A stretch of DNA of 64,000 nt from the NCBI RefSeq assembly GCF_024171735.1, contig NZ_JAMTCH010000004.1:310001-374000 (forward strand), written 5' to 3'. Below the pieces are notes generated by a model that had not been told where the DNA came from, ran no database searches, and saw only the letters and a program-made list of their open reading frames with translations. Positions 1 to 64,000 of this stretch are shown here, in pieces. The position numbers were made by a program, and so were the translations under genes. Origin of the DNA: Prauserella alba. Lineage in GTDB: Bacteria > Actinomycetota > Actinomycetes > Mycobacteriales > Pseudonocardiaceae. Numbering within the stretch: position 1 is the first letter of the stretch; every line of letters begins with the position of its first letter.

Positions 1-530
1 GCGCCCACGTCCGCCCGAACGAGCGGGTCGCCTACGACCAGTCGCCGCCGTTCGGCGGACCGCACGACGGCTTCTGGGCCTCCTGCACCGGCACGGTGTA
101 CCAGGAGGCGGTGCGCACCGAGAACATGGTCCACTCGCTCGAACACGGCGCCGTATGGATCGCCTACGACCCGGAGCGGGTGTCCGGCGAGGACCTCGAC
201 ACGCTGAAGCTCCGCGTCGAGAACAAGCCCTACATGATGCTGTCGCCGTATCCGGGCCTGGACTCGCCGGTCTCGCTGCAGTCCTGGGGCCATCAGCTGA
301 AGGTCGACGACGTCACCGACGAGCGCATCGACCAGTTCATCGCCGCGTTGAAGCGGAACTCGAACACCTACCCCGAGATCGGCGCCTCCTGCGACGCGCT
401 GGGGCCGGGCCAGTTCGACCCGGACAACCCGCCGCCGTTCAACCCGGAGAAGCCGGGCCCGGATGCCAAGCCGATGGACTACGAGGGCTCGGCGGGAGCG
501 GCTGACGAGTCGATGGGCGGCGGACAGTAA
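1..530 (+). CDS. DUF3105 domain protein (5' end outside window)
   Basis: The reading frame is open from base 3 and reads into the window as AHVRPNERVAYDQSPPFGG, so the gene starts upstream and only its C-terminal part is present. The PPFGGPHDGFW stretch followed by NMVHSLEHGAVWIAYDP is the conserved core of the DUF3105 family. Those proteins are usually membrane-anchored or exported and have no established reaction. The two conserved histidine stretches could bind metal, which is inference. The tail is acidic and Pro/Gly-rich. A DUF305 gene follows 54 bases downstream on the same strand, so the two are probably co-transcribed. In actinomycetes these families often occur side by side. Confidence 0.85.
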   Translation, partial: AHVRPNERVAYDQSPPFGGPHDGFWASCTGTVYQEAVRTENMVHSLEHGAVWIAYDPERVSGEDLDTLKLRVENKPYMMLSPYPGLDSPVSLQSWGHQLKVDDVTDERIDQFIAALKRNSNTYPEIGASCDALGPGQFDPDNPPPFNPEKPGPDAKPMDYEGSAGAADESMGGGQ

Positions 531-584
531 CCTTCCGGCTACTCCCCGCCCGCCGACGACCGTATTCCAGGGACTCCGCAGGTC

Positions 585-1478
585 ATGAACGACACTCCTG
601 ACGAATCACGCGCCCCCGAACCGACCGAGCCCGAACCCCCTGAGCCGAAGGCCGCCGAGCCCGAACCCGCTGATCCCGAGGCCGCCGGCGGTGAGCCCGG
701 GTCGCGAGACGGCTCCGAAGCGGACGGTTCGGCAGCGGCCGTCGACGCCTCGCAGCCGCCGCGGGAACGCGAATGGCCCCGGTACGTGATCTTCGGCGCG
801 GCGGCACTGGCGTTGCTGCTGGTCGGGGCGACGGTGGGCATGCTGGTCGCCCGCGGCACCGACAGCGAGCCTGCGACGCGACCGGGACCGGTGGACGTCG
901 GGTTCGCGCAGGACATGTCGGTGCACCACCTGCAGGCCGTGACGATGGCGAACTGGGCTCGCGACCACAGCACGGATCCGCAGATCAGGCAGCTGGCGTT
1001 CGACATCGCGAGCACGCAGAACGAGCAGGTCGGCCGCATGAAGGGCTGGCTGATGCTCTGGGGCAAGCCGGAGGAGCCCGCCGGCGAGTACATGACGTGG
1101 ATGTCCGAACCGATGGGGCACGAACACGGCAAGGAGAGCGAGGCGACCTCGTCCGAGTCGGAGACGAGCGAGCGGGCGCCGTCGGGCCCGTCGGGCGGCC
1201 AGGTCGGTGGCAGCAGGGCCATGCCGGGCATGGCGACCGAGCAGGAGCTGTCGAAGATGCGCTCGCTCGAGGGTGAGCAGCTCGACGTGTACTTCCTGCA
1301 GCTGATGCTGCGCCATCACCAGGGCGGGGTGGACATGGCCAGGTATGCGCGGGAGCACGCGCGGCTCAGCGCGGTGAGCACGCTCGCGACGAGCATGCTG
1401 GCTTCGCAGCTGCCCGAGTCGGACACGATGCGGCAGATGCTGGCACGGCGGGACGCGAAGCCGCTGCCGTTCCCGTGA
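585..1478 (+). CDS. DUF305 domain membrane-anchored protein
   Basis: A 297-residue protein. The first 65 residues are low-complexity Pro/Glu-rich, then comes one hydrophobic segment (about 66-87), then an extracytoplasmic DUF305 domain. The two DUF305 signatures are visible: FAQDMSVHHLQAV with a paired His, and LMLRHHQGGVDMA near the C-terminus. The family is a ferritin-like helical bundle with conserved Met and His residues and is often linked to metal, especially copper, handling; its biochemical role is unproven. The sequence between the two halves is Ser/Glu-rich and probably a flexible linker. The gene follows the DUF3105 gene closely and is convergent with the CDF exporter gene, which may hint at a metal-homeostasis neighbourhood (inference). 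Confidence 0.87.
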   Translation: MNDTPDESRAPEPTEPEPPEPKAAEPEPADPEAAGGEPGSRDGSEADGSAAAVDASQPPREREWPRYVIFGAAALALLLVGATVGMLVARGTDSEPATRPGPVDVGFAQDMSVHHLQAVTMANWARDHSTDPQIRQLAFDIASTQNEQVGRMKGWLMLWGKPEEPAGEYMTWMSEPMGHEHGKESEATSSESETSERAPSGPSGGQVGGSRAMPGMATEQELSKMRSLEGEQLDVYFLQLMLRHHQGGVDMARYAREHARLSAVSTLATSMLASQLPESDTMRQMLARRDAKPLPFP

Positions 1479-1520
1479 CGTCCGTGCCGCTGCCGTGACG
1501 ACGCCCGCCCGACCTGCCGG

Positions 1521-2441
1521 TCACCAGCTGAGTTCTTCGCAGCGCTGAGCGTGTTCTCGCGGTTCGACCTGCAGGGTTGCGTGGTCGATGCCGTACCGGG
1601 TCGTCAGCAGGTCCTGAGCGGCGGCGAGCACGGCGGAGGTGTCGCCCTCGGGGCCGATCGTCAGGTGCGCGGAGGCGACCTCCATGCCGGACGTGAGTGT
1701 CCAGACGTGGAGGTCGTGGACGTCGTCGACGCTGTCGAGCACGGCGAGGTCGGCTTCGATGGCGGCGACGTCGACGCCCCGGGGTGCGTGCTGGAAGAGG
1801 ATGCGCAGCGAACGTGCGGCGAGGACTGCGGTGCGCGGGAGGATCCATACTCCGATGGCGACGCCCGCGATGGGGTCGGCGTACCGCCAGCCGGTCAGGA
1901 GCGTGAGTGCGGCGCTGATGAGGACGGCGACGGAGCCGACGAGGTCGGCGAGCACTTCGAGGTAGGCGCCGCGGATGTTGAGGCTCTCCTTGGCGCCGGA
2001 ACGCAGGAGCAGGAACGCGACGATGTTGGCGACGAGCCCGGCCGCGCCGGCGAGCAGTACGGGAACGCCGGGCACTTCGGGGGCGCCGCCGATGCGGTCG
2101 ACCGCCTCGTAGATGACGTAGCCGCCGACGCCGAACAACAGGAACGCGTTGGCGAGCGCGGCGAGCACCTCGGCGCGATAGAGGCCGAAGGTGCGGGTGT
2201 ACGTCGGGCCGCTGCGACGGGCGAGCATGACGGCGGCGAGCGCCATGCCGAGCCCGAGGACGTCGGTGAACATGTGCGCGGCATCGGAGATGAGGGCCAG
2301 CGAGGCGGTCGCGAAGCCGACGACGAATTCGAGCACCATGAACGCGCCGCTGATGGCCAGGGCGGCGGTGAGTCTGCCCTGATGAGCGCCGGACGCCGAG
2401 AGGTCGGCGTGCCCGTGGCCATGGCCGTGTCCGTGGCCCAT
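1521..2441 (-). CDS. Cation diffusion facilitator (CDF) family metal exporter
   Basis: 306 residues from the chosen ATG. The N-terminus is a His-rich tract (GHGHGHGHGH) typical of zinc/cobalt CDF proteins. About six membrane segments follow, with a metal-site motif in TM2 (SDAAHMFTDVLGLGMAL), its TM5 counterpart (YLEVLADLVGSVAVLISA), and a cytoplasmic C-terminal domain containing DVHDLHVWTLTSG. It is expected to export divalent metal ions by proton antiport. I chose the start at 2441 because GGAGAGGGG lies just upstream and the protein then begins with the His tract. A longer frame reaches 2540 but would run through a palindrome and probable promoter. A DtxR-like box lies about 100 bases upstream of this start. 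Confidence 0.92.
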   Translation of the reverse strand: MGHGHGHGHGHADLSASGAHQGRLTAALAISGAFMVLEFVVGFATASLALISDAAHMFTDVLGLGMALAAVMLARRSGPTYTRTFGLYRAEVLAALANAFLLFGVGGYVIYEAVDRIGGAPEVPGVPVLLAGAAGLVANIVAFLLLRSGAKESLNIRGAYLEVLADLVGSVAVLISAALTLLTGWRYADPIAGVAIGVWILPRTAVLAARSLRILFQHAPRGVDVAAIEADLAVLDSVDDVHDLHVWTLTSGMEVASAHLTIGPEGDTSAVLAAAQDLLTTRYGIDHATLQVEPREHAQRCEELSW

Positions 2442-2523
2442 CTCGTTCCCCTCTCCCGCAGGTTCCCACGGGTGCTGTCGATGCCACTTCGGGCTGCGGT
2501 CACGCAGAGCGAACATATAGCGA

Positions 2524-2533
2524 CATGCGCATG
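2524..2533. promoter_or_regulatory. 10-bp palindrome upstream of the CDF gene
   Basis: CATGCGCATG is a perfect palindrome in the leader region of the CDF gene, 83-92 bases before its start. It could be half of an operator. No regulator can be assigned from the sequence. Confidence 0.3.
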
Positions 2534-2541
2534 AATGCAAT

Positions 2542-2560
2542 ACAGGTAACCCTAACCCAC
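2542..2560 (-). promoter_or_regulatory. Candidate DtxR/IdeR-type metal box
   Basis: The 19 bases ACAGGTAACCCTAACCCAC match the DtxR/IdeR pattern TWAGGTWAGSCTWACCTWA at most core positions (AGGTnAnnCTAACC). The half nearer position 2560, read on the minus strand, fits better than the other half. The position upstream of a metal exporter makes metal-responsive control plausible. The match was judged by eye only. Confidence 0.4.
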
Positions 2561-2675
2561 GAGCCCCGGGGACGGTATCGCGCCGCGGCAGACCTCACAC
2601 GCCGGCGAACGGGGACCACGCGCACGGGCAGCAACGGGCATGCGATAGGCTTCTGACGTCACCGCGAGGTGGCGG

Positions 2676-2748
2676 GCCCTCGTAGCTCAGTGGATAGAGC
2701 ACTGCCCTCCGGAGGCAGGTGTCGCAGGTTCGAATCCTGCCGAGGGCG
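2676..2748 (+). tRNA. tRNA-Arg (anticodon CCG)
   Basis: A full cloverleaf can be drawn. The acceptor stem is GCCCTCG paired with CGAGGGC and a G discriminator. The D-arm is GCTCAGTGGATAGAGC. The anticodon stem CTGCC/GGCAG closes the loop CTCCGGA with anticodon CCG. The T-arm is GCAGG-TTCGAAT-CCTGC. CCA is not encoded. The 73-nt gene reads CGG codons, which are common in this DNA. Confidence 0.97.
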
Positions 2749-2756
2749 CCCGATCA

Positions 2757-2796
2757 AACGGCCCGTGACCAGCAGAGATGCCAGTCACGGGCCGTT
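2757..2796 (+). terminator. Terminator hairpin after tRNA-Arg
   Basis: A perfect 13-bp inverted repeat (AACGGCCCGTGAC and its complement) with a 14-base loop begins 8 bases after the tRNA. There is no long T-run, as is usual in actinomycetes. Confidence 0.75.
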
Positions 2797-3317
2797 CGCT
2801 TGTTACCCGGCCGACCCCGACGGAACCCGGGCCTCTACGGGCAGCCAGGGGCAGTGTGGACAAGGCCTGACCGTTGTTCGGTGCGCATACCCAGCCGAAC
2901 ACCGATGCGTTCACGATGTTGGTGGAATCGGCGTCCGGGCAACGCCGACGAGCTACGCCCCGGCACTGCGCGGCGGTACAAACCTTCGACACCCATCGCT
3001 ACGCCGCGGAGCGCCTGGGTGACTCGCCCGGCGTCCCGGCTGCGCTACAACAGCCGGGACGCGGACTCCGGCGAAAACGCGGATCCGCCCCATGCCGCGG
3101 TGCGGATCTTGTGGCGGACCGGCCTCGAGTAGGCAACCGGTGACGCCCAAGCGGGACCGCCATCGCCCGGCTCCCGACCGCCGCCGGAGCCGACGTCCCG
3201 GTCCGGTACCCGCACACGGCATCACGACACTGCACAAGGCCCAGCATGACGGATACTGCGAGATCGCAGCAGTCCTCGGCGCGACGTCCTGATCGCTGGC
3301 TGCGGGGGTGCAGGTGG

Positions 3318-3372
3318 GGCCATGGAGCTATCCCGGTCCGAAGGCCTTCCCGAGCAGACGACAGCTGCGGTG
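3318..3372 (+). repeat. Diverged copy of the GntR leader at 13892-13945
   Basis: About 46 of 54 aligned positions are identical to 13892-13945, with one single-base gap, including the exact blocks GTCCGAAGG and TTCCCGAGCAGA. In the other copy this sequence is the leader and start codon of a GntR-family gene. Here it leads into no recognisable gene, so it is probably a duplication remnant. Confidence 0.6.
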
Positions 3373-3396
3373 CTCCGCACAGTCGCCGTGCCTACC

Positions 3397-3420
3397 ACCC
3401 GCCGGAAGCTCCCGGCGGGT
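3397..3420 (-). terminator. Hairpin downstream of the reductase gene
   Basis: A perfect 9-bp inverted repeat (ACCCGCCGG and complement) with a 6-base loop lies 24 bases beyond the stop codon of the minus-strand reductase. It is a likely terminator of the two-gene diiron/reductase operon. Confidence 0.6.
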
Positions 3421-3443
3421 CGAAACCTACCGGGCCCCGAGCA

Positions 3444-4412
3444 TCACAAGTCGAGGACCAACAACCGCCCTTTGGCGCGAGAGACACACGGCAACATGAT
3501 GTCGCCACGTTCCCGTTCCTCGTCGGTCAACACGTCATCCTGATGGTCCGGCTCGCCGGCCAGCACCCCAACCTCGCACGTACCGCAGATACCCGCTCGG
3601 CATGAGTTGTCGAGCGCGACACCGGCCGCCTCGACCGCGTCGAGCAAGGGCTCGTGCTCGCCGACGGTGAGGCGGATATCGCTGCGCTGCAGCAGCACCT
3701 CGAAAGACCCTTCGGCAACGGGTGTTTCCGCGGCGAACCGTTCCCGGTGCACGGCGTCCGCAGGCCAGGCCGAACACGCCTCCTCCACCGCGGAGAGCAT
3801 CGACGGAGGCCCGCAGCAGAAGACGGCGGTACCGTCCTCCGGAACGGCGAGCAGCCCGGTGAGATCGGGAAGCCCCGCTTCGTCCTGTGGGACGACGGTG
3901 AGTTCGCCACCCGGGATGGTCGAGAGTTCGTCGAGGAAGGCCATCGACGTCCGGGTGCGCCCGCCGTAGACGAGGAGCCACGGGCGGCCGAGTTCTGCCA
4001 CCCGGCGCACCATCGGAAGGATCGGCGTGACGCCGATGCCGCCGGCCACGAACAGGTACCGCGCTGCCTCGACAAGGGGAAACCGGTTGCGCGGACCACG
4101 GATGTACAAGGTGTCGCCCGGGCGGACCTCGTCATGCATCCGCTTCGACCCGCCTCGTCCGTTCGGTTCACGAAGCACCGCGATCCGCCACCGGTCCGCG
4201 GACCGCGGACTGCCGCACAACGAATACTGCCGCACCAGACCCGACCCGAGGTCGACGTCGATGTGCGCACCCGGCGACCACGCGGGAAGGTCCGCACCGT
4301 CACGATCGCGGAGGGTCACCGCCACGACGTCATCGGCACAGTACTCGACCGCCACCACGGCGACGGTGCGCCAATCGTCCGTGTCCACGGAGATCACCCG
4401 CTCACGTGTCAC
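3444..4412 (-). CDS. Phthalate-dioxygenase-reductase-like FMN/2Fe-2S oxidoreductase
   Basis: 322 residues with the class IA dioxygenase reductase layout. An N-terminal flavin-binding barrel contains RQYSLCG. The NAD-binding domain contains VAGGIGVTPILPMVRR and, further on, CCGPPSML. The C-terminal plant-type ferredoxin domain carries CRAGICGTCEVG plus a distant Cys (LPCVSRA), which together are the four ligands of a 2Fe-2S cluster. It would pass electrons from NAD(P)H to an oxygenase. The GTG start overlaps the stop of the upstream ferritin-like gene (GTGA), so that diiron protein is its probable electron acceptor (inference from coupling). The operon is divergent from a GntR regulator. Confidence 0.93.
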   Translation of the reverse strand: MTRERVISVDTDDWRTVAVVAVEYCADDVVAVTLRDRDGADLPAWSPGAHIDVDLGSGLVRQYSLCGSPRSADRWRIAVLREPNGRGGSKRMHDEVRPGDTLYIRGPRNRFPLVEAARYLFVAGGIGVTPILPMVRRVAELGRPWLLVYGGRTRTSMAFLDELSTIPGGELTVVPQDEAGLPDLTGLLAVPEDGTAVFCCGPPSMLSAVEEACSAWPADAVHRERFAAETPVAEGSFEVLLQRSDIRLTVGEHEPLLDAVEAAGVALDNSCRAGICGTCEVGVLAGEPDHQDDVLTDEERERGDIMLPCVSRAKGRLLVLDL

Positions 4413-5095
4413 TGCCCGGCCTTCAACGACTCAGGGGTGAAGGTGCGCCAGGCGATGTCGCGCATCCCGCGCATGGCTCGCAGGATCTCTTCGCGGTCCT
4501 CGTCGGTCGCGACGTAGGTCGCCATCATCTGCAACCCGAGACCGACATGGAACTTCTCGTCCTTCTCGATCTGTTTGTAGATCCGCGTCACCTCGTCCAG
4601 ACCGTGCCGCTCCGCACCTCGGAAGGTCGGCTCGAAGCTGCCCGAGGCCGAGGTTTCGGACAGATTCCACGCAGCGACCGCCGAAAGCGGGTGGCGGTCG
4701 AGACACTCCCACAAGAACAGGCTCCACGGCTCCGCCTCGGCGGGAACCGTCGTGGGCACGCTCCCGCCCAGCGATTCGATCGCCTTGCCGACCATGTCGT
4801 AGTGCTCGGCCTCCTGGAACGACTGTTTGGCCAGCAGCGTGATGTGGCGTCGCTCGAACTGCATGCCGTAGCGACGGATCTCCTCGTTGAGCAGATAGAC
4901 GTAGTCGATCTCGCGCCAACACCGCGGAATCAGCCACGCGGCAAGCCGCGCCGGGTCGGGATCCTCGTCGAAGGAGACGAAGAACGCCTCCGTCGCTTCG
5001 GCCGTGGCGACCTGCACCGACTCCAGCAGCTCGTCCAGCTCGGCCTTGATCGGCTCGAGACCGCTGCCGCCCCTGACATTCCGCACATCGACCAT
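4409..5095 (-). CDS. Ferritin-like diiron protein, putative oxygenase component
   Basis: A helical protein of 228 residues from the chosen ATG, with two ExxH elements spaced as in ferritin-like diiron carboxylate proteins: EAEH at residues 95-98 and EKFH in the C-terminal third. Additional Glu residues (REIDYVYLLNEE, about 61-72) can complete the site. I do not recognise a named enzyme. Translational coupling to a 2Fe-2S flavin reductase suggests an oxygenase or N-oxygenase-type reaction (inference). I chose the start at 5095 because GGGAGG lies five bases upstream. The longest frame starts at 5152 and would translate straight through an 18-bp operator palindrome, which argues against it. Control is probably by the divergent GntR protein. 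Confidence 0.75.
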   Translation of the reverse strand: MVDVRNVRGGSGLEPIKAELDELLESVQVATAEATEAFFVSFDEDPDPARLAAWLIPRCWREIDYVYLLNEEIRRYGMQFERRHITLLAKQSFQEAEHYDMVGKAIESLGGSVPTTVPAEAEPWSLFLWECLDRHPLSAVAAWNLSETSASGSFEPTFRGAERHGLDEVTRIYKQIEKDEKFHVGLGLQMMATYVATDEDREEILRAMRGMRDIAWRTFTPESLKAGQ

Positions 5096-5121
5096 GACGT
5101 CCTCCCAATCCGTGTGTAACT

Positions 5122-5139
5122 TTGTATCCATGGATACAA
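5122..5139. promoter_or_regulatory. 18-bp GntR-type operator palindrome
   Basis: TTGTATCCATGGATACAA is a perfect palindrome lying between the divergent diiron/reductase operon and the GntR gene. FCD-type GntR regulators commonly bind short sites of the TTGTATACAA kind, so this is the likely autoregulatory and operon operator. It sits 27-44 bases upstream of the diiron protein start. Confidence 0.7.
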
Positions 5140-5212
5140 TCTGTCCGGACATGAGATGTCAACCCCGCGGCCGGTCCGCCAGGGCCGGTCCGTGCTGTCC
5201 TAGGATTCAGCC

Positions 5213-5956
5213 ATGGAAGCGGAAGGGGGCGACCACGCCGTGGACCGAGCGGAGGCGCTACGTGCCCCCAGCAGCCTGGCCGATCAGATCGCGCAGATCC
5301 TCGAGGACGAGATTCTCGAGGGGCAGTACTCGGACGGCTCCCACCTGCAGCAGGAGGAGATCTGCGGCCGCTTCGGCGTCAGCCGCACCCCGGCCCGCGA
5401 AGCACTGCGCAAACTCCAGGCTCATAACCTCGTCGAGCTCGTGCCCAACCGCGGAGCGCGGGTCCGCATGCCGACACTGCGCGAGCTCAACGACGTCTAC
5501 CAGCTGCGCGCCGAACTGGAGGGATTCGCCGCCGAACTCGCGGCCCGCTCCCGCGAACCCGACATGCTCGCCGCGCTAGAGAAGGCACACAACACGCTGT
5601 CGCAGATCGTCCCGCTCGCCGCCGGAACTCTCGACACACCCGACGAAGCCGAGACCGGCGAACGACTGCGCCGGTTCAACGACATGTTCCACGGGGTCAT
5701 TCACGATGCCGGCGGCAACCAGCGGCTCGGCAATATGATTCAGGAATTGCACCGCTATTTCCCGAAGGACACCGTCCGGCTCGCAATTCGCTCTCCGGAA
5801 ACGCTGCGCTCGCTGTACATCGACGAACACACGGCGATCCTCGAAGAGATCATGCAGGGCCGCGCCGCCGCAGCCCGGGATGCGATGCGGGACCACATCC
5901 ACGGCTCGCAGACGATGCTGGTGGATTATCTGCGTAAGCGGGGCTTTCCGGACTGA
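5213..5956 (+). CDS. GntR family transcriptional regulator (FCD subfamily)
   Basis: 247 residues. An N-terminal winged helix (about 20-85) has the GntR pattern LADQIAQILEDEILEG and FGVSRTPAREALRKLQAHNLVELVPNRGARV. An all-helical FCD ligand domain follows, with conserved Asp/His metal-site positions such as FNDMFHGVIHDAGG and DEHTAILEEIMQG. Family members sense small organic acids and repress neighbouring catabolic genes. It is divergent from the diiron/reductase operon, and the palindrome at 5122 lies between them. The ATG at 5213 has only a weak upstream AGGA, and a start a few codons downstream is possible. It has no co-directional partner: the LysR gene follows after about 150 bases. Confidence 0.92.
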   Translation: MEAEGGDHAVDRAEALRAPSSLADQIAQILEDEILEGQYSDGSHLQQEEICGRFGVSRTPAREALRKLQAHNLVELVPNRGARVRMPTLRELNDVYQLRAELEGFAAELAARSREPDMLAALEKAHNTLSQIVPLAAGTLDTPDEAETGERLRRFNDMFHGVIHDAGGNQRLGNMIQELHRYFPKDTVRLAIRSPETLRSLYIDEHTAILEEIMQGRAAAARDAMRDHIHGSQTMLVDYLRKRGFPD

Positions 5957-6055
5957 TCGCACCCTGCACCGCCCCGAACGCACACAACCGTAGGAGGGCG
6001 GCGGTGTCGCGGCCCACGGATATCCGCGGGGACGCCGGGGTGGACACTCACCCCA

Positions 6056-6079
6056 GCTTCTGGCCAGTTCGCCAGAAGC
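6056..6079. promoter_or_regulatory. Dyad upstream of the LysR gene
   Basis: GCTTCTGGC and its complement GCCAGAAGC are separated by CAGTTC, 26 bases before the LysR start codon. The size and location fit an autoregulatory LysR or other dimeric regulator site. Confidence 0.45.
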
Positions 6080-6104
6080 CCCACACGCGAGGCAGGATGA
6101 CCGA

Positions 6105-7016
6105 ATGAGTGAGCCGTCGTTTACTCTCGTGCAGCTGCGTTACTTCGAGTCGGCTGCGAGGCAGCTGAGCATGACCGCCGCATCGAAGGAGCTGGTGGTC
6201 TCACAGTCGGCCGTGTCAACGGCGATCGCGCAGCTGGAGAAAGAGATGGGCGTGCAGTTCCTACTGCGCCACCACGCCCGCGGGCTCAGCCTGACCACCG
6301 CGGGCGAGGAATTCTACAAACGGGTTCTGGACTTTCTCGCGCACGGCACCGAGCTCGTCGAGACCGCGCGCCAGTCCGGTACCGAGCTGGTCGGAACGCT
6401 GACGGTCGGCTGTTTCTCGACGCTCGCGCCGTTCCGCCTCCCACAACTGCTGGCCGAGTTCGAGGCGCGGCATCCGCGGGTACACGTGTCCTTGCTCGAG
6501 AACGAGCACCAGGCGCTCAAGACCGCACTGCGTTCCGGTAAAACCGAACTCGCGTTGCTGTACGGCTATGACCTGGACGACGACATCGATCGGGAGGTCG
6601 TGGGCACCGCGGCTCCGTACGTGCTCGTCGCCGAGGACCATCCGCTGGCACGCAGCCGGGGTGGCAAGGTGTGGCTCTCGCAACTGGCCGACGAGCCGAT
6701 GGTACTGCTCGATCTGCCACACAGTCGCGAATACCTGCAGTCGGTCCTGCACAGCGTCGGCATCGAGCCGCGCGTGCGTCATCGCACCCGGGGATACGAG
6801 ACGGTGCGGGCACTCGTCGCTTACGGACACGGCTTCGCACTCCTCAACCAGCGCCCGCCCGCGAGTTCGACCTACGCGGGAGCCGGCGTCGCTCCGCTGG
6901 CGCTGCGGGACGACGTCGAGTCGCTCGACATCGTCACCGCCTGGGTGCACGGAGTTCGGCTCACCCGACGGGCACAGGAGTTCCGTTCACTGTGCCGCGC
7001 CCGCTACACCCTCTGA
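6105..7016 (+). CDS. LysR family transcriptional regulator
   Basis: 303 residues. The N-terminal helix-turn-helix (about 5-65) shows the LysR pattern LVQLRYFESAARQLSMTAASKELVVSQSAVSTAIAQLEKEMG. The rest is a two-lobe periplasmic-binding-like sensor domain (GTLTVGCFSTLAPFRLPQLL onward, ending with REYLQSVLHSVG and the conserved late block). LysR proteins usually activate an adjacent operon in response to a pathway metabolite. Here the candidates are the flavin monooxygenase it faces (convergent) and the RidA-to-transporter operon further right. A dyad lies just upstream of the start, and GGCAGGA precedes the ATG. Confidence 0.93.
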   Translation: MSEPSFTLVQLRYFESAARQLSMTAASKELVVSQSAVSTAIAQLEKEMGVQFLLRHHARGLSLTTAGEEFYKRVLDFLAHGTELVETARQSGTELVGTLTVGCFSTLAPFRLPQLLAEFEARHPRVHVSLLENEHQALKTALRSGKTELALLYGYDLDDDIDREVVGTAAPYVLVAEDHPLARSRGGKVWLSQLADEPMVLLDLPHSREYLQSVLHSVGIEPRVRHRTRGYETVRALVAYGHGFALLNQRPPASSTYAGAGVAPLALRDDVESLDIVTAWVHGVRLTRRAQEFRSLCRARYTL

Positions 7017-7058
7017 CCGTGCGGCCGGACGGGACGGATCTCCGCCCGGCCGTACGAA

Positions 7059-8300
7059 TCAACGCCGAAGGTAGCCGCGTTGGATGGCGATGTGGTCGGC
7101 CACGAACTTGGCGTCGTGCCACACGCCCCAGATGAAGCTCGAGCCGCGACTCGCCAGCCACGGAAGGCCGATGAAGTACACGCCGGGCTCGGTGGAGACG
7201 CCGCGGCGGTGGCGAGGCTTGCCGTTCTCGTCGAACGCGTCGACCTGCAGCCAGTCGTAGTCGTTGGCGAATCCGGTGGCCCACACGATCGAGGTGACGC
7301 CGGCTTCGGCGAGGTTCAGCTCCCGGATCGGGTCCGTGACGCACGCCGGGTCGGGGCCCAGCTCACGCGCTTCCGGCTCTTCCGGGAGATCCAGGCCGTT
7401 GCGTGCAACGTAGGCGTCAGCCTCGTCGAGCAGTGCCAGGTAGTTCGCGTCGCCGCGGGCGATGTTGGTCCCGAGATCGTCCGCGAAGCGGAGGGTGCCG
7501 TTTTCGAACGAGCTGGTCATGCCGACCAGGTCGATGCCGATTCCGGCCAGCTCGCGGAAGTCCACCGTGGATCCGCCGCGTGCGCCGCTGACCGCGATGG
7601 TCACGTGGGCCGCGCCCTGCGGCGGGGTTTCCGCGTTCCATTTCCCGAGTACACCCAGCCACCAGCAGAAGTCCTCGCCGCGGTACCGGCGCGGTGGCCG
7701 GTCGTGCGGCCCGACGGACAGGTACACCCGTCGGCCGGCACGGCGCAGTTCCTCGGCGATCTGCACGCCCGACGAGCCGGCGCCGACGACGAGCACCGCA
7801 CCCTCGGGCAGCTCGCGCGGGTTCCGGTAGTCGCTCGAATGCAGCTGCACCGGGCCGGTGTCTCGCGGCACGATCGGTGGGATCACCGGCCGCTGAAACG
7901 GCCCGGTCGCGGCGACGACGAAGCGGGCGTCGTACGTCCCGTCGGTGGTCTCCACGTGGAAGCCCGGCTCGCCCTCCTTCTTGCGTACGGCTGTGACGTC
8001 GACCCCGGTCCTTACCGGAGCGGCGATCTTCTCCGCGTACGCCTCGAAGTAGTCCGCGACCTGATCCTTCGAGGCGAAGCCGTCCGGCTCCACGTCGACG
8101 AACTCCATCCCGGGGAACCGGTCGTGCCATGCCGGCCCGTTCGCGACCAGTGAGTCCCACCGCCCGGACCGCCACTTCTCGGCGATCCGATCCCGCTCCA
8201 CCACGAGGTGCGGCACGCCCTGCTCGCTCAGGTGCTCGCTCATCGCCAGCCCGGCCTGCCCTCCTCCCACGATGAGGGCCTCCACCTCTTGGCTCGACAT
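7059..8300 (-). CDS. Flavin-containing monooxygenase (FMO-like)
   Basis: 413 residues from the ATG at 8300. The FAD motif is VEALIVGGGQAGLAMSEHL at the N-terminus. A second Rossmann motif for NADPH, VLVVGAGSSGVQIAEEL, lies mid-protein, and the conserved VWATGFANDYDWL lies near the C-terminus. The family uses NADPH and oxygen to oxygenate N or S atoms, or acts as Baeyer-Villiger enzymes; the substrate cannot be read from sequence. I rejected the longer frame to 8396 because GGAGCGGAGG sits ideally before the ATG at 8300 and homologues begin near the FAD motif. It is divergent from the RidA-led operon, with a duplicated 15-bp element in the shared control region. Confidence 0.92.
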   Translation of the reverse strand: MSSQEVEALIVGGGQAGLAMSEHLSEQGVPHLVVERDRIAEKWRSGRWDSLVANGPAWHDRFPGMEFVDVEPDGFASKDQVADYFEAYAEKIAAPVRTGVDVTAVRKKEGEPGFHVETTDGTYDARFVVAATGPFQRPVIPPIVPRDTGPVQLHSSDYRNPRELPEGAVLVVGAGSSGVQIAEELRRAGRRVYLSVGPHDRPPRRYRGEDFCWWLGVLGKWNAETPPQGAAHVTIAVSGARGGSTVDFRELAGIGIDLVGMTSSFENGTLRFADDLGTNIARGDANYLALLDEADAYVARNGLDLPEEPEARELGPDPACVTDPIRELNLAEAGVTSIVWATGFANDYDWLQVDAFDENGKPRHRRGVSTEPGVYFIGLPWLASRGSSFIWGVWHDAKFVADHIAIQRGYLRR

Positions 8301-8417
8301 CCAGACCTCCGCTCCGAAACAGCTGGCGGGCCGATTTCCGGCCCCTGGCTTGGGTACGTCCTCTGGATCGTCATGCGTGAACTTGGTCGTGTCCAACAGA
8401 TGTTTCCGGGCTTGAAG

Positions 8418-8456
8418 ATCTGATTTTCCGATGACCGGAGCATCTGATTTTCCGAT
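8418..8456. promoter_or_regulatory. Perfect 15-bp direct repeat in divergent promoter region
   Basis: ATCTGATTTTCCGAT occurs at 8418-8432 and again at 8442-8456, a 24-bp period, in the 268-bp region between the monooxygenase and the RidA gene. The repeats are AT-rich compared with their surroundings and look like tandem regulator sites. The palindrome TTGGTTCCAA at 8460 lies just beyond them. Confidence 0.65.
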
Positions 8457-8568
8457 TCATTGGTTCCAAAACATCTACTCGACAGAACACCGAGGCGGAC
8501 GTCAGGCTGAGTCGGTCCCCGTCTCGAAGCGGGGCCGGGAACCCAGCAAATCCACGGGAGGCCGAGAA

Positions 8569-8994
8569 GTGACTGTCCACCGGCGCATCCGCCCGTTCAA
8601 CACGCGTGACACCTACCCCGAACAGAACCTCGACAACGACCTCTGTCAGGCCGTCGTCGCGAACGGGACCGTGTATGTCCGCGGGCAGATCGGGCAAGAC
8701 CTCGACACCAGCAAGTCCATCGGAATCGGGGACGCCGGTGCGCAGGCCGAGCAGGCGATGGCCAACATCGAAATGCTGCTCCACGAAGCGGGCAGCCGGA
8801 TGGAACACCTGGTCAAGCTCACGATCTACCTGATCGACCCCCGCTACCGCGAGGACGTCTACCGGGTGGTCGGTCGCTGGACCAAAGGCGTGCATCCGAT
8901 CTCCACCGGAGTGATCGTCTCGGCGCTCGCGCGGCCGGAGTGGCTGTGCGAGATCGACGCCATCGCCGTGATCCCGAACGAGGAGCAGCAGTGA
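8569..8994 (+). CDS. RidA (YjgF/YER057c/UK114) family protein
   Basis: 141 residues beginning at GTG 8569, which has GGGAGG seven bases upstream. The frame extends to 8431 but without a ribosome site and through the repeat elements. The protein shows the RidA fold pattern: FNTRDTYPEQ, NGTVYVRGQIGQD, QAEQAMANIEMLLHEAGS, LVKLTIYLID and the C-terminal CEIDAIAVIP. RidA family members hydrolyse reactive enamines or imines, and many catabolic operons carry a specialised paralogue. It overlaps the DUF1028 gene by GTGA and opens the catabolic operon, so it probably protects against, or processes, an imine formed by this pathway (inference). Confidence 0.92.
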   Translation: MTVHRRIRPFNTRDTYPEQNLDNDLCQAVVANGTVYVRGQIGQDLDTSKSIGIGDAGAQAEQAMANIEMLLHEAGSRMEHLVKLTIYLIDPRYREDVYRVVGRWTKGVHPISTGVIVSALARPEWLCEIDAIAVIPNEEQQ

Positions 8995-9668
8995 CCTTTT
9001 CCATCGTCGCCCGCGACATCTCCGGCGGCACCGTGCGCTTCGGAATCGCAGCAAGTTCGTCCAGCCCTGCCGTGGCGGCCCGGGTCGCGCACCTGCGGCC
9101 AGGCATCGGCGCCGCCGCTTCGCAGAACATAACGGACCCCCGACTCGGCACCCGGTTGCTCGACGCGCTCACCGAACACGGCGACGCCGAGCAGGCACTC
9201 GCCGGAGTCTCCGCGACGACCGACGACGTCGAATACCGCCAGCTGACCGTGCTCGGTCGTACCGGCCCTGGATTCGCCTACAACGGCGCCCGAACGCTCG
9301 GCAAGCACGCGTCCGCCACCGCAGACGGAGTGGTGGCCGCGGGCAACATGCTGGCGGGAGAGCACATTCCGCAGGAGATGTCGGACGCGTTCGGCTCCTC
9401 CAGCGGCGAGCTGGAGCAGCGGCTCGTCGCAGCCCTGCAGGCCGGCCTCGCCGCGGGCGGGGAGGCCGGCCCGGTGCGGTCGGCCGGTGTCGTCGTCGTG
9501 TCCGATGTGGAATGGCGGGTCACGGACCTGCGCGTCGACTGGGCCGACGACCCGGTCGACCGGCTCGCCGAACTGGTCGACGTGTGGCTCCCCCTTCGGG
9601 ACGACTACGTCACCCGCGGCCTCGACCCGGCGTCGGCGCCCTCGTACGGCGTTCCGGGAGACGAATGA
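8991..9668 (+). CDS. DUF1028 family protein (predicted Ntn-hydrolase fold)
   Basis: 225 residues from GTG 8991, overlapping the RidA stop. The N-terminus TFSIVARDISGGTVRFGIAASSSSPAVAARV and the block GIGAAASQNITDPRLGTRLLDAL are characteristic of DUF1028. These proteins are related to N-terminal nucleophile hydrolases and often sit in amino-acid or peptide catabolic clusters; their reaction is not settled. The GxGFAYNGARTLG segment and the C-terminal VDRLAELVDVWLPLRDDYVTR helix are also family-like. The gene is sandwiched between RidA and an M20 amidohydrolase with 4-base overlaps, so it surely acts in the same pathway, probably hydrolysing an amide or imide (inference). Confidence 0.88.
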   Translation: MTFSIVARDISGGTVRFGIAASSSSPAVAARVAHLRPGIGAAASQNITDPRLGTRLLDALTEHGDAEQALAGVSATTDDVEYRQLTVLGRTGPGFAYNGARTLGKHASATADGVVAAGNMLAGEHIPQEMSDAFGSSSGELEQRLVAALQAGLAAGGEAGPVRSAGVVVVSDVEWRVTDLRVDWADDPVDRLAELVDVWLPLRDDYVTRGLDPASAPSYGVPGDE

Positions 9669-10795
9669 TGACGTCGCTGAAGACGGCCGCGCGCGGCGCG
9701 ATCGATCAGCACACCGCAGAGCTGATCCGGCTGTCGGAACGGCTGCACGCGGACCCGGAAACCGCCTGGGAAGAACACCGCGCCGCCGCCATGGTGCCGG
9801 AACTGCTCGACCGCTCCGGGTTCGCCGTGACGCCGAAGTACCTGGGCCTCGACACCGCTTTCCACGCGAGCTTCGGCAGCGGTCCGACGAAGATCGCGCT
9901 CTGCGCCGAGTACGATGCGCTACCCGGCCTCGGCCACGCATGCGGCCACAATCTGATCGCGGCCAGTTCGATCGGGGCCGCCCTCGGCCTGGCCGAAGTG
10001 GCCGACGAAGCCGGGCTCACCGTCGAGGTGTACGGCACGCCGGCCGAGGAGGGCGGCGGCGGGAAGATCGAGCTCCTCGACCGTGGTGCGTTCGCCGGAA
10101 CCGACCTGGCGATGATGGCGCACCCCGCACCGGTGGACGTGGCCGAAGCGCGGCCGTTCGCCGTGAGCCACTCGAAGATCTCCTACCGCGGCAAGTCCGC
10201 ACACGCCGCCGCCTACCCCGAAGCCGGTACCAACGCCGCCGACGCCTTCACGGTGGCCCAGGTCGCCATCGGGTTGCTGCGCCAGCAGCTCCCCTCGTCG
10301 GCACGGGTGCACGGCGTCGTGACACACGCCGGCGACGCGCCCAACGCCATCCCGGAACACGCGTCCGGGCGCTGGTACGTCCGCGCCGAAACCCTCGCCG
10401 AACTGGCCGAGCTGGAACCACGCGTGCTGCGTGCGTTCGAAGCCGGCGCCCTGGCGACAGGTTGCGAACTGACCGTGAAACCGGAAAGCAAGCCCTACGC
10501 CGAGTTCCGCGCGGATGAGACGGCCCTCGCCGCATATCGTGCCAACGCGGTGGAGCTCGGCCGAGAGTTCGCCCCGGACGGGACCGCGGCGCGAATGAAC
10601 CGGGCATCCACCGACATGGGTAACGTCTCCCAGGTCGTGCCGGCCATTCACCCGTATCTCGGCATCGGTTCCCTGCCTGCGATCAACCACCAGCGCGAGT
10701 TCGCCGCGTACTGCGTCGGAGGAACGGCCGAGCGCGCCCTGCTCGACGGTGCGATCGCACTCGCCTGGACCGGGATCGACCGGGTGGCAGTATGA
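9665..10795 (+). CDS. M20 family amidohydrolase (aminoacylase / amidobenzoyl-glutamate hydrolase-like)
   Basis: 376 residues. Metal ligands of the M20D group are visible: CAEYDALPGLGHACGHN carries the Asp and His ligands, TPAEEGGGGKIELL the catalytic Glu pair, MMAHPAP a His, and a C-terminal His lies in the INHQREF region. A dimerisation lid domain lies in the middle (ISYRGKSAHAAAYPEAGTNAADAF). These enzymes cleave N-acyl amino acids, including aspartate and glutamate conjugates. The start at 9665 forms ATGA with the DUF1028 stop; a second ATG is at 9668. The next gene is an aspartate ammonia-lyase, so the released amino acid may be aspartate (inference). Confidence 0.92.
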   Translation: MMTSLKTAARGAIDQHTAELIRLSERLHADPETAWEEHRAAAMVPELLDRSGFAVTPKYLGLDTAFHASFGSGPTKIALCAEYDALPGLGHACGHNLIAASSIGAALGLAEVADEAGLTVEVYGTPAEEGGGGKIELLDRGAFAGTDLAMMAHPAPVDVAEARPFAVSHSKISYRGKSAHAAAYPEAGTNAADAFTVAQVAIGLLRQQLPSSARVHGVVTHAGDAPNAIPEHASGRWYVRAETLAELAELEPRVLRAFEAGALATGCELTVKPESKPYAEFRADETALAAYRANAVELGREFAPDGTAARMNRASTDMGNVSQVVPAIHPYLGIGSLPAINHQREFAAYCVGGTAERALLDGAIALAWTGIDRVAV

Positions 10796-12195
10796 CCACG
10801 TCCCGCCGCGAGCACGACATGCTCGGCGAGATCGACGTCCCCGCCGAGGTCTACTACGGCGCTCACACCGCACGCGCACTCGTCAACTTCCCGATCACGC
10901 ACGAACGCCTCGCGGAGCGCCCGCACCTCGTCGCCGCACTGGCGACGGTCAAGCAGGCAGCCGCCGCTGCGAACCTCGAGGTCGGAGCGCTCGCCCACAA
11001 ACCGGCCGAGGCGATCACGAAAGCGTGTGCCGAGATCAGGAACGGGCGGCTGCATGACCAGTTCGTCGTCGACCTGATCCAGGGCGGCGCGGGAACCTCC
11101 ACCAACATGAACGCCAACGAGGTCATCGCCAACCGCGCGCTGGAACTGCTGGGCCTCGAACGTGGCGATTACGCGGCGCTGCACCCGCTCGACCACGTCA
11201 ACCTGGGCCAGAGCACCAATGACGTCTACCCCACCGCGGTGAAGCTCGCGCTGGACGGCCATCTCGCCGAGCTGCTCGCGGCGCTCGCCGACCTGCGGGA
11301 AGCGTTCTCCGCCAAGGCGCTGGAGTTCGCCGACATCGTCAAGATGGGCCGCACCCAGCTACAGGACGCCGTACCGATGACACTCGGGCAGGAGTTCGGC
11401 GCCTACGCCGCCACGCTGGCCGAGGATGAGCAGCGGCTCGCCGAGGTCAGGCTCCTCCTGCATGAACTCAATATCGGGGGCACGGCGATCGGCACCGGCC
11501 TCAACGCCCGCCCTGGCTACCGTGAACGCGCGGTTGCGCACCTGCGCAACCTCACCGGCATCCCGACACTGGTGTCTGCCGACGATCTCATCGAGGCCAC
11601 CCAGGACGTCGGCGTTTTCGTGCAGCTGTCCGGGGTGCTCAAACGCGTCGCGGTCAAGCTCTCCAAGATCTGCAACGACCTGCGGCTACTGTCCTCGGGA
11701 CCGCAGGCGGGACTCGGCGAGATCACCCTGCCCGCTCGGCAGGCCGGCTCGTCCATCATGCCGGGCAAGGTCAATCCCGTCATTCCCGAGGCGATCAACC
11801 AGATCGCGTTCGAGGTCATAGGCAACGACGTCACCGTCACGCTCGCAGCCGAAAGTGGTCAACTGCAGCTCAACGCCTTCGAACCGATCATCGCCCGCGC
11901 GCTGACCGCCGGATTGGACCACCTCACCGCCGGGGTCGGGGTGCTCGCCGGGCGCTGCGTCCGCGGGATCACCGCGGACCGCGAACGCCTCGCGAACGTC
12001 GTCGCAACGTCGACCGGCGTGGTCACCGCGCTCAGTCCGACCCTCGGCTACGAAACGGCCTGCGCCGTCGCGGTCGAGGCCCATCGCACCGGCCGACCAG
12101 CGCTCGAACTGGTCCGCGAACGCCGGCTGCTCACCGACGAGCAGCTCGGCGCGCTCACCACCCCAAGGGCGCTGACCGGCGGCCCATCCGCGTGA
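10792..12195 (+). CDS. aspA: Aspartate ammonia-lyase
   Basis: 467 residues, full length for the aspartase/fumarase superfamily. The signature [15 protein letters not shown] lies around residues 317-331. NPVIPE favours aspartase, where class II fumarases usually have a different sequence after NP. Other conserved blocks are [40 protein letters not shown] and [17 protein letters not shown]. It deaminates L-aspartate to fumarate and ammonia, feeding the TCA cycle. It overlaps the M20 gene as ATGA and precedes the transporter gene, consistent with using aspartate released from a conjugate. Another fumarase-superfamily lyase with a substituted aspartate substrate cannot be excluded. Confidence 0.88.
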
Positions 12196-12218
12196 CCGTC
12201 CGTATGCAAGGAGGCATC

Positions 12219-13592
12219 ATGACCACGCAAGATTCCACCGGCGAGCAACTGGCGGAAGCGTTCGCCGATCCCACGACGCTTCGACGCAGCGTCGCCGCCG
12301 GCGCAGTCGGGGTGTTCGTCCACTGGTTCGACTGGGCCGCCTACGCATATCTCGCGAGCACCATCGCCACGGTGTTCTTCCCGGCGAACGATCCGACCGC
12401 CGGACTGCTGGCCGTGTTCGGCGTGTTCGCCGTGTCCTTCGGCATTCGACCCATCGGCGCCCTGGTTTTCGGCCCACTCGGCGACCGCATCGGCCGCAAG
12501 CGCACGCTGTCCATCGTCATCTTCGTGATGTCCGGGGCAACGCTCGTGATCGGCTTACTGCCCGGCTACTCCACGATCGGCATCGCCGCACCATTGGCGC
12601 TGGTGTTCCTACGGCTGCTGCAGGGGTTCGCCGCCGGTGGCGAGTTCGGCAGTGCGGCAAGCTTCCTCGCCGAGTACGCACCGCGCCGTCGTCGCGGGTT
12701 CGGCGTCAGCTGGCTCGAAGTCGGCTCCCTGTTGGGGTTCCTTGCCGGATCGTTCGTGTTCTTCCTCCTGTCGACGGGCCTCACCGAGGCGCAGCTCACC
12801 AGCTGGGGCTGGCGGATCCCGTTCCTCATCGCCGCGCCGCTCGGGATCGTCGGGTTCATCATCCGCTCCAAGATCGAGGACACCCCTGAGTACCGCGCGC
12901 TCGAAGCGACCGACAACGTTCCCCGCAGCCCGGTCCGGGAGCTCTTCCGCAACAACAAGAAGGAGCTTCTCCAGGCGTCCGGGGTGATGACGATGATGCA
13001 CGTCCCGTTCTATGCGATCCTCACCTACCTGATCACCTACGAGACCGATCACCTCGGCCATTCCGCGGGCAATGCCGCCCTGCTGTCCACGGTGATCTCG
13101 CTCATCGGCCTGGCCCTCGTACCGGCCTTCGGCCGACTGTCCGACCGCCTCGGGCGCCGGCCGGTGCTGATCGGCGCGGGCATCGCGCTGTTCGTGCTCT
13201 CCACCCCCGCGTACCTGCTCATGCACACCGGACTCGTCGGCACATGGGTCGGCGGGCTCGCGCTCGGCATCGTACTCGCCGCCATCCTGGGCACCTATGC
13301 GGTGTGGTCCGCCGAGATCTTCCCGACCCGCACACGCCAGGGCGGACTGTCCATTTCATACAACGTGATCGCCGCCCTGTTCGCGGGCACGGTCCCCTAC
13401 CTGATGACGGTGCTGATCTCGGCAACCGGCAGCACTCTCGTGCCCGGCCCGTATCTGATGGTCGCTGCGACCATCGGCCTGGTCGCGGCCTTCACGATGA
13501 AGGAAACCGCGGGCAGCCCGTTGCTGCAGCAGGAAGACGTGCCCGCGGAGCAGCGCGTCGAGGTCGAGCCCGCGGAGGTTCCTCGCAGCTGA
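12219..13592 (+). CDS. MFS transporter, metabolite:H+ symporter (MHS) family
   Basis: 457 residues with about 12 membrane segments. The N-terminus [15 protein letters not shown], the loop [13 protein letters not shown] and [31 protein letters not shown] are typical of MHS symporters such as those for citrate, alpha-ketoglutarate, proline/betaine and shikimate. A second [13 protein letters not shown] loop lies in the C-terminal half. It is likely the uptake system for the compound degraded by the operon. The start at 12219 has a near-perfect AAGGAGG five bases upstream; the longer frame from 12192 lacks one. It is the last gene of the RidA-to-transporter operon. Confidence 0.93.
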
Positions 13593-13891
13593 GCTCCGGG
13601 GTGTTCGCTGTCGGGGGCGTCGCTTCGCAGAACGGTCCGGGGTCGCGACGATGCCTGCCCGGCACCGCAGGCCGGGAAGGCATCGCTTGCGCGGCTCGCA
13701 ACGGCGGAGTCCTGCACGCGCCTTCGACAGCACCCCTCCGTCTCTGCCCACCTCGACGGACTGCACGCAGCCACCGGTGCCGTGGCACACCCGTCCGTCC
13801 TGGAAGGGGACCGAGTCCACTACCTCGACGCGATCGGCAGATCCTCTGATCACGCGGGCCGGACGGGTTCCCGCCGAAGGAAGATGGGCGA
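13593..13891. other. Intergenic region before the second GntR gene
   Basis: I see no gene in these 299 bases. Short frames on both strands lack family features and ribosome sites. The region should contain the end of the transporter operon and the promoter of the GntR gene, but no strong hairpin was identified. Confidence 0.5.
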
Positions 13892-13945
13892 GGCCGTGGC
13901 TCTATCCTCGTCCGAAGGCTTCCCGAGCAGAGGACGGTTGCGGTG
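13892..13945 (+). repeat. GntR leader sequence duplicated at 3318-3372
   Basis: This segment directly precedes and includes the GTG start of the GntR gene. It is about 85% identical to 3318-3372, 10.5 kb away. Such similarity in non-coding DNA suggests either an old duplication of a regulator locus or a conserved control element. Confidence 0.6.
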
Positions 13946-14626
13946 GAGGACAGCACGACGGCCCGTACGGCCCGCTCGCACACCGGCGAGTTCACCTCGA
14001 TGAGCGCGCGGGCACGGGAAGCCGTGCGGCAGCGCATCATCGACCGCCGCTACGAACAGGGCGTCCGCCTCGTCGAGCGTGAAGTCGCCGAGGAGCTCGG
14101 CATGTCCCGTGTGCCCGTGCGGGAAGCGCTGCGCTCGCTGGTCGCCGACGGCATGCTGGAACTGCTCCCCAACAGCGGGGTGCGGGTCCGAACCCTGACC
14201 CGCACCGATGTGCAGCACCTCTACGAGGTGTGGGAACCACTCGCGGTCCAGGCATCGCGGCTCGCCGCGCGGGCGGCTGCCGACGCCCCGGAACTCCTCG
14301 CGTCCCTGCAACGTGCGCTCGGCGATGCCGAACAGGCGGCCGCCGCGGGCCAGGGCGCGCTCGAAGTGACGGCGCACACGGCCTTCCACCACCGCATCGT
14401 CGCGCTGGCGAGCAACCCGCTGCTCACCCGGACCATGGAACAACTGAACGGCCAGTTGCAGCTGCTGTTCGGACTGCGCGAGGAACCGGCGCACATGCGG
14501 GCCCAGCACGCGGAGATGTTCCAGCGGATCGCAGCGGGCGACCAGGAGGCCGCGGCCGCCGCCACGCTGCTGCACGTCCGCGACAGCCGATCCGTGGCGC
14601 TGCGTTCCCTCTTCGGCGACCGCTGA
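13943..14626 (+). CDS. GntR family transcriptional regulator (FCD subfamily)
   Basis: 227 residues from GTG 13943. The winged helix spans about 22-90 (ARAREAVRQRIIDRRYEQGVRLVEREVAEELGMSRVPVREALRSLVADGMLELLPNSGVRV). The FCD effector domain contains HTAFHHRIVALASNPLL and HAEMFQRIAAGDQEAA, whose His and Glu residues can bind a metal and carboxylate ligand. It sits between the RidA-to-transporter operon and an amidohydrolase gene. Two inverted copies of a TGGTATAC-type site lie just downstream, so it likely controls the amidohydrolase and perhaps the whole catabolic locus. Its leader is duplicated near 3.3 kb. Confidence 0.92.
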   Translation: MEDSTTARTARSHTGEFTSMSARAREAVRQRIIDRRYEQGVRLVEREVAEELGMSRVPVREALRSLVADGMLELLPNSGVRVRTLTRTDVQHLYEVWEPLAVQASRLAARAAADAPELLASLQRALGDAEQAAAAGQGALEVTAHTAFHHRIVALASNPLLTRTMEQLNGQLQLLFGLREEPAHMRAQHAEMFQRIAAGDQEAAAAATLLHVRDSRSVALRSLFGDR

Positions 14627-14628
14627 CG

Positions 14629-14642
14629 GTTCGTATACCAAG
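14629..14642. promoter_or_regulatory. GntR-type operator, copy 1
   Basis: The core TTCGTATACCAA reads TTGGTATACGAA on the opposite strand. It matches the second copy at 14726-14737 in 11 of 12 positions, in inverted orientation, and lies immediately after the GntR stop codon. It resembles short palindromic sites bound by FCD regulators. Confidence 0.55.
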
Positions 14643-14725
14643 AAGCCACCGCGATCGGTTTACGCGACCAATATCCTGACGTACACCAGTTGTCACGATC
14701 CTCGCCACTTGCCGTGGAACCGCTG

Positions 14726-14737
14726 TTGGTATACAAA
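14726..14737. promoter_or_regulatory. GntR-type operator, copy 2
   Basis: TTGGTATACAAA is the inverted partner of the site at 14629-14642. Their centres are about 95 bp apart, flanking the likely promoter of the amidohydrolase gene that starts at 14840. Two sites at this distance could allow looping repression (inference). Confidence 0.55.
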
Positions 14738-14839
14738 CATGGCGCCGTCGGCTCACCTCGCATGTCGGGAAGCCGTAGCCGATCGCGGACCGCCCCGGAA
14801 CGTGAACTCCGAGCCCCCTCGCCCGACCAAGGAGCCCGC

Positions 14840-16081
14840 ATGCTGCCGCCCAGGTACGACGACGGCCGGCCGAACGCCGCAGCCGCCGCCCCCGGCCACC
14901 CCACGGTCTTCCGCAACGTTCGCCCTTTCGGCGCCGAAGCACCCGTGGACCTCACGGTGGTCGACGGCCGGTTCACAGCCGACCCGGCGCCCGCCGACGC
15001 CCGGATCGTCGACGGGGGCGGGCGCGTGATGCTCCCGACGCTCGTCAACGCGCACATCCACCCCGACAAGACCACGTGGGGCGGCCCCTGGGTGTCGCGC
15101 AGGCCCGCCGAGGGCATTGCGGACTACTCCGAGCAGGATGCGGAACTCTTCCGCAGCCAGGACCGCACCGTCGCGGAACGCGCCCACGGCCTCATGTCCC
15201 ATGCCGTGACCCGCGGGACCCGCGCCATGCGTGCCCATGCCGACGTGGCGCCGGCATACGACCTCGCCTGCGTCGAAGGGGTCGCCGCGGTCCGGCAGCA
15301 GCTGCGGCATGCGCTCGACGTCGAGATCGTGGCGTTTCCGCAGCACGGGGTCATCCGCACCCCCGGCACGGCGGAGTTGTTGGACGAGGCCGCACGCACC
15401 GGCACGATCGACCTGATCGGCGGCATCGACCCGATCGACTTCGACCACGCCCTCGACGACCAGCTCGACCTGCTCTTCGACCTCGCCGATCTGCACGGAC
15501 TGGGCATCGACATCCACCTCCACGACCGGGGCGCGGCCGGCACGGAGACACTGCGCGCCGTCATCGACCGCACCCGGGCCCTGTCCCTACAGGGCAAGGT
15601 GACCATCAGCCACGTCTTCTGCCTGGTCGACCTCGACGAGCGCGAACTCGACGCGATCGCGGCCGAGCTGAGCGGCCTCGACATCGCGTTGACGACGGTG
15701 GCGCCCTCTCCCTCCCGGGTCCTCCGCGAACACGGCGTGCGCGTGGGCCTCGGCACCGACGGGGTACGCGATGCGTGGAGCCCCTTCGGCAACGCCGACA
15801 TGCTGCACCGGGCACATCAGCTGGGCCGGGTCACCGGCGCACGCACGGACGACGAACTGGAACGCTGCTATCTCGTCGGCGCCCACGACGGCTCCGACGT
15901 CCTCGGCCTGCCCCGCGTCGATTTCACGCCCGGTTCTCCCGCCGACTTCGTCCTGGCCCGCGGCGAGTGCCTGCCGCAGATCGTCGTGGACACGCCCCCG
16001 CCGGACCTGGTCGTTCGCGGCGGCCGCATCGTGGCCCGCGACGGCGAGCCGGCCGACGCGACGGCGGAAGCCCTGCGGTGA
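14840..16081 (+). CDS. Amidohydrolase family protein, cytosine-deaminase-like
   Basis: 413 residues from ATG 14840, chosen because AAGGAG lies five bases upstream and the longer frame (14690) runs through the operator. It is an amidohydrolase-superfamily metal hydrolase: LVNAHIHPDKT (first two His ligands), the IDIHLHDRGAAG strand, a further His in TISHVFCL, and GLGTDGVRDAWSPFGNADML with the catalytic Asp. The DGVRDAWSPFGNADM block is close to that in cytosine deaminase and related ring deaminases or hydrolases. The substrate is probably a nitrogen heterocycle; which one cannot be read. The C-terminal small beta domain (PADFVLARGEC to VVRGGRIVARDG) is intact. Confidence 0.88.
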   Translation: MLPPRYDDGRPNAAAAAPGHPTVFRNVRPFGAEAPVDLTVVDGRFTADPAPADARIVDGGGRVMLPTLVNAHIHPDKTTWGGPWVSRRPAEGIADYSEQDAELFRSQDRTVAERAHGLMSHAVTRGTRAMRAHADVAPAYDLACVEGVAAVRQQLRHALDVEIVAFPQHGVIRTPGTAELLDEAARTGTIDLIGGIDPIDFDHALDDQLDLLFDLADLHGLGIDIHLHDRGAAGTETLRAVIDRTRALSLQGKVTISHVFCLVDLDERELDAIAAELSGLDIALTTVAPSPSRVLREHGVRVGLGTDGVRDAWSPFGNADMLHRAHQLGRVTGARTDDELERCYLVGAHDGSDVLGLPRVDFTPGSPADFVLARGECLPQIVVDTPPPDLVVRGGRIVARDGEPADATAEALR

Positions 16082-16492
16082 TCCCGCGGTTTCGCCGTCC
16101 CCATGGACGAGCGACCGGGGCCCGGGCAGCTCCTAGGTGTCAACCACTAATCCCATCGAGGGAACGGCGCCGGCGAGCAGCTGTGCTCGTCGGCGCAGTC
16201 CTGCTTCCGGCCACCCGGAGAAGCCACTGGTTCGGACCACGGCGACGGTAGGAGATCCCGGATATTTACCCCGAGATCCGGCCGAAATCGTCGTCACCCG
16301 CACCTCGACGTGCCAACATCGGAGCCGCCTTCTCGTCGCACAGCTTGGAGTGGCCGATGCCCGCACACGTCACGGCACCAGGGTCAGCGCCGGACGGGTC
16401 GAGAAGAACCCGGAGCGGCGGCACCTCCACCGAACCATCCGTTGTGGACGAGCTCCGCTTGGGATTCACTGCCGCGTGGTTCCGACCGAACC
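16082..16492. other. Intergenic region between amidohydrolase and DedA genes
   Basis: 411 bases without a supported gene. A frame at 16137-16574 is open but has no family features, and its C-terminal third is an out-of-frame reading of the DedA gene. I see no convincing promoter or terminator. Confidence 0.5.
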
Positions 16493-17245
16493 ATGTTTGA
16501 GCTGCTCGACTCCATCATCGAGTGGCTCCGGTCCAGCGTCGACTCACCGTGGCTCTGGCTGGTCCTGTTCCTGATCACCGCGGCCAACCCGCTGGTGCCG
16601 TTCCTGCCGAGCCGGTCGGCGGTCGTCGCGATCGCCGTGCTCGTCGCAGGCGACCCGATGCGGCTCACGTTGCTACTGGTCTCGACCACGATCGCCGCGC
16701 TGGCCGGCGACTGCGTCGGTTACTGGGTCGGCAAGCGTGCTGGGCCGCGCATCCTGGCCTGGCTGCAACGGAGCGACCGGGGACGTCCACGGCATCGGCG
16801 GGCCTGGCGAGCCACGCACCGGCACGGAGCCCTGCTGATCATCGCGGGACGCCACCTTCCCGGGGGCAGGCTGACCGGTGCGCTGGCACCCGGCTACGTC
16901 CGGTACCCGTGGCGGCGGTTCGTGGCGCTGGACGCCGTCGGCTCCGCGATCTGGGCGCTGTACTGCGTCGCCGTCGGCTATATCGGTGGCGTCAGCTTCG
17001 CCACCGATCCCCTCAAGGGCGTGGTGCTGGGGTTCGGGATCGCCCTCATCGTTCCCGCCGGGATGGAACTCGGCAGGCGTCGCTGGGCGCGGCGCCGCTC
17101 CGTGCCCACACCACGCACGGCCGTCGGCGCCGACGACTCCGCCGACAGCGGAACACCCCACCGAACCGGCACCGACGACCACGAGCACACGGACGCCGCC
17201 GGCCTCGAAGGGTCGACGGCGTCCGAACCCCACGCCGACGGTTGA
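16493..17245 (+). CDS. DedA/SNARE-associated (VTT) family membrane protein
   Basis: 250 residues. After an N-terminal helix, hydrophobic segments include WLVLFLITAANPLVPFLPSRSAVVAIAVLVAG, and the typical family motif appears as DCVGYWVGKRAGPRILAWL followed by IAGRHLPGGRLTGALAPG, corresponding to the conserved R..PxxR..A.G block. The last 65 residues are hydrophilic and low-complexity. DedA/VTT proteins are linked to phospholipid flipping and membrane homeostasis. The frame opens at 16310, but the upstream part is not membrane-like, so I chose ATG 16493; no strong ribosome site marks it. It stands alone just outside the left edge of the peptide cluster. Confidence 0.85.
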   Translation: MFELLDSIIEWLRSSVDSPWLWLVLFLITAANPLVPFLPSRSAVVAIAVLVAGDPMRLTLLLVSTTIAALAGDCVGYWVGKRAGPRILAWLQRSDRGRPRHRRAWRATHRHGALLIIAGRHLPGGRLTGALAPGYVRYPWRRFVALDAVGSAIWALYCVAVGYIGGVSFATDPLKGVVLGFGIALIVPAGMELGRRRWARRRSVPTPRTAVGADDSADSGTPHRTGTDDHEHTDAAGLEGSTASEPHADG

Positions 17246-17310
17246 CGCCCCGGCCCGCCCACGCCGTCGTGCCCGGCCCACCCGCTGCCCGGCCCCGCTG
17301 CGCCCGTCCC

Positions 17311-17360
17311 CGCCAGCCGATATAGCTCAGGCATAGTTCGCACTCCCACCATTCCTCACG
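17311..17360 (+). promoter_or_regulatory. SARP-type promoter of the halogenase/radical SAM operon
   Basis: The heptamers ATAGCTC (17322-17328) and ATAGTTC (17333-17339) form a direct repeat with 11-bp period. The second is followed, after exactly 8 bases, by ACCATT (17348-17353), a plausible -10 hexamer. This is the geometry known for SARP-activated promoters. The 50-bp block is about 41/50 identical to 22850-22899 in front of the NRPS operon. A SARP gene lies in the same cluster at 53399. Confidence 0.75.
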
Positions 17361-17418
17361 TTGGGGCTTCGTGGCTGCCCAACCAGACGGCCGCACACAT
17401 GCGTGAGGAAGGGATGGC

Positions 17419-18744
17419 GTGGGCAACAACGAACCATGGCTGAGCCGGATCGTCGACAGCCTGGACCGATCACGGGCGGGACTTCTCACCGAGCACGGCC
17501 GCCTGCCCTGGCCGGAGCTCGTGGCACGGGCGCGGCGCACGGCCGCCGAACTGTCCGAGCTGCCACGTGGCGTGGTCCTGGCGCCCGACAGCGGTCCCGG
17601 CGCTCTAGTCGCTGTCCTGGCGGCCGGCCTCGCGGAACCCGCACGGTCCTGGGTGATCGGCGACCCGGTGCAATGGGGATCCGCGCCGGCCTCGCCGACC
17701 GCTGCACCCGTCTCGGCCCACCCGCGGGCGACGCCACCACCCGATGTGGACGGTGTCACCTACGCCACGGCGACCTCGGGCACGACCGGACAACCCCGAC
17801 TGCTGTTCGGGCGACCCGAGACCCTCGCCGACACGGTGGACCTCTACGTGACCGGTATTCCCGAGTACGCCGAGGCCGAGCTGTTCGCCGCATGCACGGC
17901 GTCCGAGTTCGCGACCGACCTCGCGACGGTACTGCACCGGATCGTGCTGCCGGCCGTCGTGCTCGGCCGGGACCTGATGTTGTTCCGGCCCCACCAATGG
18001 CACGCGGCGGCCGCGGCCCTCGACGGACGGCCGGCCGTGTGTCTCACCCCGCCCCCGTTGGCTCTGCTCGGCAGCAGGGCCGCCTCCGCCCGCCACAACT
18101 ACTCGGGTGTCCGATTCGTCCCCGAGGGTGGCGGACTGACCACCGAACGAGCCGAACGGGTCGCCGCCGGGTTCGCGGGCTGTTCGTTCCTCACCCTGTT
18201 CGGCACCACCGAAACCGGGGTGCTCACGGTGACGCGCGAGGTCCGCGACGACGACTACATCGGGGAACCGCTTCCGGGAAAGCCGGTGTGGCTGAGCGAT
18301 CCCGGCGACGACGGCGAACGGAACCACGGCGTGGGTACGATGTGGACGGCCGGACCCGACACGAGGATCGCCACCACCGACGGACTTCTCTCCCGTTCCG
18401 CCGAGGGTGCGGTCGGCAGCGGGTACCTCGCCCGTCCCGGCGCCGACGGCGGTTTCGTGCTCGCCGGCAAAGCCGACGAGCGGGTCGACGTCGACGGCGT
18501 CAGCATCGACCCCGGCGACCTGCTCGCCAGCCTCCGCGACATCCGCGGCCTCGTCGATGCTTCCGTGTCGGTCGACCGTTCGGGACCGGCCGGTCGCATC
18601 ACGATAGTCGCCGTCGGCGATGTCACCGAAGGCCAGATCCGCAGGCGATTGGCCGCCCGCACCGCCGCCCTCGTGCCGCACGAGGTCGTGTGCCACCCGG
18701 CGCAGGAACTCTCCCACAGCCAACGAGGAAAGGTGCTGCGATGA
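17419..18744 (+). CDS. AMP-dependent synthetase/ligase, short stand-alone adenylation enzyme
   Basis: 441 residues, shorter than usual NRPS adenylation domains. The P-loop appears as ATATSGTTGQPRL, with Arg where Lys is usual. The A5 region is LTLFGTTETGVLTVT, the A7/A8 hinge region contains LAGKADERVDVDGVSIDPGDL, and the C-terminus SQRGKVLR provides the A10 lysine. It should adenylate a carboxylic or amino acid, but the substrate cannot be predicted. GAGGAAGGG precedes the GTG start. It is the first gene of an operon with a B12 radical SAM enzyme (ATGA overlap), a halogenase and a flavin reductase, so it may activate the modified aromatic acid, or act on a carrier protein encoded elsewhere (inference). 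Confidence 0.82.
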   Translation: MGNNEPWLSRIVDSLDRSRAGLLTEHGRLPWPELVARARRTAAELSELPRGVVLAPDSGPGALVAVLAAGLAEPARSWVIGDPVQWGSAPASPTAAPVSAHPRATPPPDVDGVTYATATSGTTGQPRLLFGRPETLADTVDLYVTGIPEYAEAELFAACTASEFATDLATVLHRIVLPAVVLGRDLMLFRPHQWHAAAAALDGRPAVCLTPPPLALLGSRAASARHNYSGVRFVPEGGGLTTERAERVAAGFAGCSFLTLFGTTETGVLTVTREVRDDDYIGEPLPGKPVWLSDPGDDGERNHGVGTMWTAGPDTRIATTDGLLSRSAEGAVGSGYLARPGADGGFVLAGKADERVDVDGVSIDPGDLLASLRDIRGLVDASVSVDRSGPAGRITIVAVGDVTEGQIRRRLAARTAALVPHEVVCHPAQELSHSQRGKVLR

Positions 18745-20489
18745 GCGACGATCTGGTGGTTCTGGTCAATCCGAACAAGGTGTATCCACCGATCGCACCG
18801 TACGCGCTCGACGTGCTCACGACGTCGTTGGAGCACGCGGGATTCGCCGTCGACGTGGTCGACCTGACGTTCCGCAGGGACGAATGGGACATCGCGCTCA
18901 AGGAGTACTTCGCCGAGCGGGAACCGCTGCTCGTCGGAGTAACGGTCCGCAACACCGACACCGTTTACGCCTACGAACAGCGTCCGTTCGTCAATGAGCA
19001 CAAAGAGATCATCGACGCGATCAAGCAGCTGACCGAGGCCCCGATCGTCGGGGGCGGGATCGGTTTCTCCACCATGCCGTTCGCCCTGGTCGACTACTTC
19101 GGTATCGACTTCGGCGTCAAAGGCCCCGGCGAACACACGCTGTGCGAGCTGGCCACCGCATTGCGGGCGGGCCGGAGCAACGAGGCGGCAGCCGGAGCCG
19201 TTCCCGGAATCCTGCACAACAAGGGCGGCGGACGGGTCGTCCGCACCCTCCCCGACCACCTGGTGCTGTCCACCGATACCGCCCCGGGCAACGCGGCCGA
19301 GGACCGGGAAAGCGGGCGGTACGAGAGCCGAGCATGGCAGGCCGAGACCGCGGCCGCGTACCGCAGGCATTCCGAGGTTCCCGACCGCGTCGACAATCTC
19401 GCCTACTACCGGTCGGGCGGGCTCGGCAGCATTCTGACGAAGAACGGGTGCGTCTACCGGTGCACGCACTGCGTCGAGCCCGACGCGAAGGGCACGCGGT
19501 TCGCGCGCAGAGACGTCTCCGCGGTCGTCGACGAGATGGAGTCGTTGACCGACCAGGGAATCCACGATCTGCACACCACCGACAGCGAGTTCAACCTGGC
19601 GATCAACAACAGCAAACAGGTACTGCGCGAGATCGCAGCGCGGAAGCACCGCGATCCCGGTTCCTCACTGCACCGGCTCCGGCTGTGGGTCTACTGCCAA
19701 CCGGCGCCGTTCGACGCGGAGTTCGCCGAACTACTGGCCGAAGCCGGCTGTGTCGGCGTCAACGTCGGTGCCGATCACGTTCGTGCCGACCTGCTCCACC
19801 GGTGGAAGGTCACCGACAGAGGCGGCACCTACTACACCTTCGCCGACACCGAGAACCTCGTCGAACTCTGCAAGGCCAACGGAATGGCCACCATGGTCGA
19901 GGCATTGTTCGGCATGCCCGGCGAAACACTCGGCACCATGGCCGACTGCATCGACCGGTTCATGGCACTCGACGCCACCGTCACCGGATTCAGCCTCGGC
20001 CTGCGCCTCTTCCCCTACACCGAGCTGGGCATCTCTCTCGCGGAGGAATGCGACGGCGTACGCAGCGCACCGGGTCTGCAGTCGAACAACGCGACCGAGC
20101 CGATCGTGCTGACACCGCTGCGCAACTGCTCGGGCCCCGTCGAGTACGAGCGCCAGTTCATGTTCGACGAGAACGGCGACTTCCGCCTGGTCTCGTACTT
20201 CTCCCCCGACCTTCCCGAAGACCCCGAGACGATCGGTTCGCCTTCGGGGCGCTGGTACCGGTCACTGCAGTTCCTCTGGGACTACGTACCCGAATCCGAG
20301 CTGTACCGGGTGATGCTGCCGACCGTCGCCGGAATCAGCAACCACGACAACAACTACGCCGACAACCCGTTCCTCACCAGCCTGGTGGGGCTCGGTTACA
20401 CCGGGGCGTTCTGGGCGCACTGGCGGGAGCGGGAGAGCATCATGGCCGCCGCGAAGGACGTCGGCCTGCTCGCCGAGGCGCACGCCTGA
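18741..20489 (+). CDS. B12-binding radical SAM enzyme, possible tryptophan methyltransferase (TsrM-like)
   Basis: 582 residues. The N-terminal half is a cobalamin-binding Rossmann domain (DLVVLVNPNKVYPPIAPYALDVL, then PIVGGGIGFS and FGVKGPGEHTLCEL), without an obvious DxHxxG base-off motif, as in TsrM. The radical SAM cluster motif CVYRCTHC (C237, C241, C244) opens the barrel, followed by VNVGADHVRADLL and EALFGMPGET. Class B enzymes of this layout methylate unactivated carbons; TsrM makes 2-methyltryptophan. The next gene encodes a tryptophan-type halogenase, which favours an indole substrate, but other C-methylations or rearrangements are possible. Its start overlaps the AMP-ligase stop. 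Confidence 0.85.
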   Translation: MSDDLVVLVNPNKVYPPIAPYALDVLTTSLEHAGFAVDVVDLTFRRDEWDIALKEYFAEREPLLVGVTVRNTDTVYAYEQRPFVNEHKEIIDAIKQLTEAPIVGGGIGFSTMPFALVDYFGIDFGVKGPGEHTLCELATALRAGRSNEAAAGAVPGILHNKGGGRVVRTLPDHLVLSTDTAPGNAAEDRESGRYESRAWQAETAAAYRRHSEVPDRVDNLAYYRSGGLGSILTKNGCVYRCTHCVEPDAKGTRFARRDVSAVVDEMESLTDQGIHDLHTTDSEFNLAINNSKQVLREIAARKHRDPGSSLHRLRLWVYCQPAPFDAEFAELLAEAGCVGVNVGADHVRADLLHRWKVTDRGGTYYTFADTENLVELCKANGMATMVEALFGMPGETLGTMADCIDRFMALDATVTGFSLGLRLFPYTELGISLAEECDGVRSAPGLQSNNATEPIVLTPLRNCSGPVEYERQFMFDENGDFRLVSYFSPDLPEDPETIGSPSGRWYRSLQFLWDYVPESELYRVMLPTVAGISNHDNNYADNPFLTSLVGLGYTGAFWAHWRERESIMAAAKDVGLLAEAHA

Positions 20490-20614
20490 CCCGCCGTCCA
20501 CGCGTGGACAGCCGGCCGCTTACGAGCCGGAATCCGACTGGTTCTCGTCGCCCCGCCACGACCGTCGCACGATTTCACCGCAGTCCGTAGCGATCGAGCG
20601 AACAAGGTGTTGAT

Positions 20615-22180
20615 GTGAGCATGAAGAATCCTGACCAGGTCGTCATCGTCGGGGGCGGCACGGCCGGATGGATGACCGCTTCCTATTTGAAGGCGGCGTT
20701 CGGGGACCGGTTGTCCGTCACCCTCGTCGAGTCGGACAAGATCGGCACAATCGGGGTGGGCGAAGCCACCTTCAGCGACATCCGGCACTTCTTCGAGTTC
20801 CTCGACCTGAAAGAGGAAGACTGGATGCCCGCCTGCAACGCCACCTACAAGCTGGCGGTGCGGTTCGAGGACTGGCGCGAACCGGGACATCACTTCTACC
20901 ACCCGTTCGAACAACTGTCCTCGGTCAATGGTTTCCCGCTGACCGACTGGTGGCTCCACAGTGGTCCGACCGAGCGTTTCGACAAGGATTGCTACGTGAT
21001 GGCGTCCCTGTGCGACGCCGGCCGCAGCCCGCGGTACCTCGGCGGTTCGCTGCTCGAACACGACGCCGTCGACAGCGACGACGAGCCCGTCGGCATGACG
21101 ATGTCGGAATATCAAGGCAGGACACAGTTCCCGTATGCCTACCACTTCGAGGCCGCGCTGCTGGCGAAGTACCTCACCGGGTACTCGACCGACCGCGGCG
21201 TCCGGCACGTGATCGACGAGGTGCAGGACGTCCTCCTCGACGAACGAGGCTGGATCGACCACATCGTCACGAAGGACCACGGTGAGATCAGCGGTGACCT
21301 CTTCATCGACTGCACCGGCTTCCGCGGCCTGCTCCTGAACAAGACCCTCGACGTGCCGTTCGTCTCCTATCAGGACACCCTGCCCAACGACCGGGCCGTG
21401 GCACTGCAGGTTCCGCTCGACATGCAGCAACGCGGAATCCGGCCCTGCACCACGGCGACCGCCCAGGACGCGGGCTGGATCTGGACCATTCCACTGTTCG
21501 GCCGGATCGGCACGGGGTACGTCTACGCGGGCGACTACTGCACGGCCGACGAGGCGGAACGGCGGCTGCGGGAGTTCGTCGGCCCCGAGGCCGAGGACGT
21601 CGAGGCTAATCACATCCGGATGCGCATCGGCCGCAGCGAACGGTCGTGGAAGAACAACTGCGTGGCCGTCGGACTGGCCAGTGGTTTCGTCGAACCGCTC
21701 GAATCGACCGGGATCTTCTTCATCCACCATGCTGTCGAGCAGCTCGTGAAGTACTTCCCCGGCGGCGACTGGCAGCCGAAACTGCGGGAGGGGTACAACG
21801 CGGCCGTCGCCAACGTGATGGACGGGGTACGCGAGTTCCTCGCCCTGCATTATCGCGGAGCCGCCCGCAACGACACCCCGTACTGGAAGGACGCCAAGAC
21901 ACGACCCGTTCCCGACGCGCTGGCCGAGCGCTTCGAGCGGTGGCAGGTCCAGCTACCGGACAGCGAGAGCGTCTTCCCCTACTACCACGGCCTGCCACCG
22001 TTCTCCTACATGTGCATTCTGCTGGGAACCGGTGGGCTCCGCCCTTCCCCTTCACCTGCGCTGGCGCTCACCGACGACACCGCGGTGCGCAAGGAGTTCG
22101 CGGCCATCAGGGACAAGGCGCGGTCACTCGTCGACACCTTGCCGAGTCACTACGAGTACCTGGCGGCGATGCGCACATGA
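20615..22180 (+). CDS. Flavin-dependent tryptophan halogenase-type enzyme
   Basis: 521 residues. It has the FAD motif VIVGGGTAGWMTASYL, VGEATFSDI, the halogenase hallmark GWIWTIP (287-293), the catalytic lysine in ATYKLAVRFEDW at residue 79 (the position of Lys79 in PrnA/RebH), and the acidic partner in EPLESTGIFF (E363), which corresponds to Glu346. It should form a lysine chloramine or HOCl from FADH2, oxygen and chloride and halogenate a free aromatic substrate, most likely tryptophan; regiochemistry cannot be called. FADH2 would come from the reductase encoded 70 bases downstream. GTG 20615 is followed by an ATG at 20621 that could also be the start. Confidence 0.93.
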   Translation: MSMKNPDQVVIVGGGTAGWMTASYLKAAFGDRLSVTLVESDKIGTIGVGEATFSDIRHFFEFLDLKEEDWMPACNATYKLAVRFEDWREPGHHFYHPFEQLSSVNGFPLTDWWLHSGPTERFDKDCYVMASLCDAGRSPRYLGGSLLEHDAVDSDDEPVGMTMSEYQGRTQFPYAYHFEAALLAKYLTGYSTDRGVRHVIDEVQDVLLDERGWIDHIVTKDHGEISGDLFIDCTGFRGLLLNKTLDVPFVSYQDTLPNDRAVALQVPLDMQQRGIRPCTTATAQDAGWIWTIPLFGRIGTGYVYAGDYCTADEAERRLREFVGPEAEDVEANHIRMRIGRSERSWKNNCVAVGLASGFVEPLESTGIFFIHHAVEQLVKYFPGGDWQPKLREGYNAAVANVMDGVREFLALHYRGAARNDTPYWKDAKTRPVPDALAERFERWQVQLPDSESVFPYYHGLPPFSYMCILLGTGGLRPSPSPALALTDDTAVRKEFAAIRDKARSLVDTLPSHYEYLAAMRT

Positions 22181-22250
22181 CCGGCGACGGAACGCACCGC
22201 ACCGTCCCCGGCGACCGCGGTGCGCCCGACCGCCGTGAGGAGGTACCACC

Positions 22251-22757
22251 ATGACCGAGTCGGTCGCTGGAACCGCTGACACGGCGGGCGGGTTCCGCAC
22301 GATGATGGCGGGGTTCCCGACCGGAGTGGCGGTCGTGGCGTCGACCGATCCGGCGGGCAGGCCGTGGGGTATGACGTGCTCGTCGCTGTGCAGCGTGTCG
22401 ATGACGCCTCCGGCGCTGCTCGTCAGCCTCCGGGAGGGCAGCCCCACCCTGTCCGCGGTGATCGAACGTGGCCGCTTCACGGTGAACCTCCTGCACGAGC
22501 GTGCGCGTACCACCGCGGAGCTGTTCGCATCCGGCAGGCGGGAGCGGTTCGACCTCGTCGATTGGGACGTGGGTACCGCGGGCCCACATCTCACGGCCGA
22601 CAGCCACGCCATCGCCGACTGCCGAGTGACCGCTGCGCATCCGGTCGCCGACCACGTCGTCGTGTACGGCGAGGTCGACGACGTCCTGGGCGTCCGGGAC
22701 GGCCGGCCACTGCTCTACGGCATGCGACGGTACGGCCGTTGGGACGACATCGGGTGA
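22251..22757 (+). CDS. Flavin reductase (halogenase partner)
   Basis: 168 residues of the flavin reductase-like, split-barrel FMN-binding family: FRTMMAGFPTGVAVVAS, WGMTCSSLCSVSMTPPALLVSL, FTVNLLHERARTTAELFAS and HHVV-type strands near the end (ADHVVVYGEVDDVL). It would reduce FAD with NADH for the flavin-dependent halogenases at 20615 and 37902. GAGGAGG lies before the ATG. It closes the first operon of the cluster and is followed by the control region of the NRPS operon. Confidence 0.92.
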   Translation: MTESVAGTADTAGGFRTMMAGFPTGVAVVASTDPAGRPWGMTCSSLCSVSMTPPALLVSLREGSPTLSAVIERGRFTVNLLHERARTTAELFASGRRERFDLVDWDVGTAGPHLTADSHAIADCRVTAAHPVADHVVVYGEVDDVLGVRDGRPLLYGMRRYGRWDDIG

Positions 22758-22823
22758 GCTGCGAAAGCCGAAGGAGCCACCACACCGCGTCAGCACCTTC
22801 GCGCTCGACGCCACATCTCCACG

Positions 22824-22841
22824 CTATATCCGTTCTATATC
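22824..22841 (+). promoter_or_regulatory. Perfect 7-bp direct repeat, second possible SARP site
   Basis: CTATATC-CGTT-CTATATC: two identical heptamers with the 4-base spacer and 11-bp period typical of SARP sites, 20 bp upstream of the ATAGCTC/ATAGTCC promoter. It may be an auxiliary binding site. Confidence 0.5.
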
Positions 22842-22849
22842 TCGGTTCC

Positions 22850-22899
22850 CGCCGGCCGATATAGCTCACGCATAGTCCGATCTCGCACCATTTCCGACG
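22850..22899 (+). promoter_or_regulatory. SARP-type promoter of the NRPS operon
   Basis: ATAGCTC (22861-22867) and ATAGTCC (22872-22878) are spaced 11 bp apart, and ACCATT (22887-22892) follows after exactly 8 bases, as in the copy at 17311-17360. The predicted transcription start falls near 22899-22901, about 145 bases before the NRPS start. Confidence 0.75.
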
Positions 22900-22900
22900 G

Positions 22901-23011
22901 ATGAGGCGTTGCGGCTCGAGGCGCCGGGACTCGACGTACGGCTACTCGAGGTGCTGGGACCACTCGAAGCACTCCGAATCGATACGCAACGACTCCGGGA
23001 ACTGCGACTGA
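22901..23011 (+). CDS. Possible leaderless 36-codon leader ORF (low confidence)
   Basis: An ATG lies 8 bases after the predicted -10 hexamer, so a transcript would start at or next to it. The frame runs 36 codons to TGA and has high third-position GC. It would encode a Cys-, Arg- and Ser-rich peptide starting MRRCGSRRRDS. It has no known family. It is in the same frame as the NRPS gene that starts 33 bases later, so it could be a leader peptide, or simply chance. Confidence 0.25.
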   Translation: MRRCGSRRRDSTYGYSRCWDHSKHSESIRNDSGNCD

Positions 23012-23044
23012 AGGCACTGTGGCTCGAGGGGCGACGGGAGCGAA

Positions 23045-26000
23045 ATGGCCACCGGTAACGAGCATCGACAACCACTGTCCCACGCCCAGAAGGCGGTCTG
23101 GTTCGCCCACCAGCAGGATCCGACCCAACGTCGCTACACCTGCGCGGAGTATCTGACCCTGACCGGAGAACTCGACGTGCCGGTGCTGACGCGGGCATGG
23201 GCCCGGTTGTGCGACGAGGCAGATGCGCTGCGGGTGCTCCGGATCGAGGAGACGGCCGCGGGCGAGCTGGCCCAGGTGGTCAGCGATCGCGCTCCGTCGC
23301 TGCACGAGATCGACGTCGGCGCCGTGGCCGATCCGACGGCTGCGGCGCACGAGTGGATGCACCGCGATCTCGACACGCCGATCGACACGGCCACGGGTCC
23401 GATGGTGCTCGCGGCGCTGATACGGATCGCCGACGATCGGCACCTGCTCTACCTGCGAATGCACCACGCCGTGACCGACGGTCACAGCATGCCGCTGCTG
23501 CACGAGTCGCTGGCAGCGCGGTACACGAGCCTGCTGCTGGCGGAACCGCAGCCGGCCCGGCTCGGGCAGCTCACCGACATGACCGCCAAGGACGCGGCGT
23601 ACCGCGCAGGTGCGGACTTCGAACTCGACCGCAGGTACTGGGCCGGACGGTTCGCCGACCGCCCCGACCCGATGCGGGTTCCGGCCGTCATGACGGGCCG
23701 GCAGGACGAGGCGGTCCGGGCCCGGCAGGTGTCCCGGCTGTCCGACATGGACTCCGGAAGACTCGTCGACGCCGCGGCCGAAGCCGGCACCACGTGGCAG
23801 TTCCTGGTGATCGGCGCGACCGCGGGGTATCTGCGGCGCGTCACCGGCAGGCGCGACGTCGTGCTGGGGTTGACCAACAGCGGCCGGCGGGGCGTGGCAG
23901 CACGCCGGACCCCCGGCATGGCCGCCAACACCGTGCCGCTGCGGCTCGACGTCGCAGGCGGGGCAACGCTGCGCGGGCTGTTGCCGTCGGTGGCAGCCGA
24001 GATCGCCGACGTGCAACGGCACGAACGCTTCCGTTACGACGACCTGTGCCGCGCGCTGGACGTTCCCGGCACGGGCGAAGGCCCGCTGGGGCCGATTCTC
24101 AACTTCATGCCCTACCCCGGGCGGTTCCGGTTCGGTGACGCCACGGCGACCGCGCGCAACCTGGCATCGGGCCCCAGTATCGACCTCACCTTCGGGGTGA
24201 CGGGTTCGGCCGTCGACGGCATCGACCTGTCCGTCGACGCGAATCCCGCACTGCACCCCGGGGAACGGCTGGACGGCGAACTGCACCGCTGGGCCGGATT
24301 CGTCCGCGCCGTGATCGACGAGCCCGACCGCGAGTTCCGGTCCGTCGACGTGCTCACCGCGGCGGAACGAGCGGCGAGTCTCTGTGCACCGGGCGATGCC
24401 GCGGTCGCTTCCGACGGGCGAACCGTCGTGGACCTCGTTCGCGAGGTGGCACGGCACCGGCCCGACGACACGGCCGTGTCCGGCGGCGGGAGCCGGCTGA
24501 CCTACGGCGGGCTCGACGCGGAATCGGCCTCGCTGGCCGCGCGACTCGTCGAGCAGGGCGTACAGCGGGAGGACGTCGTCGGCATCGCGATGACCCGCTC
24601 GCCGAACCTCATCGTGGCCATGCTCGCCGTACTCCGTGCGGGCGGGTGCTACCTCCCCCTCGACCTGACCTACCCGCGCGAGCGTGTCCGATCGATGCTG
24701 GCCGACAGCACGGCACGCTGCGTGCTGGTCTCGGACGTCGAGGCGGCCGCCGCGGTGCTGCCTCCGGAGGCGGTCGTGATCGACGTGAACGACCGGCCCG
24801 GCACGGCCGCGCTCACCGATCCGGTCGCCGTCCACGGCACCTCGGCCGCCAACGTGTTCTTCACCTCCGGGTCCACGGGAACGCCCAAGGGCGTCGTCGC
24901 GCTGCACCAGGGGCTGGCGAACCTCGCACTCGACAACCGTGCCCGGTTCGGGCTCGATGCCGACAGCACCGTGTTGCAGTACGTGTCCCCCGCGTTCGAC
25001 GCGGCGAGCGAGGACATCTGGCCTGCCCTGGTCGCGGGTGCCCGGCTGGTGCTGCCGCCCGAGCCGGCGAACCTCCCGCTGTCGGACCTGCTCGAGGTGT
25101 TGCGTACGGAACGGATCACCCACGCGGCGCTGCCGCCCACCGTGCTGCGCCAGCTGCCTTCCGACGGGCTGCCCGATCTCGCGCACCTGGTGGTCGGCGG
25201 CGAGACACCGGAGGCCGCGGTCGTCGACCGATGGGCCCGTGGTCGCCGGATGCTGAACATGTACGGCCCCACCGAGGTCTGCTGCACCGCAACCGGCGGT
25301 GCGATCCGCCCAGGCGAGCCGGTGACCATAGGCCGCCCGATCGACAACGTCGCGGTGTACCTCCTCGACGACGACCTCCAGCCGGTGGTGCCGGGCACCG
25401 TGGGTGAGTTGTACGTCGCGGGCCGCAGCGTCTCCCGTGGCTACCTCGACCGGCCAGCCGCAACCGCGGACGTCTTCCTCCCCTGTCCGTTCGCGGAACC
25501 GGGAAGCCGGATGTACCGCACCGGCGACCTGGCGTATCGGCGTGACGACGGCGCGCTCCAGTACCTGGGACGTGCGGACCACCAGGTCAAGATCCGCGGC
25601 TTCCGGGTGGAGCTCGGCGAGGTCGAAGCGGCGCTGGCCGCCGACTCCCGCGTCGCAGGCGCGATCGTGACCGCCCGGGAGACGGCGGCCGGTGGGAAGC
25701 AGCTCCTCGGGTACGTGATGCGCAGGCCGGGAGCCCGCGTCGACGGCGAGCAGCTGCGACACGGACTCGGCGAGGTCGTCCCCGAGCACATGGTTCCGTC
25801 GGCCGTCCTCGTGCTGGACGCGTTTCCGTTGCAGCCGAACGGAAAGGTCGACCGGGAGTCACTTCCCGAACCGCCGGCTGGACGGGCCACCGCGCCGCAA
25901 CCGCCCACCACCGCCGACGAGGTGGCCCTGTGCACGATCTTCGCCGAGATCCTCGGCGTGGCCGAGATCGGCGTGCACGACTCGTTCTTCCGGCACGGCG

Positions 26001-28933
26001 GGGACAGCATCCTTGCCCTGCGGCTGGTGTCGTCCGCGCGCGCCTCCGGGCTCGTACTGACACCGCGGCAGGTCTTCGAGCATCCGACCGTCAAGGAGCT
26101 CGCCGAGGTCGCGCGCCGCGACGTCGACACCGGCGCCGACGACGGCATCGGCTCCCTGCCCGCACCGCCGATCGTGCACTGGGCGCTGGACCTCGGGCCG
26201 ATCGACGAGTTCCATCAGGCGGCCCGTATCCGCGTTCCGGCGGGAGCAGGGCACGACCGGCTCGCCAAGGCGCTCCAGCTCGTCACCGAACGTCATCCGG
26301 CGCTCCGGACCAGGCTGGCGGCCGACCGGACGATGCACGTCGTCCCACCCGAGGGAACGGCCAACGACGTGCTCACCACCGTCGACGTCGCGAGCACCGA
26401 CCTCGGCACCGTCGTCGAACAGCAACGCAGGGCAGCGGTCGGTGCGCTGCGACCGGCCGAGGGCGAGCTGGTCAGGGCGGTGTGGCTGAGCACGGGAGAG
26501 GCCGAACCGGGGACGCTGTTGCTGGTCGTCCATCACCTGGCCGTCGACGGTGTCTCCTGGCGCGTCCTCCTCGACGATCTGGCGCGGGCGTGGCGGCTCG
26601 TCGCCACGGACGAGTCACCGGAGTGGACGCCTGCGGGGACATCACCGCGGACGTGGGCGACCCGGCTGGCCGCCGCCGCGGCCGAGCCCCACTGGACTGC
26701 GCAGCGGGAACTGTGGCACCGCATACTGACCACGCCCGATCCGCCTGTCGGCGTGCGGAGCCTCGTCCCGGCGAAGGACACGTTCGCCACCGCCGCCACG
26801 GCGGAGATCACGCTGCCTGCGCGCGTCGCCGAGCCGCTCCTGACCGTCCTTCCCGAGCGGTACCGGGCGAACCAGGACGACGTGCTGCTGACCGGAGTCA
26901 CGCTCGCGTTCGCACACTGGCGACGCCGGCGAGTGCCCGGCCACGGCGACACCGCCGTGCTCGTGGATCTCGAAGGGCACGGCAGGCACGGCGCCGATGT
27001 GGCGGTGGAACTCGAGAACACTGTCGGCTGGTTCACCAGCATCCACCCGGTGTCCGTCGACCCCGGGCGCCCCGACTGGCACGCGGTGACCACCGGAAGT
27101 GCGGAACTGGCCACCATCCTCAAGCGCGTGAAGGAGCAGCTGCGCGCCGTTCCCGACAACGGGCTCGGGTTCGGCATGTTGCGTCACCTCAAGGAGGACA
27201 CCGCTGCCGAGTTCGCGGCGCTCGGTTCTCCCCAACTGGCCTTCAACTACCTGGGCAGGCTTCCGGTTTCCGACGGCGCGGATCCTGGTTCCCAGGCCTC
27301 GGACTGGTCGCTCACCGGTGACGAACCGTTCTCCGGTGCCCCGGATCCGCGGATGGCGATGCCGCACGCCATGGAAGTCAACGTCATCGCCTACGACCGC
27401 GCGGGCGGCACCGAGCTCGCCGTACGTGCGATGTGGCCCTCCGGCGTGCTCGGCGAATCGGCGGTCGCAGAATTCCTCGACTCGGTACGGCTGGCCCTGA
27501 CGGGACTGGCCGATCACGGCCGACGTCCCGATTCGGGCGGCATGACGCCGTCGGACGTGCCGCTGGCATCGCTCGACCAGGACGACATCGACACGATCGT
27601 GCAGCGCAGGCCCGACACCACCGACATCCTGCCGCTCACACCGCTGCAGGAGGCGATCCTGCTGCACAATCTGGTCACCGAGCACACGGTCGACGTCTAC
27701 AACGAACAGTTGCGTATGACCGTCGACGGCCCCCTCGACGCAGGCAGACTCCGCGCGGCCCTCACGACGGTCCTGCGCAGACATCCGAACCTCGCGGCCG
27801 CGTTCGAACACGACGTCTCGTCGCCGGTTCAGGTCATTGTGGCCGATCCACCGGCGATACCGCTGGCCGAGCAGGATCTGTCGCACCTCGGCGCCGAGGA
27901 ACGCGACCTCCGTGCGGCGCGGCTGGCTGCCGCCGACCGGGCCGCTCACTTCGCACTGGACCGGCCGCCACCACTGCGGTGCCGGCTGCTGCGCCTCGAC
28001 GAGCGACGGCACCGGCTGCTGCTCACCGCGCACCACGTGGTGTGGGACGGCTGGTCCATGGCGATCGTGTTGCGGGAGCTCTTCGCCTGCTACCCGCACG
28101 GTGACGATCGCGCGCTGGGCGCACCACCGCGCTACCGGAACTATGTGCACTGGCTGGCACGGCAGGACCGGCCGTCCGCGCGAGCGGCGTGGGGCGCCTA
28201 CCTCGCTGGCATCCCGGAACCGACCCACGTCGCGCCTGACCTGCCCCCTGCCGAGTACGTGACGCACGAACTGCTGACCACACACCTGACCGAACGGGTT
28301 TCCGCCGGGCTCACCGCCACCGCCCGGCGCGGCGACGTCACGTTGAATGTGATCGTCCAGCTGGTCTGGGCGACCGTGCTGAAGCGGCTCACCGGCAACG
28401 ACGACGTCGTGTTCGGCACGTCGGTCTCCGGACGACCACCGGAGGTGCCGGGGATCCACGGCATGGTGGGGCTGCTCACCAACACGGTCCCGGTGCGGGT
28501 CCGCCTCGACGAGCAGGCCTCCGCGACCACGATGTTCGCCGAGCTGACGCGGGAACAACTGCCCCTGCTGCATCACCATCACCTCGGACTGGCCGAGATC
28601 CAGCGCCAGGCGGGACACGGCCGGTCGGCGCTGTTCGACACGACGATGATGGTGCTCAACTACCCCTTCGATCCCGGCGACTGGGATGCCGAGCTCGGCG
28701 AGCTGAACATCGTCGATCACGAGCTGGGTGACGACACGCCGTATCCGCTGCGCCTCGTCGTCGTCCCGGGTCCGACTGTCCACGTGCGACTCGGGTACCG
28801 GCCGGATGCGATCGGTCGAGCCCAGGCCACCGAGGTGCTCGAACACGTGGCGGCCGCCTTCACCGCCATCGCCGCCGATCCCGAACAGACCGTTTCCGAC
28901 CTCCTCGCGGGGATGCCGAAGGGAACACCATGA
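23045..28933 (+). CDS. NRPS, C-A-PCP-E-C (first module, D-residue)
   Basis: 1,962 residues. Domains: condensation (about 10-440, HHAVTDG at 140-146); adenylation (about 460-960, with [10 protein letters not shown] and the final QPNGKVDR lysine); carrier (HGGDSIL, Ser988); epimerisation (about 1035-1480, [11 protein letters not shown] from 1163); and a second condensation domain (about 1520-1950, HHVVWDG from 1663). It should load one amino acid, epimerise it to D, and pass it to the adenylation domain on the next NRPS. Specificity residues aligned by eye to GrsA read D-A-E-A-V-G-M-C-T-K, which I cannot assign. The first C domain probably accepts the pyrrolyl starter from the carrier at 37612. 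The stop overlaps the oxygenase gene. Confidence 0.95.
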
Positions 28934-29886
28934 GCAACGACCTCGCACTCACACTGACCGACGCCGAACGGGACGGGATCGCTGCCATTGCGCGAGACCT
29001 GGTAGCAGCACCTCCCCGCGTGATCGACGACCCGTCGTGGGTGGACGACTGCCGGTCGGCGGCGGCGGGACTGCCGGTCCGGCTTCGCCGCCGACTACAG
29101 GATTTCCGTCACGATCCCGGTGACTCGGGAGCGCTGCTCGTGCGCAACCTGCCCGGTACCGCCGACCGGCCGACGCCCGCCGAACCCAGCTCGGTCGAAC
29201 GCGAGGCCAGCGTCGGGTCCGCGGTGATCGGCCTGCTGTCGCTGCACCTCGGCGAGCTCATCGCCTATCGCAACGAGAAGTCCGGCGCCCTGGTGCAGAA
29301 CGTCGTACCCGTTCCGGGGCTGGAGGAGCAGCAGAGCAACGCGGGCAGCACCCGCCTCGCGATGCACGTGGAGAACGCCTTCCACCCGCGCCGCCCCGAT
29401 TACGTCTGCCTGTTCTGCATCCGCGCGGACCACGAGCGCGTCGCGGGGCTGCAGCTGTCCTGCATTCGCAGGGCCGTCGGCGCGCTGCCCGACGCGATCC
29501 GCGCGGTGCTCGCGGAGCCGCGCTTCACCACCCAGGCGCCGCCGTCGTTCGGCGGCGATGGCGCCGACGCGCCCCGGCACGCGGTCCTGACCGGGGAGCC
29601 GACGGATCCCGACATCCAGGTCGACTTCCACGCCACGTCCGGTGGCGACGACGAGGCGAAGAACGCGCTGGAGGCGCTGTTCGAGGCCGTGACGGGCGCG
29701 GCGGAGACGCTGCCGCTGCAACCGGGGGACCTCGCGCTGGTCGACAACCGCGTGACGTTGCACGGCCGCACCGTGTTCACGCCGCGCTACGACGGCAACG
29801 ACCGCTGGCTGCATCGCACGTTCGTGCACCTCGACCACCGGCGTTCGCGTGCCCTGCGCACCCGGGCCGGCCACGTTCTCGCATGA
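28930..29886 (+). CDS. Fe(II)/2-oxoglutarate oxygenase, AsnO/VioC-like amino acid hydroxylase
   Basis: 318 residues of the clavaminate-synthase-like group. The HxE iron motif is HVENAFH, followed by the family stretch [20 protein letters not shown]. The distal histidine is in VTLHGRTVF, and an Arg follows for 2-oxoglutarate. AsnO, VioC and relatives hydroxylate the beta carbon of free asparagine, arginine or similar residues before NRPS loading. The gene overlaps the NRPS stop as ATGA. Three adenylation domains in this cluster look Asn/Asp-like, so asparagine is the first candidate substrate (inference). Confidence 0.9.
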
Positions 29887-29911
29887 GTTGCCCGACCACC
29901 GGAGGAGAAAG

Positions 29912-32900
29912 ATGAGCCGCCAGGACGAACCGCCGACCGTGCCCGCACTCGTCGCACGTCAGGTCGCGGCCACACCGGATGCGGTGGCCGTGGTCGACGG
30001 TGCCGAGTCGGTGACCTACGCCGACCTCGACGCCCGCGCCGACCGTCTCGCGCAGCTGCTGGCCGACCGGGGCGCAGGCGCGCGGGGTGACGCGGCCGAC
30101 GTCGTCGGAGTGTGCCTGCCCCGCGGGGTCGACCTCGTCGCCGCACTGCTCGCGGTGTGGCGCGTGGGTGGCGCCTATCTGCCGGTCGATCCTGCGCACC
30201 CGAAGGGCCGGATCGCATCCCTGCTCACCTCCGCCGGCGCACGACTCGTCCTCACCCACGCCGACGGGGTCGCGCCGGCCGGGGTCCCTTCGGTCGTGCC
30301 CGACGACGTGCCGGGCGTCTCCGGCGGCCACTCGGGTGGTCCCACGCAGCCGGCCGGCATCGACCCCGCGTATGTGCTGTTCACCTCGGGTTCCACCGGT
30401 ACGCCGAAACCTGTTGTGGTGCACCACGCCGGCATCGCCAATCACGCGAGGTGGCGGGCACGGGTGCACGGCCTGCGCCCCGGTGACCGGATTCTGCAGA
30501 AGACCGCACTGACCTTCGACGCGGCAGGCTGGGAGATCTTCGCTCCGCTGATCAGCGGCGGCACGGTCGTACTCGCACCCGACGGCGCCGAACGCGACCC
30601 CGCCGCACTGGTGCGGACGATGGCGGAGAAGGACATCACGGTGCTCCAGGTCGTCCCCTCGCTGCTGCGGACGCTCGTGTCCGAGCAGGGCTGGGAGGAA
30701 TGCGGCTCGCTGCGGCTGCTGTCCTCCGGCGGCGAGCAGCTGCACGCCGACCTGGTGCAGCGATTCCTCGGGTTGGTTCCGCATCCCGACGCCGTCGACG
30801 TGTGGAACACCTACGGCCCGACGGAGTGCTCGATCGAGGTCACCGCTCACCGGTTCGATCCGGCACAGTGGTCGGGACCGGTGCCGATCGGGCTGCCCAT
30901 CGACGGCGTCCGGATCGAACTCGTCGACGACGCCGGGCATCCGGTGCCGGCAGGCCGCACCGGCGAGCTGGTGGCGAGCGGTGTGGGTGTCGGCCACGGC
31001 TACCACGGCCGTGCCGGGGAGACGGCCGGACGCTTCGTCCCCGATCCCGCGGGGCCGCCCGGATCGCGCGGGTACCGCACGGGTGACCTGGTGCGGACGA
31101 CGCAGGAAGGCCTGCTGGAGTACGTCGGCCGGATCGACCACCAGTTGAAGGTGAACGGCGTGCGGATCGAGCCGGGCGAGATCGAGGCCGCGCTGACCGC
31201 CCACCCTGCCGTGGACGGCGCCGTCGTCACCGGTTTCACGACCGCGGACGGCGACACCCGGGCGGCCGCGCACGTGCAGACGGCCGGCGGCGAGGTTCCC
31301 GCCGACCTCAGGGAGTTCCTCACGGCTCGGCTGCCCGCCACCCACGTCCCGGCGGTGTTCGGCGGACTCACCGCGTTTCCCACCACGCGAAGCGGCAAGA
31401 TCGACCGATCGGCACTGCCCCGGATCGACGTGCAGCCGGAATCCCCGGCCGGTCCGCTGTCCGGGGCCGAACGGATCGTCGCCGAGATCTGGCGTGATCT
31501 GCTGCAGACCGACGACGCCGGACCCGACGACGACTTCTTCGCGCTCGGTGGTTCGTCGTTGCAGCTGACGCGCCTGGCCAACCGGATACGCAAGGCGTGC
31601 GGTGCGGCAGTCGACCTGAGCAGCCTCATGAACGCGACCACCCTTGCCGAGCAGGCCGCGGTCGTCGCCGAGGCGACCGGCGACCCGGCCGACGACGACC
31701 GCATCACCCGGGTGTCCCGTGACGGTCCGCTGCCGCTCTCGTTCGGGCAACGCCGGATGTGGGTACTGGACCGGATGCGGCCGCGCAGCCGCGAGTGGGT
31801 CAGCGCACTGTTCGTCCGCGTCGCCGCCGGAACCGGAACCCAACAGGTCCGAAGGGCGCTGAACCTGCTGCTCGAACGGCACGAGGCGTTGCGCACCCGG
31901 TTCGTCCTGCACGAAGGTGAGCCGCACCAGGTGATCGACCCGGCAGGTGACTACGAACTGCGCGTCGTCGGCGACATGCCGGATGCGACGTTCACCGCCG
32001 AACTCGACCGGGACCTCGACCGGGGCTTCGACATCGAGTCGGGCCCGGTGACGCGAGCACTGCTCCGGCGGTGCGGCGACCACCAGGTCCTGGTGATCGC
32101 CGCGCACCACATCGCGATCGACGGCTGGTCGTCGACCGTGCTGGAGCAAGAGTTCCACGAGCTGCTCGACGCCGTCCTCACCGATCGCTCCCCCACGCTG
32201 CCGCCGCAGGAACTGCAGTACGCCGACTTCGCGGTGTGGCAGCGGGCCACCCTCGACGAGAAAGTGATCGACAAGGAGCTGGCGTACTGGCGGGCGGAGT
32301 TGGACGGCGCGAAACCGACGACCGTGCGGCTCGACAAACCGCGTCCCGCCGCCCGCGACGGCCACGGCGGCATCGTCGGCTTCACCGTTCCGGCCACCGT
32401 GGCGACCACTCTTGACGACCTGGGCAAGCGGGCAGGCGCCACGCCGTTCATGACGTTGCTGACCGCCTTCGCCACCCTGCTCGCCCGGTACAACTCGGAC
32501 TGGGACGTCGTGGTCGGCACGCCGGTCGCCGGGCGGAACCGGCCCGAGCTGGAGAACGTCGTCGGGTTCTTCCTCAACAGCGTCGTGCTCCGCTGCCGGT
32601 TGGATCCCGACACGGATTTCACGACGGCGCTCGCCACGGTCCGCGACACCTGCCGCGACGGCTTCGCGCACCAGGACGTGCCGTTCGACCGGCTCGTCGC
32701 CGAACTCGCTCCGGAACGGGACCTCTCCAGGACGCCGCTCTACCAGGTCGCCTTCGATCTGCACGACCACAAGCTGACCGGTTCGGCGGGTGATCCCGAC
32801 GACTGGGCGACCCTGCTGGATGCGTCCCGGATCGCCAAGACCGACCTCACGCTCTACCTGCGCGCAGAACCGGACGGGACGCTCGCCGGAGGGCTGGAGT

Positions 32901-34906
32901 ACGCCACTGCGCTGTTCGAACCGGGAACCGTGGAACGGATGACCCGGCACTTCCTCGCGCTGCTGGAGTCCATCGCGCAGGACACCGCTGGCCGGGCACT
33001 GTCCGAAGTCGACTTCCTGCCGTCCGACGAGCGCGAATTGCTCGACACCGCGACCTACCGGGAAGCGGTGCCCGGCGGCGACCCCGGCACCACCCTGGAG
33101 CTGTTCGAACGGCAGGCTCGCGCAACACCGGACGCGACCGCCCTGATGTGCGGGACGGACCGGCTGACCTACGCCGAACTCGACGCGAAGGCCGGCGCGC
33201 TGGCGCATCGGTTGCAGGCCATGGGCGCCGGGCCCGACACCGTCGTCGGTGTCCTGCTCGAACGCGGGACGAACCTGCTGGCAGCGTTCCTCGGGGTGTG
33301 GAAGGCGGGTGCGGCGTATCTACCGCTCGATGTCGACGCGCCCGCCGAGCGCACCGAACTCGTGCTGGCGGACGCCGGGGCGCCCGCCGTGATCACGACC
33401 GGCGAGTTCCGGGACCGGCTCACCGACGATCGCCCGGGCGTACTGCTGGTCGACGAGATCGACCCCGGCGAGGCAGGGACCGGGCCCGAGCGGCTCACCG
33501 ATCCGGACCTGCTGGCCTACGTGATCTACACATCCGGATCGACGGGGAAGCCGAAGGGAGTCCAGATCACGCATCGCGGGCTCGCCAACCACCTGCGCTG
33601 GGCCACCGCCGAGTTGACGTCCCGCGGTTCGGGCGGTGCGGCCGTGTTCTCCTCGGTGGCCTTCGACCTCGTGGTCCCCAACCTGTGGGCCCCGTTGCTC
33701 GCCGGGCAACCGGTGCACCTGCTGCCGCCCGACATGGACCTCACCGAGCTCGGCGCCCTGCTCAGGGAGAGAGCACCGTTCAGCTTCCTCAAGCTCACCC
33801 CCGGGCACCTCGAGATCCTCTCCCAGCAGCTCGACCCGAGTTGGATCGGCGATCTCGCCGACGTGATCGTGGTGGCAGGTCAGGAACTGCCCGTGCGCCT
33901 CGCCGAGCACTGGGCCGCCACGCTCGGCCCCGGACGGTTGATCAACGAGTACGGGCCGTCGGAGGCGACCGTAGGCACGTGCATCCACCCCGTCACGGCA
34001 CCGGTGACCGGCGACAACGTGCCGATCGGCCGGCCGCTGCCCGGTGTGGTCATGCGTGTCCTCGACCCGCTGCTGCGCCCGGCACCCGTCGGCGTGGTCG
34101 GCGAACTGTACGTGGGCGGGACCGGACTGGCGCGCTGCTACGCCGGCGCACCGGCACTGACCGCCGAACGTTTTCTGCCGGACCCGTTCTCGGCCGACGG
34201 TTCCCGGCTGTACCGGACCGGCGATCTGGCGAAGGTGCTCCCGTCCGGCGACGTCTGCTTCGTCGGGCGCAACGACGACCAGGTGAAGATCCGCGGCCAC
34301 CGGGTCGAGATCGGCGAGGTCACGGCCGTGCTCACCGCGCACGCCTCGGTCCGTGAAGCCGTGTTGCTCACCGACGCCGACGGTGCGGGTGAGGTCCGGC
34401 TGCGCGCGTTCGCGGTTCCGGAAGCCTCGGCCGGTGACGGGCTCGCCGAGCAGCTGCTCGGCGACTGCGCACGCCGGCTCCCCTCCTACATGGTGCCGAG
34501 TTCCTACACCCTCGTGGATCGGTTCCCGCTGACGGCGAACGGCAAGCTCGACCGCACCAGGCTCGTCGCGCTCACCGCGTCGGGCGAGACCAGTCTGCGA
34601 GCTCCGGAAGGCGACGTCGAAACCGGCGTCGCGGAGTTGTTCGCCGAACTGCTGGGCCATCACGTCGGCGCCGACAGCGACTTCTTCGCCGCCGGCGGCA
34701 ACTCGATTCTCGCGATCCGGCTGATCGCCGGGATCCAGGAGACGTTCGACATCGAACTGCCCATCCGGGTCGTCTTCGAGGATCCGACGGTCGCGGGCCT
34801 TGCCGCCGCCGTCGACACGCGGATCCGGGCCGAACTCGACCACGCGCCCGGCCGGGGCGACGTGCCGGCGGGCGATGCGGTATCGGAGCGTGCCAGTGGA
34901 TTTTGA
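29912..34906 (+). CDS. NRPS, A-PCP-C-A-PCP
   Basis: 1,664 residues from ATG 29912 (GGAGGAG just upstream). It starts directly with an adenylation domain (about 15-500), so it must pair with the C domain ending the previous NRPS. Then come a carrier (LGGSSL, Ser549), condensation (about 600-1030, HHIAIDG from 732), adenylation (about 1060-1550) and a carrier (AGGNSIL, Ser1598). Specificity residues by eye: first A domain D-A-W-Q-S-G-T-I-E-K (no assignment); second D-L-P-K-V-A-E-V-G-K, resembling the Asn/Asp group. There is no thioesterase or terminal C domain, so the chain must move to another protein, probably the minus-strand NRPS. Confidence 0.94.
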   Translation: MSRQDEPPTVPALVARQVAATPDAVAVVDGAESVTYADLDARADRLAQLLADRGAGARGDAADVVGVCLPRGVDLVAALLAVWRVGGAYLPVDPAHPKGRIASLLTSAGARLVLTHADGVAPAGVPSVVPDDVPGVSGGHSGGPTQPAGIDPAYVLFTSGSTGTPKPVVVHHAGIANHARWRARVHGLRPGDRILQKTALTFDAAGWEIFAPLISGGTVVLAPDGAERDPAALVRTMAEKDITVLQVVPSLLRTLVSEQGWEECGSLRLLSSGGEQLHADLVQRFLGLVPHPDAVDVWNTYGPTECSIEVTAHRFDPAQWSGPVPIGLPIDGVRIELVDDAGHPVPAGRTGELVASGVGVGHGYHGRAGETAGRFVPDPAGPPGSRGYRTGDLVRTTQEGLLEYVGRIDHQLKVNGVRIEPGEIEAALTAHPAVDGAVVTGFTTADGDTRAAAHVQTAGGEVPADLREFLTARLPATHVPAVFGGLTAFPTTRSGKIDRSALPRIDVQPESPAGPLSGAERIVAEIWRDLLQTDDAGPDDDFFALGGSSLQLTRLANRIRKACGAAVDLSSLMNATTLAEQAAVVAEATGDPADDDRITRVSRDGPLPLSFGQRRMWVLDRMRPRSREWVSALFVRVAAGTGTQQVRRALNLLLERHEALRTRFVLHEGEPHQVIDPAGDYELRVVGDMPDATFTAELDRDLDRGFDIESGPVTRALLRRCGDHQVLVIAAHHIAIDGWSSTVLEQEFHELLDAVLTDRSPTLPPQELQYADFAVWQRATLDEKVIDKELAYWRAELDGAKPTTVRLDKPRPAARDGHGGIVGFTVPATVATTLDDLGKRAGATPFMTLLTAFATLLARYNSDWDVVVGTPVAGRNRPELENVVGFFLNSVVLRCRLDPDTDFTTALATVRDTCRDGFAHQDVPFDRLVAELAPERDLSRTPLYQVAFDLHDHKLTGSAGDPDDWATLLDASRIAKTDLTLYLRAEPDGTLAGGLEYATALFEPGTVERMTRHFLALLESIAQDTAGRALSEVDFLPSDERELLDTATYREAVPGGDPGTTLELFERQARATPDATALMCGTDRLTYAELDAKAGALAHRLQAMGAGPDTVVGVLLERGTNLLAAFLGVWKAGAAYLPLDVDAPAERTELVLADAGAPAVITTGEFRDRLTDDRPGVLLVDEIDPGEAGTGPERLTDPDLLAYVIYTSGSTGKPKGVQITHRGLANHLRWATAELTSRGSGGAAVFSSVAFDLVVPNLWAPLLAGQPVHLLPPDMDLTELGALLRERAPFSFLKLTPGHLEILSQQLDPSWIGDLADVIVVAGQELPVRLAEHWAATLGPGRLINEYGPSEATVGTCIHPVTAPVTGDNVPIGRPLPGVVMRVLDPLLRPAPVGVVGELYVGGTGLARCYAGAPALTAERFLPDPFSADGSRLYRTGDLAKVLPSGDVCFVGRNDDQVKIRGHRVEIGEVTAVLTAHASVREAVLLTDADGAGEVRLRAFAVPEASAGDGLAEQLLGDCARRLPSYMVPSSYTLVDRFPLTANGKLDRTRLVALTASGETSLRAPEGDVETGVAELFAELLGHHVGADSDFFAAGGNSILAIRLIAGIQETFDIELPIRVVFEDPTVAGLAAAVDTRIRAELDHAPGRGDVPAGDAVSERASGF

Positions 34907-36038
34907 GCTCACCGACGGCCAGCGCGACCGGTGTGCCGAACTCACCGCGTCGGTACGCGAACGGCTCGGCGACACCCCACCATCCACTCCGGACACCGAG
35001 CACACCAGACGTCGCTGGCGGGTCGCGGGCGAGCTCGGGCTCACCGGTCTGTGCCTGCCCGGCGAGTACGGCGGCGGTGGCCTCGGCGCACTCGACACCG
35101 CGCTGTGCCTCGAAGCGTTCGGCCGTGCCTGTCCCGACACGGGTCTGGCGTTCGGGGTGGCGGCGCATCTGCTGGCCTGCTGCGTCGCCATCCGTGACTT
35201 CGCCACCGAATCGACGGCGGCTCGTCTCCTGCCCGGCCTCGCGAAGGGCGAGCTGATCGCGGCCAACGCGATCACCGAGGACGGCGCCGGTTCGGACGTC
35301 GGGGCCCTGGCGATGAAAGGCACGGCAACGGCCGACGGTTACCGCCTGAGCGGAGAGAAGTCGTTCTCCAGCAATGCACCGGTCGCCGACGTGTTCGTCG
35401 TCTACGCCGTCACCGACCCGTCAGACGGTTTCCTCGGCACCACGGGATTCGTCGTCCCGCGCGAGACCGCGGGGCTCACGGTCGGCCCCGCGATGGCGAA
35501 GCTGGGGCTGCACGGCTGTCCCGCCGGCAGGGTCGGTCTCGACGACGCCGAGGTACCGCAGTGCCACGTGCTGGGCGAGCCGGGGCAGGGCGCGCTGATC
35601 TTCCAGCATTCGATGGGGTGGGAACGGGCCTGCCTGTTCGCGCTCTACCTCGGCCTGATGGAGGAGCAGCTGCACCGCTGCGTCACCCACGCCAGACGAC
35701 GCAGGCAGTTCGGCAGGCCCATCGGCGAGTTCCAGGCCGTCTCGCATCCGCTCGCCGAGATGCGCCAGCGCATCGACGGTGCGCGGCTGCTGCTGTACCG
35801 AGCCTGTTGGCTCATGGATCAGGGGCGGGCCGACGTCGCCGCGACGTCGATGGCCAAGCTCGCCGTGTCCGAGGCGGCGGTGGCCAACAGTGTCGCCGCG
35901 ATGCAGTTGTTCGCCGGCAGCGGCTACCTCGTCGGCACCGGCATCGAGGCCCAGCTGCGGGACTGCCTGCCGAGCACCGTGTTCTCCGGCACCTCGGAGG
36001 TGCACCGCAACATCGTCGCGAGAGGGATGGGCCTGTGA
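34896..36038 (+). CDS. Acyl-CoA dehydrogenase-like L-prolyl-S-PCP oxidase (PltE/RedW type)
   Basis: 380 residues from GTG 34896 (GGAG seven bases before), overlapping the NRPS stop. It shows acyl-CoA dehydrogenase blocks: LGLTGLCLPGEYGGGGLG, NAITEDGAGSDVGALAM for flavin and substrate binding, RRRQFGRPIGEFQAV, and FAGSGYLVGTGIEAQLRDCLPSTVFSGTSEVHRNIVARGMGL at the C-terminus. Together with the adjacent prolyl-AMP ligase and carrier protein, this is the conserved set that oxidises prolyl-S-PCP by four electrons to pyrrolyl-2-carboxyl-S-PCP. The assignment rests mainly on this context. Confidence 0.88.
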   Translation: MDFELTDGQRDRCAELTASVRERLGDTPPSTPDTEHTRRRWRVAGELGLTGLCLPGEYGGGGLGALDTALCLEAFGRACPDTGLAFGVAAHLLACCVAIRDFATESTAARLLPGLAKGELIAANAITEDGAGSDVGALAMKGTATADGYRLSGEKSFSSNAPVADVFVVYAVTDPSDGFLGTTGFVVPRETAGLTVGPAMAKLGLHGCPAGRVGLDDAEVPQCHVLGEPGQGALIFQHSMGWERACLFALYLGLMEEQLHRCVTHARRRRQFGRPIGEFQAVSHPLAEMRQRIDGARLLLYRACWLMDQGRADVAATSMAKLAVSEAAVANSVAAMQLFAGSGYLVGTGIEAQLRDCLPSTVFSGTSEVHRNIVARGMGL

Positions 36039-37615
36039 GGCTGCACGAACTGGTCATCGGCACGGCCGCCCGCGATCCGGACCGGCTCGCGGTCACGTGC
36101 GGCGCTGACGCTCTCACCTACGGCGAGCTCGACCGCAGGGCGTCGGCGTTCGCCTCGGTGCTCGCCCAGCTGGGTGTGGGCCGTGGTGACCGGGTGTTGC
36201 TGTGGTCGGACAAGTCGGTGCACGTCGTGGTCGCCATGCAGGCCGTGCTCCGGCTCGGCGCGGCGTATGTCCCTGCCGACGGCACGGCACCGCTGCGGCG
36301 GGTGACTGCCCTGGCCGCCGACTGCTCGCCACGTGTGGTCTGCACCGATGACGGCAGACTCGGCGCGATCGACCGCGAACTGCCGACGACTCGCGTCATC
36401 GGCCTCGGCGGCGCCGGAACCCACCCCGATGCCGGAACCCACCCCGACGTCGGAGGTCGACCCGACGCCGGAGGTCCTGCTGCGGAGCCGGTGGCCGCTG
36501 CCGTCCACCCCGACGAGCTCGCCTACATCCTCTACACCTCCGGTTCGACCGGCGCCCCGAAGGGCGTGTGCATCAGCCATCGCAACGCACTGGCGTTCGT
36601 TCGGTGGGCGATGGAGGAGTTGGCCGTCGGGCCGGCCGACCGGCTCGCGAACCACGCACCGCTCGTGTTCGACCTCTCCGTCATGGACCTCTACGCCGCG
36701 TTCGCGGCTGGGGCGTCCGTCCATCTACTGCCGGCCGAGCTGGCCTACAGCCCGAGCGAACTCGTCCGTTTCCTCCGCGCGCAACGGATCACGGTGTGGT
36801 ACTCCGTACCGTCCGCACTGGTGCTGATGATGCGGCACGGCGGCCTGTTGGACGAACCGCCACCGCCCGGTCTGCGGGCCGTCTGCTTCGCGGGTGAGCC
36901 TTTCCCCATCGCGGGCGTCCGCGCACTGGCCGAATGGACCGGGGCCCGGCTGCTCAACCTGTACGGTCCGACCGAGACGAACGTGTGCACCTTCCGGGAG
37001 GTCACCGCGTCCGACCTCGAACGGGACCGGCCGGCGCCCATCGGCCGCCAATGCAGCGGCGACACGGTGTGGGCCCGGCGGGCCGACGGCGGCAGCGCAG
37101 CTCCCGGCCAGGAAGGTGAGCTGGTCGTCGAGGGACCGACCGTGCTCATGGGGTACTGGGGCGGCGCGCCCCACAGTGGTCCTTACCGCACCGGCGACAT
37201 CGTGCGCGTTCTCGACGACGGCGCGTTCGACTACATCGGCAGGCGCGACCAGACCGTGAAAGTGCGCGGCCACCGGATCGGCCTCGAGGAAGTCGAAGCG
37301 GCCATCGCCGCCCACCCGGAGGTCGCCGACGTCGCGGTGGCTCTCACCGGCGACGGCATCGACGCCCGGCTGGTCGCGTTCGTCGTCTCCGTCGACGGCG
37401 GGCCGCCCGGCCGGCTGGCGCTCAAGGCGCACTGCGCGGCCACGCTGCCGTCCTACGCCGTCGTCGACCGGGTGCGGTTCGTCCACGAACTGCCGCGGAC
37501 CGGCAACGGCAAGGTCGACCGGCGCGCACTGCAGCAGCCCGTGGCGCCGGGCGGTAACCAGTCGCGAAACGCGGCCGACACGGCCGTGCTCGCTCGAGAA
37601 GGGAGCCCAGAGTGA
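36035..37615 (+). CDS. L-proline:AMP ligase for pyrrole starter (PltF type)
   Basis: 526 residues from GTG 36035 (GTGA overlap). A free-standing adenylation enzyme with YILYTSGSTGAPKGV, NLYGPTETNVCTF, YRTGD and the GNGKVDRRAL lysine. Specificity residues read D-L-M-Y-C-A-L-V-C-K, very close to the D-L-L-Y-L-A-L-V-C-K pattern of proline-activating enzymes in pyoluteorin-type pyrrole pathways. An unusual Gly/Pro/Asp insert with short repeats (THPDAG, THPDVG, RPDAG) lies before the P-loop at about residue 128-150. It loads proline on the carrier encoded next (GTG/TGA overlap). Confidence 0.93.
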   Translation: MRLHELVIGTAARDPDRLAVTCGADALTYGELDRRASAFASVLAQLGVGRGDRVLLWSDKSVHVVVAMQAVLRLGAAYVPADGTAPLRRVTALAADCSPRVVCTDDGRLGAIDRELPTTRVIGLGGAGTHPDAGTHPDVGGRPDAGGPAAEPVAAAVHPDELAYILYTSGSTGAPKGVCISHRNALAFVRWAMEELAVGPADRLANHAPLVFDLSVMDLYAAFAAGASVHLLPAELAYSPSELVRFLRAQRITVWYSVPSALVLMMRHGGLLDEPPPPGLRAVCFAGEPFPIAGVRALAEWTGARLLNLYGPTETNVCTFREVTASDLERDRPAPIGRQCSGDTVWARRADGGSAAPGQEGELVVEGPTVLMGYWGGAPHSGPYRTGDIVRVLDDGAFDYIGRRDQTVKVRGHRIGLEEVEAAIAAHPEVADVAVALTGDGIDARLVAFVVSVDGGPPGRLALKAHCAATLPSYAVVDRVRFVHELPRTGNGKVDRRALQQPVAPGGNQSRNAADTAVLAREGSPE

Positions 37616-37890
37616 ACACCGGAGAACTGGAGACGGAGCTGCTCGGCTACATCCGCTCGGAGTTCCTGTTCGGCGACGAGGACGAGGAGTTGGATACGAC
37701 GACCCCGCTGCTGGAATGGGGAATACTCGATTCGTTGCGTACCGCGTTGCTGCTGGGACACGTGCGCGAGCGCTACGGCGTGAACATCTCGCCTGCGAAG
37801 GTCCAGGCCGACAACTTCCGCGATGTCCGAGCGATCGCCGGACTGGTCCGTGCCGAGTCCGCCACCGCCGCCGCGGGCGAGCATTCCTGA
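37612..37890 (+). CDS. Stand-alone peptidyl carrier protein for pyrrole starter (PltL type)
   Basis: 92 residues, GTG start overlapping the ligase stop, GGGAG just upstream. The 4'-phosphopantetheine site is LLEWGILDSLRTALLL, with Ser in LDS. The sequence is the short acidic carrier type found with prolyl-AMP ligases rather than the GGxS type of NRPS modules. It carries prolyl and then pyrrolyl-carboxyl through oxidation and halogenation, and would hand it to the first condensation domain at 23045. Confidence 0.92.
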   Translation: MNTGELETELLGYIRSEFLFGDEDEELDTTTPLLEWGILDSLRTALLLGHVRERYGVNISPAKVQADNFRDVRAIAGLVRAESATAAAGEHS

Positions 37891-37901
37891 GAGGACGACC
37901 G

Positions 37902-39245
37902 ATGGCACCCGATTTCGACGTCGCGATCATCGGCGGCGGACCGGCAGGCTCGACGACGGCGTCCTATCTCGCCAGGGCGGGCATGTCGGTCGTGGTTTTC
38001 GAGAGCGAGACATTCCCCCGGCCGCATGTCGGCGAGTCGCTGGTCCCTGCGACCACGCCGGTGCTCGTCGAGATCGGCGCGATCGACAAGATCGACGAAG
38101 CGGGTTTCCCGAAGAAGTACGGGGCGTCCTGGAGCTCCTCCGAGTCACGGTCGATCCCGACGATGGGATACCAGGGTCTCAGTCACGACTGGTCGGCGGA
38201 GGTCCAGTTCGTCGAACGCAACCAGCCCGGCGTCGACCGGGACTACACGTACCACGTCGACCGCGGCCGGTTCGACGCGATTCTGCTCCGCCATGCGCAG
38301 GAGCAGGGCGCCACGGTGTTCAACGGGGCACGGGTGCTGGACGTCGACTTCGACGATCGGGACGCGGTGCGGTTGACCGTCCGGTTCGGGCCGCACAGCA
38401 CCCGGTTCTCCGCGCGCATGGTCGTGGACGCGTCCGGGCGGCAGACGATGCTGGGACGCAAGCTGAAGGTGAAGGTCAACGACCCGGTCTTCGACCAGTA
38501 CGCGGTGCACACGTGGTTCGACGGCCTGGACCGCGAGTCGCTCAGCCCGAGCACGGCCATGGCAGACCACATCTTCGTGCACTTCCTGCCGATCAAGGAC
38601 ACGTGGGTGTGGCAGATCCCCATCACCGACACCATCACCAGCGTCGGCGTCGTCACGCAGAAGCAGCGGTTCGCCGACGCCGCCGCCGATCGCGATGCCT
38701 TCTTCTGGGAGTTCGTGTCCAGTCGGCCCGAACTCCGCGAAGCCCTGACCAAGGCCGAGCGGATCCGGCCGTTCAAGGCCGAAGGCGACTACAGCTACTC
38801 GATGAAGCAGATCTGCGGGGACCGGTTCGTCATGATCGGGGACGCCGCACGGTTCGTCGACCCGATCTTCTCCAGCGGCGTGAGCGTCGCCCTGAACAGT
38901 GCGCGAATCGCCAGTCAGGACATCATCGCGGCCGGAAAGGCGGGCGAGTACGGCAAAGAGCGTTTCGGCACCTACGAGGACAAACTCCGCCGAGCGGTCA
39001 AGTACTGGTACGAGTTCATTTCGATCTACTACCGGTTGAACGTTCTCTTCACCGCTTTCGTCCAGGATCCCCGCTACCGGATCGACGTTCTCAAGATGCT
39101 GCAGGGCGATGTCTACGACGGCGAGGAGCCCAAGGCACTCGCCGCCATGCGCGAGGTGGTCACCGCGGTGGAGAACGACCCCGACCACCTGTGGCACCCA
39201 TATCTCGGCACGCTGCGCGCGCCGACGTCCGCACCGAGTTTCTGA
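37902..39245 (+). CDS. FAD-dependent pyrrolyl-S-PCP halogenase (PltA type)
   Basis: 447 residues from ATG 37902. The FAD motif is DVAIIGGGPAGSTTASYL, followed by FPRPHVGESLVPAT, a WVWQIPI match to the halogenase WxWxIP element, and KAEGDYSYSMKQICGDRFVMIGDAARFVDPIFSSGVSVALNSARIA, a block characteristic of carrier-dependent pyrrole halogenases. These act on pyrrolyl-2-carboxyl-S-PCP, adding one or two chlorine (or bromine) atoms. The number and position of halogens cannot be told. It follows the carrier gene by 11 bases. Reduced FAD probably comes from the reductase at 22251. Confidence 0.93.
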   Translation: MAPDFDVAIIGGGPAGSTTASYLARAGMSVVVFESETFPRPHVGESLVPATTPVLVEIGAIDKIDEAGFPKKYGASWSSSESRSIPTMGYQGLSHDWSAEVQFVERNQPGVDRDYTYHVDRGRFDAILLRHAQEQGATVFNGARVLDVDFDDRDAVRLTVRFGPHSTRFSARMVVDASGRQTMLGRKLKVKVNDPVFDQYAVHTWFDGLDRESLSPSTAMADHIFVHFLPIKDTWVWQIPITDTITSVGVVTQKQRFADAAADRDAFFWEFVSSRPELREALTKAERIRPFKAEGDYSYSMKQICGDRFVMIGDAARFVDPIFSSGVSVALNSARIASQDIIAAGKAGEYGKERFGTYEDKLRRAVKYWYEFISIYYRLNVLFTAFVQDPRYRIDVLKMLQGDVYDGEEPKALAAMREVVTAVENDPDHLWHPYLGTLRAPTSAPSF

Positions 39246-39286
39246 CCGAGAAGGACACGAGAAACCCCGACAAGATGGAGGTTCTG

Positions 39287-39499
39287 ATGGCGAACGAATC
39301 CAGCGGCGAAACGTACCGGGTCGTCTACAACGACGAAGAGCAGTACTCGGTCTGGTGGGCCGGGCGTGAGACGCCGGAGGGCTGGCACCACGAGGGAACC
39401 GAGGGAACCAGGGAGGAGTGCCTCGCCCACATCGAGAAGATCTGGACGGACATGCGGCCGTTGAGCCTACGGAAACGACTGGCCGAACAGCAGGCCTGA
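39287..39499 (+). CDS. MbtH-like protein
   Basis: 70 residues from ATG 39287, with GGAGG five bases upstream (an ATG at 39275 is also in frame). It has the MbtH signature: YNDEEQYSVWW, then ETPEGWH and a C-terminal EECLAHIEKIWTDMRP helix. The Pro after the first Trp is replaced by Trp-Ala. MbtH proteins bind and activate NRPS adenylation domains. It is the last gene of the plus-strand operon and probably serves some of the five NRPS adenylation domains. Confidence 0.95.
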   Translation: MANESSGETYRVVYNDEEQYSVWWAGRETPEGWHHEGTEGTREECLAHIEKIWTDMRPLSLRKRLAEQQA

Positions 39500-39513
39500 C
39501 CCAACCCGCGCCG

Positions 39514-39572
39514 GCCTCCGGCGTCCGTCCCTCCGGCGTCCGTGCGAGGGGCGGGCGCCGGAGGCTTCTTTT
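39514..39572 (+). terminator. Terminator of the plus-strand NRPS operon
   Basis: CGCCGGAGGC at 39556-39565 pairs with GCCTCCGGCG at 39514-39523, or with the second copy of the arm at 39529-39538. The T-rich run TTCTTTT follows directly. It lies 15 bases after the MbtH stop. Confidence 0.8.
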
Positions 39573-39736
39573 CGCCGCCTTCCACGCTCGCCACGTTCCA
39601 CGCTCGACGTACCCGACACGTTCGCGCGTCCGGATCGTGTGGTCGTGCGGTATCCCGTTCGCCCGCTACGAGCTCACTCCGGGAGACGTCGAGGAGAACG
39701 TGGACGAACCAGGACGGCACCTGGTGAGCCGGGGCA

Positions 39737-41005
39737 TCACTCCTGCTGGCTGGTGGCGCTGTGACCTCGTGCTGCTGAGAAGGGTGGTTCGTCGGGCAGT
39801 GGTGGCGGTGGCAATGGTGGCGGTGGTGGTGTCGGCTGGCGTGGTGGTCGTGGTGTGAGGACGGTTTCTTGGTGTCCGGTGTGGGTGGTGCCGTTGGGTG
39901 TGGTGACGGTGGTGGTGCTGTGGGTGGGGTGGTGGTGGGTGGTCCAGCCGGGTGCGTTTTTCGTGCGGTGGTGTCGGCGGCAGCGTGGTGCGGTGTTGGT
40001 GGCCGAGGTGGGGCCGTGGTGGGCGGTCCATTCGTGTTGGTGGTCGAGGTCGCAGTGGCGGGCGGGTCGGTGGCACCAGGGGATGATGCATTCGCGGTCG
40101 CGCACGCGGACCAGGTCGCGGATGGTGGCGGTGGGGCGGCGTCGTGTTCTGCCGAGGTCGGTGGGCCGGCCGGTGGCGGGGTCGCAGAGCACGGCGCGCC
40201 AGGTGCTGTCGGTGTTGGTCATGATCTCCCGTGCGATGGCGGCGGGGATGGGTCCGTAGCCGTCGAGTTCGCAGCCCGAGTTGGAGATCGACAGGGCGGT
40301 GTCGATGGGCAGGTGCAGATACACCATCGCCGCCGCTTCGGGCACGTGTGCGCCGGGGTCGCGGCCGAGTAGTAGGTCGGCGGTGATGTCGGCGCGGAGT
40401 TGGTCGAGCGTGCGCTGCTCACCGTGCTTACGCAGTGCCCGGGCCATCGCGTCCACCCGGGCATAGCAGGCGGCCGCCACCTCCGACGGCAGGTCGGCCG
40501 TAATGCGGGATGCGGCGTTCGGCCCGTGATCCAACTCGACCCGACGGCCGTGGCGGGCCATGCGGGCCCGGGCGGCCCGCCCACCGGGGTCGACGTGTTC
40601 GACCAGGCGGGCGGCATGCCGGGCGAGGTTGCGCGGCTGCCACGCAGTGTCCGGCGCCGCAGCAAGCTTGCCAGCCAGTAGGGAGTCGACCTGGCGGGCG
40701 TGCTCGTCGGCCAGGGGTTCGGTCACGGCCAGCACGCGGCGGGCGCCGTAGTGCTCGACCTGCCCGCCGCGCATCGCACGCAACACCTGCGGCATGCGCC
40801 GGGTCAGATCAACCGCATTCCGGATTCGCCGCTCGACCTCCACAGGTGACACACGAAGCTCCGGGGCCAGTTCGTCGGCGATCTCGCGCCACTCGCGCTC
40901 ACCCGACGCCAGCGAGGCGAGCAGCACCATCTCCTCGGCATCGATCTGCGCCCGCCGGCATCGCAGCGACACGGCCACAGCAGCACTATCCCCGGAACCA
41001 GTCAC
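39737..41005 (-). CDS. DUF222/HNH endonuclease (13E12 repeat family)
   Basis: 422 residues. An N-terminal helical DUF222 region is followed by a C-terminal HNH nuclease: RDRECIIPWCHRPARHCDLDHQHEWTAHHGPTSATNTAPRCRRHH, with Cys pairs for zinc and the DLDH catalytic element. The last 90 residues are Thr/Pro-rich low complexity (PTPPPPPLPPPPLP). Such genes are multicopy in many actinomycetes, and the mycobacterial 13E12 members are induced by DNA damage. A LexA-type box lies upstream, and the -10 element sits so close that the mRNA is probably leaderless. It lies exactly between two convergent biosynthetic operons and has no biosynthetic role; it is probably an inserted repeat-family gene. Confidence 0.9.
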   Translation of the reverse strand: MTGSGDSAAVAVSLRCRRAQIDAEEMVLLASLASGEREWREIADELAPELRVSPVEVERRIRNAVDLTRRMPQVLRAMRGGQVEHYGARRVLAVTEPLADEHARQVDSLLAGKLAAAPDTAWQPRNLARHAARLVEHVDPGGRAARARMARHGRRVELDHGPNAASRITADLPSEVAAACYARVDAMARALRKHGEQRTLDQLRADITADLLLGRDPGAHVPEAAAMVYLHLPIDTALSISNSGCELDGYGPIPAAIAREIMTNTDSTWRAVLCDPATGRPTDLGRTRRRPTATIRDLVRVRDRECIIPWCHRPARHCDLDHQHEWTAHHGPTSATNTAPRCRRHHRTKNAPGWTTHHHPTHSTTTVTTPNGTTHTGHQETVLTPRPPRQPTPPPPPLPPPPLPDEPPFSAARGHSATSQQE

Positions 41006-41012
41006 ACCACGT

Positions 41013-41018
41013 ATAGTA
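41013..41018 (-). promoter_or_regulatory. -10 element of the DUF222 gene
   Basis: Read on the minus strand it is TACTAT, 8 bases before the GTG start at 41005. Transcription would begin at or next to the start codon, giving a leaderless mRNA. Confidence 0.5.
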
Positions 41019-41034
41019 CCGAACTACAGTTCGA
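41019..41034. promoter_or_regulatory. LexA (SOS) box upstream of the DUF222 gene
   Basis: On the minus strand TCGAAC-TGTA-GTTCGG matches the actinobacterial LexA consensus TCGAAC(N4)GTTCGA at 11 of 12 defined positions. It abuts the -10 element, so LexA binding would block RNA polymerase. Confidence 0.8.
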
Positions 41035-41048
41035 AATGACATCACCCA

Positions 41049-41084
41049 CAGGTGCACACCTGCAGCCCCTCAGGTGTGCACCTG
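41049..41084 (-). repeat. Large perfect inverted repeat near the DUF222 promoter
   Basis: CAGGTGCACACCT and its complement form a 13-bp stem with a 10-base loop. Each arm is itself nearly palindromic, and both are followed by GCAG. It lies between the convergent-side MFS gene (ending at 41225) and the DUF222 promoter. It could end minus-strand transcription, or mark the edge of the DUF222 insertion. Confidence 0.55.
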
Positions 41085-41224
41085 CAGCAAAGTGCCCTCC
41101 CGTCGACCTGCCCCGCCGGCGAGGCGAAAAGCCCCCGAGACCCGCAAACCGTGACGGGTCGAACGATAGCCCCACCGGCGAGCCGAAGAACGCCCGTCGC
41201 CGCAACGGCCGGAATGCGGGAAGG

Positions 41225-42478
41225 TCAGGCCGGGTTCGCCTCGTCCCACTCGGGTCCGTTGCGGACGGCCGGCGTGAGCAGGGCTGCCACCGTGACCGCG
41301 ATCAGCACGCCGCCCACGGCGAGCAAGGTCGTCGCGGGCCCGAGGAATCCCAACAGCATGCCGGCGGTGAGTGCGCCGGCCGAGTTGGCACCGCCTGCGG
41401 TCAGCAGCATCACGCTCATCGCCCTGCCGTGTTTCTCGTCCGGCACGGTCCGCGCCATGTAGGCGCCGGCGCCGACGTTCAGCATGGCTCCGGTCAGTGA
41501 CATGAAGGCGAACGGCGCGAGCAACAGCGGTACGGCCGTCGTGAACGCCATCATCGGGATCAGCACGCATCGCACGAGCAGGTCGAGCCGGATCAGGCTG
41601 CCGAGCGAGAACCTGCGCAACACGCGGGAGGCGATCAGCGCCCCGAGCACGCCGCCGACCCCGCCGAGCAGTCCGACGAGTCCCGCGACGGCGGCCGACA
41701 CCCCGGTGTTCTTGAACACCACCAACGGCGCCATGGTCACGATCTGCCCGACGAAGTTGGTCACCGCGACGACGAGCGTCGCGGCGCGGAGGAAGCGCTG
41801 GTTCCACAGCCAGCGGAAACCTTCCTTGACCTCGGCACGCAGTTCACCGCGTCGTTTCACTCGCTCGGTCTGCAGCGGACGCTTGACGCCGGTCAGGTTG
41901 CCCAGGGCGATCAGGTGTCCCACCGCGGCGGCGAGGAACGGGAGCCACCACAGCACCGCGTACAGCGAGCTGCCCGCGGGCTGGCCGAGCAGGCCCGCGG
42001 CCCGCGATCGCGCCTCGTTCTGCGACATCGCGGCCGCGAGCTGCGTCGGCGCCACGACATTGCGTACCGCGGTCCGCTCGGCGAGCCGGTAGAAGACCAT
42101 GCAGGCGCCTTCGACGAAGCACACCACCAGCAGGTGCGGCAACCACGCCACGCCGAGGAGCAGCGCCAGCACCACGCTCAGCATGCCGACCGCGGCGATC
42201 GCGTCGCAGACCATCATCAGCCTGCGCCGATCCCAGCGGTCCACCAGCACGCCCGCGGGCAGTTGCAGCAGCAGCACGGGCAGCAGTCCGGCGAACGAAA
42301 CCAACCCGGCCCCGATCGGCGATCCCGTGTGCCAGATGATCAGCAGCGGGAACGCGATCACGCTCATCTTGGCGCCGAACTCGGAGGCACCGGCCCCCGT
42401 CCACAGCAACAGGAAGTCGGTGTTCCTGCGCAGTGGCCGTTCCTTGTGCTCGTCCGGCGCGGACGACGTAGTGCTCAC
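41225..42478 (-). CDS. MFS transporter, probable peptide exporter (EntS-like)
   Basis: 417 residues from GTG 42478 (GGAAGG eight bases upstream; an in-frame GTG at 42487 is the alternative). About 12 membrane segments; the first pair contains FLLLWTGAGASEFGAKMSVIAFPLLIIWHTGSPIGAG, then the MFS loop GVLVDRWDRRRLMMVCD and EARSRAAGLLGQPAGSSLY. It resembles the EntS/TetV-like group used for siderophore and natural product export. It is the last gene of the minus-strand operon, 55 bases after the NRPS, so it probably exports the product and may give self-protection. Confidence 0.88.
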   Translation of the reverse strand: MSTTSSAPDEHKERPLRRNTDFLLLWTGAGASEFGAKMSVIAFPLLIIWHTGSPIGAGLVSFAGLLPVLLLQLPAGVLVDRWDRRRLMMVCDAIAAVGMLSVVLALLLGVAWLPHLLVVCFVEGACMVFYRLAERTAVRNVVAPTQLAAAMSQNEARSRAAGLLGQPAGSSLYAVLWWLPFLAAAVGHLIALGNLTGVKRPLQTERVKRRGELRAEVKEGFRWLWNQRFLRAATLVVAVTNFVGQIVTMAPLVVFKNTGVSAAVAGLVGLLGGVGGVLGALIASRVLRRFSLGSLIRLDLLVRCVLIPMMAFTTAVPLLLAPFAFMSLTGAMLNVGAGAYMARTVPDEKHGRAMSVMLLTAGGANSAGALTAGMLLGFLGPATTLLAVGGVLIAVTVAALLTPAVRNGPEWDEANPA

Positions 42479-42533
42479 GGCACGCACCTTCCGGTAGCGA
42501 CCATCGTGCGGTGGCCGGCTCTGCCTGCCGCCA

Positions 42534-45500
42534 TCAGTGGTCGAGTTCGGCCGCGGCAGGGGCGCCCTCGTCGAGCTTCGGTGCCGGAGTGTGGCCGTGC
42601 CGATCGGCGAGCAACCGGGCCAGTCGCGAAACCGTGGGATGGGTGAACAGTTCTCGTACGGACACGGAGTATCCCGCGTTGGTGAGCGCTCCCGTCAGTG
42701 CAACGGCTCGGATCGAATCCCCGCCCAGCGCACCGAACTCGTCGGCCGCGCCGACCCGCTTGCCGAGTACCTCGCCCCAGATCTCGGCGATCCGCTGCTC
42801 GAGGGGTCCTTCGGGTGGAATGTAGCTGTCCCCCGGTTCCTCCTCGCCCGTCTCGGGGAGGGCATCGGTGTCGAGTTTCCCGTTGGCCGTCAGCGGAAGG
42901 CGGTCGAGCTGCACGACGACGGCCGGAACCATGTACTCCGGCAGCCGGTCCGCCAGCCACGCCCGCACCGGCTCGGCCGCCACCGCCTCGTCGCCGCTTT
43001 CCGGCACGACGTAGGCCACCAGCCGCCGGTCGTCGCCGGATCCGGTCCGCAGCAGCACGCGCGCCTCGGCGATCAACGGGTGCTCGCCGAGCACGGATTC
43101 GATCTCGCCGAGCTCCACCCGGTAACCACGGATCTTCACCTGGCCGTCACGCCGCCCGAGCAGGTCGACCGAGCCGTCCGCCAGCACACGCCCGAGATCG
43201 CCGGTGCGATACAGCCGCGACCCTGGCGGGCCGTACGGGTTGGGGACGAATCGCTCGGCGGTCATGGCCGGCCGGTTCTCGTACCCCGTCGCCAATCCCT
43301 CCCCCGCGACACACACCTCGCCGACGGCACCTCTCGGCAACAACTCCAGCCTCGCATCGAGCACGTGGATCGAGGTGTTCGGAATCGGCTTGCCGATCGG
43401 GACCACGGGCCGCTCACCGTCACCGACCACCGCCACGGAGTTGCCGACCGTGGTCTCCGTGAGCCCGTACTCGTTGATCACTCGTCCCTCGCAGAGCCGC
43501 TCCGCCCAACGCCGGACGACCGGCCGGTGCAACGCCTCACCCCCGACGACGATCGTCTCCGCGACCGGGGTGTCGAGTTGCTGTCCGAGCACTTCCAGGT
43601 GCCCGGGGGTGAGCTTGATGAAGCTGTACGGCCCTCCGGCGCGCAGCGCCGCACCGAGTTCCGACAGGTCGAGGTCGTCGGACAGCACGTGCACGGGCTG
43701 GCCGGCGAGCAGCGGCGCGAACAGTGTCGTCACCGGAAGGTCGGACGCCACCGTGGACAGCAGCGGCGCCCCGCCGTCACCGGCCGCCACATAGTCGGCG
43801 ACCGCCCAGCTCAGGTAGTTCGCCAGGCTGCGGTGGCTGACGCGGACACCTTTCGGCCGTCCCGTCGAACCCGACGTGTAGATCACGTAGGCGGCCCCGT
43901 CGCCGCCCTCCGGTGACGCCGCCTGCTCAGGTACGCGGGCTTCCCCGCCCGCCGCTCCGGCATCGAACGCACGGCTCTCGGACGCCCCGGCATCGAACGC
44001 TCCGGCGTCTGCTGCTCCGGCGTCTGCTGCTCCGGCGTCTGCTGCTCCGGCGTCTGCTGCTCCGGCGTCTGCTGTTTCGGCATCGGCTTCCCGGGAGTCG
44101 GCCGCGACGAGCACGGTCGAGCCGTCGAACGTGGCCGGGACCGCAGCTGCCAGCGCCGGTGCCGCAAGCACACAACACGCACCCGAGTCGGCGAGCGCGT
44201 AGGAGAGCCGGTCGGCGGGCAGCGCGGCGTCGAGGGGGACGTACGCTCCACCCGCCTTCCACGTCGCCAGCAGCGAGGGCAACAGGTTCAGGTCCCGGCC
44301 CACGAGAACTCCGGCCACCGACCCCGGGGTGAACCCGTGGCGCCGCAGTCGCTCCGCGATCCGGCACGCCCACCGGTCGAGTTCGGCGAAGGTCAGCTCC
44401 TCGTCGCCGCACCGCACGGCCGTGGCCTGCGGAGTGCGCTCCACCTGCCGGTCGAACGCCTCGAGCGCATGCCGCACCGGTTCGGCCCGTCCCGCGGGGT
44501 CGGCGGGCTCCTGCGCCTGGTCGAGCAGCCACCGGCGGTGCGGTTCGGGCAACACCGAGATCGTCGCGTCGGTGTCGATGTCCTCGGCGATGGCCTCGAG
44601 GACGCGGCGGAACGCGCGGGCGATCAGCTCGGCCTGTTCCGGACCGAGATAGCGGTAATCGGCCGTCACCATGACCAGGTCGACCCTGGTCGACACCGTG
44701 AGGCCGAAGTCCGTCGGACTGTCGTCGAGCCCGACCCTCTCGGCGACCAGTTCCTTGTCCACCTGGTTGAAGTCGTGATAGTTGAACATCACTTCGACGA
44801 GCCGTCGACGGTGGTCGGCCGTGCGCACGATCTCCGGATACGGGTATCGCCGGTGCGGCCACAGCTCGACCTCACGGTCGAACGTGGCGCGCAGCAGATC
44901 CCGCCACGTGCCGGAGGGCCGCCGAACGGCGAACGGCAACGTATTCAGATACATGCCGTACACCGTGTCCGCACCGAGCCGTTCCGGGCGGGCGTCGGTG
45001 ATCAGTCCGAAATGGAACGCATCCTCGTCGGTCAGCTGCGAGAGCACCTTGGTGAAGGCCGAGACCATGACGCACTTCATCGACACGCCCGCGTTCGCGG
45101 CCGCTTCGCGCAGCCGCGGTTTGAGGTCACGCCAGTCGGCCATGGCCTGGTGTTTCGACAACAGGGCCGTCCGGTCGTGCCATTCCTCGGGCAACGCGAA
45201 CGGGACGTACTCGGTGACGATGTCCCGCCAGTACCCGGCGTCCTCCTCCGATTCGATCGAGGCGAGTTCCCCGGCGACGAAGTCGGCGAACCGCACCTCC
45301 GGTTTCTCGTAGGGCGGCGGCTCCTCTCCCCTGCGCAACGCGCCGTAGCAGTTGAGCAGCTCCATCACCATGGAGTGGTAGCCCCACCCCTCCTGCACGG
45401 GATGGCATTCGGTGATCGACAGCCAGTACCCGTCGTGATCGGTGGGGAACGCGACGAAGCGCATCAGCCCGGGCACGGTCATGTCGAAAAGGTTGGCCCG

Positions 45501-48500
45501 CTCGTGCGCGACGTGCTCCTTGACGGCCAGGTCGATCTCGTCGGACGACATGCCACGCATGTCGCGCATCGAGACCGCCATTCGGGCGTCGGTGTGCACC
45601 AGCTGCATCGGGACCGAGAAGCCGGACAGGTGCAGCGAAGTGCGCAGCACCTCGTGCCGCCTGCTCAGCAGTCGCGCCGACTCGGTCATCGCGTCCAGCG
45701 AGAACGGCGCACCGTCCCTGATCCAGAACGTCGTGGTGCAGTGATACGGGTTCTGCTCATCGGCGAGCATCTCGAAGATCATGCCCACCTGGTTGCGGGA
45801 GAGCGGATAGGCGTCCTCGACGCCGCCGGGAACGGCCGCCCGGTCGGCTTCGCCGATCAGGGCGAACGGAGCGACGCCACGGTCCTCGACGAGTCCTCCG
45901 CGACCGTCGAGCAGTTCCGCGAGCCTGGCGACGGTGCCGTTGGCGAACACGTCCGCGACCGTCAGGTCATGCCCCGCGTGCCGCAACGCACCGACCACGG
46001 CCACCGCACGAATGGAGTCACCTCCGACGTCGAAGAACCCGTCGTGCACGCCGACCCGTTCGAGCTGGAGCGCTTCGGACCACACGTCGGCGATCCGCTG
46101 TTCGATCGCGTTCCGCGGGGCCACGAAGTCGACCACGGGCCCGGTGCGTTCCGGCAGGGAGTCGACGTCGAGTTTTCCGTTGGCGGTCAACGGAATCCGG
46201 TCGAGCAGGACGACCTGCGGCACCATGTACTCGGGCAGCCGCTCCGTCAGCCACGCCGACAGCTCCCGCTCGTCCGCGTCCGCGCCCACCGCGTAGGCGA
46301 CCAGCGTGGGCTGATCCCGCTCACCCCGCAGCACCACCCGGCATTCGGCGACCTCGCTGCGCCCGGAGAGGAGACCTTCGACCTCGCCGAGTTCCACCCG
46401 GTGCCCCCGGATCTTGACCTGGTCGTCGACCCGGCCGGCGAACTCGACGTCCCCGCCGCGCACGACCCGTCCCAGGTCTCCGGTGCGGTACAACCGTGCC
46501 CCTGGCGGGCCGTACGGATCCGGCACGAACGTGTCGGCGGTCTGGGAGGGCCGGTTCAGATAGCCGCGTGCGAGCCCGTCCCCGCCGACGCAGATCTCCC
46601 CGATCACCCCGGGAGCCGCAGGCCGCAACGTTTCGTCCAGCACGTACATGCTGGTGTGCGGTATCGGCTTTCCGATCGGCACGACCTCCCGTCGCGACCC
46701 GCTGCCCGGCAGGTACGTGGAGTTGCCGACGGTGATCTCGGTCGGGCCGTACTCGTTCACCAGCCTGCCGTCGCCGAGCCAGTCGTCCCACTGTCTCGCC
46801 ACGCTGTCGAGCAGCACGTCCCCGCCGGTGACGACCGTTCCCGCAAGGCCGTCGATGTCCGCCGGATCGAGCTGGTGCGACAGCATCTCGAGATGGCCGG
46901 GGGTGAGCTTGATGAACGCGAACGGCTTGGCCACGGCGAGCCGCGGGCCGAGCTCGGACAGGTCGATGTCCTGCGGCAGCATGTGGACCGGCCTGCCGGC
47001 GAGCAACGGGGCGAACAGCGTGGGGACGACGACGTCACCGGCGACCGTGGAGAAGAGCGGCGCGCCGCCCTCGTGGTCGCCGATGTAGTTGTCGATCACC
47101 CAGTTCAGGTGTGTGAGGAGACCTCGATGGGTCGTACCGACACCCTTGGGACGCCCCGTCGAACCGGAGGTGTAGACCACGTAGGCCAGGGCTTCCGGGT
47201 CACACGTCCGCGGCGGAGGGAACTCGGGGCCCGCGCCGTCGGTGACCTCGCACGCCGACAGTATCGTGCCGTCGAACACCTCACCGAGCGCGGCGTTCCG
47301 GTCGGATTCCCCGTCGGTGACCACGACTCTCGCCGCACTGTCGGTCAGCAGCCATCCCCACCGTTGCTGCGGAAGTTCCGGGTCGAGGGCGAGGTAGGCC
47401 GCTCCGACACGCCAACTGGCCAGCATCGAGGCCAGCAGGCCGACGCCGCGCTCGTGCAGGATGCCGACGACGTCGCCCTCCCCGGCGCCGGCTTCCCGCA
47501 ATCGGTGAGCGATGCCGTTCACCCGCGTGCCCAGCTCGGCGAACGTCACCGTGCCCTCGTCGGTCACCACCGCCGCGGCATCCGGGGTGCGTGTGACCTG
47601 CCGATCGAAACGCCCCAGCGCATGGTCGGCGAGTGCGCCGTCGGGCATCGGCTCTGCCGGCACCGTGAGCGAGGCCAGTTCCGTTTCCCCGAGCATCGCG
47701 ACCGCGTGCAGCGGCGTGTCGGGTTCGCTCACCGCACCGGAGAGCAGCCGGGTCAGGTGTGCGGCCATCCGCTCGACCGTGTCCCGTTCGAACAGGTCGG
47801 TCGCGTAGATCAGCCTGGCGTCGAGCCCGCCGCCCTCGGCCTGCCCGACCTGCAGTTCCACGTCGCAGCGGGCCACCCCGCCACCGGCTTCGATCGGTTC
47901 CACCACCAGCCCTTCCGCCGGTTCGGCGGGCGACGCCTTCGCCTCGTGCCAGGTGAACACCGTCTGGTACAGCGGGGTTCGGGACGCGTCGCGCTGCGGC
48001 TGGACCTTGTCGACGACGCTGGCGAACGGGACGGCACTGTGGTCGAACGCGTCCAGTACGGAGCCGCGGACCTTCCTGAGCAGTTCCCGGAACGTCACGC
48101 TCGTGTCCCAGTGCGTACGGATCACCACGGTGTTGATGCCGTTGCCGACGAGGTGCTGCAGCTCGGGCCTCGTCCTGCCCGAGACGATCGTGCCGACCGG
48201 AACATCGGCGGTTCCGGTGTAGCGCGCGAGCATCGCCTGGAACGCGGTGAGCAGCACGGCGAACGGCGTGGTGCCCGCATCGCGGGCGAGTCCGGCCACG
48301 GCCGCTCCGACGTCCGCGGGCAACGTGAACTCGACCTCGCCGCCCGCGTAACCGCGTACCGGCGGCCGGGGGAAGTCCGTGGGCAGGTCCAGCTGCGGCG
48401 TCCCGGACAGCACCTCCTGCCAGTACGCGAGCTGCCGTTCCTCCTCGCCACCGGTCAGCTGTTGCCGCTGCCATGACGCGAAATCGGCGTACTGCACCGC

Positions 48501-49097
48501 GAGCTCCGGCAGTGCGGCCTCGGTGCCGTCCTTCGCCGCCGTGTACAGCGCCCACAGATCGGACAGTGCGAGCCGCGACGACCACGCGTCGCAGGCGATG
48601 TGATGGAACACGACCACGAGGACGTGTTCGGAATCGGTGACCTCCACCAACGTCGCCCTCGCGGGCCATTGGCGGTCGAGGTCGAACGGCGTCGCGGTCT
48701 GCGCCGCGACGAGGTCGTTCACGCGGGTGCCGCGCCCGGATTCGGGCGAGTCCGCGACCGAAACCATCGACAGCCCGCCGGACACCGGTTCGTCGATCAC
48801 CTGCCGCGGCAGGCCGTCGTCGAGCACGTGCCTCGTCCGCAGGATCTCGTGCCGTGCCACGAGCGCGTCCCACGCCTGTGCCAGCGCCCTCGCATCCAGC
48901 TCACCGCGGATCCGCAGGGCGAAAGGAACCAGGTACTCGACGCTGTCGTCGACGAGCTGATCGAGGAACCACATCTGTTCCTGGCCGAACGACATCGGCA
49001 ACGGGCCGTCGCGCTCGACTCTGTCGATTCCCGCCGTTGCTGCGCGGCGCCCTCGACGCCGGTGCAGCCGGCTCTCCACATTGGCAGTCCGGGCCAT
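42534..49097 (-). CDS. NRPS, C-A-PCP-I-A-PCP with interface-like domain
   Basis: 2,187 residues from ATG 49097 (GGAGAG four bases before; ATG 49109 is also in frame). Domains: condensation (about 20-470, variant motif HHIACDA at 165-171); adenylation (about 500-1000, code D-V-P-K-V-G-E-V-G-K); carrier (GGDSIR, Ser1028); a condensation-fold domain (about 1065-1500) whose active site reads ECHPVQEGW (1230-1238) in place of HHxxxDG; adenylation (about 1530-2080, code D-L-T-K-V-G-E-V-G-K, one residue from a known Asn code); carrier (GGDSIR, Ser2128). The degenerate domain resembles the interface domains that recruit SyrP-type hydroxylases to carrier-bound Asp. No thioesterase domain. An Ala/Asp/Gly repeat lies inside the last A domain. 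Confidence 0.93.
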   Translation of the reverse strand: MARTANVESRLHRRRGRRAATAGIDRVERDGPLPMSFGQEQMWFLDQLVDDSVEYLVPFALRIRGELDARALAQAWDALVARHEILRTRHVLDDGLPRQVIDEPVSGGLSMVSVADSPESGRGTRVNDLVAAQTATPFDLDRQWPARATLVEVTDSEHVLVVVFHHIACDAWSSRLALSDLWALYTAAKDGTEAALPELAVQYADFASWQRQQLTGGEEERQLAYWQEVLSGTPQLDLPTDFPRPPVRGYAGGEVEFTLPADVGAAVAGLARDAGTTPFAVLLTAFQAMLARYTGTADVPVGTIVSGRTRPELQHLVGNGINTVVIRTHWDTSVTFRELLRKVRGSVLDAFDHSAVPFASVVDKVQPQRDASRTPLYQTVFTWHEAKASPAEPAEGLVVEPIEAGGGVARCDVELQVGQAEGGGLDARLIYATDLFERDTVERMAAHLTRLLSGAVSEPDTPLHAVAMLGETELASLTVPAEPMPDGALADHALGRFDRQVTRTPDAAAVVTDEGTVTFAELGTRVNGIAHRLREAGAGEGDVVGILHERGVGLLASMLASWRVGAAYLALDPELPQQRWGWLLTDSAARVVVTDGESDRNAALGEVFDGTILSACEVTDGAGPEFPPPRTCDPEALAYVVYTSGSTGRPKGVGTTHRGLLTHLNWVIDNYIGDHEGGAPLFSTVAGDVVVPTLFAPLLAGRPVHMLPQDIDLSELGPRLAVAKPFAFIKLTPGHLEMLSHQLDPADIDGLAGTVVTGGDVLLDSVARQWDDWLGDGRLVNEYGPTEITVGNSTYLPGSGSRREVVPIGKPIPHTSMYVLDETLRPAAPGVIGEICVGGDGLARGYLNRPSQTADTFVPDPYGPPGARLYRTGDLGRVVRGGDVEFAGRVDDQVKIRGHRVELGEVEGLLSGRSEVAECRVVLRGERDQPTLVAYAVGADADERELSAWLTERLPEYMVPQVVLLDRIPLTANGKLDVDSLPERTGPVVDFVAPRNAIEQRIADVWSEALQLERVGVHDGFFDVGGDSIRAVAVVGALRHAGHDLTVADVFANGTVARLAELLDGRGGLVEDRGVAPFALIGEADRAAVPGGVEDAYPLSRNQVGMIFEMLADEQNPYHCTTTFWIRDGAPFSLDAMTESARLLSRRHEVLRTSLHLSGFSVPMQLVHTDARMAVSMRDMRGMSSDEIDLAVKEHVAHERANLFDMTVPGLMRFVAFPTDHDGYWLSITECHPVQEGWGYHSMVMELLNCYGALRRGEEPPPYEKPEVRFADFVAGELASIESEEDAGYWRDIVTEYVPFALPEEWHDRTALLSKHQAMADWRDLKPRLREAAANAGVSMKCVMVSAFTKVLSQLTDEDAFHFGLITDARPERLGADTVYGMYLNTLPFAVRRPSGTWRDLLRATFDREVELWPHRRYPYPEIVRTADHRRRLVEVMFNYHDFNQVDKELVAERVGLDDSPTDFGLTVSTRVDLVMVTADYRYLGPEQAELIARAFRRVLEAIAEDIDTDATISVLPEPHRRWLLDQAQEPADPAGRAEPVRHALEAFDRQVERTPQATAVRCGDEELTFAELDRWACRIAERLRRHGFTPGSVAGVLVGRDLNLLPSLLATWKAGGAYVPLDAALPADRLSYALADSGACCVLAAPALAAAVPATFDGSTVLVAADSREADAETADAGAADAGAADAGAADAGAADAGAFDAGASESRAFDAGAAGGEARVPEQAASPEGGDGAAYVIYTSGSTGRPKGVRVSHRSLANYLSWAVADYVAAGDGGAPLLSTVASDLPVTTLFAPLLAGQPVHVLSDDLDLSELGAALRAGGPYSFIKLTPGHLEVLGQQLDTPVAETIVVGGEALHRPVVRRWAERLCEGRVINEYGLTETTVGNSVAVVGDGERPVVPIGKPIPNTSIHVLDARLELLPRGAVGEVCVAGEGLATGYENRPAMTAERFVPNPYGPPGSRLYRTGDLGRVLADGSVDLLGRRDGQVKIRGYRVELGEIESVLGEHPLIAEARVLLRTGSGDDRRLVAYVVPESGDEAVAAEPVRAWLADRLPEYMVPAVVVQLDRLPLTANGKLDTDALPETGEEEPGDSYIPPEGPLEQRIAEIWGEVLGKRVGAADEFGALGGDSIRAVALTGALTNAGYSVSVRELFTHPTVSRLARLLADRHGHTPAPKLDEGAPAAAELDH
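44001..44075. repeat. Five tandem 15-bp units inside the last A domain
   Basis: Five copies of TCCGGCGTCTGCTGC, the last with one change, encode repeated Ala-Asp-Ala-Gly-Ala. Degenerate units flank the array. It sits in the loop just before the TSGSTG motif and is probably a variable-length linker. Confidence 0.9.
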
Positions 49098-49132
49098 TCG
49101 GCTCTCCATTCCGCTACCGATCTGCGACGTGG

Positions 49133-49894
49133 TCAACGGCTTTCGAGGACATCGACCAGTACGGTGAACAACTCGTCGGGTGGGGCGTTGACGTAGTAGT
49201 GGTCGCCGGGCACGACGTGTTCGTCCAGCCCGCCGATGGTGTGTGCCGACCACCCGCGCATGTCCTCGAGCCCGCAGCCGGGGTCGTCCGCCGCGGCGAC
49301 GACGGTGATCGGACAGGTGAGTGGCGGACCTTCGACATAGGAGTACGAATCGGCCATGCGCAGGTCGCTCCGCAGCGCGGGAACAGTGAGCCGCCACAGC
49401 TCGTCGCTGTCGATCACCGCCGCGGACCGGGTACCCGCCCTGGCCAGGTAACGGCGGATGTCCGCGTCACTGCGCACGTCGTCGCGACGCGGCCGGCACT
49501 GGGCGGGCGGCGTGCGTGCCGACGCGATCAGTCGGGTGAGCGGCGTCGGGAATCTGGGCCTGAGTCTCCTCGCCACCTCGAAGGCGACGGTGGCACCGAG
49601 GCTGTGGCCGAAGAAGGCGACGGGACGGTCGAACAACGGCTCGATGTCGGCGGCCACCAGCGACGCCATGGTCCCGATGTCGGCGATCGGTTCCTCGTCG
49701 CCGCGATCCTGCCTTCCCGCGTACTGCACGGCCACCAGTTCGACCGAACGGGGCATTCTGGACGCCCAGTCGTGGAAGACGCTCGCGGCACCGCCCGCCT
49801 GCGGGAAACAGAGGAGCCTCAGGTCCGCCGCCGGTCTCGGCCGGAACACCCGGCACCAGTCGGACCGCCGGGACACCGATGTTCCTGCGGTCAT
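49133..49894 (-). CDS. Type II thioesterase
   Basis: 253 residues from ATG 49894, forming ATGA with the upstream hydroxylase stop. An alpha/beta hydrolase with LRLLCFPQAGGAASVFHDW, the nucleophile in FFGHSLGATVAFEVAR, the Asp region VVAAADDPGC, and the catalytic His in VVPGDHYYVN. These are the hallmarks of external thioesterases that clear misprimed or stalled carrier proteins. It is the only thioesterase in the cluster, so a role in product release is also possible. It lies directly upstream of the NRPS gene at 49097. Confidence 0.93.
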   Translation of the reverse strand: MTAGTSVSRRSDWCRVFRPRPAADLRLLCFPQAGGAASVFHDWASRMPRSVELVAVQYAGRQDRGDEEPIADIGTMASLVAADIEPLFDRPVAFFGHSLGATVAFEVARRLRPRFPTPLTRLIASARTPPAQCRPRRDDVRSDADIRRYLARAGTRSAAVIDSDELWRLTVPALRSDLRMADSYSYVEGPPLTCPITVVAAADDPGCGLEDMRGWSAHTIGGLDEHVVPGDHYYVNAPPDELFTVLVDVLESR

Positions 49895-50883
49895 CCGTCC
49901 GTAACCTTCAGATAGTCCGAGACGTGCGCCTCGCACATGGCCACCGCGATGCTGCGCGGACCCTCGAACGGTTCGCGGCCGTGGGCGGTCATCATGTTGT
50001 CCACGACGAGCACGTCACCTCGCTGCCAGTCGAACCGGCGCCATTCGGCCCGGTAGCAGTCCCGCAGGTGCGCCACCACCTCGTCCGGGATCGGAGCACC
50101 GTCGCCGTAGTAGGTGTTGATCGGCAGACCGTCCTGCCCGAACATCGCCAGCAGTCCCTCACGCACGTCGTCCTGGTGTGTGCTGATGTGGAAGAAGGTG
50201 ATGTGGTTGAACCAGACGTCCTCGCCCGTGTCAGGGTGTTCGTGGATCGGCCGCCGCACCGCGGTCGTGCGGAGATGGTCGGAGCCGAACCACTCGGTGC
50301 CGATACCGCGGTCGGCGCAGTACCGGTCGACCTCCGCCGGGTCGCTGGTCCCGTAGACCTCCGGCCAGGGAATGCCCACCTTGCCGCGGTAGTTACGCGC
50401 CAGCATCCAGCCCCGGCGGGTGAACTCCTCACGCACGTCCGGGTCGATGGTCTGCACCACGCGCCGCACGTCCGCCAGCGGGGTCGCGCCGCGCGACGAC
50501 GGCTCACGGTCGCAGTAGAAATACAGCAAGCGCGGCCACGCGGCCTGGTAGGAGCTCTCGTTGTGCAGGAAGATCTCCTCGTCGGCCGGATAGTCGGTCG
50601 AGGTGTACACGTTGCCCTTGATCGAGTGGCGCGGCGAGGAACGCTCGTTGTAGGTCATCGGCTCACCGGACATGGCCCGCACCGCGGATTCGAAGGCCGC
50701 GACGTCGGGCACGTCGAACCCCCGGAACAGCAGTGCACCGTGTGTGACGAGCAGCCTGCGCAGCCGGCCCCGCTCGGCTCCGATCAGTTCCTCGATACCG
50801 GCACCGGCCTGTTCGTGCGTCACGACGTAAGGCAGGGTCCGTTCTGCAGCGACAGTTTCCAGCAACTCGAGTTCTCCCATCAT
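49891..50883 (-). CDS. TauD/SyrP-like Fe(II)/2-oxoglutarate hydroxylase, copy 2
   Basis: 330 residues from ATG 50883, overlapping the upstream hydroxylase stop (ATGA). The iron motif is FLHNESSYQAAWPRLLYFYC, the form seen in SyrP-type beta-hydroxylases acting on carrier-bound aspartate, with the distal His in MMTAHGREPFEGPRSIAVAM. ASSRGATPLADVRRV-like residues follow the first motif. It is about the same length as copy 1 but clearly diverged, so the two probably act on different residues or positions. It is paired genetically with an NRPS that has an interface-like domain. Confidence 0.9.
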   Translation of the reverse strand: MMGELELLETVAAERTLPYVVTHEQAGAGIEELIGAERGRLRRLLVTHGALLFRGFDVPDVAAFESAVRAMSGEPMTYNERSSPRHSIKGNVYTSTDYPADEEIFLHNESSYQAAWPRLLYFYCDREPSSRGATPLADVRRVVQTIDPDVREEFTRRGWMLARNYRGKVGIPWPEVYGTSDPAEVDRYCADRGIGTEWFGSDHLRTTAVRRPIHEHPDTGEDVWFNHITFFHISTHQDDVREGLLAMFGQDGLPINTYYGDGAPIPDEVVAHLRDCYRAEWRRFDWQRGDVLVVDNMMTAHGREPFEGPRSIAVAMCEAHVSDYLKVTDG

Positions 50884-51818
50884 CCCGCCATCGAGACCAG
50901 CACGCGGCGCTGACCGGTGAACGGTCGCCTGCCGTGGCCGACGAGCACGTTGTCGATCAGCATCAGATCCCCTGGCGACCATTCGACGTCGACGGCCTGG
51001 GCCAACCCGCGCTCGCGCACCTGCGTCACGTACTCGACCGGGATGGCGCCGCCGTCCGCGAACACGACCGACTGAGGCATGTCCTCTTCGGACATGATCG
51101 CGGCGAGCGCTACCGCGGTCTCGTCACCGAGGCCCGCGGCATGCCACTGGTCCGCCTGGTTGAACCACACCTCCTGGCCCGTTCGCTCGTCGACGACCGT
51201 CGAAGGACCCGGCTGTTCCACACGCAGCCCGCCGTCCTGTCGCCAGTGCCACTCCGCACCGGTCGCGCCGAGGAACTGTTCGACCTCGTCGCGGCTCTCG
51301 GTCTCGAACGTGGCCTGCCAGCTCTTGCCGAGTCCGACACCACCGTGCAGGTTCTGCCGGTACCGCAGCCCACCGGCGAATGCTTCCCTGACGTCCGCAT
51401 CGAGCGCGGCGAGCCAGGCCGCACCGTTCACCACGGGCGTCGCTCCGCCGCTCGCCGGCGCCTGCTCGCAGTAGAACAACAGCCTGCTGGGATACCGCGC
51501 GGCGTAGGAGAGTTCGTTGTGCATCGAGATCGTGTACTCGGCCGGGTACTCGGTCGAGGTGTAGATGTTGTCGCCGACCTTGGTTCGGGGCGAGTTGCCG
51601 TGCCGGTACGACCATCGCGTGGGCAGCAACATGTCGACCATCGCCTCGAAGTCGACTCGGCCGACGTCGAATCCCCGCCAGACCAACGCCTTCCGTTCGA
51701 CGAGCATCGCCTCGATGTCGAGCGAACCAAGATGACCCTTCAGTCCGGCGGCGCTCGGTTCGACGTCGATCTCACGCGGGCGGAACACCGTCGGCGCCCA
51801 TGGCGCTGCAGTCGTCAT
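50880..51818 (-). CDS. TauD/SyrP-like Fe(II)/2-oxoglutarate hydroxylase, copy 1
   Basis: 312 residues from ATG 51818, with an AGAGGAG upstream. The iron motif is SMHNELSYAARYPSRLLFYCEQAPASGGATPV, and the distal His and 2-oxoglutarate-binding Arg are in VLVGHGRRPFTGQRRVLVSM. The layout matches SyrP-like aspartyl or asparaginyl beta-hydroxylases working on carrier-bound residues. It is the first gene of the minus-strand operon (two hydroxylases, thioesterase, NRPS, exporter). The operon promoter should lie in 51819-52000. Confidence 0.9.
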   Translation of the reverse strand: MTTAAPWAPTVFRPREIDVEPSAAGLKGHLGSLDIEAMLVERKALVWRGFDVGRVDFEAMVDMLLPTRWSYRHGNSPRTKVGDNIYTSTEYPAEYTISMHNELSYAARYPSRLLFYCEQAPASGGATPVVNGAAWLAALDADVREAFAGGLRYRQNLHGGVGLGKSWQATFETESRDEVEQFLGATGAEWHWRQDGGLRVEQPGPSTVVDERTGQEVWFNQADQWHAAGLGDETAVALAAIMSEEDMPQSVVFADGGAIPVEYVTQVRERGLAQAVDVEWSPGDLMLIDNVLVGHGRRPFTGQRRVLVSMAG

Positions 51819-51935
51819 CGCCTCGAATCTCCTCTGGGACGGGTCGTTGTTCTCCGCGTGGCGGCGCCCGGAGGGCTGGGCACACCCGCGAGGACCGTTT
51901 CGTGGACGGGCTGGGCCGAACGATGCAAGAACGAG

Positions 51936-51951
51936 CAATACGGAACCAATA
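51936..51951 (-). promoter_or_regulatory. Weak candidate SARP-like repeat for the minus operon
   Basis: On the minus strand TATTG occurs twice, 11 bp apart (ATATTGG and GTATTGC), about 120 bases before the first hydroxylase start. The spacing fits a SARP site, but the repeat differs from the ATAGCTC boxes of the plus arm. Confidence 0.25.
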
Positions 51952-52028
51952 TCCGCCGGTGACTCCGGCCGGAGGCGCCGTCACCGACCTCGAAGCGATC
52001 CGGTCACCCGAGGCCGGCGTTCAGCTAC

Positions 52029-52125
52029 CGGGCCGTGACACTGCCGGTCTGTGACACTGCAGGGCCGTGATGCTGCAGGGCCGTGGCACTGCCGAGCGTG
52101 GCACTGCCGGCTCGTGACTCCGGTG
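52029..52125. repeat. Degenerate tandem repeat, about 16-bp unit
   Basis: Five to six units resembling GGCCGTGACACTGCAG run head to tail (CCGTGACACTGC, CTGTGACACTGC, CCGTGATGCTGC, CCGTGGCACTGC, GCGTGGCACTGC, then a partial CTCGTGACTCC). The array is non-coding and lies upstream of the minus-strand operon. Confidence 0.75.
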
Positions 52126-53315
52126 CGTGCCGCCGTGTCCGAAACGCGAACCGCGATCCCCGGACGCACGCACAACGCGATGTTTTCCCGACACCATCGA
52201 GGATCGTCGGAATATTTTCGGTCGGTTTCGGGACGGGTCACGTTCCTCCGCACAGGATCCGGCCGGCTCGACACCACTCACCGCTCCAGAATCGGCTTCG
52301 TCGCGAACACCTGTCGGGGACGCCGTCGCGAACGACCTCGGCCGTCCCGTGGACAGCGGATCAGTTTCGGGATTCGCCCCTCGCGCCGGCTTCCAACGGG
52401 CTTGCGCCGACCTTCGGCCACACTTTCCACACAACCCTCCGCCGTCGGATCCATCGCCGCACGCAGCGCCCTGCGATCCGCCGCGACCTCGCAGGACACA
52501 GCCGGGCACGCAGCGTGAAGAGTCGCCCTCGATCGCGACGATCCGCGATCTGGTTGGCGATTTTCCGCGCCCTTGTGCTGTCCGGAAAAACCACACATTC
52601 GCCGACCGTGAAACCCGGGGCAGGATTCGCCTCGGATCGTCTGTGGTTCAGACCATGACGAGAAATGAACCGCGCCATGCGAAACCTACCGGAATTCGGC
52701 GAACCGACCCTTGTGGAACACGTCGGAAGCATCACAGGATTCGCACACGAGACCACCCCGAGGGTTGCGATGACTCTCCCTTGCAAACTTTTCTCAAATT
52801 CCCACCGGGGATCCGGCTGCCACATTTATTCCACCCGACACAATCCGATCGGAAGAATCATGAACCCGCCGTCGGCACTGTTTTCCACGGCCGGCGTGAC
52901 AACGCGAGACACGAATGATCATCTTCCGGGAACCGCGCCCGCGCCGACCCGCCAGGCCTGACGGAGGACCCTCCGGCGGCGCCCGACAAGCACTCAACCA
53001 ACGGCTTCGCCATGTGATCGGACACCTACGGTACGAGCATACAATGCCGCCACGAGTGCGGTGTGTCGACTTGTGACCACTACGTGTACTGGACAATGAC
53101 CAGAAGTGACCACATTGACGACTCGACGTGACAATGATGGGCACGGCGAACAACAATTGATCTTGCGTTGTGCATGGCAATCGCAGTAGAACGATCCGCC
53201 GATCGGCGGGTAACCATCATCCTTGCGCATGTGGGTTAAGGGGTACCGTGCCCCGCGATTTTCGAGGGCCTACCGCCAACCCGGGGAACCCCCTAGGGGA
53301 TGCACCTTAAGTCCA
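52126..53315. other. Long gene-free region between minus operon and SARP gene
   Basis: Nearly 1.2 kb with no supported gene. The frames present have poor third-position GC and no family features. Parts (about 52200-52900 and 53030-53220) are visibly less GC-rich than the flanking genes. GTGACCAC occurs at 53073 and 53106, and GACAATGA at 53092 and 53130, which may be regulator sites for the SARP gene. Otherwise I see nothing defined. Confidence 0.5.
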
Positions 53316-53344
53316 TTGCGGGACATTTCGTCCACTGCTAGCCT
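53316..53344 (+). promoter_or_regulatory. Promoter of the SARP gene
   Basis: TTGCGG (53316-53321), a 17-base spacer and TAGCCT (53339-53344) form a plausible housekeeping-sigma promoter about 55 bases before the start codon. A CCCCTAGGGG palindrome lies upstream at 53290-53299. Confidence 0.5.
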
Positions 53345-53398
53345 CCGACGTGATCAACCGCGCATTCATCAATTGCAGTGAATCGACTGGGGGATTCC

Positions 53399-55195
53399 AT
53401 GCGCTTTCAGGTTCTCGGTCCGGTTAGCGCTTGGTCCGAAGGGGTTCCCATCAAACTCCGTGGGCCGAAGATGCGCACAGTCCTGGCTTCGCTGTTGCTG
53501 GCGCACGGACGCGTCGTCTCCGACAGCAGACTGATGGGAAACCTGTGGGACGACCAGTTACCGACCACCACGCAAGCACAGATCCAGACCTATGCGTCGA
53601 GGCTCCGGGGGCTGCTCGGCACCGCCGTCAGCATCGAACGTCAGCCTCCGGGATATCGACTGCGTTTCACCTCCGACAGTCAAACCCAGTTCGACCTCGT
53701 CGAGTTCGAGCAGTTGTCCCGCCAGGGCCGGGAGGCGCTGGCCGACGGGCGACACCAGGACGCGTCGAATCTGTTGCGGGCGGCGTTGACGAAGTGGAAC
53801 GGCCAGGCCCTCGCCGGCGTAACACCCCATCTCGCCACCGTCGAACAGCCGGGGCTCGAGGAGTCACGCCTGCTCACCGTGGAGAAGTGCATCGACGCGG
53901 AACTGGCACTGGGCAAGCACGAAGCGTTGATCGCCGAACTGACCGCACTGGTCGCCGCGGAACCCACCCGCGAGCGGCCGGCGATGCAGCTGATGACGGG
54001 ACTCCACCGATGCGGTCGCACGGCGGACGCGCTCGCCGTCTATCGGAGTTTCCGGAACAACCTGATCGATTCGCTCGGAATCGACCCTTCCGTCGACATG
54101 CAGCGGTTGCACCAGTCGATCCTCACGTCCGAGCCCACCATCCCCACGACCGCACCCGCCACGGTGCCGACGCCCCGCTTGCCCCCGTCGACGCGTTCCC
54201 TGCAGCACGAACCGAGTGATTTCGTCGGCCGGGACGACGAGCTCACCACCACCTATCACGTGCTGGCCGACTCGGCCGCCCAGGACGGCCCCGCGACCAT
54301 GTGCGTCGTCAACGGCCCGAGCGGCGTCGGAAAGACGACACTCGCACTGCGAACCGGACGACTGCTGCGGAACCGGTTCCCCGATCACCAGCTGCTGCTC
54401 CAGCTCGGCGGCAAGACCACCAACCCGCCCACCCCCGTCGACGCCCTCGGCACTGCGCTGAACGCACTGGGACTGTCCGCCCGTCAGCAGCCGGACACGC
54501 TCGACGGTCGGATCGCGGCTTACCGGAGTATCCTCGCGGAGGCGAGGTCCCTCGTAGTACTCGACGACGCCGCGAACGAACAGCAGGTGCGGGCGCTCGA
54601 CCCCGGATCGGCAGGTTGCGGCGTACTCGTCACGAGTCGTTTCGCACTCGCCACATTGGAGGGAACGACTCGGCTCCCGTTGGACACGTTCTCGCCCGAC
54701 GAATCGGTCGAGCTGTTGGCGAAGATCGCGGGCTCCGCCCGGGTGACCGCCGACCGGGATGCCGCCCTACGGATCACCCAGCTGTGCGGGCACCTGCCTG
54801 TGGCGGTGCGGATCTGCGGCGCCATCCTCGCGGCGCGAGCACACTGGAGCCTGGCACAGCTCGCCGACCGGCTCGCCGACCCGGAGCGAAGACTCGACGA
54901 GCTCCGAATCGGCGACCTCGACATCCGAAGCTTCCTCGCCCCCGCCCACGATCGGCTACCCGATCATGTCGGCGACGCACTGGACGTACTGGCCACTCTC
55001 GGAACCCGGCCGTTCACCTGCGCGACCGCCGCCGGCCTGCTCAACCGGTCGGTATCGGCGACGCTCGACGTCATCGACGAGCTCATCGCCGCGCACCTTC
55101 TCACCGTTCATCACGCGGCGCCGGGCCACTACCGGATTCCCGAGCTGGTGGTGGCGCTCGCCGCAAGCCGGCCCACGCTCCAGCGGACCAGCTAG
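53399..55195 (+). CDS. SARP-family regulator with NB-ARC ATPase domain (AfsR-like)
   Basis: 598 residues from ATG 53399, with GGGGGA just before. An N-terminal OmpR-type winged helix (FQVLGPVSAWSEGVPIKLRGPKMRTVLASLLLAHGRVV) is followed by the bacterial transcriptional activator domain (to about 245). An NB-ARC-type ATPase begins near residue 280 with Walker A GPSGVGKTT and a later LVVLDDA. No TPR tail is present, so it is shorter than AfsR. Codon 54 is TTA (53558-53560), so translation probably depends on the rare leucyl tRNA of bldA type. It is the likely activator of the SARP-type promoters at 17311 and 22850. Confidence 0.93.
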   Translation: MRFQVLGPVSAWSEGVPIKLRGPKMRTVLASLLLAHGRVVSDSRLMGNLWDDQLPTTTQAQIQTYASRLRGLLGTAVSIERQPPGYRLRFTSDSQTQFDLVEFEQLSRQGREALADGRHQDASNLLRAALTKWNGQALAGVTPHLATVEQPGLEESRLLTVEKCIDAELALGKHEALIAELTALVAAEPTRERPAMQLMTGLHRCGRTADALAVYRSFRNNLIDSLGIDPSVDMQRLHQSILTSEPTIPTTAPATVPTPRLPPSTRSLQHEPSDFVGRDDELTTTYHVLADSAAQDGPATMCVVNGPSGVGKTTLALRTGRLLRNRFPDHQLLLQLGGKTTNPPTPVDALGTALNALGLSARQQPDTLDGRIAAYRSILAEARSLVVLDDAANEQQVRALDPGSAGCGVLVTSRFALATLEGTTRLPLDTFSPDESVELLAKIAGSARVTADRDAALRITQLCGHLPVAVRICGAILAARAHWSLAQLADRLADPERRLDELRIGDLDIRSFLAPAHDRLPDHVGDALDVLATLGTRPFTCATAAGLLNRSVSATLDVIDELIAAHLLTVHHAAPGHYRIPELVVALAASRPTLQRTS

Positions 55196-55204
55196 CAGGA
55201 CCCC

Positions 55205-55231
55205 GGCGCCGGGACCTGGCTGGCCGGCGCC
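55205..55231 (+). terminator. Terminator hairpin after the SARP gene
   Basis: GGCGCCGG and CCGGCGCC pair across an 11-base loop, starting 10 bases after the SARP stop. A direct repeat (TACGCAGAC-TC-TTCG, 19-bp period, from 55239) follows. Confidence 0.6.
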
Positions 55232-55238
55232 GTTCGGT

Positions 55239-55275
55239 TACGCAGACCTCATTCGAATACGCAGACGTCGTTCGG
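55239..55275. repeat. Short direct repeat between SARP and sdhB genes
   Basis: Two 17-base copies starting TACGCAGAC and ending TTCG, with two mismatches, lie 19 bp apart in the convergent intergenic region. Function unknown. Confidence 0.5.
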
Positions 55276-55326
55276 TCACTCGGGCGTCTTGTGCACAGCG
55301 GCCGTTCCGCTCTGGCAGTCGTGCGT

Positions 55327-56082
55327 TCAGGCGCCGTTGCGTTTGAAGATCTTGTTGCCGAGCCAGACGATGGGGTCGTAACGCCTGTCGGCGACCCGCT
55401 CCTTCATCGGGATGAGCGCGTTGTCGGTGATGTGGATGCCCTCGGGGCACACTTCCGTGCAGCACTTCGTGATGTTGCAGAAGCCCAGTCCGTGCGCCGA
55501 CTGGACCGCCTCGACCCGATCGGCGTCGTCGAGCGGGTGCATCTCCAGTTCGGCCACGCGCATGAGGAACCGTGGCCCTGCGAAGGACTCCTTGTTCTCC
55601 TCGTGGTCACGGATCACGTGGCAGGTGTCCTGGCACAGAAAGCACTCGATGCACTTGCGGAACTCCTGCGAACGTTCGACGTCGACCTGCTGCATCCGGT
55701 ACTCGCCGGGCTCGAGTCCTTCGGGCGGGGTGAACGACGGGATCTCACGGGCCTTCTCGTAGTTGTACGACACGTCGGTGACGAGGTCGCGGATCACGGG
55801 GAACGTGCGCATCGGCGTGACGGTGATGACCTCGTCCTCGTCGAAGGTCGACATCCTGGTCATGCACAGCAGTTTCGGCCTGCCGTTGACCTCCGCCGAA
55901 CACGAACCGCACTTGCCGGCCTTGCAGTTCCAGCGCACGGCCAGGTCGGGGGTCTGCGTGGCCTGCAAACGGTGAATCAGGTCGAGGACGACCTCCCCCT
56001 CATTGGCCTCAACCTCGAAGTCCTGCAGCTCGCCGGAGGTCGCGTCGCCGCGCCACACGCGCAGTTTCGCCTGGTATGCCAT
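55327..56082 (-). CDS. sdhB: Succinate dehydrogenase/fumarate reductase iron-sulfur subunit
   Basis: 251 residues. The 2Fe-2S ferredoxin domain has WNCKAGKCGSCSAEVNG and a later Cys (KLLCMTRM). The C-terminal ferredoxin domain has CIECFLCQDTCHV and CNITKCCTEVCPEGI, ligating 4Fe-4S and 3Fe-4S clusters. It passes electrons from the flavoprotein to the membrane anchor in the TCA cycle and respiratory chain. The start lies one base after the SdhA stop, so translation is coupled. The arrangement matches the mycobacterial Sdh1 operon. Confidence 0.95.
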   Translation of the reverse strand: MAYQAKLRVWRGDATSGELQDFEVEANEGEVVLDLIHRLQATQTPDLAVRWNCKAGKCGSCSAEVNGRPKLLCMTRMSTFDEDEVITVTPMRTFPVIRDLVTDVSYNYEKAREIPSFTPPEGLEPGEYRMQQVDVERSQEFRKCIECFLCQDTCHVIRDHEENKESFAGPRFLMRVAELEMHPLDDADRVEAVQSAHGLGFCNITKCCTEVCPEGIHITDNALIPMKERVADRRYDPIVWLGNKIFKRNGA

Positions 56083-56083
56083 C

Positions 56084-57997
56084 TCACGCGGTCCTTTCCG
56101 GGTGGCCGGCGAGTTCGTCCTCGGTGTAGTACTTCTCCAGTTCGGACAGTTCGAACAACTCCAGCAGATCGGCCCGCAGCGGCCGCTGCTGCTTCGCCTC
56201 GACACCGATCTCGGGCACCGGCTGATCATCCTGCGTCGAGCACACGAGCAGCCGGTTGCGCCACTGCGAGTCCATCTGCGGGTAGTCGTCGCGGGTGTGC
56301 CCACCCCTGCTCTCGGTGCGCTGCAGCGCCGCACGCGCGACGCATTCACTGACCAGCAGCATGTTGCGCAGGTCGACGGCGAGGTGCCAGCCGGGGTTGT
56401 ACTGCCGGTTTCCCTCGACCGTCACCCCGCGGATGCGGCGGCGGATCTCCGCGAGCTTGTCGATCGCCTTCTCGATCTCGTCGGCCTTGCGGATGATGCC
56501 GACGAGTTCGTTCATCGTCTGCTGGAGCTCGGTGTGCAGCGTGTACGGGTTCTCCTCGCTCGCCCCCTCCTCCGGACCGTCGAACGGGGCCAGCGCGCGT
56601 TGCGCGGCCTCGGTGACGTCCGCGTCCGCCACGGCCGGCCGCGCGTCGAGGGACTCGACGTACTCCGCGGCCCCCAGTCCGGCGCGGCGGCCGAACACGA
56701 GCAGGTCCGACAGCGAGTTCCCGCCGAGCCGGTTGGAGCCGTGCATGCCACCCGAGCACTCTCCCGCGGCGAAGATCCCGGGAACGGCCGCGGCCGCGGT
56801 GTCCGGGTCGACCTCGATGCCGCCCATCACGTAGTGGCACGTGGGGCCGACCTCCATCGGTTCCGCGGTGATGTCGACGTCGGCCAGTTCCCGGAACTGG
56901 TGATACATGGACGGCAGTCGCTTGCGGATCTCCTCGGTCGGCAGCCTGCTGGCGATGTCGAGGAACATCCCGCCGTGCTGGGAACCCCGGCCTTCCTTGA
57001 CCTCGGTGTTGATCGCCCGCGCCACTTCGTCGCGGGGCAGCAGGTCCGGGGTGCGCCGGTTGCCTTCCTGATCGGAGTACCAGCGATCGGCTTCCTCCTC
57101 GCTGTCCGCGTACTGTCCTTTGAAGACATCCGGGATGTAGCGGAACATGAACCGCTCCCCCTCGGCGTTCTTCAGGACGCCGCCGTCACCCCGGACTCCC
57201 TCGGTGACGAGGATGCCCTTCACGCTCGGCGGCCACACCATGCCGGTGGGATGGAACTGGACGAACTCCATGTTGATCAGCCCCGCCCCGGCACGTAGCG
57301 CGAGCGCGTGGCCGTCACCGGTGTACTCCCACGAGTTGGAGGTGACCTTGAACGATTTGCCGATGCCGCCCGTCGCGAGTACCACGGCGGGCGTCTCGAA
57401 CAGTACGAACCGACCACTCTCCCGCCAGTACCCGAACGCTCCGGCGATGCGTCCGTCCTCTTTGAGCAGTTCGGTGACGGTGCACTCGGCGAACACCCTG
57501 AGCTTCGCCTCGTAGTCGCCGTACCGCCGGTAATCCTCCTGCTGCAACGACACGATCTTCTGCTGCATGGTGCGGATCAGCTCGAGCCCGGTGCGGTCGC
57601 CGACGTGCGCCAGCCGCGGGTAGGTGTGTCCGCCGAAGTTGCGCTGGCTGATCCGCCCGTCCGCGGTGCGGTCGAACAGCGCGCCGTAGGTCTCCAGTTC
57701 CCACACCCGGTCGGGCGCCTCCCTGGCGTGCAGCTCGGCCATCCGCCAGTTGTTGAGGAACTTCCCGCCGCGCATGGTGTCGCGGAAATGCACCTGCCAG
57801 TTGTCGTGGGAGTTCGCGTTGCCCATCGACGCCGCACAGCCGCCCTCGGCCATCACGGTGTGCGCCTTGCCGAACAGCGACTTGCACACCACCGCGACGC
57901 TCAGGCCGCGCTGCCGCGCCTCGATCACGGCACGCAGACCGGCGCCGCCGGCACCGATCACCACCACGTCGTAGTTGTGCCGTTCGACCTCGGTCAT
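56084..57997 (-). CDS. sdhA: Succinate dehydrogenase/fumarate reductase flavoprotein subunit
   Basis: 637 residues, full length. The FAD motif is YDVVVIGAGGAGLRAVIEARQRGLSVAVV, the covalent-flavin His region is KSLFGKAHTVMAEGG, and the substrate and catalytic region are in EFVQFHPTGM and the GLFAAGE-like GIFAAGECSGGMHGSNRLGGNSLSDLLVFGRRAG block. It oxidises succinate to fumarate. Located between the membrane anchor and sdhB genes in one operon. The short HTVMAEGG form is typical of the Sdh1 group in actinomycetes. Confidence 0.96.
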   Translation of the reverse strand: MTEVERHNYDVVVIGAGGAGLRAVIEARQRGLSVAVVCKSLFGKAHTVMAEGGCAASMGNANSHDNWQVHFRDTMRGGKFLNNWRMAELHAREAPDRVWELETYGALFDRTADGRISQRNFGGHTYPRLAHVGDRTGLELIRTMQQKIVSLQQEDYRRYGDYEAKLRVFAECTVTELLKEDGRIAGAFGYWRESGRFVLFETPAVVLATGGIGKSFKVTSNSWEYTGDGHALALRAGAGLINMEFVQFHPTGMVWPPSVKGILVTEGVRGDGGVLKNAEGERFMFRYIPDVFKGQYADSEEEADRWYSDQEGNRRTPDLLPRDEVARAINTEVKEGRGSQHGGMFLDIASRLPTEEIRKRLPSMYHQFRELADVDITAEPMEVGPTCHYVMGGIEVDPDTAAAAVPGIFAAGECSGGMHGSNRLGGNSLSDLLVFGRRAGLGAAEYVESLDARPAVADADVTEAAQRALAPFDGPEEGASEENPYTLHTELQQTMNELVGIIRKADEIEKAIDKLAEIRRRIRGVTVEGNRQYNPGWHLAVDLRNMLLVSECVARAALQRTESRGGHTRDDYPQMDSQWRNRLLVCSTQDDQPVPEIGVEAKQQRPLRADLLELFELSELEKYYTEDELAGHPERTA

Positions 57998-58021
57998 GAA
58001 ATTGCCACCTTCGAAAATTGT

Positions 58022-58840
58022 TCAGTTGATGAAACGCAGATCGGCGATCGCCCCGCTGGACACGAGCCACACATACAGATCGGTGAGTACGAGCGTGCCC
58101 AGCGTCAGCCATGCGAATTCCATGTGCCGGGTGTTGAGCTTGCTGACCTGCGTCCAGATCCGGTACCGCACCGGGTTGCGCGAGAAGTGCTTGAGCCGCC
58201 CGCCGGTGACGTGCCGGCACGAGTGGCAGGACAGCGTGTAGCACCACAGCAGCACCACGTTGAGCAACAGGATCACGTTGCCGAGCCCGATGCCGAAACC
58301 GTTCTCACCGCCGAAGGCGAGAATCGCGTCGTAGGTGTTGATGAGCGTGATCACCAGTGCCACGTAGAAGAAGTAGCGGTGCACGTTCTGCAGGATCAAC
58401 GGCAGGCGCGTCTCACCGGTGTAGCGCTCGTGCGGCTCGCCGACGGCGCACGCGGGCGGCGCCATCCAGATCGAGCGGTAGTAGGCCTTGCGGTAGTAGT
58501 AGCAGGTCAGGCGGAAGCCCAGCAGGAACGGCAGCGACAGGAACGCCAGCGGGATGAAGGCCGGCAGTTCGCCGATCGGCGTGCCGAAGTGGCTCGACCC
58601 CGCCACGCAGGAATCACTGAGGCACGGCGAGTAGAACGGCGTCAGGTAATGGTGCTCGGCGGCCCAGTAGTCGGTGCGCATGAACGAGCGCACCGTCGCG
58701 TAGACGACGAACGTCGCCAATCCGAGGGTGGTCAGCAGCGGCTGCAGCCACCAACGATCGGTGCGGAGCGTTCGCGGCGCGATACTCGCGCGGGAGGGGG
58801 TCGGGTTGTCGGCGGGAGAAGTTCCGGCAGGGCTTGCCAC
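58022..58840 (-). CDS. sdhC: Succinate dehydrogenase membrane anchor (Sdh1 type)
   Basis: 272 residues with about five to six hydrophobic segments (for example WLQPLLTTLGLATFVVYATV, LAFLSLPFLLGFRL, FFYVALVITLINTYDAILAF and NVILLLNVVLLWCYTLSCHSCRHV). The Cys/His-rich LSCHSCRHVTGGR and HRYFFY histidines could ligate haem. Length and position match the single large anchor subunit of mycobacterial Sdh1. It starts with GTG and is followed by sdhA after 24 bases. Confidence 0.88.
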   Translation of the reverse strand: MASPAGTSPADNPTPSRASIAPRTLRTDRWWLQPLLTTLGLATFVVYATVRSFMRTDYWAAEHHYLTPFYSPCLSDSCVAGSSHFGTPIGELPAFIPLAFLSLPFLLGFRLTCYYYRKAYYRSIWMAPPACAVGEPHERYTGETRLPLILQNVHRYFFYVALVITLINTYDAILAFGGENGFGIGLGNVILLLNVVLLWCYTLSCHSCRHVTGGRLKHFSRNPVRYRIWTQVSKLNTRHMEFAWLTLGTLVLTDLYVWLVSSGAIADLRFIN

Positions 58841-58858
58841 GTCGAAGCCACCGGCCCC

Positions 58859-59161
58859 TCAGTGCCGGTGGCCGTGGTAGCCGCCCACGCCCTCGTCGTC
58901 GGCGTCGTCCCACAGCGCCGGGTCGTACGGGGTGTCGGGCACGGGCACGACCTCGCTCCGGTCGATGGCCGGGGCGCCGCGTCCCTGTGAGGGCACAGGC
59001 GAGCCGTCGTCCAACTCGGCGGCATCGATGCCGAGGCGTTCGACGTCGTTGGCCAGCCGGTGCACGGCCGGAACCTCGCCGTAGCGCGAGCGCAGGTCAC
59101 CGACGCACTGCTTGAGTCTGCTGATCGTACTGCGGAGTTCGTTCATCTCTGTGGCGGACAT
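58859..59161 (-). CDS. Small conserved protein of the succinate dehydrogenase operon
   Basis: 100 residues from ATG 59161. A heptad-like N-terminal helix (MNELRSTISRLKQCVGDLRSRYGEVPAVHRLANDVERLGIDAAEL) is followed by an acidic Pro-rich tail ending in GGYHGHRH. No known domain. A similar small gene precedes the anchor gene in mycobacterial Sdh1 operons (Rv0250c position), so it is probably a genuine accessory protein. The final His-rich tail might bind metal (speculative). Confidence 0.75.
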   Translation of the reverse strand: MSATEMNELRSTISRLKQCVGDLRSRYGEVPAVHRLANDVERLGIDAAELDDGSPVPSQGRGAPAIDRSEVVPVPDTPYDPALWDDADDEGVGGYHGHRH

Positions 59162-59274
59162 CTGCGCACCCCTCCGGATTCAGTTCGGTCGGCGGCGCTG
59201 CCGTGTGGTGACGCACCGCCAACTCTGCCCTGTCGATGTTCACTGTGACAACTACCACACTGTGACGTGTTCTC

Positions 59275-59288
59275 GTGATGCGGATCAC
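59275..59288. promoter_or_regulatory. Small dyad in the sdh/edd divergent promoter region
   Basis: GTGAT-GCGG-ATCAC lies in the 259-bp region between the divergent sdh operon and edd, with CTGTGAC repeats just to its left. Possible operator; no regulator assigned. Confidence 0.3.
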
Positions 59289-59420
59289 TCAACACTGTGG
59301 AGTTCACCCCGTCTCACCAGCGTTTTCGAGTGGCAACTGAATCGATTTTGATTCCAGCGCTGCGCTTCTGTATCGTGTCAGTCTCCACGGAGGACAGCGC
59401 CCAACCGACCGGAGACGCTC

Positions 59421-61325
59421 GTGAATCAAGCGCCACAACACGTCCACCCCGTCGTCGCCGAGGTCACCGACCGCATCGCGGAACGCAGTCGCGACAGCCG
59501 GGCCGAGTACCTCGCCCGCATCTCGGCCGCCACATCGGCCGCGTCCGGGACGCCGGCCAGGGCCGCCATGGGCTGCGGCAACCTGGCACACGGTTTCGCC
59601 GCCTGCGCGGGCGACGACCGGCTCGCGATGCGCGGAGTCCGCAAGCCCGGCATCGCCATCGTGTCCGCCTACAACGACCTGCTCTCGGCACATCAGCCGC
59701 TCCACGAGTTCCCCGAGTGGATCAAGGACGCGGCCCGGGAAGCCGGCGGCGTCGCCCAGTTCGCGGGCGGCGTGCCCGCCATGTGCGACGGCATCACGCA
59801 GGGCCGCACCGGCATGGAACTGTCACTGTTCAGCAGGGACGTGATCGCGATGGCCACGGGCGTCGCGCTCTCCCACGACATGTTCGACGGCACCCTGCTG
59901 CTCGGCGTGTGCGACAAGATCGTGCCAGGGCTGCTCATCGGCGCCCTGTCGTTCGGCCACCTGCCCGCGATGCTCGTCCCGGCCGGCCCGATGACGTCCG
60001 GACTGCCCAACAAGGAGAAGGTGCGCATCCGCCAGCTGTACGCGGAGGGCAAGGCGACCAGGGAGGACCTGCTCGAAGCCGAGTCCGCGTCGTACCACTC
60101 CCCCGGCACCTGCACGTTCTACGGCACGGCGAACTCCAACCAGCTCGTCGTCGAGGTCATGGGCCTGCATCTGCCGGGAGCCAGCTTCGTGCACCCCGGA
60201 ACGCCGCTGCGCAAGGCCCTCACCGAGGAGGCGGGCCGCCGCATCGTCGAGATCTCCCACGGCGACGAGTACACGCCCCTCGGCGAGGTCATCGACGAAC
60301 GATCCGTGGTGAACGGACTGATCGCCCTGCTGGCCACGGGCGGGTCGACCAACCACACGCTGCACCTCGTCGCTATCGCCGCGGCGGCCGGGATCCAGCT
60401 GACGTGGGACGACTTCGCCGACCTGTCCGCGATCGTTCCGTTGTTGGCCAGCGTGTACCCCAACGGCAGCGCCGACATCAACCACTTCCACGCAGCGGGA
60501 GGCGTGCAGTTCCTCGTCGGCACCCTGCTCGACGCCGGCCTACTGCACCGTGACGTGAAGACGGTGGCAGGCCCCGGCCTCGACCGGTACCGGCAGGAGC
60601 CCATCCTCGACGGCGACGAGCTGCGGTGGCGGGAGGCGACCGACCACAGCCTGGACGAGTCGGTGTTGCGCCCGGTGGACCGGCCGATGGCCGACAACGG
60701 CGGGCTGCGCATGGTCGAGGGCAACCTCGGCCGGGCCGTCATCAAGGTGTCCGCGGTCGCACCGGAGAACCGCGTCGTGGAGGCGCCCGTACGGGTGTTC
60801 AGCACACAGGCCGAGTTCGACACGGCTTTCAAGGCGGGCGAACTGGAGCGCGACGTCGTCGTGGTGTTCCGCAACCAGGGCCCGCACGCCAACGGCATGC
60901 CCGAACTGCACGGCCTCACACCGGCGCTCGGCGTGCTCATGGACCGCGGGTACCGGGTCGCGCTGCTGACCGACGGCCGGATGTCCGGTGCTTCCGGCAA
61001 GATCCCCGCGGCGATCCACCTCACTCCCGAAGCCGCCGCGGGTGGGCCGCTCGCGCGCATCGCCGACGGCGACGTGGTGCGGCTGGACACCGAGGCCGGA
61101 ACGCTGGACGTGCAGCTCGACCCTGCGGAGTTCGACGCCAGGGAGCCGGTCGACGCGGCTCCGGACGAGGCTCAGTGGACGGGGACGGGACGCGAACTGT
61201 TCGCGGCGCTGCGCCGCAGCGTCGGACCCGCCGACGCCGGCGCGAGCGTCTTCGGCCCGGTGACACCCGGACACGTCGGCATGACCGCACCGAAAACCGG
61301 AGCCAGTGTGGGAGGAACGTCGTGA
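59421..61325 (+). CDS. edd: Phosphogluconate dehydratase
   Basis: 634 residues from GTG 59421. IlvD/Edd family: [51 protein letters not shown] and [17 protein letters not shown], with the Fe-S ligand cysteines, the [11 protein letters not shown] block and the C-terminal [19 protein letters not shown]. The length (over 600) and [10 protein letters not shown] favour Edd over dihydroxyacid dehydratase. It converts 6-phosphogluconate to KDPG. The next gene, overlapping as GTGA, is the KDPG aldolase, which confirms the assignment. Confidence 0.96.
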
Positions 61326-61948
61326 CGACCAGTTCGGAACTGCTCGACCTGTCGCCGGTCATGCCGGTCGTGGTGCTCGACGAGGCGGAGGTCGCACCGG
61401 ACGTCGCCCGCGCCTTGCTTGCGGGCGGAATCCGGACGATCGAGCTGACACTGCGCACCCCCGCGGCGTTGGCGGCCATCGAGAAGGTCGCCTCACAGGT
61501 GCCGGACATCGTGGTCGGCGCCGGCACGGTGACCACACCCCGGCAGGCAGCCGACGCCGCCGACGCGGGCGCGGCGTTCCTGGTCACGCCAGGGACCACG
61601 GAATCGCTGCTCGACGCGGTCACCGCGACCGGACTGCCGTTCCTGCCCGGCGCGGCGACGGTGTCGGAGGCGATGCGACTGACCGAACGCGGCCTCGACA
61701 CGCTGAAGTTCTTCCCCGCGGCGGCCAGCGGCGGTCCTGCCGCGTTGAAGGCGTTCGCAGGCCCCCTGCCGCAGCTGACGTTCTGCCCCACCGGCGGCGT
61801 CAGCGTGGCCAACGCACCGGACTACCTCGCCCTGTCCAATGTGGGCTGTGTCGGGGGAAGTTGGTTGACGCCGGGGGACGCGGTGGCTGCCCGCGACTTC
61901 GAGAGGATCGAAGCCCTGGCGAAGGAGTGCTCGGCGCTCGCGGCGTGA
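61322..61948 (+). CDS. eda: KDPG aldolase (2-dehydro-3-deoxyphosphogluconate aldolase)
   Basis: 208 residues from GTG 61322, overlapping edd. A TIM barrel with [12 protein letters not shown], the catalytic Glu in [45 protein letters not shown], and the Schiff-base Lys in [18 protein letters not shown]. It splits KDPG to pyruvate and glyceraldehyde-3-phosphate, completing the Entner-Doudoroff route. A strong hairpin terminator follows. Confidence 0.96.
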
Positions 61949-61976
61949 GCAACCGGCCGGCCTCGGGAACGGTGTG

Positions 61977-62009
61977 GTGCGCACGGCCGGAACCGTCGGC
62001 CGTGCGCAC
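61977..62009 (+). terminator. Strong terminator after edd-eda
   Basis: A perfect 13-bp inverted repeat (GTGCGCACGGCCG and complement) with a 7-base loop lies 28 bases after the eda stop. The stem can extend outward with a bulge through GGGAAC/GGTTCCC. Confidence 0.85.
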
Positions 62010-62076
62010 CGGTTCCCGGTAGTGGAAACCGGCTTCGGCCATCCGCCGGGCGCGGTGCTCGATAGCATCGCCGCCC

Positions 62077-62682
62077 ATGACCGTGATCGTCACCGTCGCT
62101 CTCGCGTTCATCGGATACCTGGCCACCTACCTCAACGGCGTGCGGTTGGCACAACGCAACGAGCGACTGGCCAGGGTGAACCGCCAGCTGAGCGATTTCT
62201 ACGGACCCCTCGTGGCGCTCACCGAGTCGAACAAGCGGATCTTCGAGGCGTTCGTGGAACAGAACGCCCGGCCGGGAGGCGTGTCGATCTTCGAGGCCGA
62301 CACGCCTCCGACGGAGGCCGAACTCCGCGACTGGCGGTTGTGGGTGACCACCGTGTTCCTGCCCAACGTGCAGGCCATGCGCGATCTGGTCGTCACCCAC
62401 GCCGACCTGCTGCTGGACGACGAGATGCCGCCGTTGCTGCTGAACCTGTGCGCACACGTGTCGGGCTACGAGATCACCGCCGCTCGCTGGGCGCAGGGTG
62501 ACTATGCACAGCACCAGTCGGTCGTGTTCTTCCCCGGTGACGAGGTCCGCACCTATGCGATCGACGGCTTCGACAGGTTGAAGTGGGAACAGATCCGGCT
62601 GATGGGACGCCGCCGCCGTGCCCGGGAGAAACGCCGCGAACAGCGACGCAAGCGGTCCCGCGCGACGACGACCGGCACATGA
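62077..62682 (+). CDS. Membrane-anchored protein of unknown function
   Basis: 201 residues. An N-terminal hydrophobic segment (VIVTVALAFIGYLATYL) is followed by a helical cytoplasmic domain (RLAQRNERLARVNRQLSDFYGPLVALTESNKRIFEAF) and a very basic tail (RRRRAREKRREQRRKR). No family I can name. The overall pattern, one membrane helix followed by NRQLSDFYGPL, recurs in uncharacterised bacterial proteins. It is monocistronic or co-transcribed with the CPBP gene that follows. Confidence 0.75.
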   Translation: MTVIVTVALAFIGYLATYLNGVRLAQRNERLARVNRQLSDFYGPLVALTESNKRIFEAFVEQNARPGGVSIFEADTPPTEAELRDWRLWVTTVFLPNVQAMRDLVVTHADLLLDDEMPPLLLNLCAHVSGYEITAARWAQGDYAQHQSVVFFPGDEVRTYAIDGFDRLKWEQIRLMGRRRRAREKRREQRRKRSRATTTGT

Positions 62683-62773
62683 CCACGGCGGGTGGCGCGG
62701 ACGAGCAGATCCCCTCACCGGCAATGCTGCGAGCGAGCCCGGCGGGACGGTGTCCGCCGGTACGCTCGCACGC

Positions 62774-63454
62774 GTGCTGACCGACGATGCGATGCCGGTC
62801 GCCCGCCGCGACTCGCCGTCCGCGGCGTATCGGGCCTACCTGGCGTCGGAGTTCCTGGCGCTGTTCTTCGGTGTCGTCGCCGCGTTCGCGATGCTGGCCG
62901 GCGGTGTCAGCCCCGTTCCGTTCCTGGTCGTGCTCGGTGTCGCCGGCGTGGCCTATCTGCTGCGCGTGGGTGAGTTCGACCGCCGTGACCTGTGGCGGGC
63001 CTCGGCGGTGCGCACTCACCTCCCGTCGATCCTCGGCCTGTGGGCGGTCGCGTGCGTGGTCGCCGTGGCCGGGGTGGCGGTGTTCCTGCCGGGCGACCTG
63101 TTCTCGCTGCCGCGCGAGGAGCCCGTCACGTGGGCGATCGTCGCGGTGGGCTATCCCGTGCTGAGCGTGTACCCGCAGGAATTGATCTTCCGTGCGTTCC
63201 TGTTCCGCCGCTACCGGCCCGTGTTCGGCTCGGGCGCAGGGATGATCGTGGCGAGCGCCGCCGCGTTCGGCTTCGCCCACATCATCTTCGGCAATCTGTT
63301 CGCCGTGCTCGCGACGACCGCAGGCGGCGTGCTGTTCGCGTGGCGGTACGCGCGCACCCGCTCACTGCTGGCCGTCTCGATCGAGCACGGACTCTACGGT
63401 GTCCTGCTGTTCACCGTCGGACTCGGCCGCTTCGTCTACCACGGTGCCGGCTGA
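62774..63454 (+). CDS. CPBP-family intramembrane metalloprotease-like protein
   Basis: 226 residues from GTG 62774 (ATG 62792 and an extension to 62618 are alternatives). About six membrane segments. Motif 1 appears as YPQELIFRAFLFRRY, where the first Glu of the usual EExxxR is Gln. Motif 2 is FGFAHIIFGN, and motif 3 lies in the SLLAVSIEHGLYG region. Such proteins include Rce1-like proteases and bacteriocin-immunity proteins. The Gln substitution may affect activity, though the second Glu, Arg and the His residues remain. Confidence 0.82.
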   Translation: MLTDDAMPVARRDSPSAAYRAYLASEFLALFFGVVAAFAMLAGGVSPVPFLVVLGVAGVAYLLRVGEFDRRDLWRASAVRTHLPSILGLWAVACVVAVAGVAVFLPGDLFSLPREEPVTWAIVAVGYPVLSVYPQELIFRAFLFRRYRPVFGSGAGMIVASAAAFGFAHIIFGNLFAVLATTAGGVLFAWRYARTRSLLAVSIEHGLYGVLLFTVGLGRFVYHGAG

Positions 63455-63548
63455 CCCGTCCGAAACCACGGTCCGTCCGGACACGCGTGTCGCCCGCTGC
63501 CGTCACGGATGCCGGCGGGACCGTGCCGGCGCAGGGCACGGACGCCTC

Positions 63549-64000
63549 CTAGCCGAGTTGGAGGGCGAGGTAGAGGTCGACGCGGTCCGCGAAGCGTGCC
63601 AGGTCCTTGCCCGTGATCTCCTCGATCCGGCCGATGCGGTACCGCAGCGTGTTGACATGGATGTGCAGCTGCGCAGCCGCTTTGGCCCAGGAACCCGAGG
63701 TCTCCAGGAACAGCCACAGGGTGTGCACGAGGTCCGACTGGTGCCGCGCATCGTAGGCACGCAGGTCCCGCAGCAGCCGTTCGTGGAAGGAACTGCGCAG
63801 CTCGTCGGGCAACGCCGCGAGCAGCAGCGCGTGCGAGGACACCTCGTCGCCCGCCACTACCCGGACGCCGCCGCCGGAGCCGGGCTCGCGCCCGAGCCGG
63901 TGCTCGGCGAGCAAACGGGCGTGCCGGGCTTCCTCGATCGTCGAACGAAGCCGATCGGCGGGCGCCACACTGCTCACCCCGAGCGTCAACCGTCGCTGGC
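63549..64000 (-). CDS. PucR-type transcriptional regulator, C-terminal part (5' end outside window)
   Basis: The frame is open through the right edge of the window, so only the last 150 residues are present. The C-terminal helix-turn-helix is clear: LVHTLWLFLETSGSWAKAAAQLHIHVNTLRYRIGRIEEITGKDL, the PucR/CdaR pattern. The preceding region is the GGDEF-like middle domain of the family. It is convergent with the CPBP gene. Targets cannot be inferred from this window. Confidence 0.9.
   Translation of the reverse strand, partial: QRRLTLGVSSVAPADRLRSTIEEARHARLLAEHRLGREPGSGGGVRVVAGDEVSSHALLLAALPDELRSSFHERLLRDLRAYDARHQSDLVHTLWLFLETSGSWAKAAAQLHIHVNTLRYRIGRIEEITGKDLARFADRVDLYLALQLG

Follow-up and report, generated by a model that had tools for sequence, protein, structure and literature searches.

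The window, i.e., the whole 64-kb stretch of DNA that was analysed, contains a coherent non-ribosomal peptide synthetase (NRPS) cluster spanning positions 17419–55195 (Table 1), whose protein families, domain order, pockets and co-occurrence across relatives were read from the sequence. All enzymes named in an earlier note on this DNA are present: two flavin halogenases, a B12/radical SAM protein, three Fe/2-oxoglutarate (Fe/2OG) proteins, each with HxE and a later histidine, five NRPS adenylation (A) domains divided among three proteins as 1 + 2 + 2, the genes of a pyrrole cap (dehydrogenase, prolyl-type A enzyme and carrier protein) and a SARP gene. Beyond that list, the cluster includes a stand-alone enzyme, A0, which together with the prolyl A enzyme brings the adenylation enzymes to seven, as well as an MbtH-like protein, a free thioesterase and an MFS exporter; the carrier protein is a free one, and there is no terminal thioesterase (TE) domain.

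Table 1. Features of the cluster and its edges (positions in the window).
Feature	Position	Strand	Evidence
VTT/DedA-family membrane protein; peripheral, membership uncertain	16493..17245	+	Pfam VTT 52 bits
Promoter-region repeat, copy 1; core CCGATATAGCTCAnGCATAGTnCG at 17317-17340	17306..17360	+	55-nt repeat, 82% identical
A0, stand-alone ANL adenylate-forming enzyme, thiopeptide type	17419..18744	+	AMP-binding 42 bits
TsrM, predicted cobalamin radical-SAM tryptophan 2-C-methyltransferase	18741..20489	+	TIGR04428 978 bits; PDB 6wte 872 bits
Tryptophan halogenase, 6-Trp type	20621..22180	+	Trp_halogenase 460 bits; best PDB match 5hy5 (Trp 6-halogenase) 1002 bits
Flavin reductase for halogenases	22251..22757	+	Flavin_Reduct 119 bits
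Promoter-region repeat, copy 2, upstream of NRPS1	22845..22899	+	same 55-nt repeat, 82% identical
NRPS1: C-A1-T-E-C; A1 code DAEAVGMCT	23045..28933	+	Pfam; TIGR01720 NRPS-para261 stretch as in E domains; motifs
OG1, Fe/2OG hydroxylase, AsnO/clavaminate synthase clade	28930..29886	+	TauD; PDB 2og5; HxE
NRPS2: A2-T-C-A3-T; codes DAWQSGTIE (Gln-like), DLPKVAEVG (Asn-like)	29909..34906	+	Pfam; motifs
Prolyl-PCP dehydrogenase	34896..36038	+	best NCBIfam ProlPCPDhRedW 418, PigA 416 bits
Stand-alone prolyl adenylation enzyme, code DLMYCALVC	36038..37615	+	best PDB 6o6e (L-proline--carrier protein ligase) 468 bits
Stand-alone peptidyl carrier protein	37612..37890	+	PP-binding 30.5 bits; Ser in GILDSL
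Carrier-protein-dependent flavin halogenase, PltA/Mpy16/ChlB4 group	37902..39245	+	PDB 7fco (ChlB4) 756, 5buk 685, 5dbj (PltA) 626 bits; WxWxIP
MbtH-like protein	39281..39499	+	PF03621 67 bits
MFS exporter (predicted)	41225..42487	-	MFS_1 106 bits
NRPS3: C-A4-T-C*-A5-T, no TE; codes DVPKVGEVG, DLTKVGEVG	42534..49133	-	Pfam; motifs
Free (type II-like) thioesterase, GHSLG	49133..49882	-	PF00975 151 bits
OG2, TauD-type Fe/2OG hydroxylase	49891..50886	-	157 bits; HxE (HNE)
OG3, TauD-type Fe/2OG hydroxylase	50880..51821	-	103 bits; HxE
SARP regulator, BTAD + NB-ARC	53396..55195	+	BTAD 148 bits

The 24-bp core of the promoter-region repeat lies upstream of both plus-strand operons, the TsrM operon and the NRPS operon, and nowhere else: the 5.6-Mb genome holds these two copies and no others at up to three mismatches, with none expected from shuffles of the window. 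A homologue (60%) of the VTT/DedA protein was found at the edge of the related cluster of the Amycolatopsis genome G197, and none in the other nine relative regions (E ≤ 1e-3). The DUF222 gene at 39737–41005 was rejected as a cluster member, since none of the 10 relative regions lists a homologue (E ≤ 1e-10). A strong terminator-like site (39530–39564) follows the MbtH-like gene, two such sites having been found in the scan of 39240–42600 against 1.2 expected, and an Rfam scan of 14000–58000 returned no matches.

The prolyl A enzyme, dehydrogenase, free carrier protein and halogenase form a complete pyrrolyl starter set in one operon, corresponding to the full gene set of the pyoluteorin and marinopyrrole starters (PltF, PltE, PltL, PltA; Mpy16). 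Unlike in those systems, the starter would feed an NRPS and not a PKS, and the halogenase is nearest to ChlB4, of the chlorothricin cluster. The dehydrogenase stays below the NCBIfam equivalog cut-offs (ProlPCPDhRedW, 418 against 650 bits; PigA, 416 against 500), and its PDB matches are 6cxt, named butyryl-CoA dehydrogenase (296 bits), and then the L-prolyl-PCP dehydrogenase 5zw0 (287 bits). In the fetched stretches of G013, G265 and G101, the PltA-like halogenase subfamily is also found with PKS and KAS III genes and without prolyl genes; because of this, and because the nearest PDB entry is ChlB4, chlorination of the pyrrole by the PltA-group halogenase is assigned by context.

The B12/radical SAM protein is predicted to be a tryptophan C2-methyltransferase of the TsrM type. 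It exceeds the TIGR04428 equivalog cut-off of 500 bits almost twofold, and its R70, E283 and C237/C241/C244, counted along the alignment, correspond to Arg69, Glu273 and the CX3CX2C cysteines described for TsrM chemistry (PMC8992657). The adjacent tryptophan halogenase, which has no NCBIfam match at E ≤ 1e-8, contains ATFSDI, HPFEQ, QGRTQ and YYHGLPPFS, so that all four motifs of the 6-Trp group B2 are present with small variants; the published motif table gives QGKTQ, QGKSQ, QGAQ or QGTQ, and YYHGLPPYS or near forms (PMC8269204). The pattern ATFSDI/HPFEQ/QGxTQ/YYHGLPP is common to the Trp 6-halogenases SttH, Th-Hal, Tar14 and KtzR, but the window enzyme differs from them in being coupled to a Trp C2-methyltransferase. 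The pair of TsrM and a 6-Trp-type halogenase therefore leads to the prediction that module 1 loads 6-chloro-2-methyltryptophan, which would be the D residue.

The only epimerisation (E) domain of the cluster is that of NRPS1, so the single D residue proposed in the earlier note is retained. The A1 pocket appears roomy, with DAEAVGMCT in the window and DA[E/G/A]A[V/L]GM in five cousins; we know of no Trp code that it matches, and Glu at residue 239 is odd for an indole substrate. The A-domain code strings had no match in the open-access literature. Three of the five A pockets we take to be Asn-like, and these are paralleled by the three Fe/2OG enzymes, one of which is AsnO-like: OG1 matches the asparagine oxygenase 2og5 with 271 bits (next, 166), keeps HxE...H and is predicted to be an AsnO-type Asn β-hydroxylase. 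The PDB holds no closely related characterised protein for OG2 (9yut, 116 bits; At3g21360, 112 bits), to which OG3 is 33% identical. In the tree of condensation (C) domains, C4 groups with C3 (97/92), as expected if NRPS3 follows NRPS2, and C* groups with C2, the domain after E (100/97), with no E domain ahead of C* itself. C* bears CHPVQEGW where HHxxxDG is expected, retaining the second His and the Gly; a regular expression found this form in six of eight relatives, while G121 and G122 gave no clear motif. The possibility that C* is a siderophore-type interface domain was considered. The AlphaFold models, at pLDDT 38 for OG2 and 36 for C*, were too poor for use.

It is likely that this NRPS cluster, linked to a SARP gene, directs the synthesis of a pyrrolyl pentapeptide containing 6-chloro-2-methyltryptophan. 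Our best prediction of the product, for which we infer the substrates, where each hydroxylation falls, the order NRPS1-NRPS2-NRPS3, the release and the SARP control, is (chloro)pyrrole-2-carbonyl-D-[6-Cl-2-Me-Trp]-[Gln-like]-[Asn-like]x3, carrying at most three β-hydroxylations. The stand-alone A enzyme would activate proline, which, while bound to the free carrier protein, would be oxidised to pyrrole-2-carbonyl and then chlorinated. In the second operon, TsrM would methylate tryptophan at C2, and the Trp halogenase with its flavin reductase would chlorinate it, most likely at C6, in either order. NRPS1 would couple the pyrrole to the modified tryptophan and epimerise that residue, NRPS2 would contribute one Gln-like residue and one that is Asn-like, and two further Asn-like residues would come from NRPS3. 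OG1–OG3 may β-hydroxylate as many as three residues, the free thioesterase would free the chain, and the MFS protein would export the product. Homologues of this MFS protein were found in eight of the 10 relative regions (G197, G272, G363, G122, G121, G013, G281 and G392), and close homologues of the SARP (55–73%) in G197, G272 and G363. Predicted genes and pockets support the halogenated, hydroxylated, pyrrole-capped short peptide of the earlier note. Several of its residues would be of Asn type, in line with three of the five pockets and the three Fe/2OG enzymes, but what defines the peptide is a modified tryptophan and not an Asn/Asp-like residue, as the TsrM assignment implies.

The same note supposed that β-hydroxy-Asn/Asp groups could chelate metal. 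A metallophore would agree with the three HxE Fe/2OG enzymes, the three Asn-like A domains and an exporter that is weakly EntS-like (56 bits against a cut-off of 324), but the annotated cluster genes include no siderophore receptor, ABC importer or reductase, and this lack of uptake genes led to its rejection as the best reading. Moreover, the same genome encodes two IucA/IucC proteins and relatives of SbnA and SbnB in a separate locus of siderophore type (C2:890000–930000), and the pockets look Asn-type, not Asp-type, judging by Glu at 322, which we take to mark the former. We do not favour this reading and regard it as very unlikely.

Homologues of A0 (49–54%) adjoin lantibiotic-dehydratase genes in L032, L041/G186 and G061. 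In L032 and L041/G186, such a ligase (about 51–54%) accompanies an equivalog-level TsrM, as in a thiostrepton-type thiopeptide cassette, whereas the window copies lie within an NRPS cluster beside a Trp halogenase. An A0 homologue was present in the fetched flanks of only two of the 15 TsrM loci that were fetched and named. Neither a RiPP precursor nor a further quinaldate gene was recognised in the window cluster, and quinaldate formation within it was rejected on the latter ground; among the open-access papers listed for TsrJ, the name occurs in just one, which deals with the morphology of S. coelicolor. The operon of A0, TsrM, halogenase and reductase could serve a separate pathway, e.g., one in which A0 activates a chlorinated indolic or quinaldic acid, and simply adjoin the NRPS genes or add a second acyl group to the peptide. 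Its own promoter region, the thiopeptide-type surroundings of A0 homologues and the A10 Lys kept by the window A0 speak for this, as may the example of NosI, a thiopeptide adenylating enzyme that activates an indolic acid (PMC5585349). However, the operon shares its promoter element with NRPS1 alone, a Trp halogenase is present in all five cousin clusters, G197, of another genus, has kept the block together with its NRPS genes, and the A0 of G197 has lost the P-loop consensus and the A10 end with its Lys. Nor were an aminotransferase, a ring-opening oxygenase or an acyl transferase that could serve quinaldate recognised among the annotated cluster genes. A separate pathway seems quite unlikely, and in the pentapeptide scheme A0 would be a leftover of the cassette's thiopeptide origin.

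The core of the cluster was found in at least five other genomes of the Pseudonocardiaceae (390 family genomes searched, including the window's own), a lower bound, as the best few candidates were scored per genome. This recurrence indicates that the cluster is not a chance assembly. The clusters of G272, G363, G122 and G121 have the pyrrole set, NRPS1–3, OG1–3, thioesterase and MFS protein in common with the window, with similar A2–A5 pockets, but contain neither TsrM nor A0, and their halogenases are 55–57% identical to that of the window. Among the five core-sharing genomes, the TsrM cassette occurs only in G197, the other four having a different halogenase. The halogenase is discordant: window–G272 identity is 55% for the Trp halogenase against 70–84% for six other core proteins, while the G272 and G363 halogenases are 78% identical. 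The three cousin halogenases read (G272, G363, G122) have 5-Trp-like motifs. Residue 239 of A1 is Glu in the two TsrM clusters and Gly or Ala in six without TsrM (G272, G363, G122, G121, G013, G281), where for G013 the absence applies to the cluster only, TsrM being encoded elsewhere in its genome; the pattern is probably one event, because the window and G197 are sisters. From the discordant halogenase and the 5-Trp motifs of the cousins, it appears that a methylation/6-chlorination cassette replaced a 5-chlorination gene within an inherited assembly line, the module-1 pocket changing to match. The complete history, in which a thiopeptide-derived cassette of TsrM and 6-halogenase was grafted onto the NRPS line, ousting the 5-halogenase and introducing D-6-chloro-2-methyltryptophan into a chloropyrrolyl, multiply β-hydroxylated pentapeptide, has in our estimation an even chance of being right. 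A second, different NRPS locus (G266) likewise combines TsrM with a 6-type halogenase.

We know of no earlier use of C2-methyltryptophan by an NRPS; the window line would be the first, with an A1 pocket adapted by Gly/Ala239 to Glu. If correct, the predictions describe a new halogenated peptide scaffold and an unusual tryptophan building block, and a natural experiment in which the decoration of one residue was altered by a cassette swap and a retuned adenylation pocket. Cousin pairs (5-chloro against 6-chloro-2-methyl) would allow direct tests of A-domain specificity and of cassette exchange. Comparison with the open-access literature matched no known product and found no 6-chloro-2-methyltryptophan building block, in NRPS products or otherwise. 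This lends weak support to the earlier statement that no product could be named, but the cluster is not unique, given the five other genomes. Since the family occurs in several genera, one of its members may already have been isolated and described in subscription papers or cluster databases. We consider this unlikely, because the open-access literature yielded no chloropyrrole/chlorotryptophan/hydroxyasparagine peptide and no 2-methyltryptophan NRPS product; amycolatomycin (PMC8002008) is a cyclic hexapeptide of other residues. Pachycephalamides and demiguisin, the subject of a Nat Commun paper, were set aside as having a different scaffold.

The clusters of G013, G281 and G392 resemble the window in the PltA-group halogenase (81–82%), NRPS2, MFS protein and thioesterase, but have a long additional NRPS with six A domains, and the stretches fetched contain neither the prolyl A enzyme nor the prolyl dehydrogenase; G013 has a PKS and a KAS III-like gene, which suggest a different aryl cap. 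Some cousins of the G272/G363/G122/G121 group have SbnA-like, SbnB-like or carbamoyltransferase genes. The G363 cluster encodes SbnA (418 bits, cut-off 350), an SbnB-like protein below the cut-off (240 against 327 bits) and a carbamoyltransferase (126 bits), whose 76-aa end had no match when scanned alone. PALP-family genes, SbnA-like by eye, occur in G122 and G013, and the source genome has SbnA only at the distant siderophore-type locus. Ureidoalanine or Dap as residue 2 was considered on account of the SbnA-like, SbnB-like and carbamoyltransferase genes in relatives.

All parts of the pyrrolyl-peptide cluster proposed in the earlier note were found in the window by family searches, once its genes had been re-called from codon-position GC and the same searches. 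The host genome is rich in GC and comprises 5.6 Mb in 11 contigs. On the forward strand, the stand-alone ANL ligase A0 is followed by a cobalamin radical SAM enzyme, a tryptophan halogenase and a flavin reductase, then by NRPS1 (C-A-T-E-C), the Fe/2-oxoglutarate hydroxylase OG1, NRPS2 (A-T-C-A-T), a prolyl-PCP dehydrogenase, a prolyl adenylation enzyme (prolyl A), a carrier protein, a second halogenase and MbtH. The opposite strand carries an MFS transporter, NRPS3, a free thioesterase and the hydroxylases OG2 and OG3; a SARP gene follows beyond OG3. The DUF222 gene is probably an insertion into the cluster, and the DedA/VTT protein could be a self-protection gene.

Table. Features of the cluster and its border, in window coordinates
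Feature	Position	Strand	Remark
DedA/VTT membrane protein	16493-17245		adjoins the cluster; 60% homologue at the edge of the G197 cluster
DUF222 gene	39737-41005	-	within the cluster; no counterpart listed in the regions of relatives
NRPS3	42534-49133	-	C-A-T-C*-A-T
C*, second C domain of NRPS3	about 44469-45848	-	CHPVQEGW replaces HHxxxDG; this form in 6 of 8 relatives

Searches for OG2 and the second halogenase covered 390 genomes of the family, the Pseudonocardiaceae, including the window's own; because they scored just the best few candidates in each, the counts are lower bounds. At least five other genomes (G197, an Amycolatopsis, and G272, G363, G122 and G121) hold OG2 at 66-78% and the second halogenase at 81-88%. 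All five have nearby the dehydrogenase, prolyl A, carrier protein, both halogenases, reductase, NRPS1-3, OG1-3, thioesterase and MFS transporter. An MbtH homologue is present in four and SARP in three; neither was seen in the fetched stretch of G122, which starts inside NRPS3, and SARP was not seen in G121. Three further genomes (G013, G281, G392) have a partial core only, and none of the six other genomes searched from the window's own genus matched either protein at the thresholds used.

The presence of a B12 radical SAM enzyme had been noted earlier, but its identity had been missed. The protein matches the TsrM equivalog with 978 bits (cut-off 500) and the solved TsrM structure 6wte with 872 bits, and it retains Arg69, Glu273 and the CX3CX2C cysteines (positions counted along the alignment). 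By these sequence tests, it is a tryptophan C2-methyltransferase. The phylogenetic tree placed the TsrM proteins of the window and G197 as sisters in the same clade as those of thiopeptide loci, where the branching order is not resolved.

The best PDB match of the tryptophan halogenase is the 6-halogenase 5hy5 (1002 bits), with two others preceding the 5-halogenase 8fov (804 bits). Its motifs ATFSDI, HPFEQ, QGRTQ and YYHGLPPFS are close to the set for group B2 of 6-Trp halogenases in PMC8269204. A 6-type halogenase accompanies TsrM in the window, in G197 and in a separate NRPS locus of G266, with 74-83% among the three enzymes. The halogenases of G272, G363 and G122 are 55-57% identical to the window's and carry 5-Trp motifs (all three have ATFSTV, and G272 and G363 also have HPFER; the regular expression missed the latter site in G122); the best PDB match in G272 is the 5-halogenase 2wet (863 bits), and the identity in G121 is 56%. 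Between the window and G272, six other core proteins are 70-84% identical, whereas the tryptophan halogenases share 55%, and those of G272 and G363 share 78%. This indicates that the halogenase, unlike the remaining core, underwent replacement.

Among these related clusters, A0 and TsrM are both confined to those of the window and G197. Across the family, 5 of 390 genomes have A0 (E<=1e-60), which makes it rare, while TsrM is found in 45 of 390 (E<=1e-120); each count includes the window's own genome. Of the five A0 genes, four have TsrM within 10 kb; most TsrM genes have no A0, with none in the fetched flanks of 13 of the 15 named loci. The ligase step seems to be dispensable in G197, since its A0 has lost the P-loop consensus and the A10 end. 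The fifth A0 (G061:C1, L131-L132) adjoins a lantibiotic dehydratase gene, and its locus also has a short Cys-rich precursor-like ORF with the end SCTTCICTCSCSS; TsrM had no match in this genome.

The G266 locus (G266:C5, L129-L130) carries TsrM (71%), the 6-type halogenase (75%), an AsnO-like enzyme (49%), MbtH and also, as judged by eye, acyl-chain genes; it is likely another user of chloro-methyl-Trp. At G007:C10 (L024-L025), TsrM (about 60%) lies less than 3 kb from a further Trp halogenase, 38% identical to that of the window and accompanied by a flavin reductase; NRPS genes follow further on.

The predicted pocket of A1 (DAEAVGMCT) is spacious, which would suit an indole. At residue 239 of A1, the two TsrM clusters have Glu, where six others (G272, G363, G122, G121, G013, G281) have Gly or Ala; the last position of the G197 code falls in an alignment gap. 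Glu239 fits an adaptation to the methylated residue, but the change was probably a single event. G013 has TsrM elsewhere in its genome, outside the related cluster. The remaining codes are DAWQSGTIE (A2), DLPKVAEVG (A3), DVPKVGEVG (A4), DLTKVGEVG (A5) and DLMYCALVC (prolyl A); by these codes, we take A5 to accept Asn, A3 and A4 to be Asn-like and A2 Gln-like. In the stretches L099-L104, G363 has genes for SbnA, for an SbnB-like protein and for a carbamoyltransferase, and G122 has a PALP-family gene and, by eye, a carbamoyltransferase-like gene; this gives a hint that residue 2 may be diaminopropionate or ureidoalanine.

The second halogenase scores 756 bits with ChlB4, 685 with Mpy16 (5buk) and 626 with PltA. 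These three act on carrier-protein-bound aryl acids. Its gene shares one operon with the carrier protein, prolyl A (best match 6o6e, 468 bits) and the dehydrogenase, whose top NCBIfam matches, RedW and PigA, are both below cut-off. Pyrrole is not certain as its substrate, because relatives (72-82% identity) in G013 (L108-L110), G265 (L116-L117) and G101 (L118-L119) accompany PKS and KAS III-like genes (by Pfam in G013, by eye in the others), with no prolyl genes in the fetched stretches. In G013, this PltA/ChlB4-group enzyme adjoins a related NRPS2, which suggests that related peptide clusters have exchanged their aryl caps.

In the C-domain tree, C4 groups with C3, which agrees with an NRPS1-2-3 order, but C* groups with C2. 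In the window and the four relatives checked (G197, G272, G363, G121), NRPS3 stops just past its final T domain, which would leave release to the free thioesterase or to some other enzyme; the long NRPS of G013 and that of G281 finish in a further domain. A 55-nt repeat precedes both A0 and NRPS1, and its 24-bp core has no third copy in the genome, even with up to 3 mismatches allowed. This links the two operons. Relatives gave no match to an exact 17-base pattern used to look for the element; the 6 hits among 142 loci all came from the window's own genome.

OG1 is nearest to AsnO (271 bits). OG2 and OG3 are of TauD type with HxE, and the PDB contains no close characterised homologue of OG2. 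Our best guess for the predicted product is (chloro)pyrrole-2-carbonyl-D-[6-chloro-2-methyl-Trp]-[Gln-like]-[Asn-like]x3 with up to three beta-hydroxyls. Neither a 2-methyltryptophan NRPS product nor a peptide of this make-up was found in the open-access papers searched; each enzyme type is known, but the same literature gave no description of the combination or of the proposed cassette swap. About 0.55 Mb from the cluster, the same genome contains a locus of siderophore type (G000:C2:890000-930000, L143-L144), with two IucA/IucC proteins and relatives of SbnA and SbnB.
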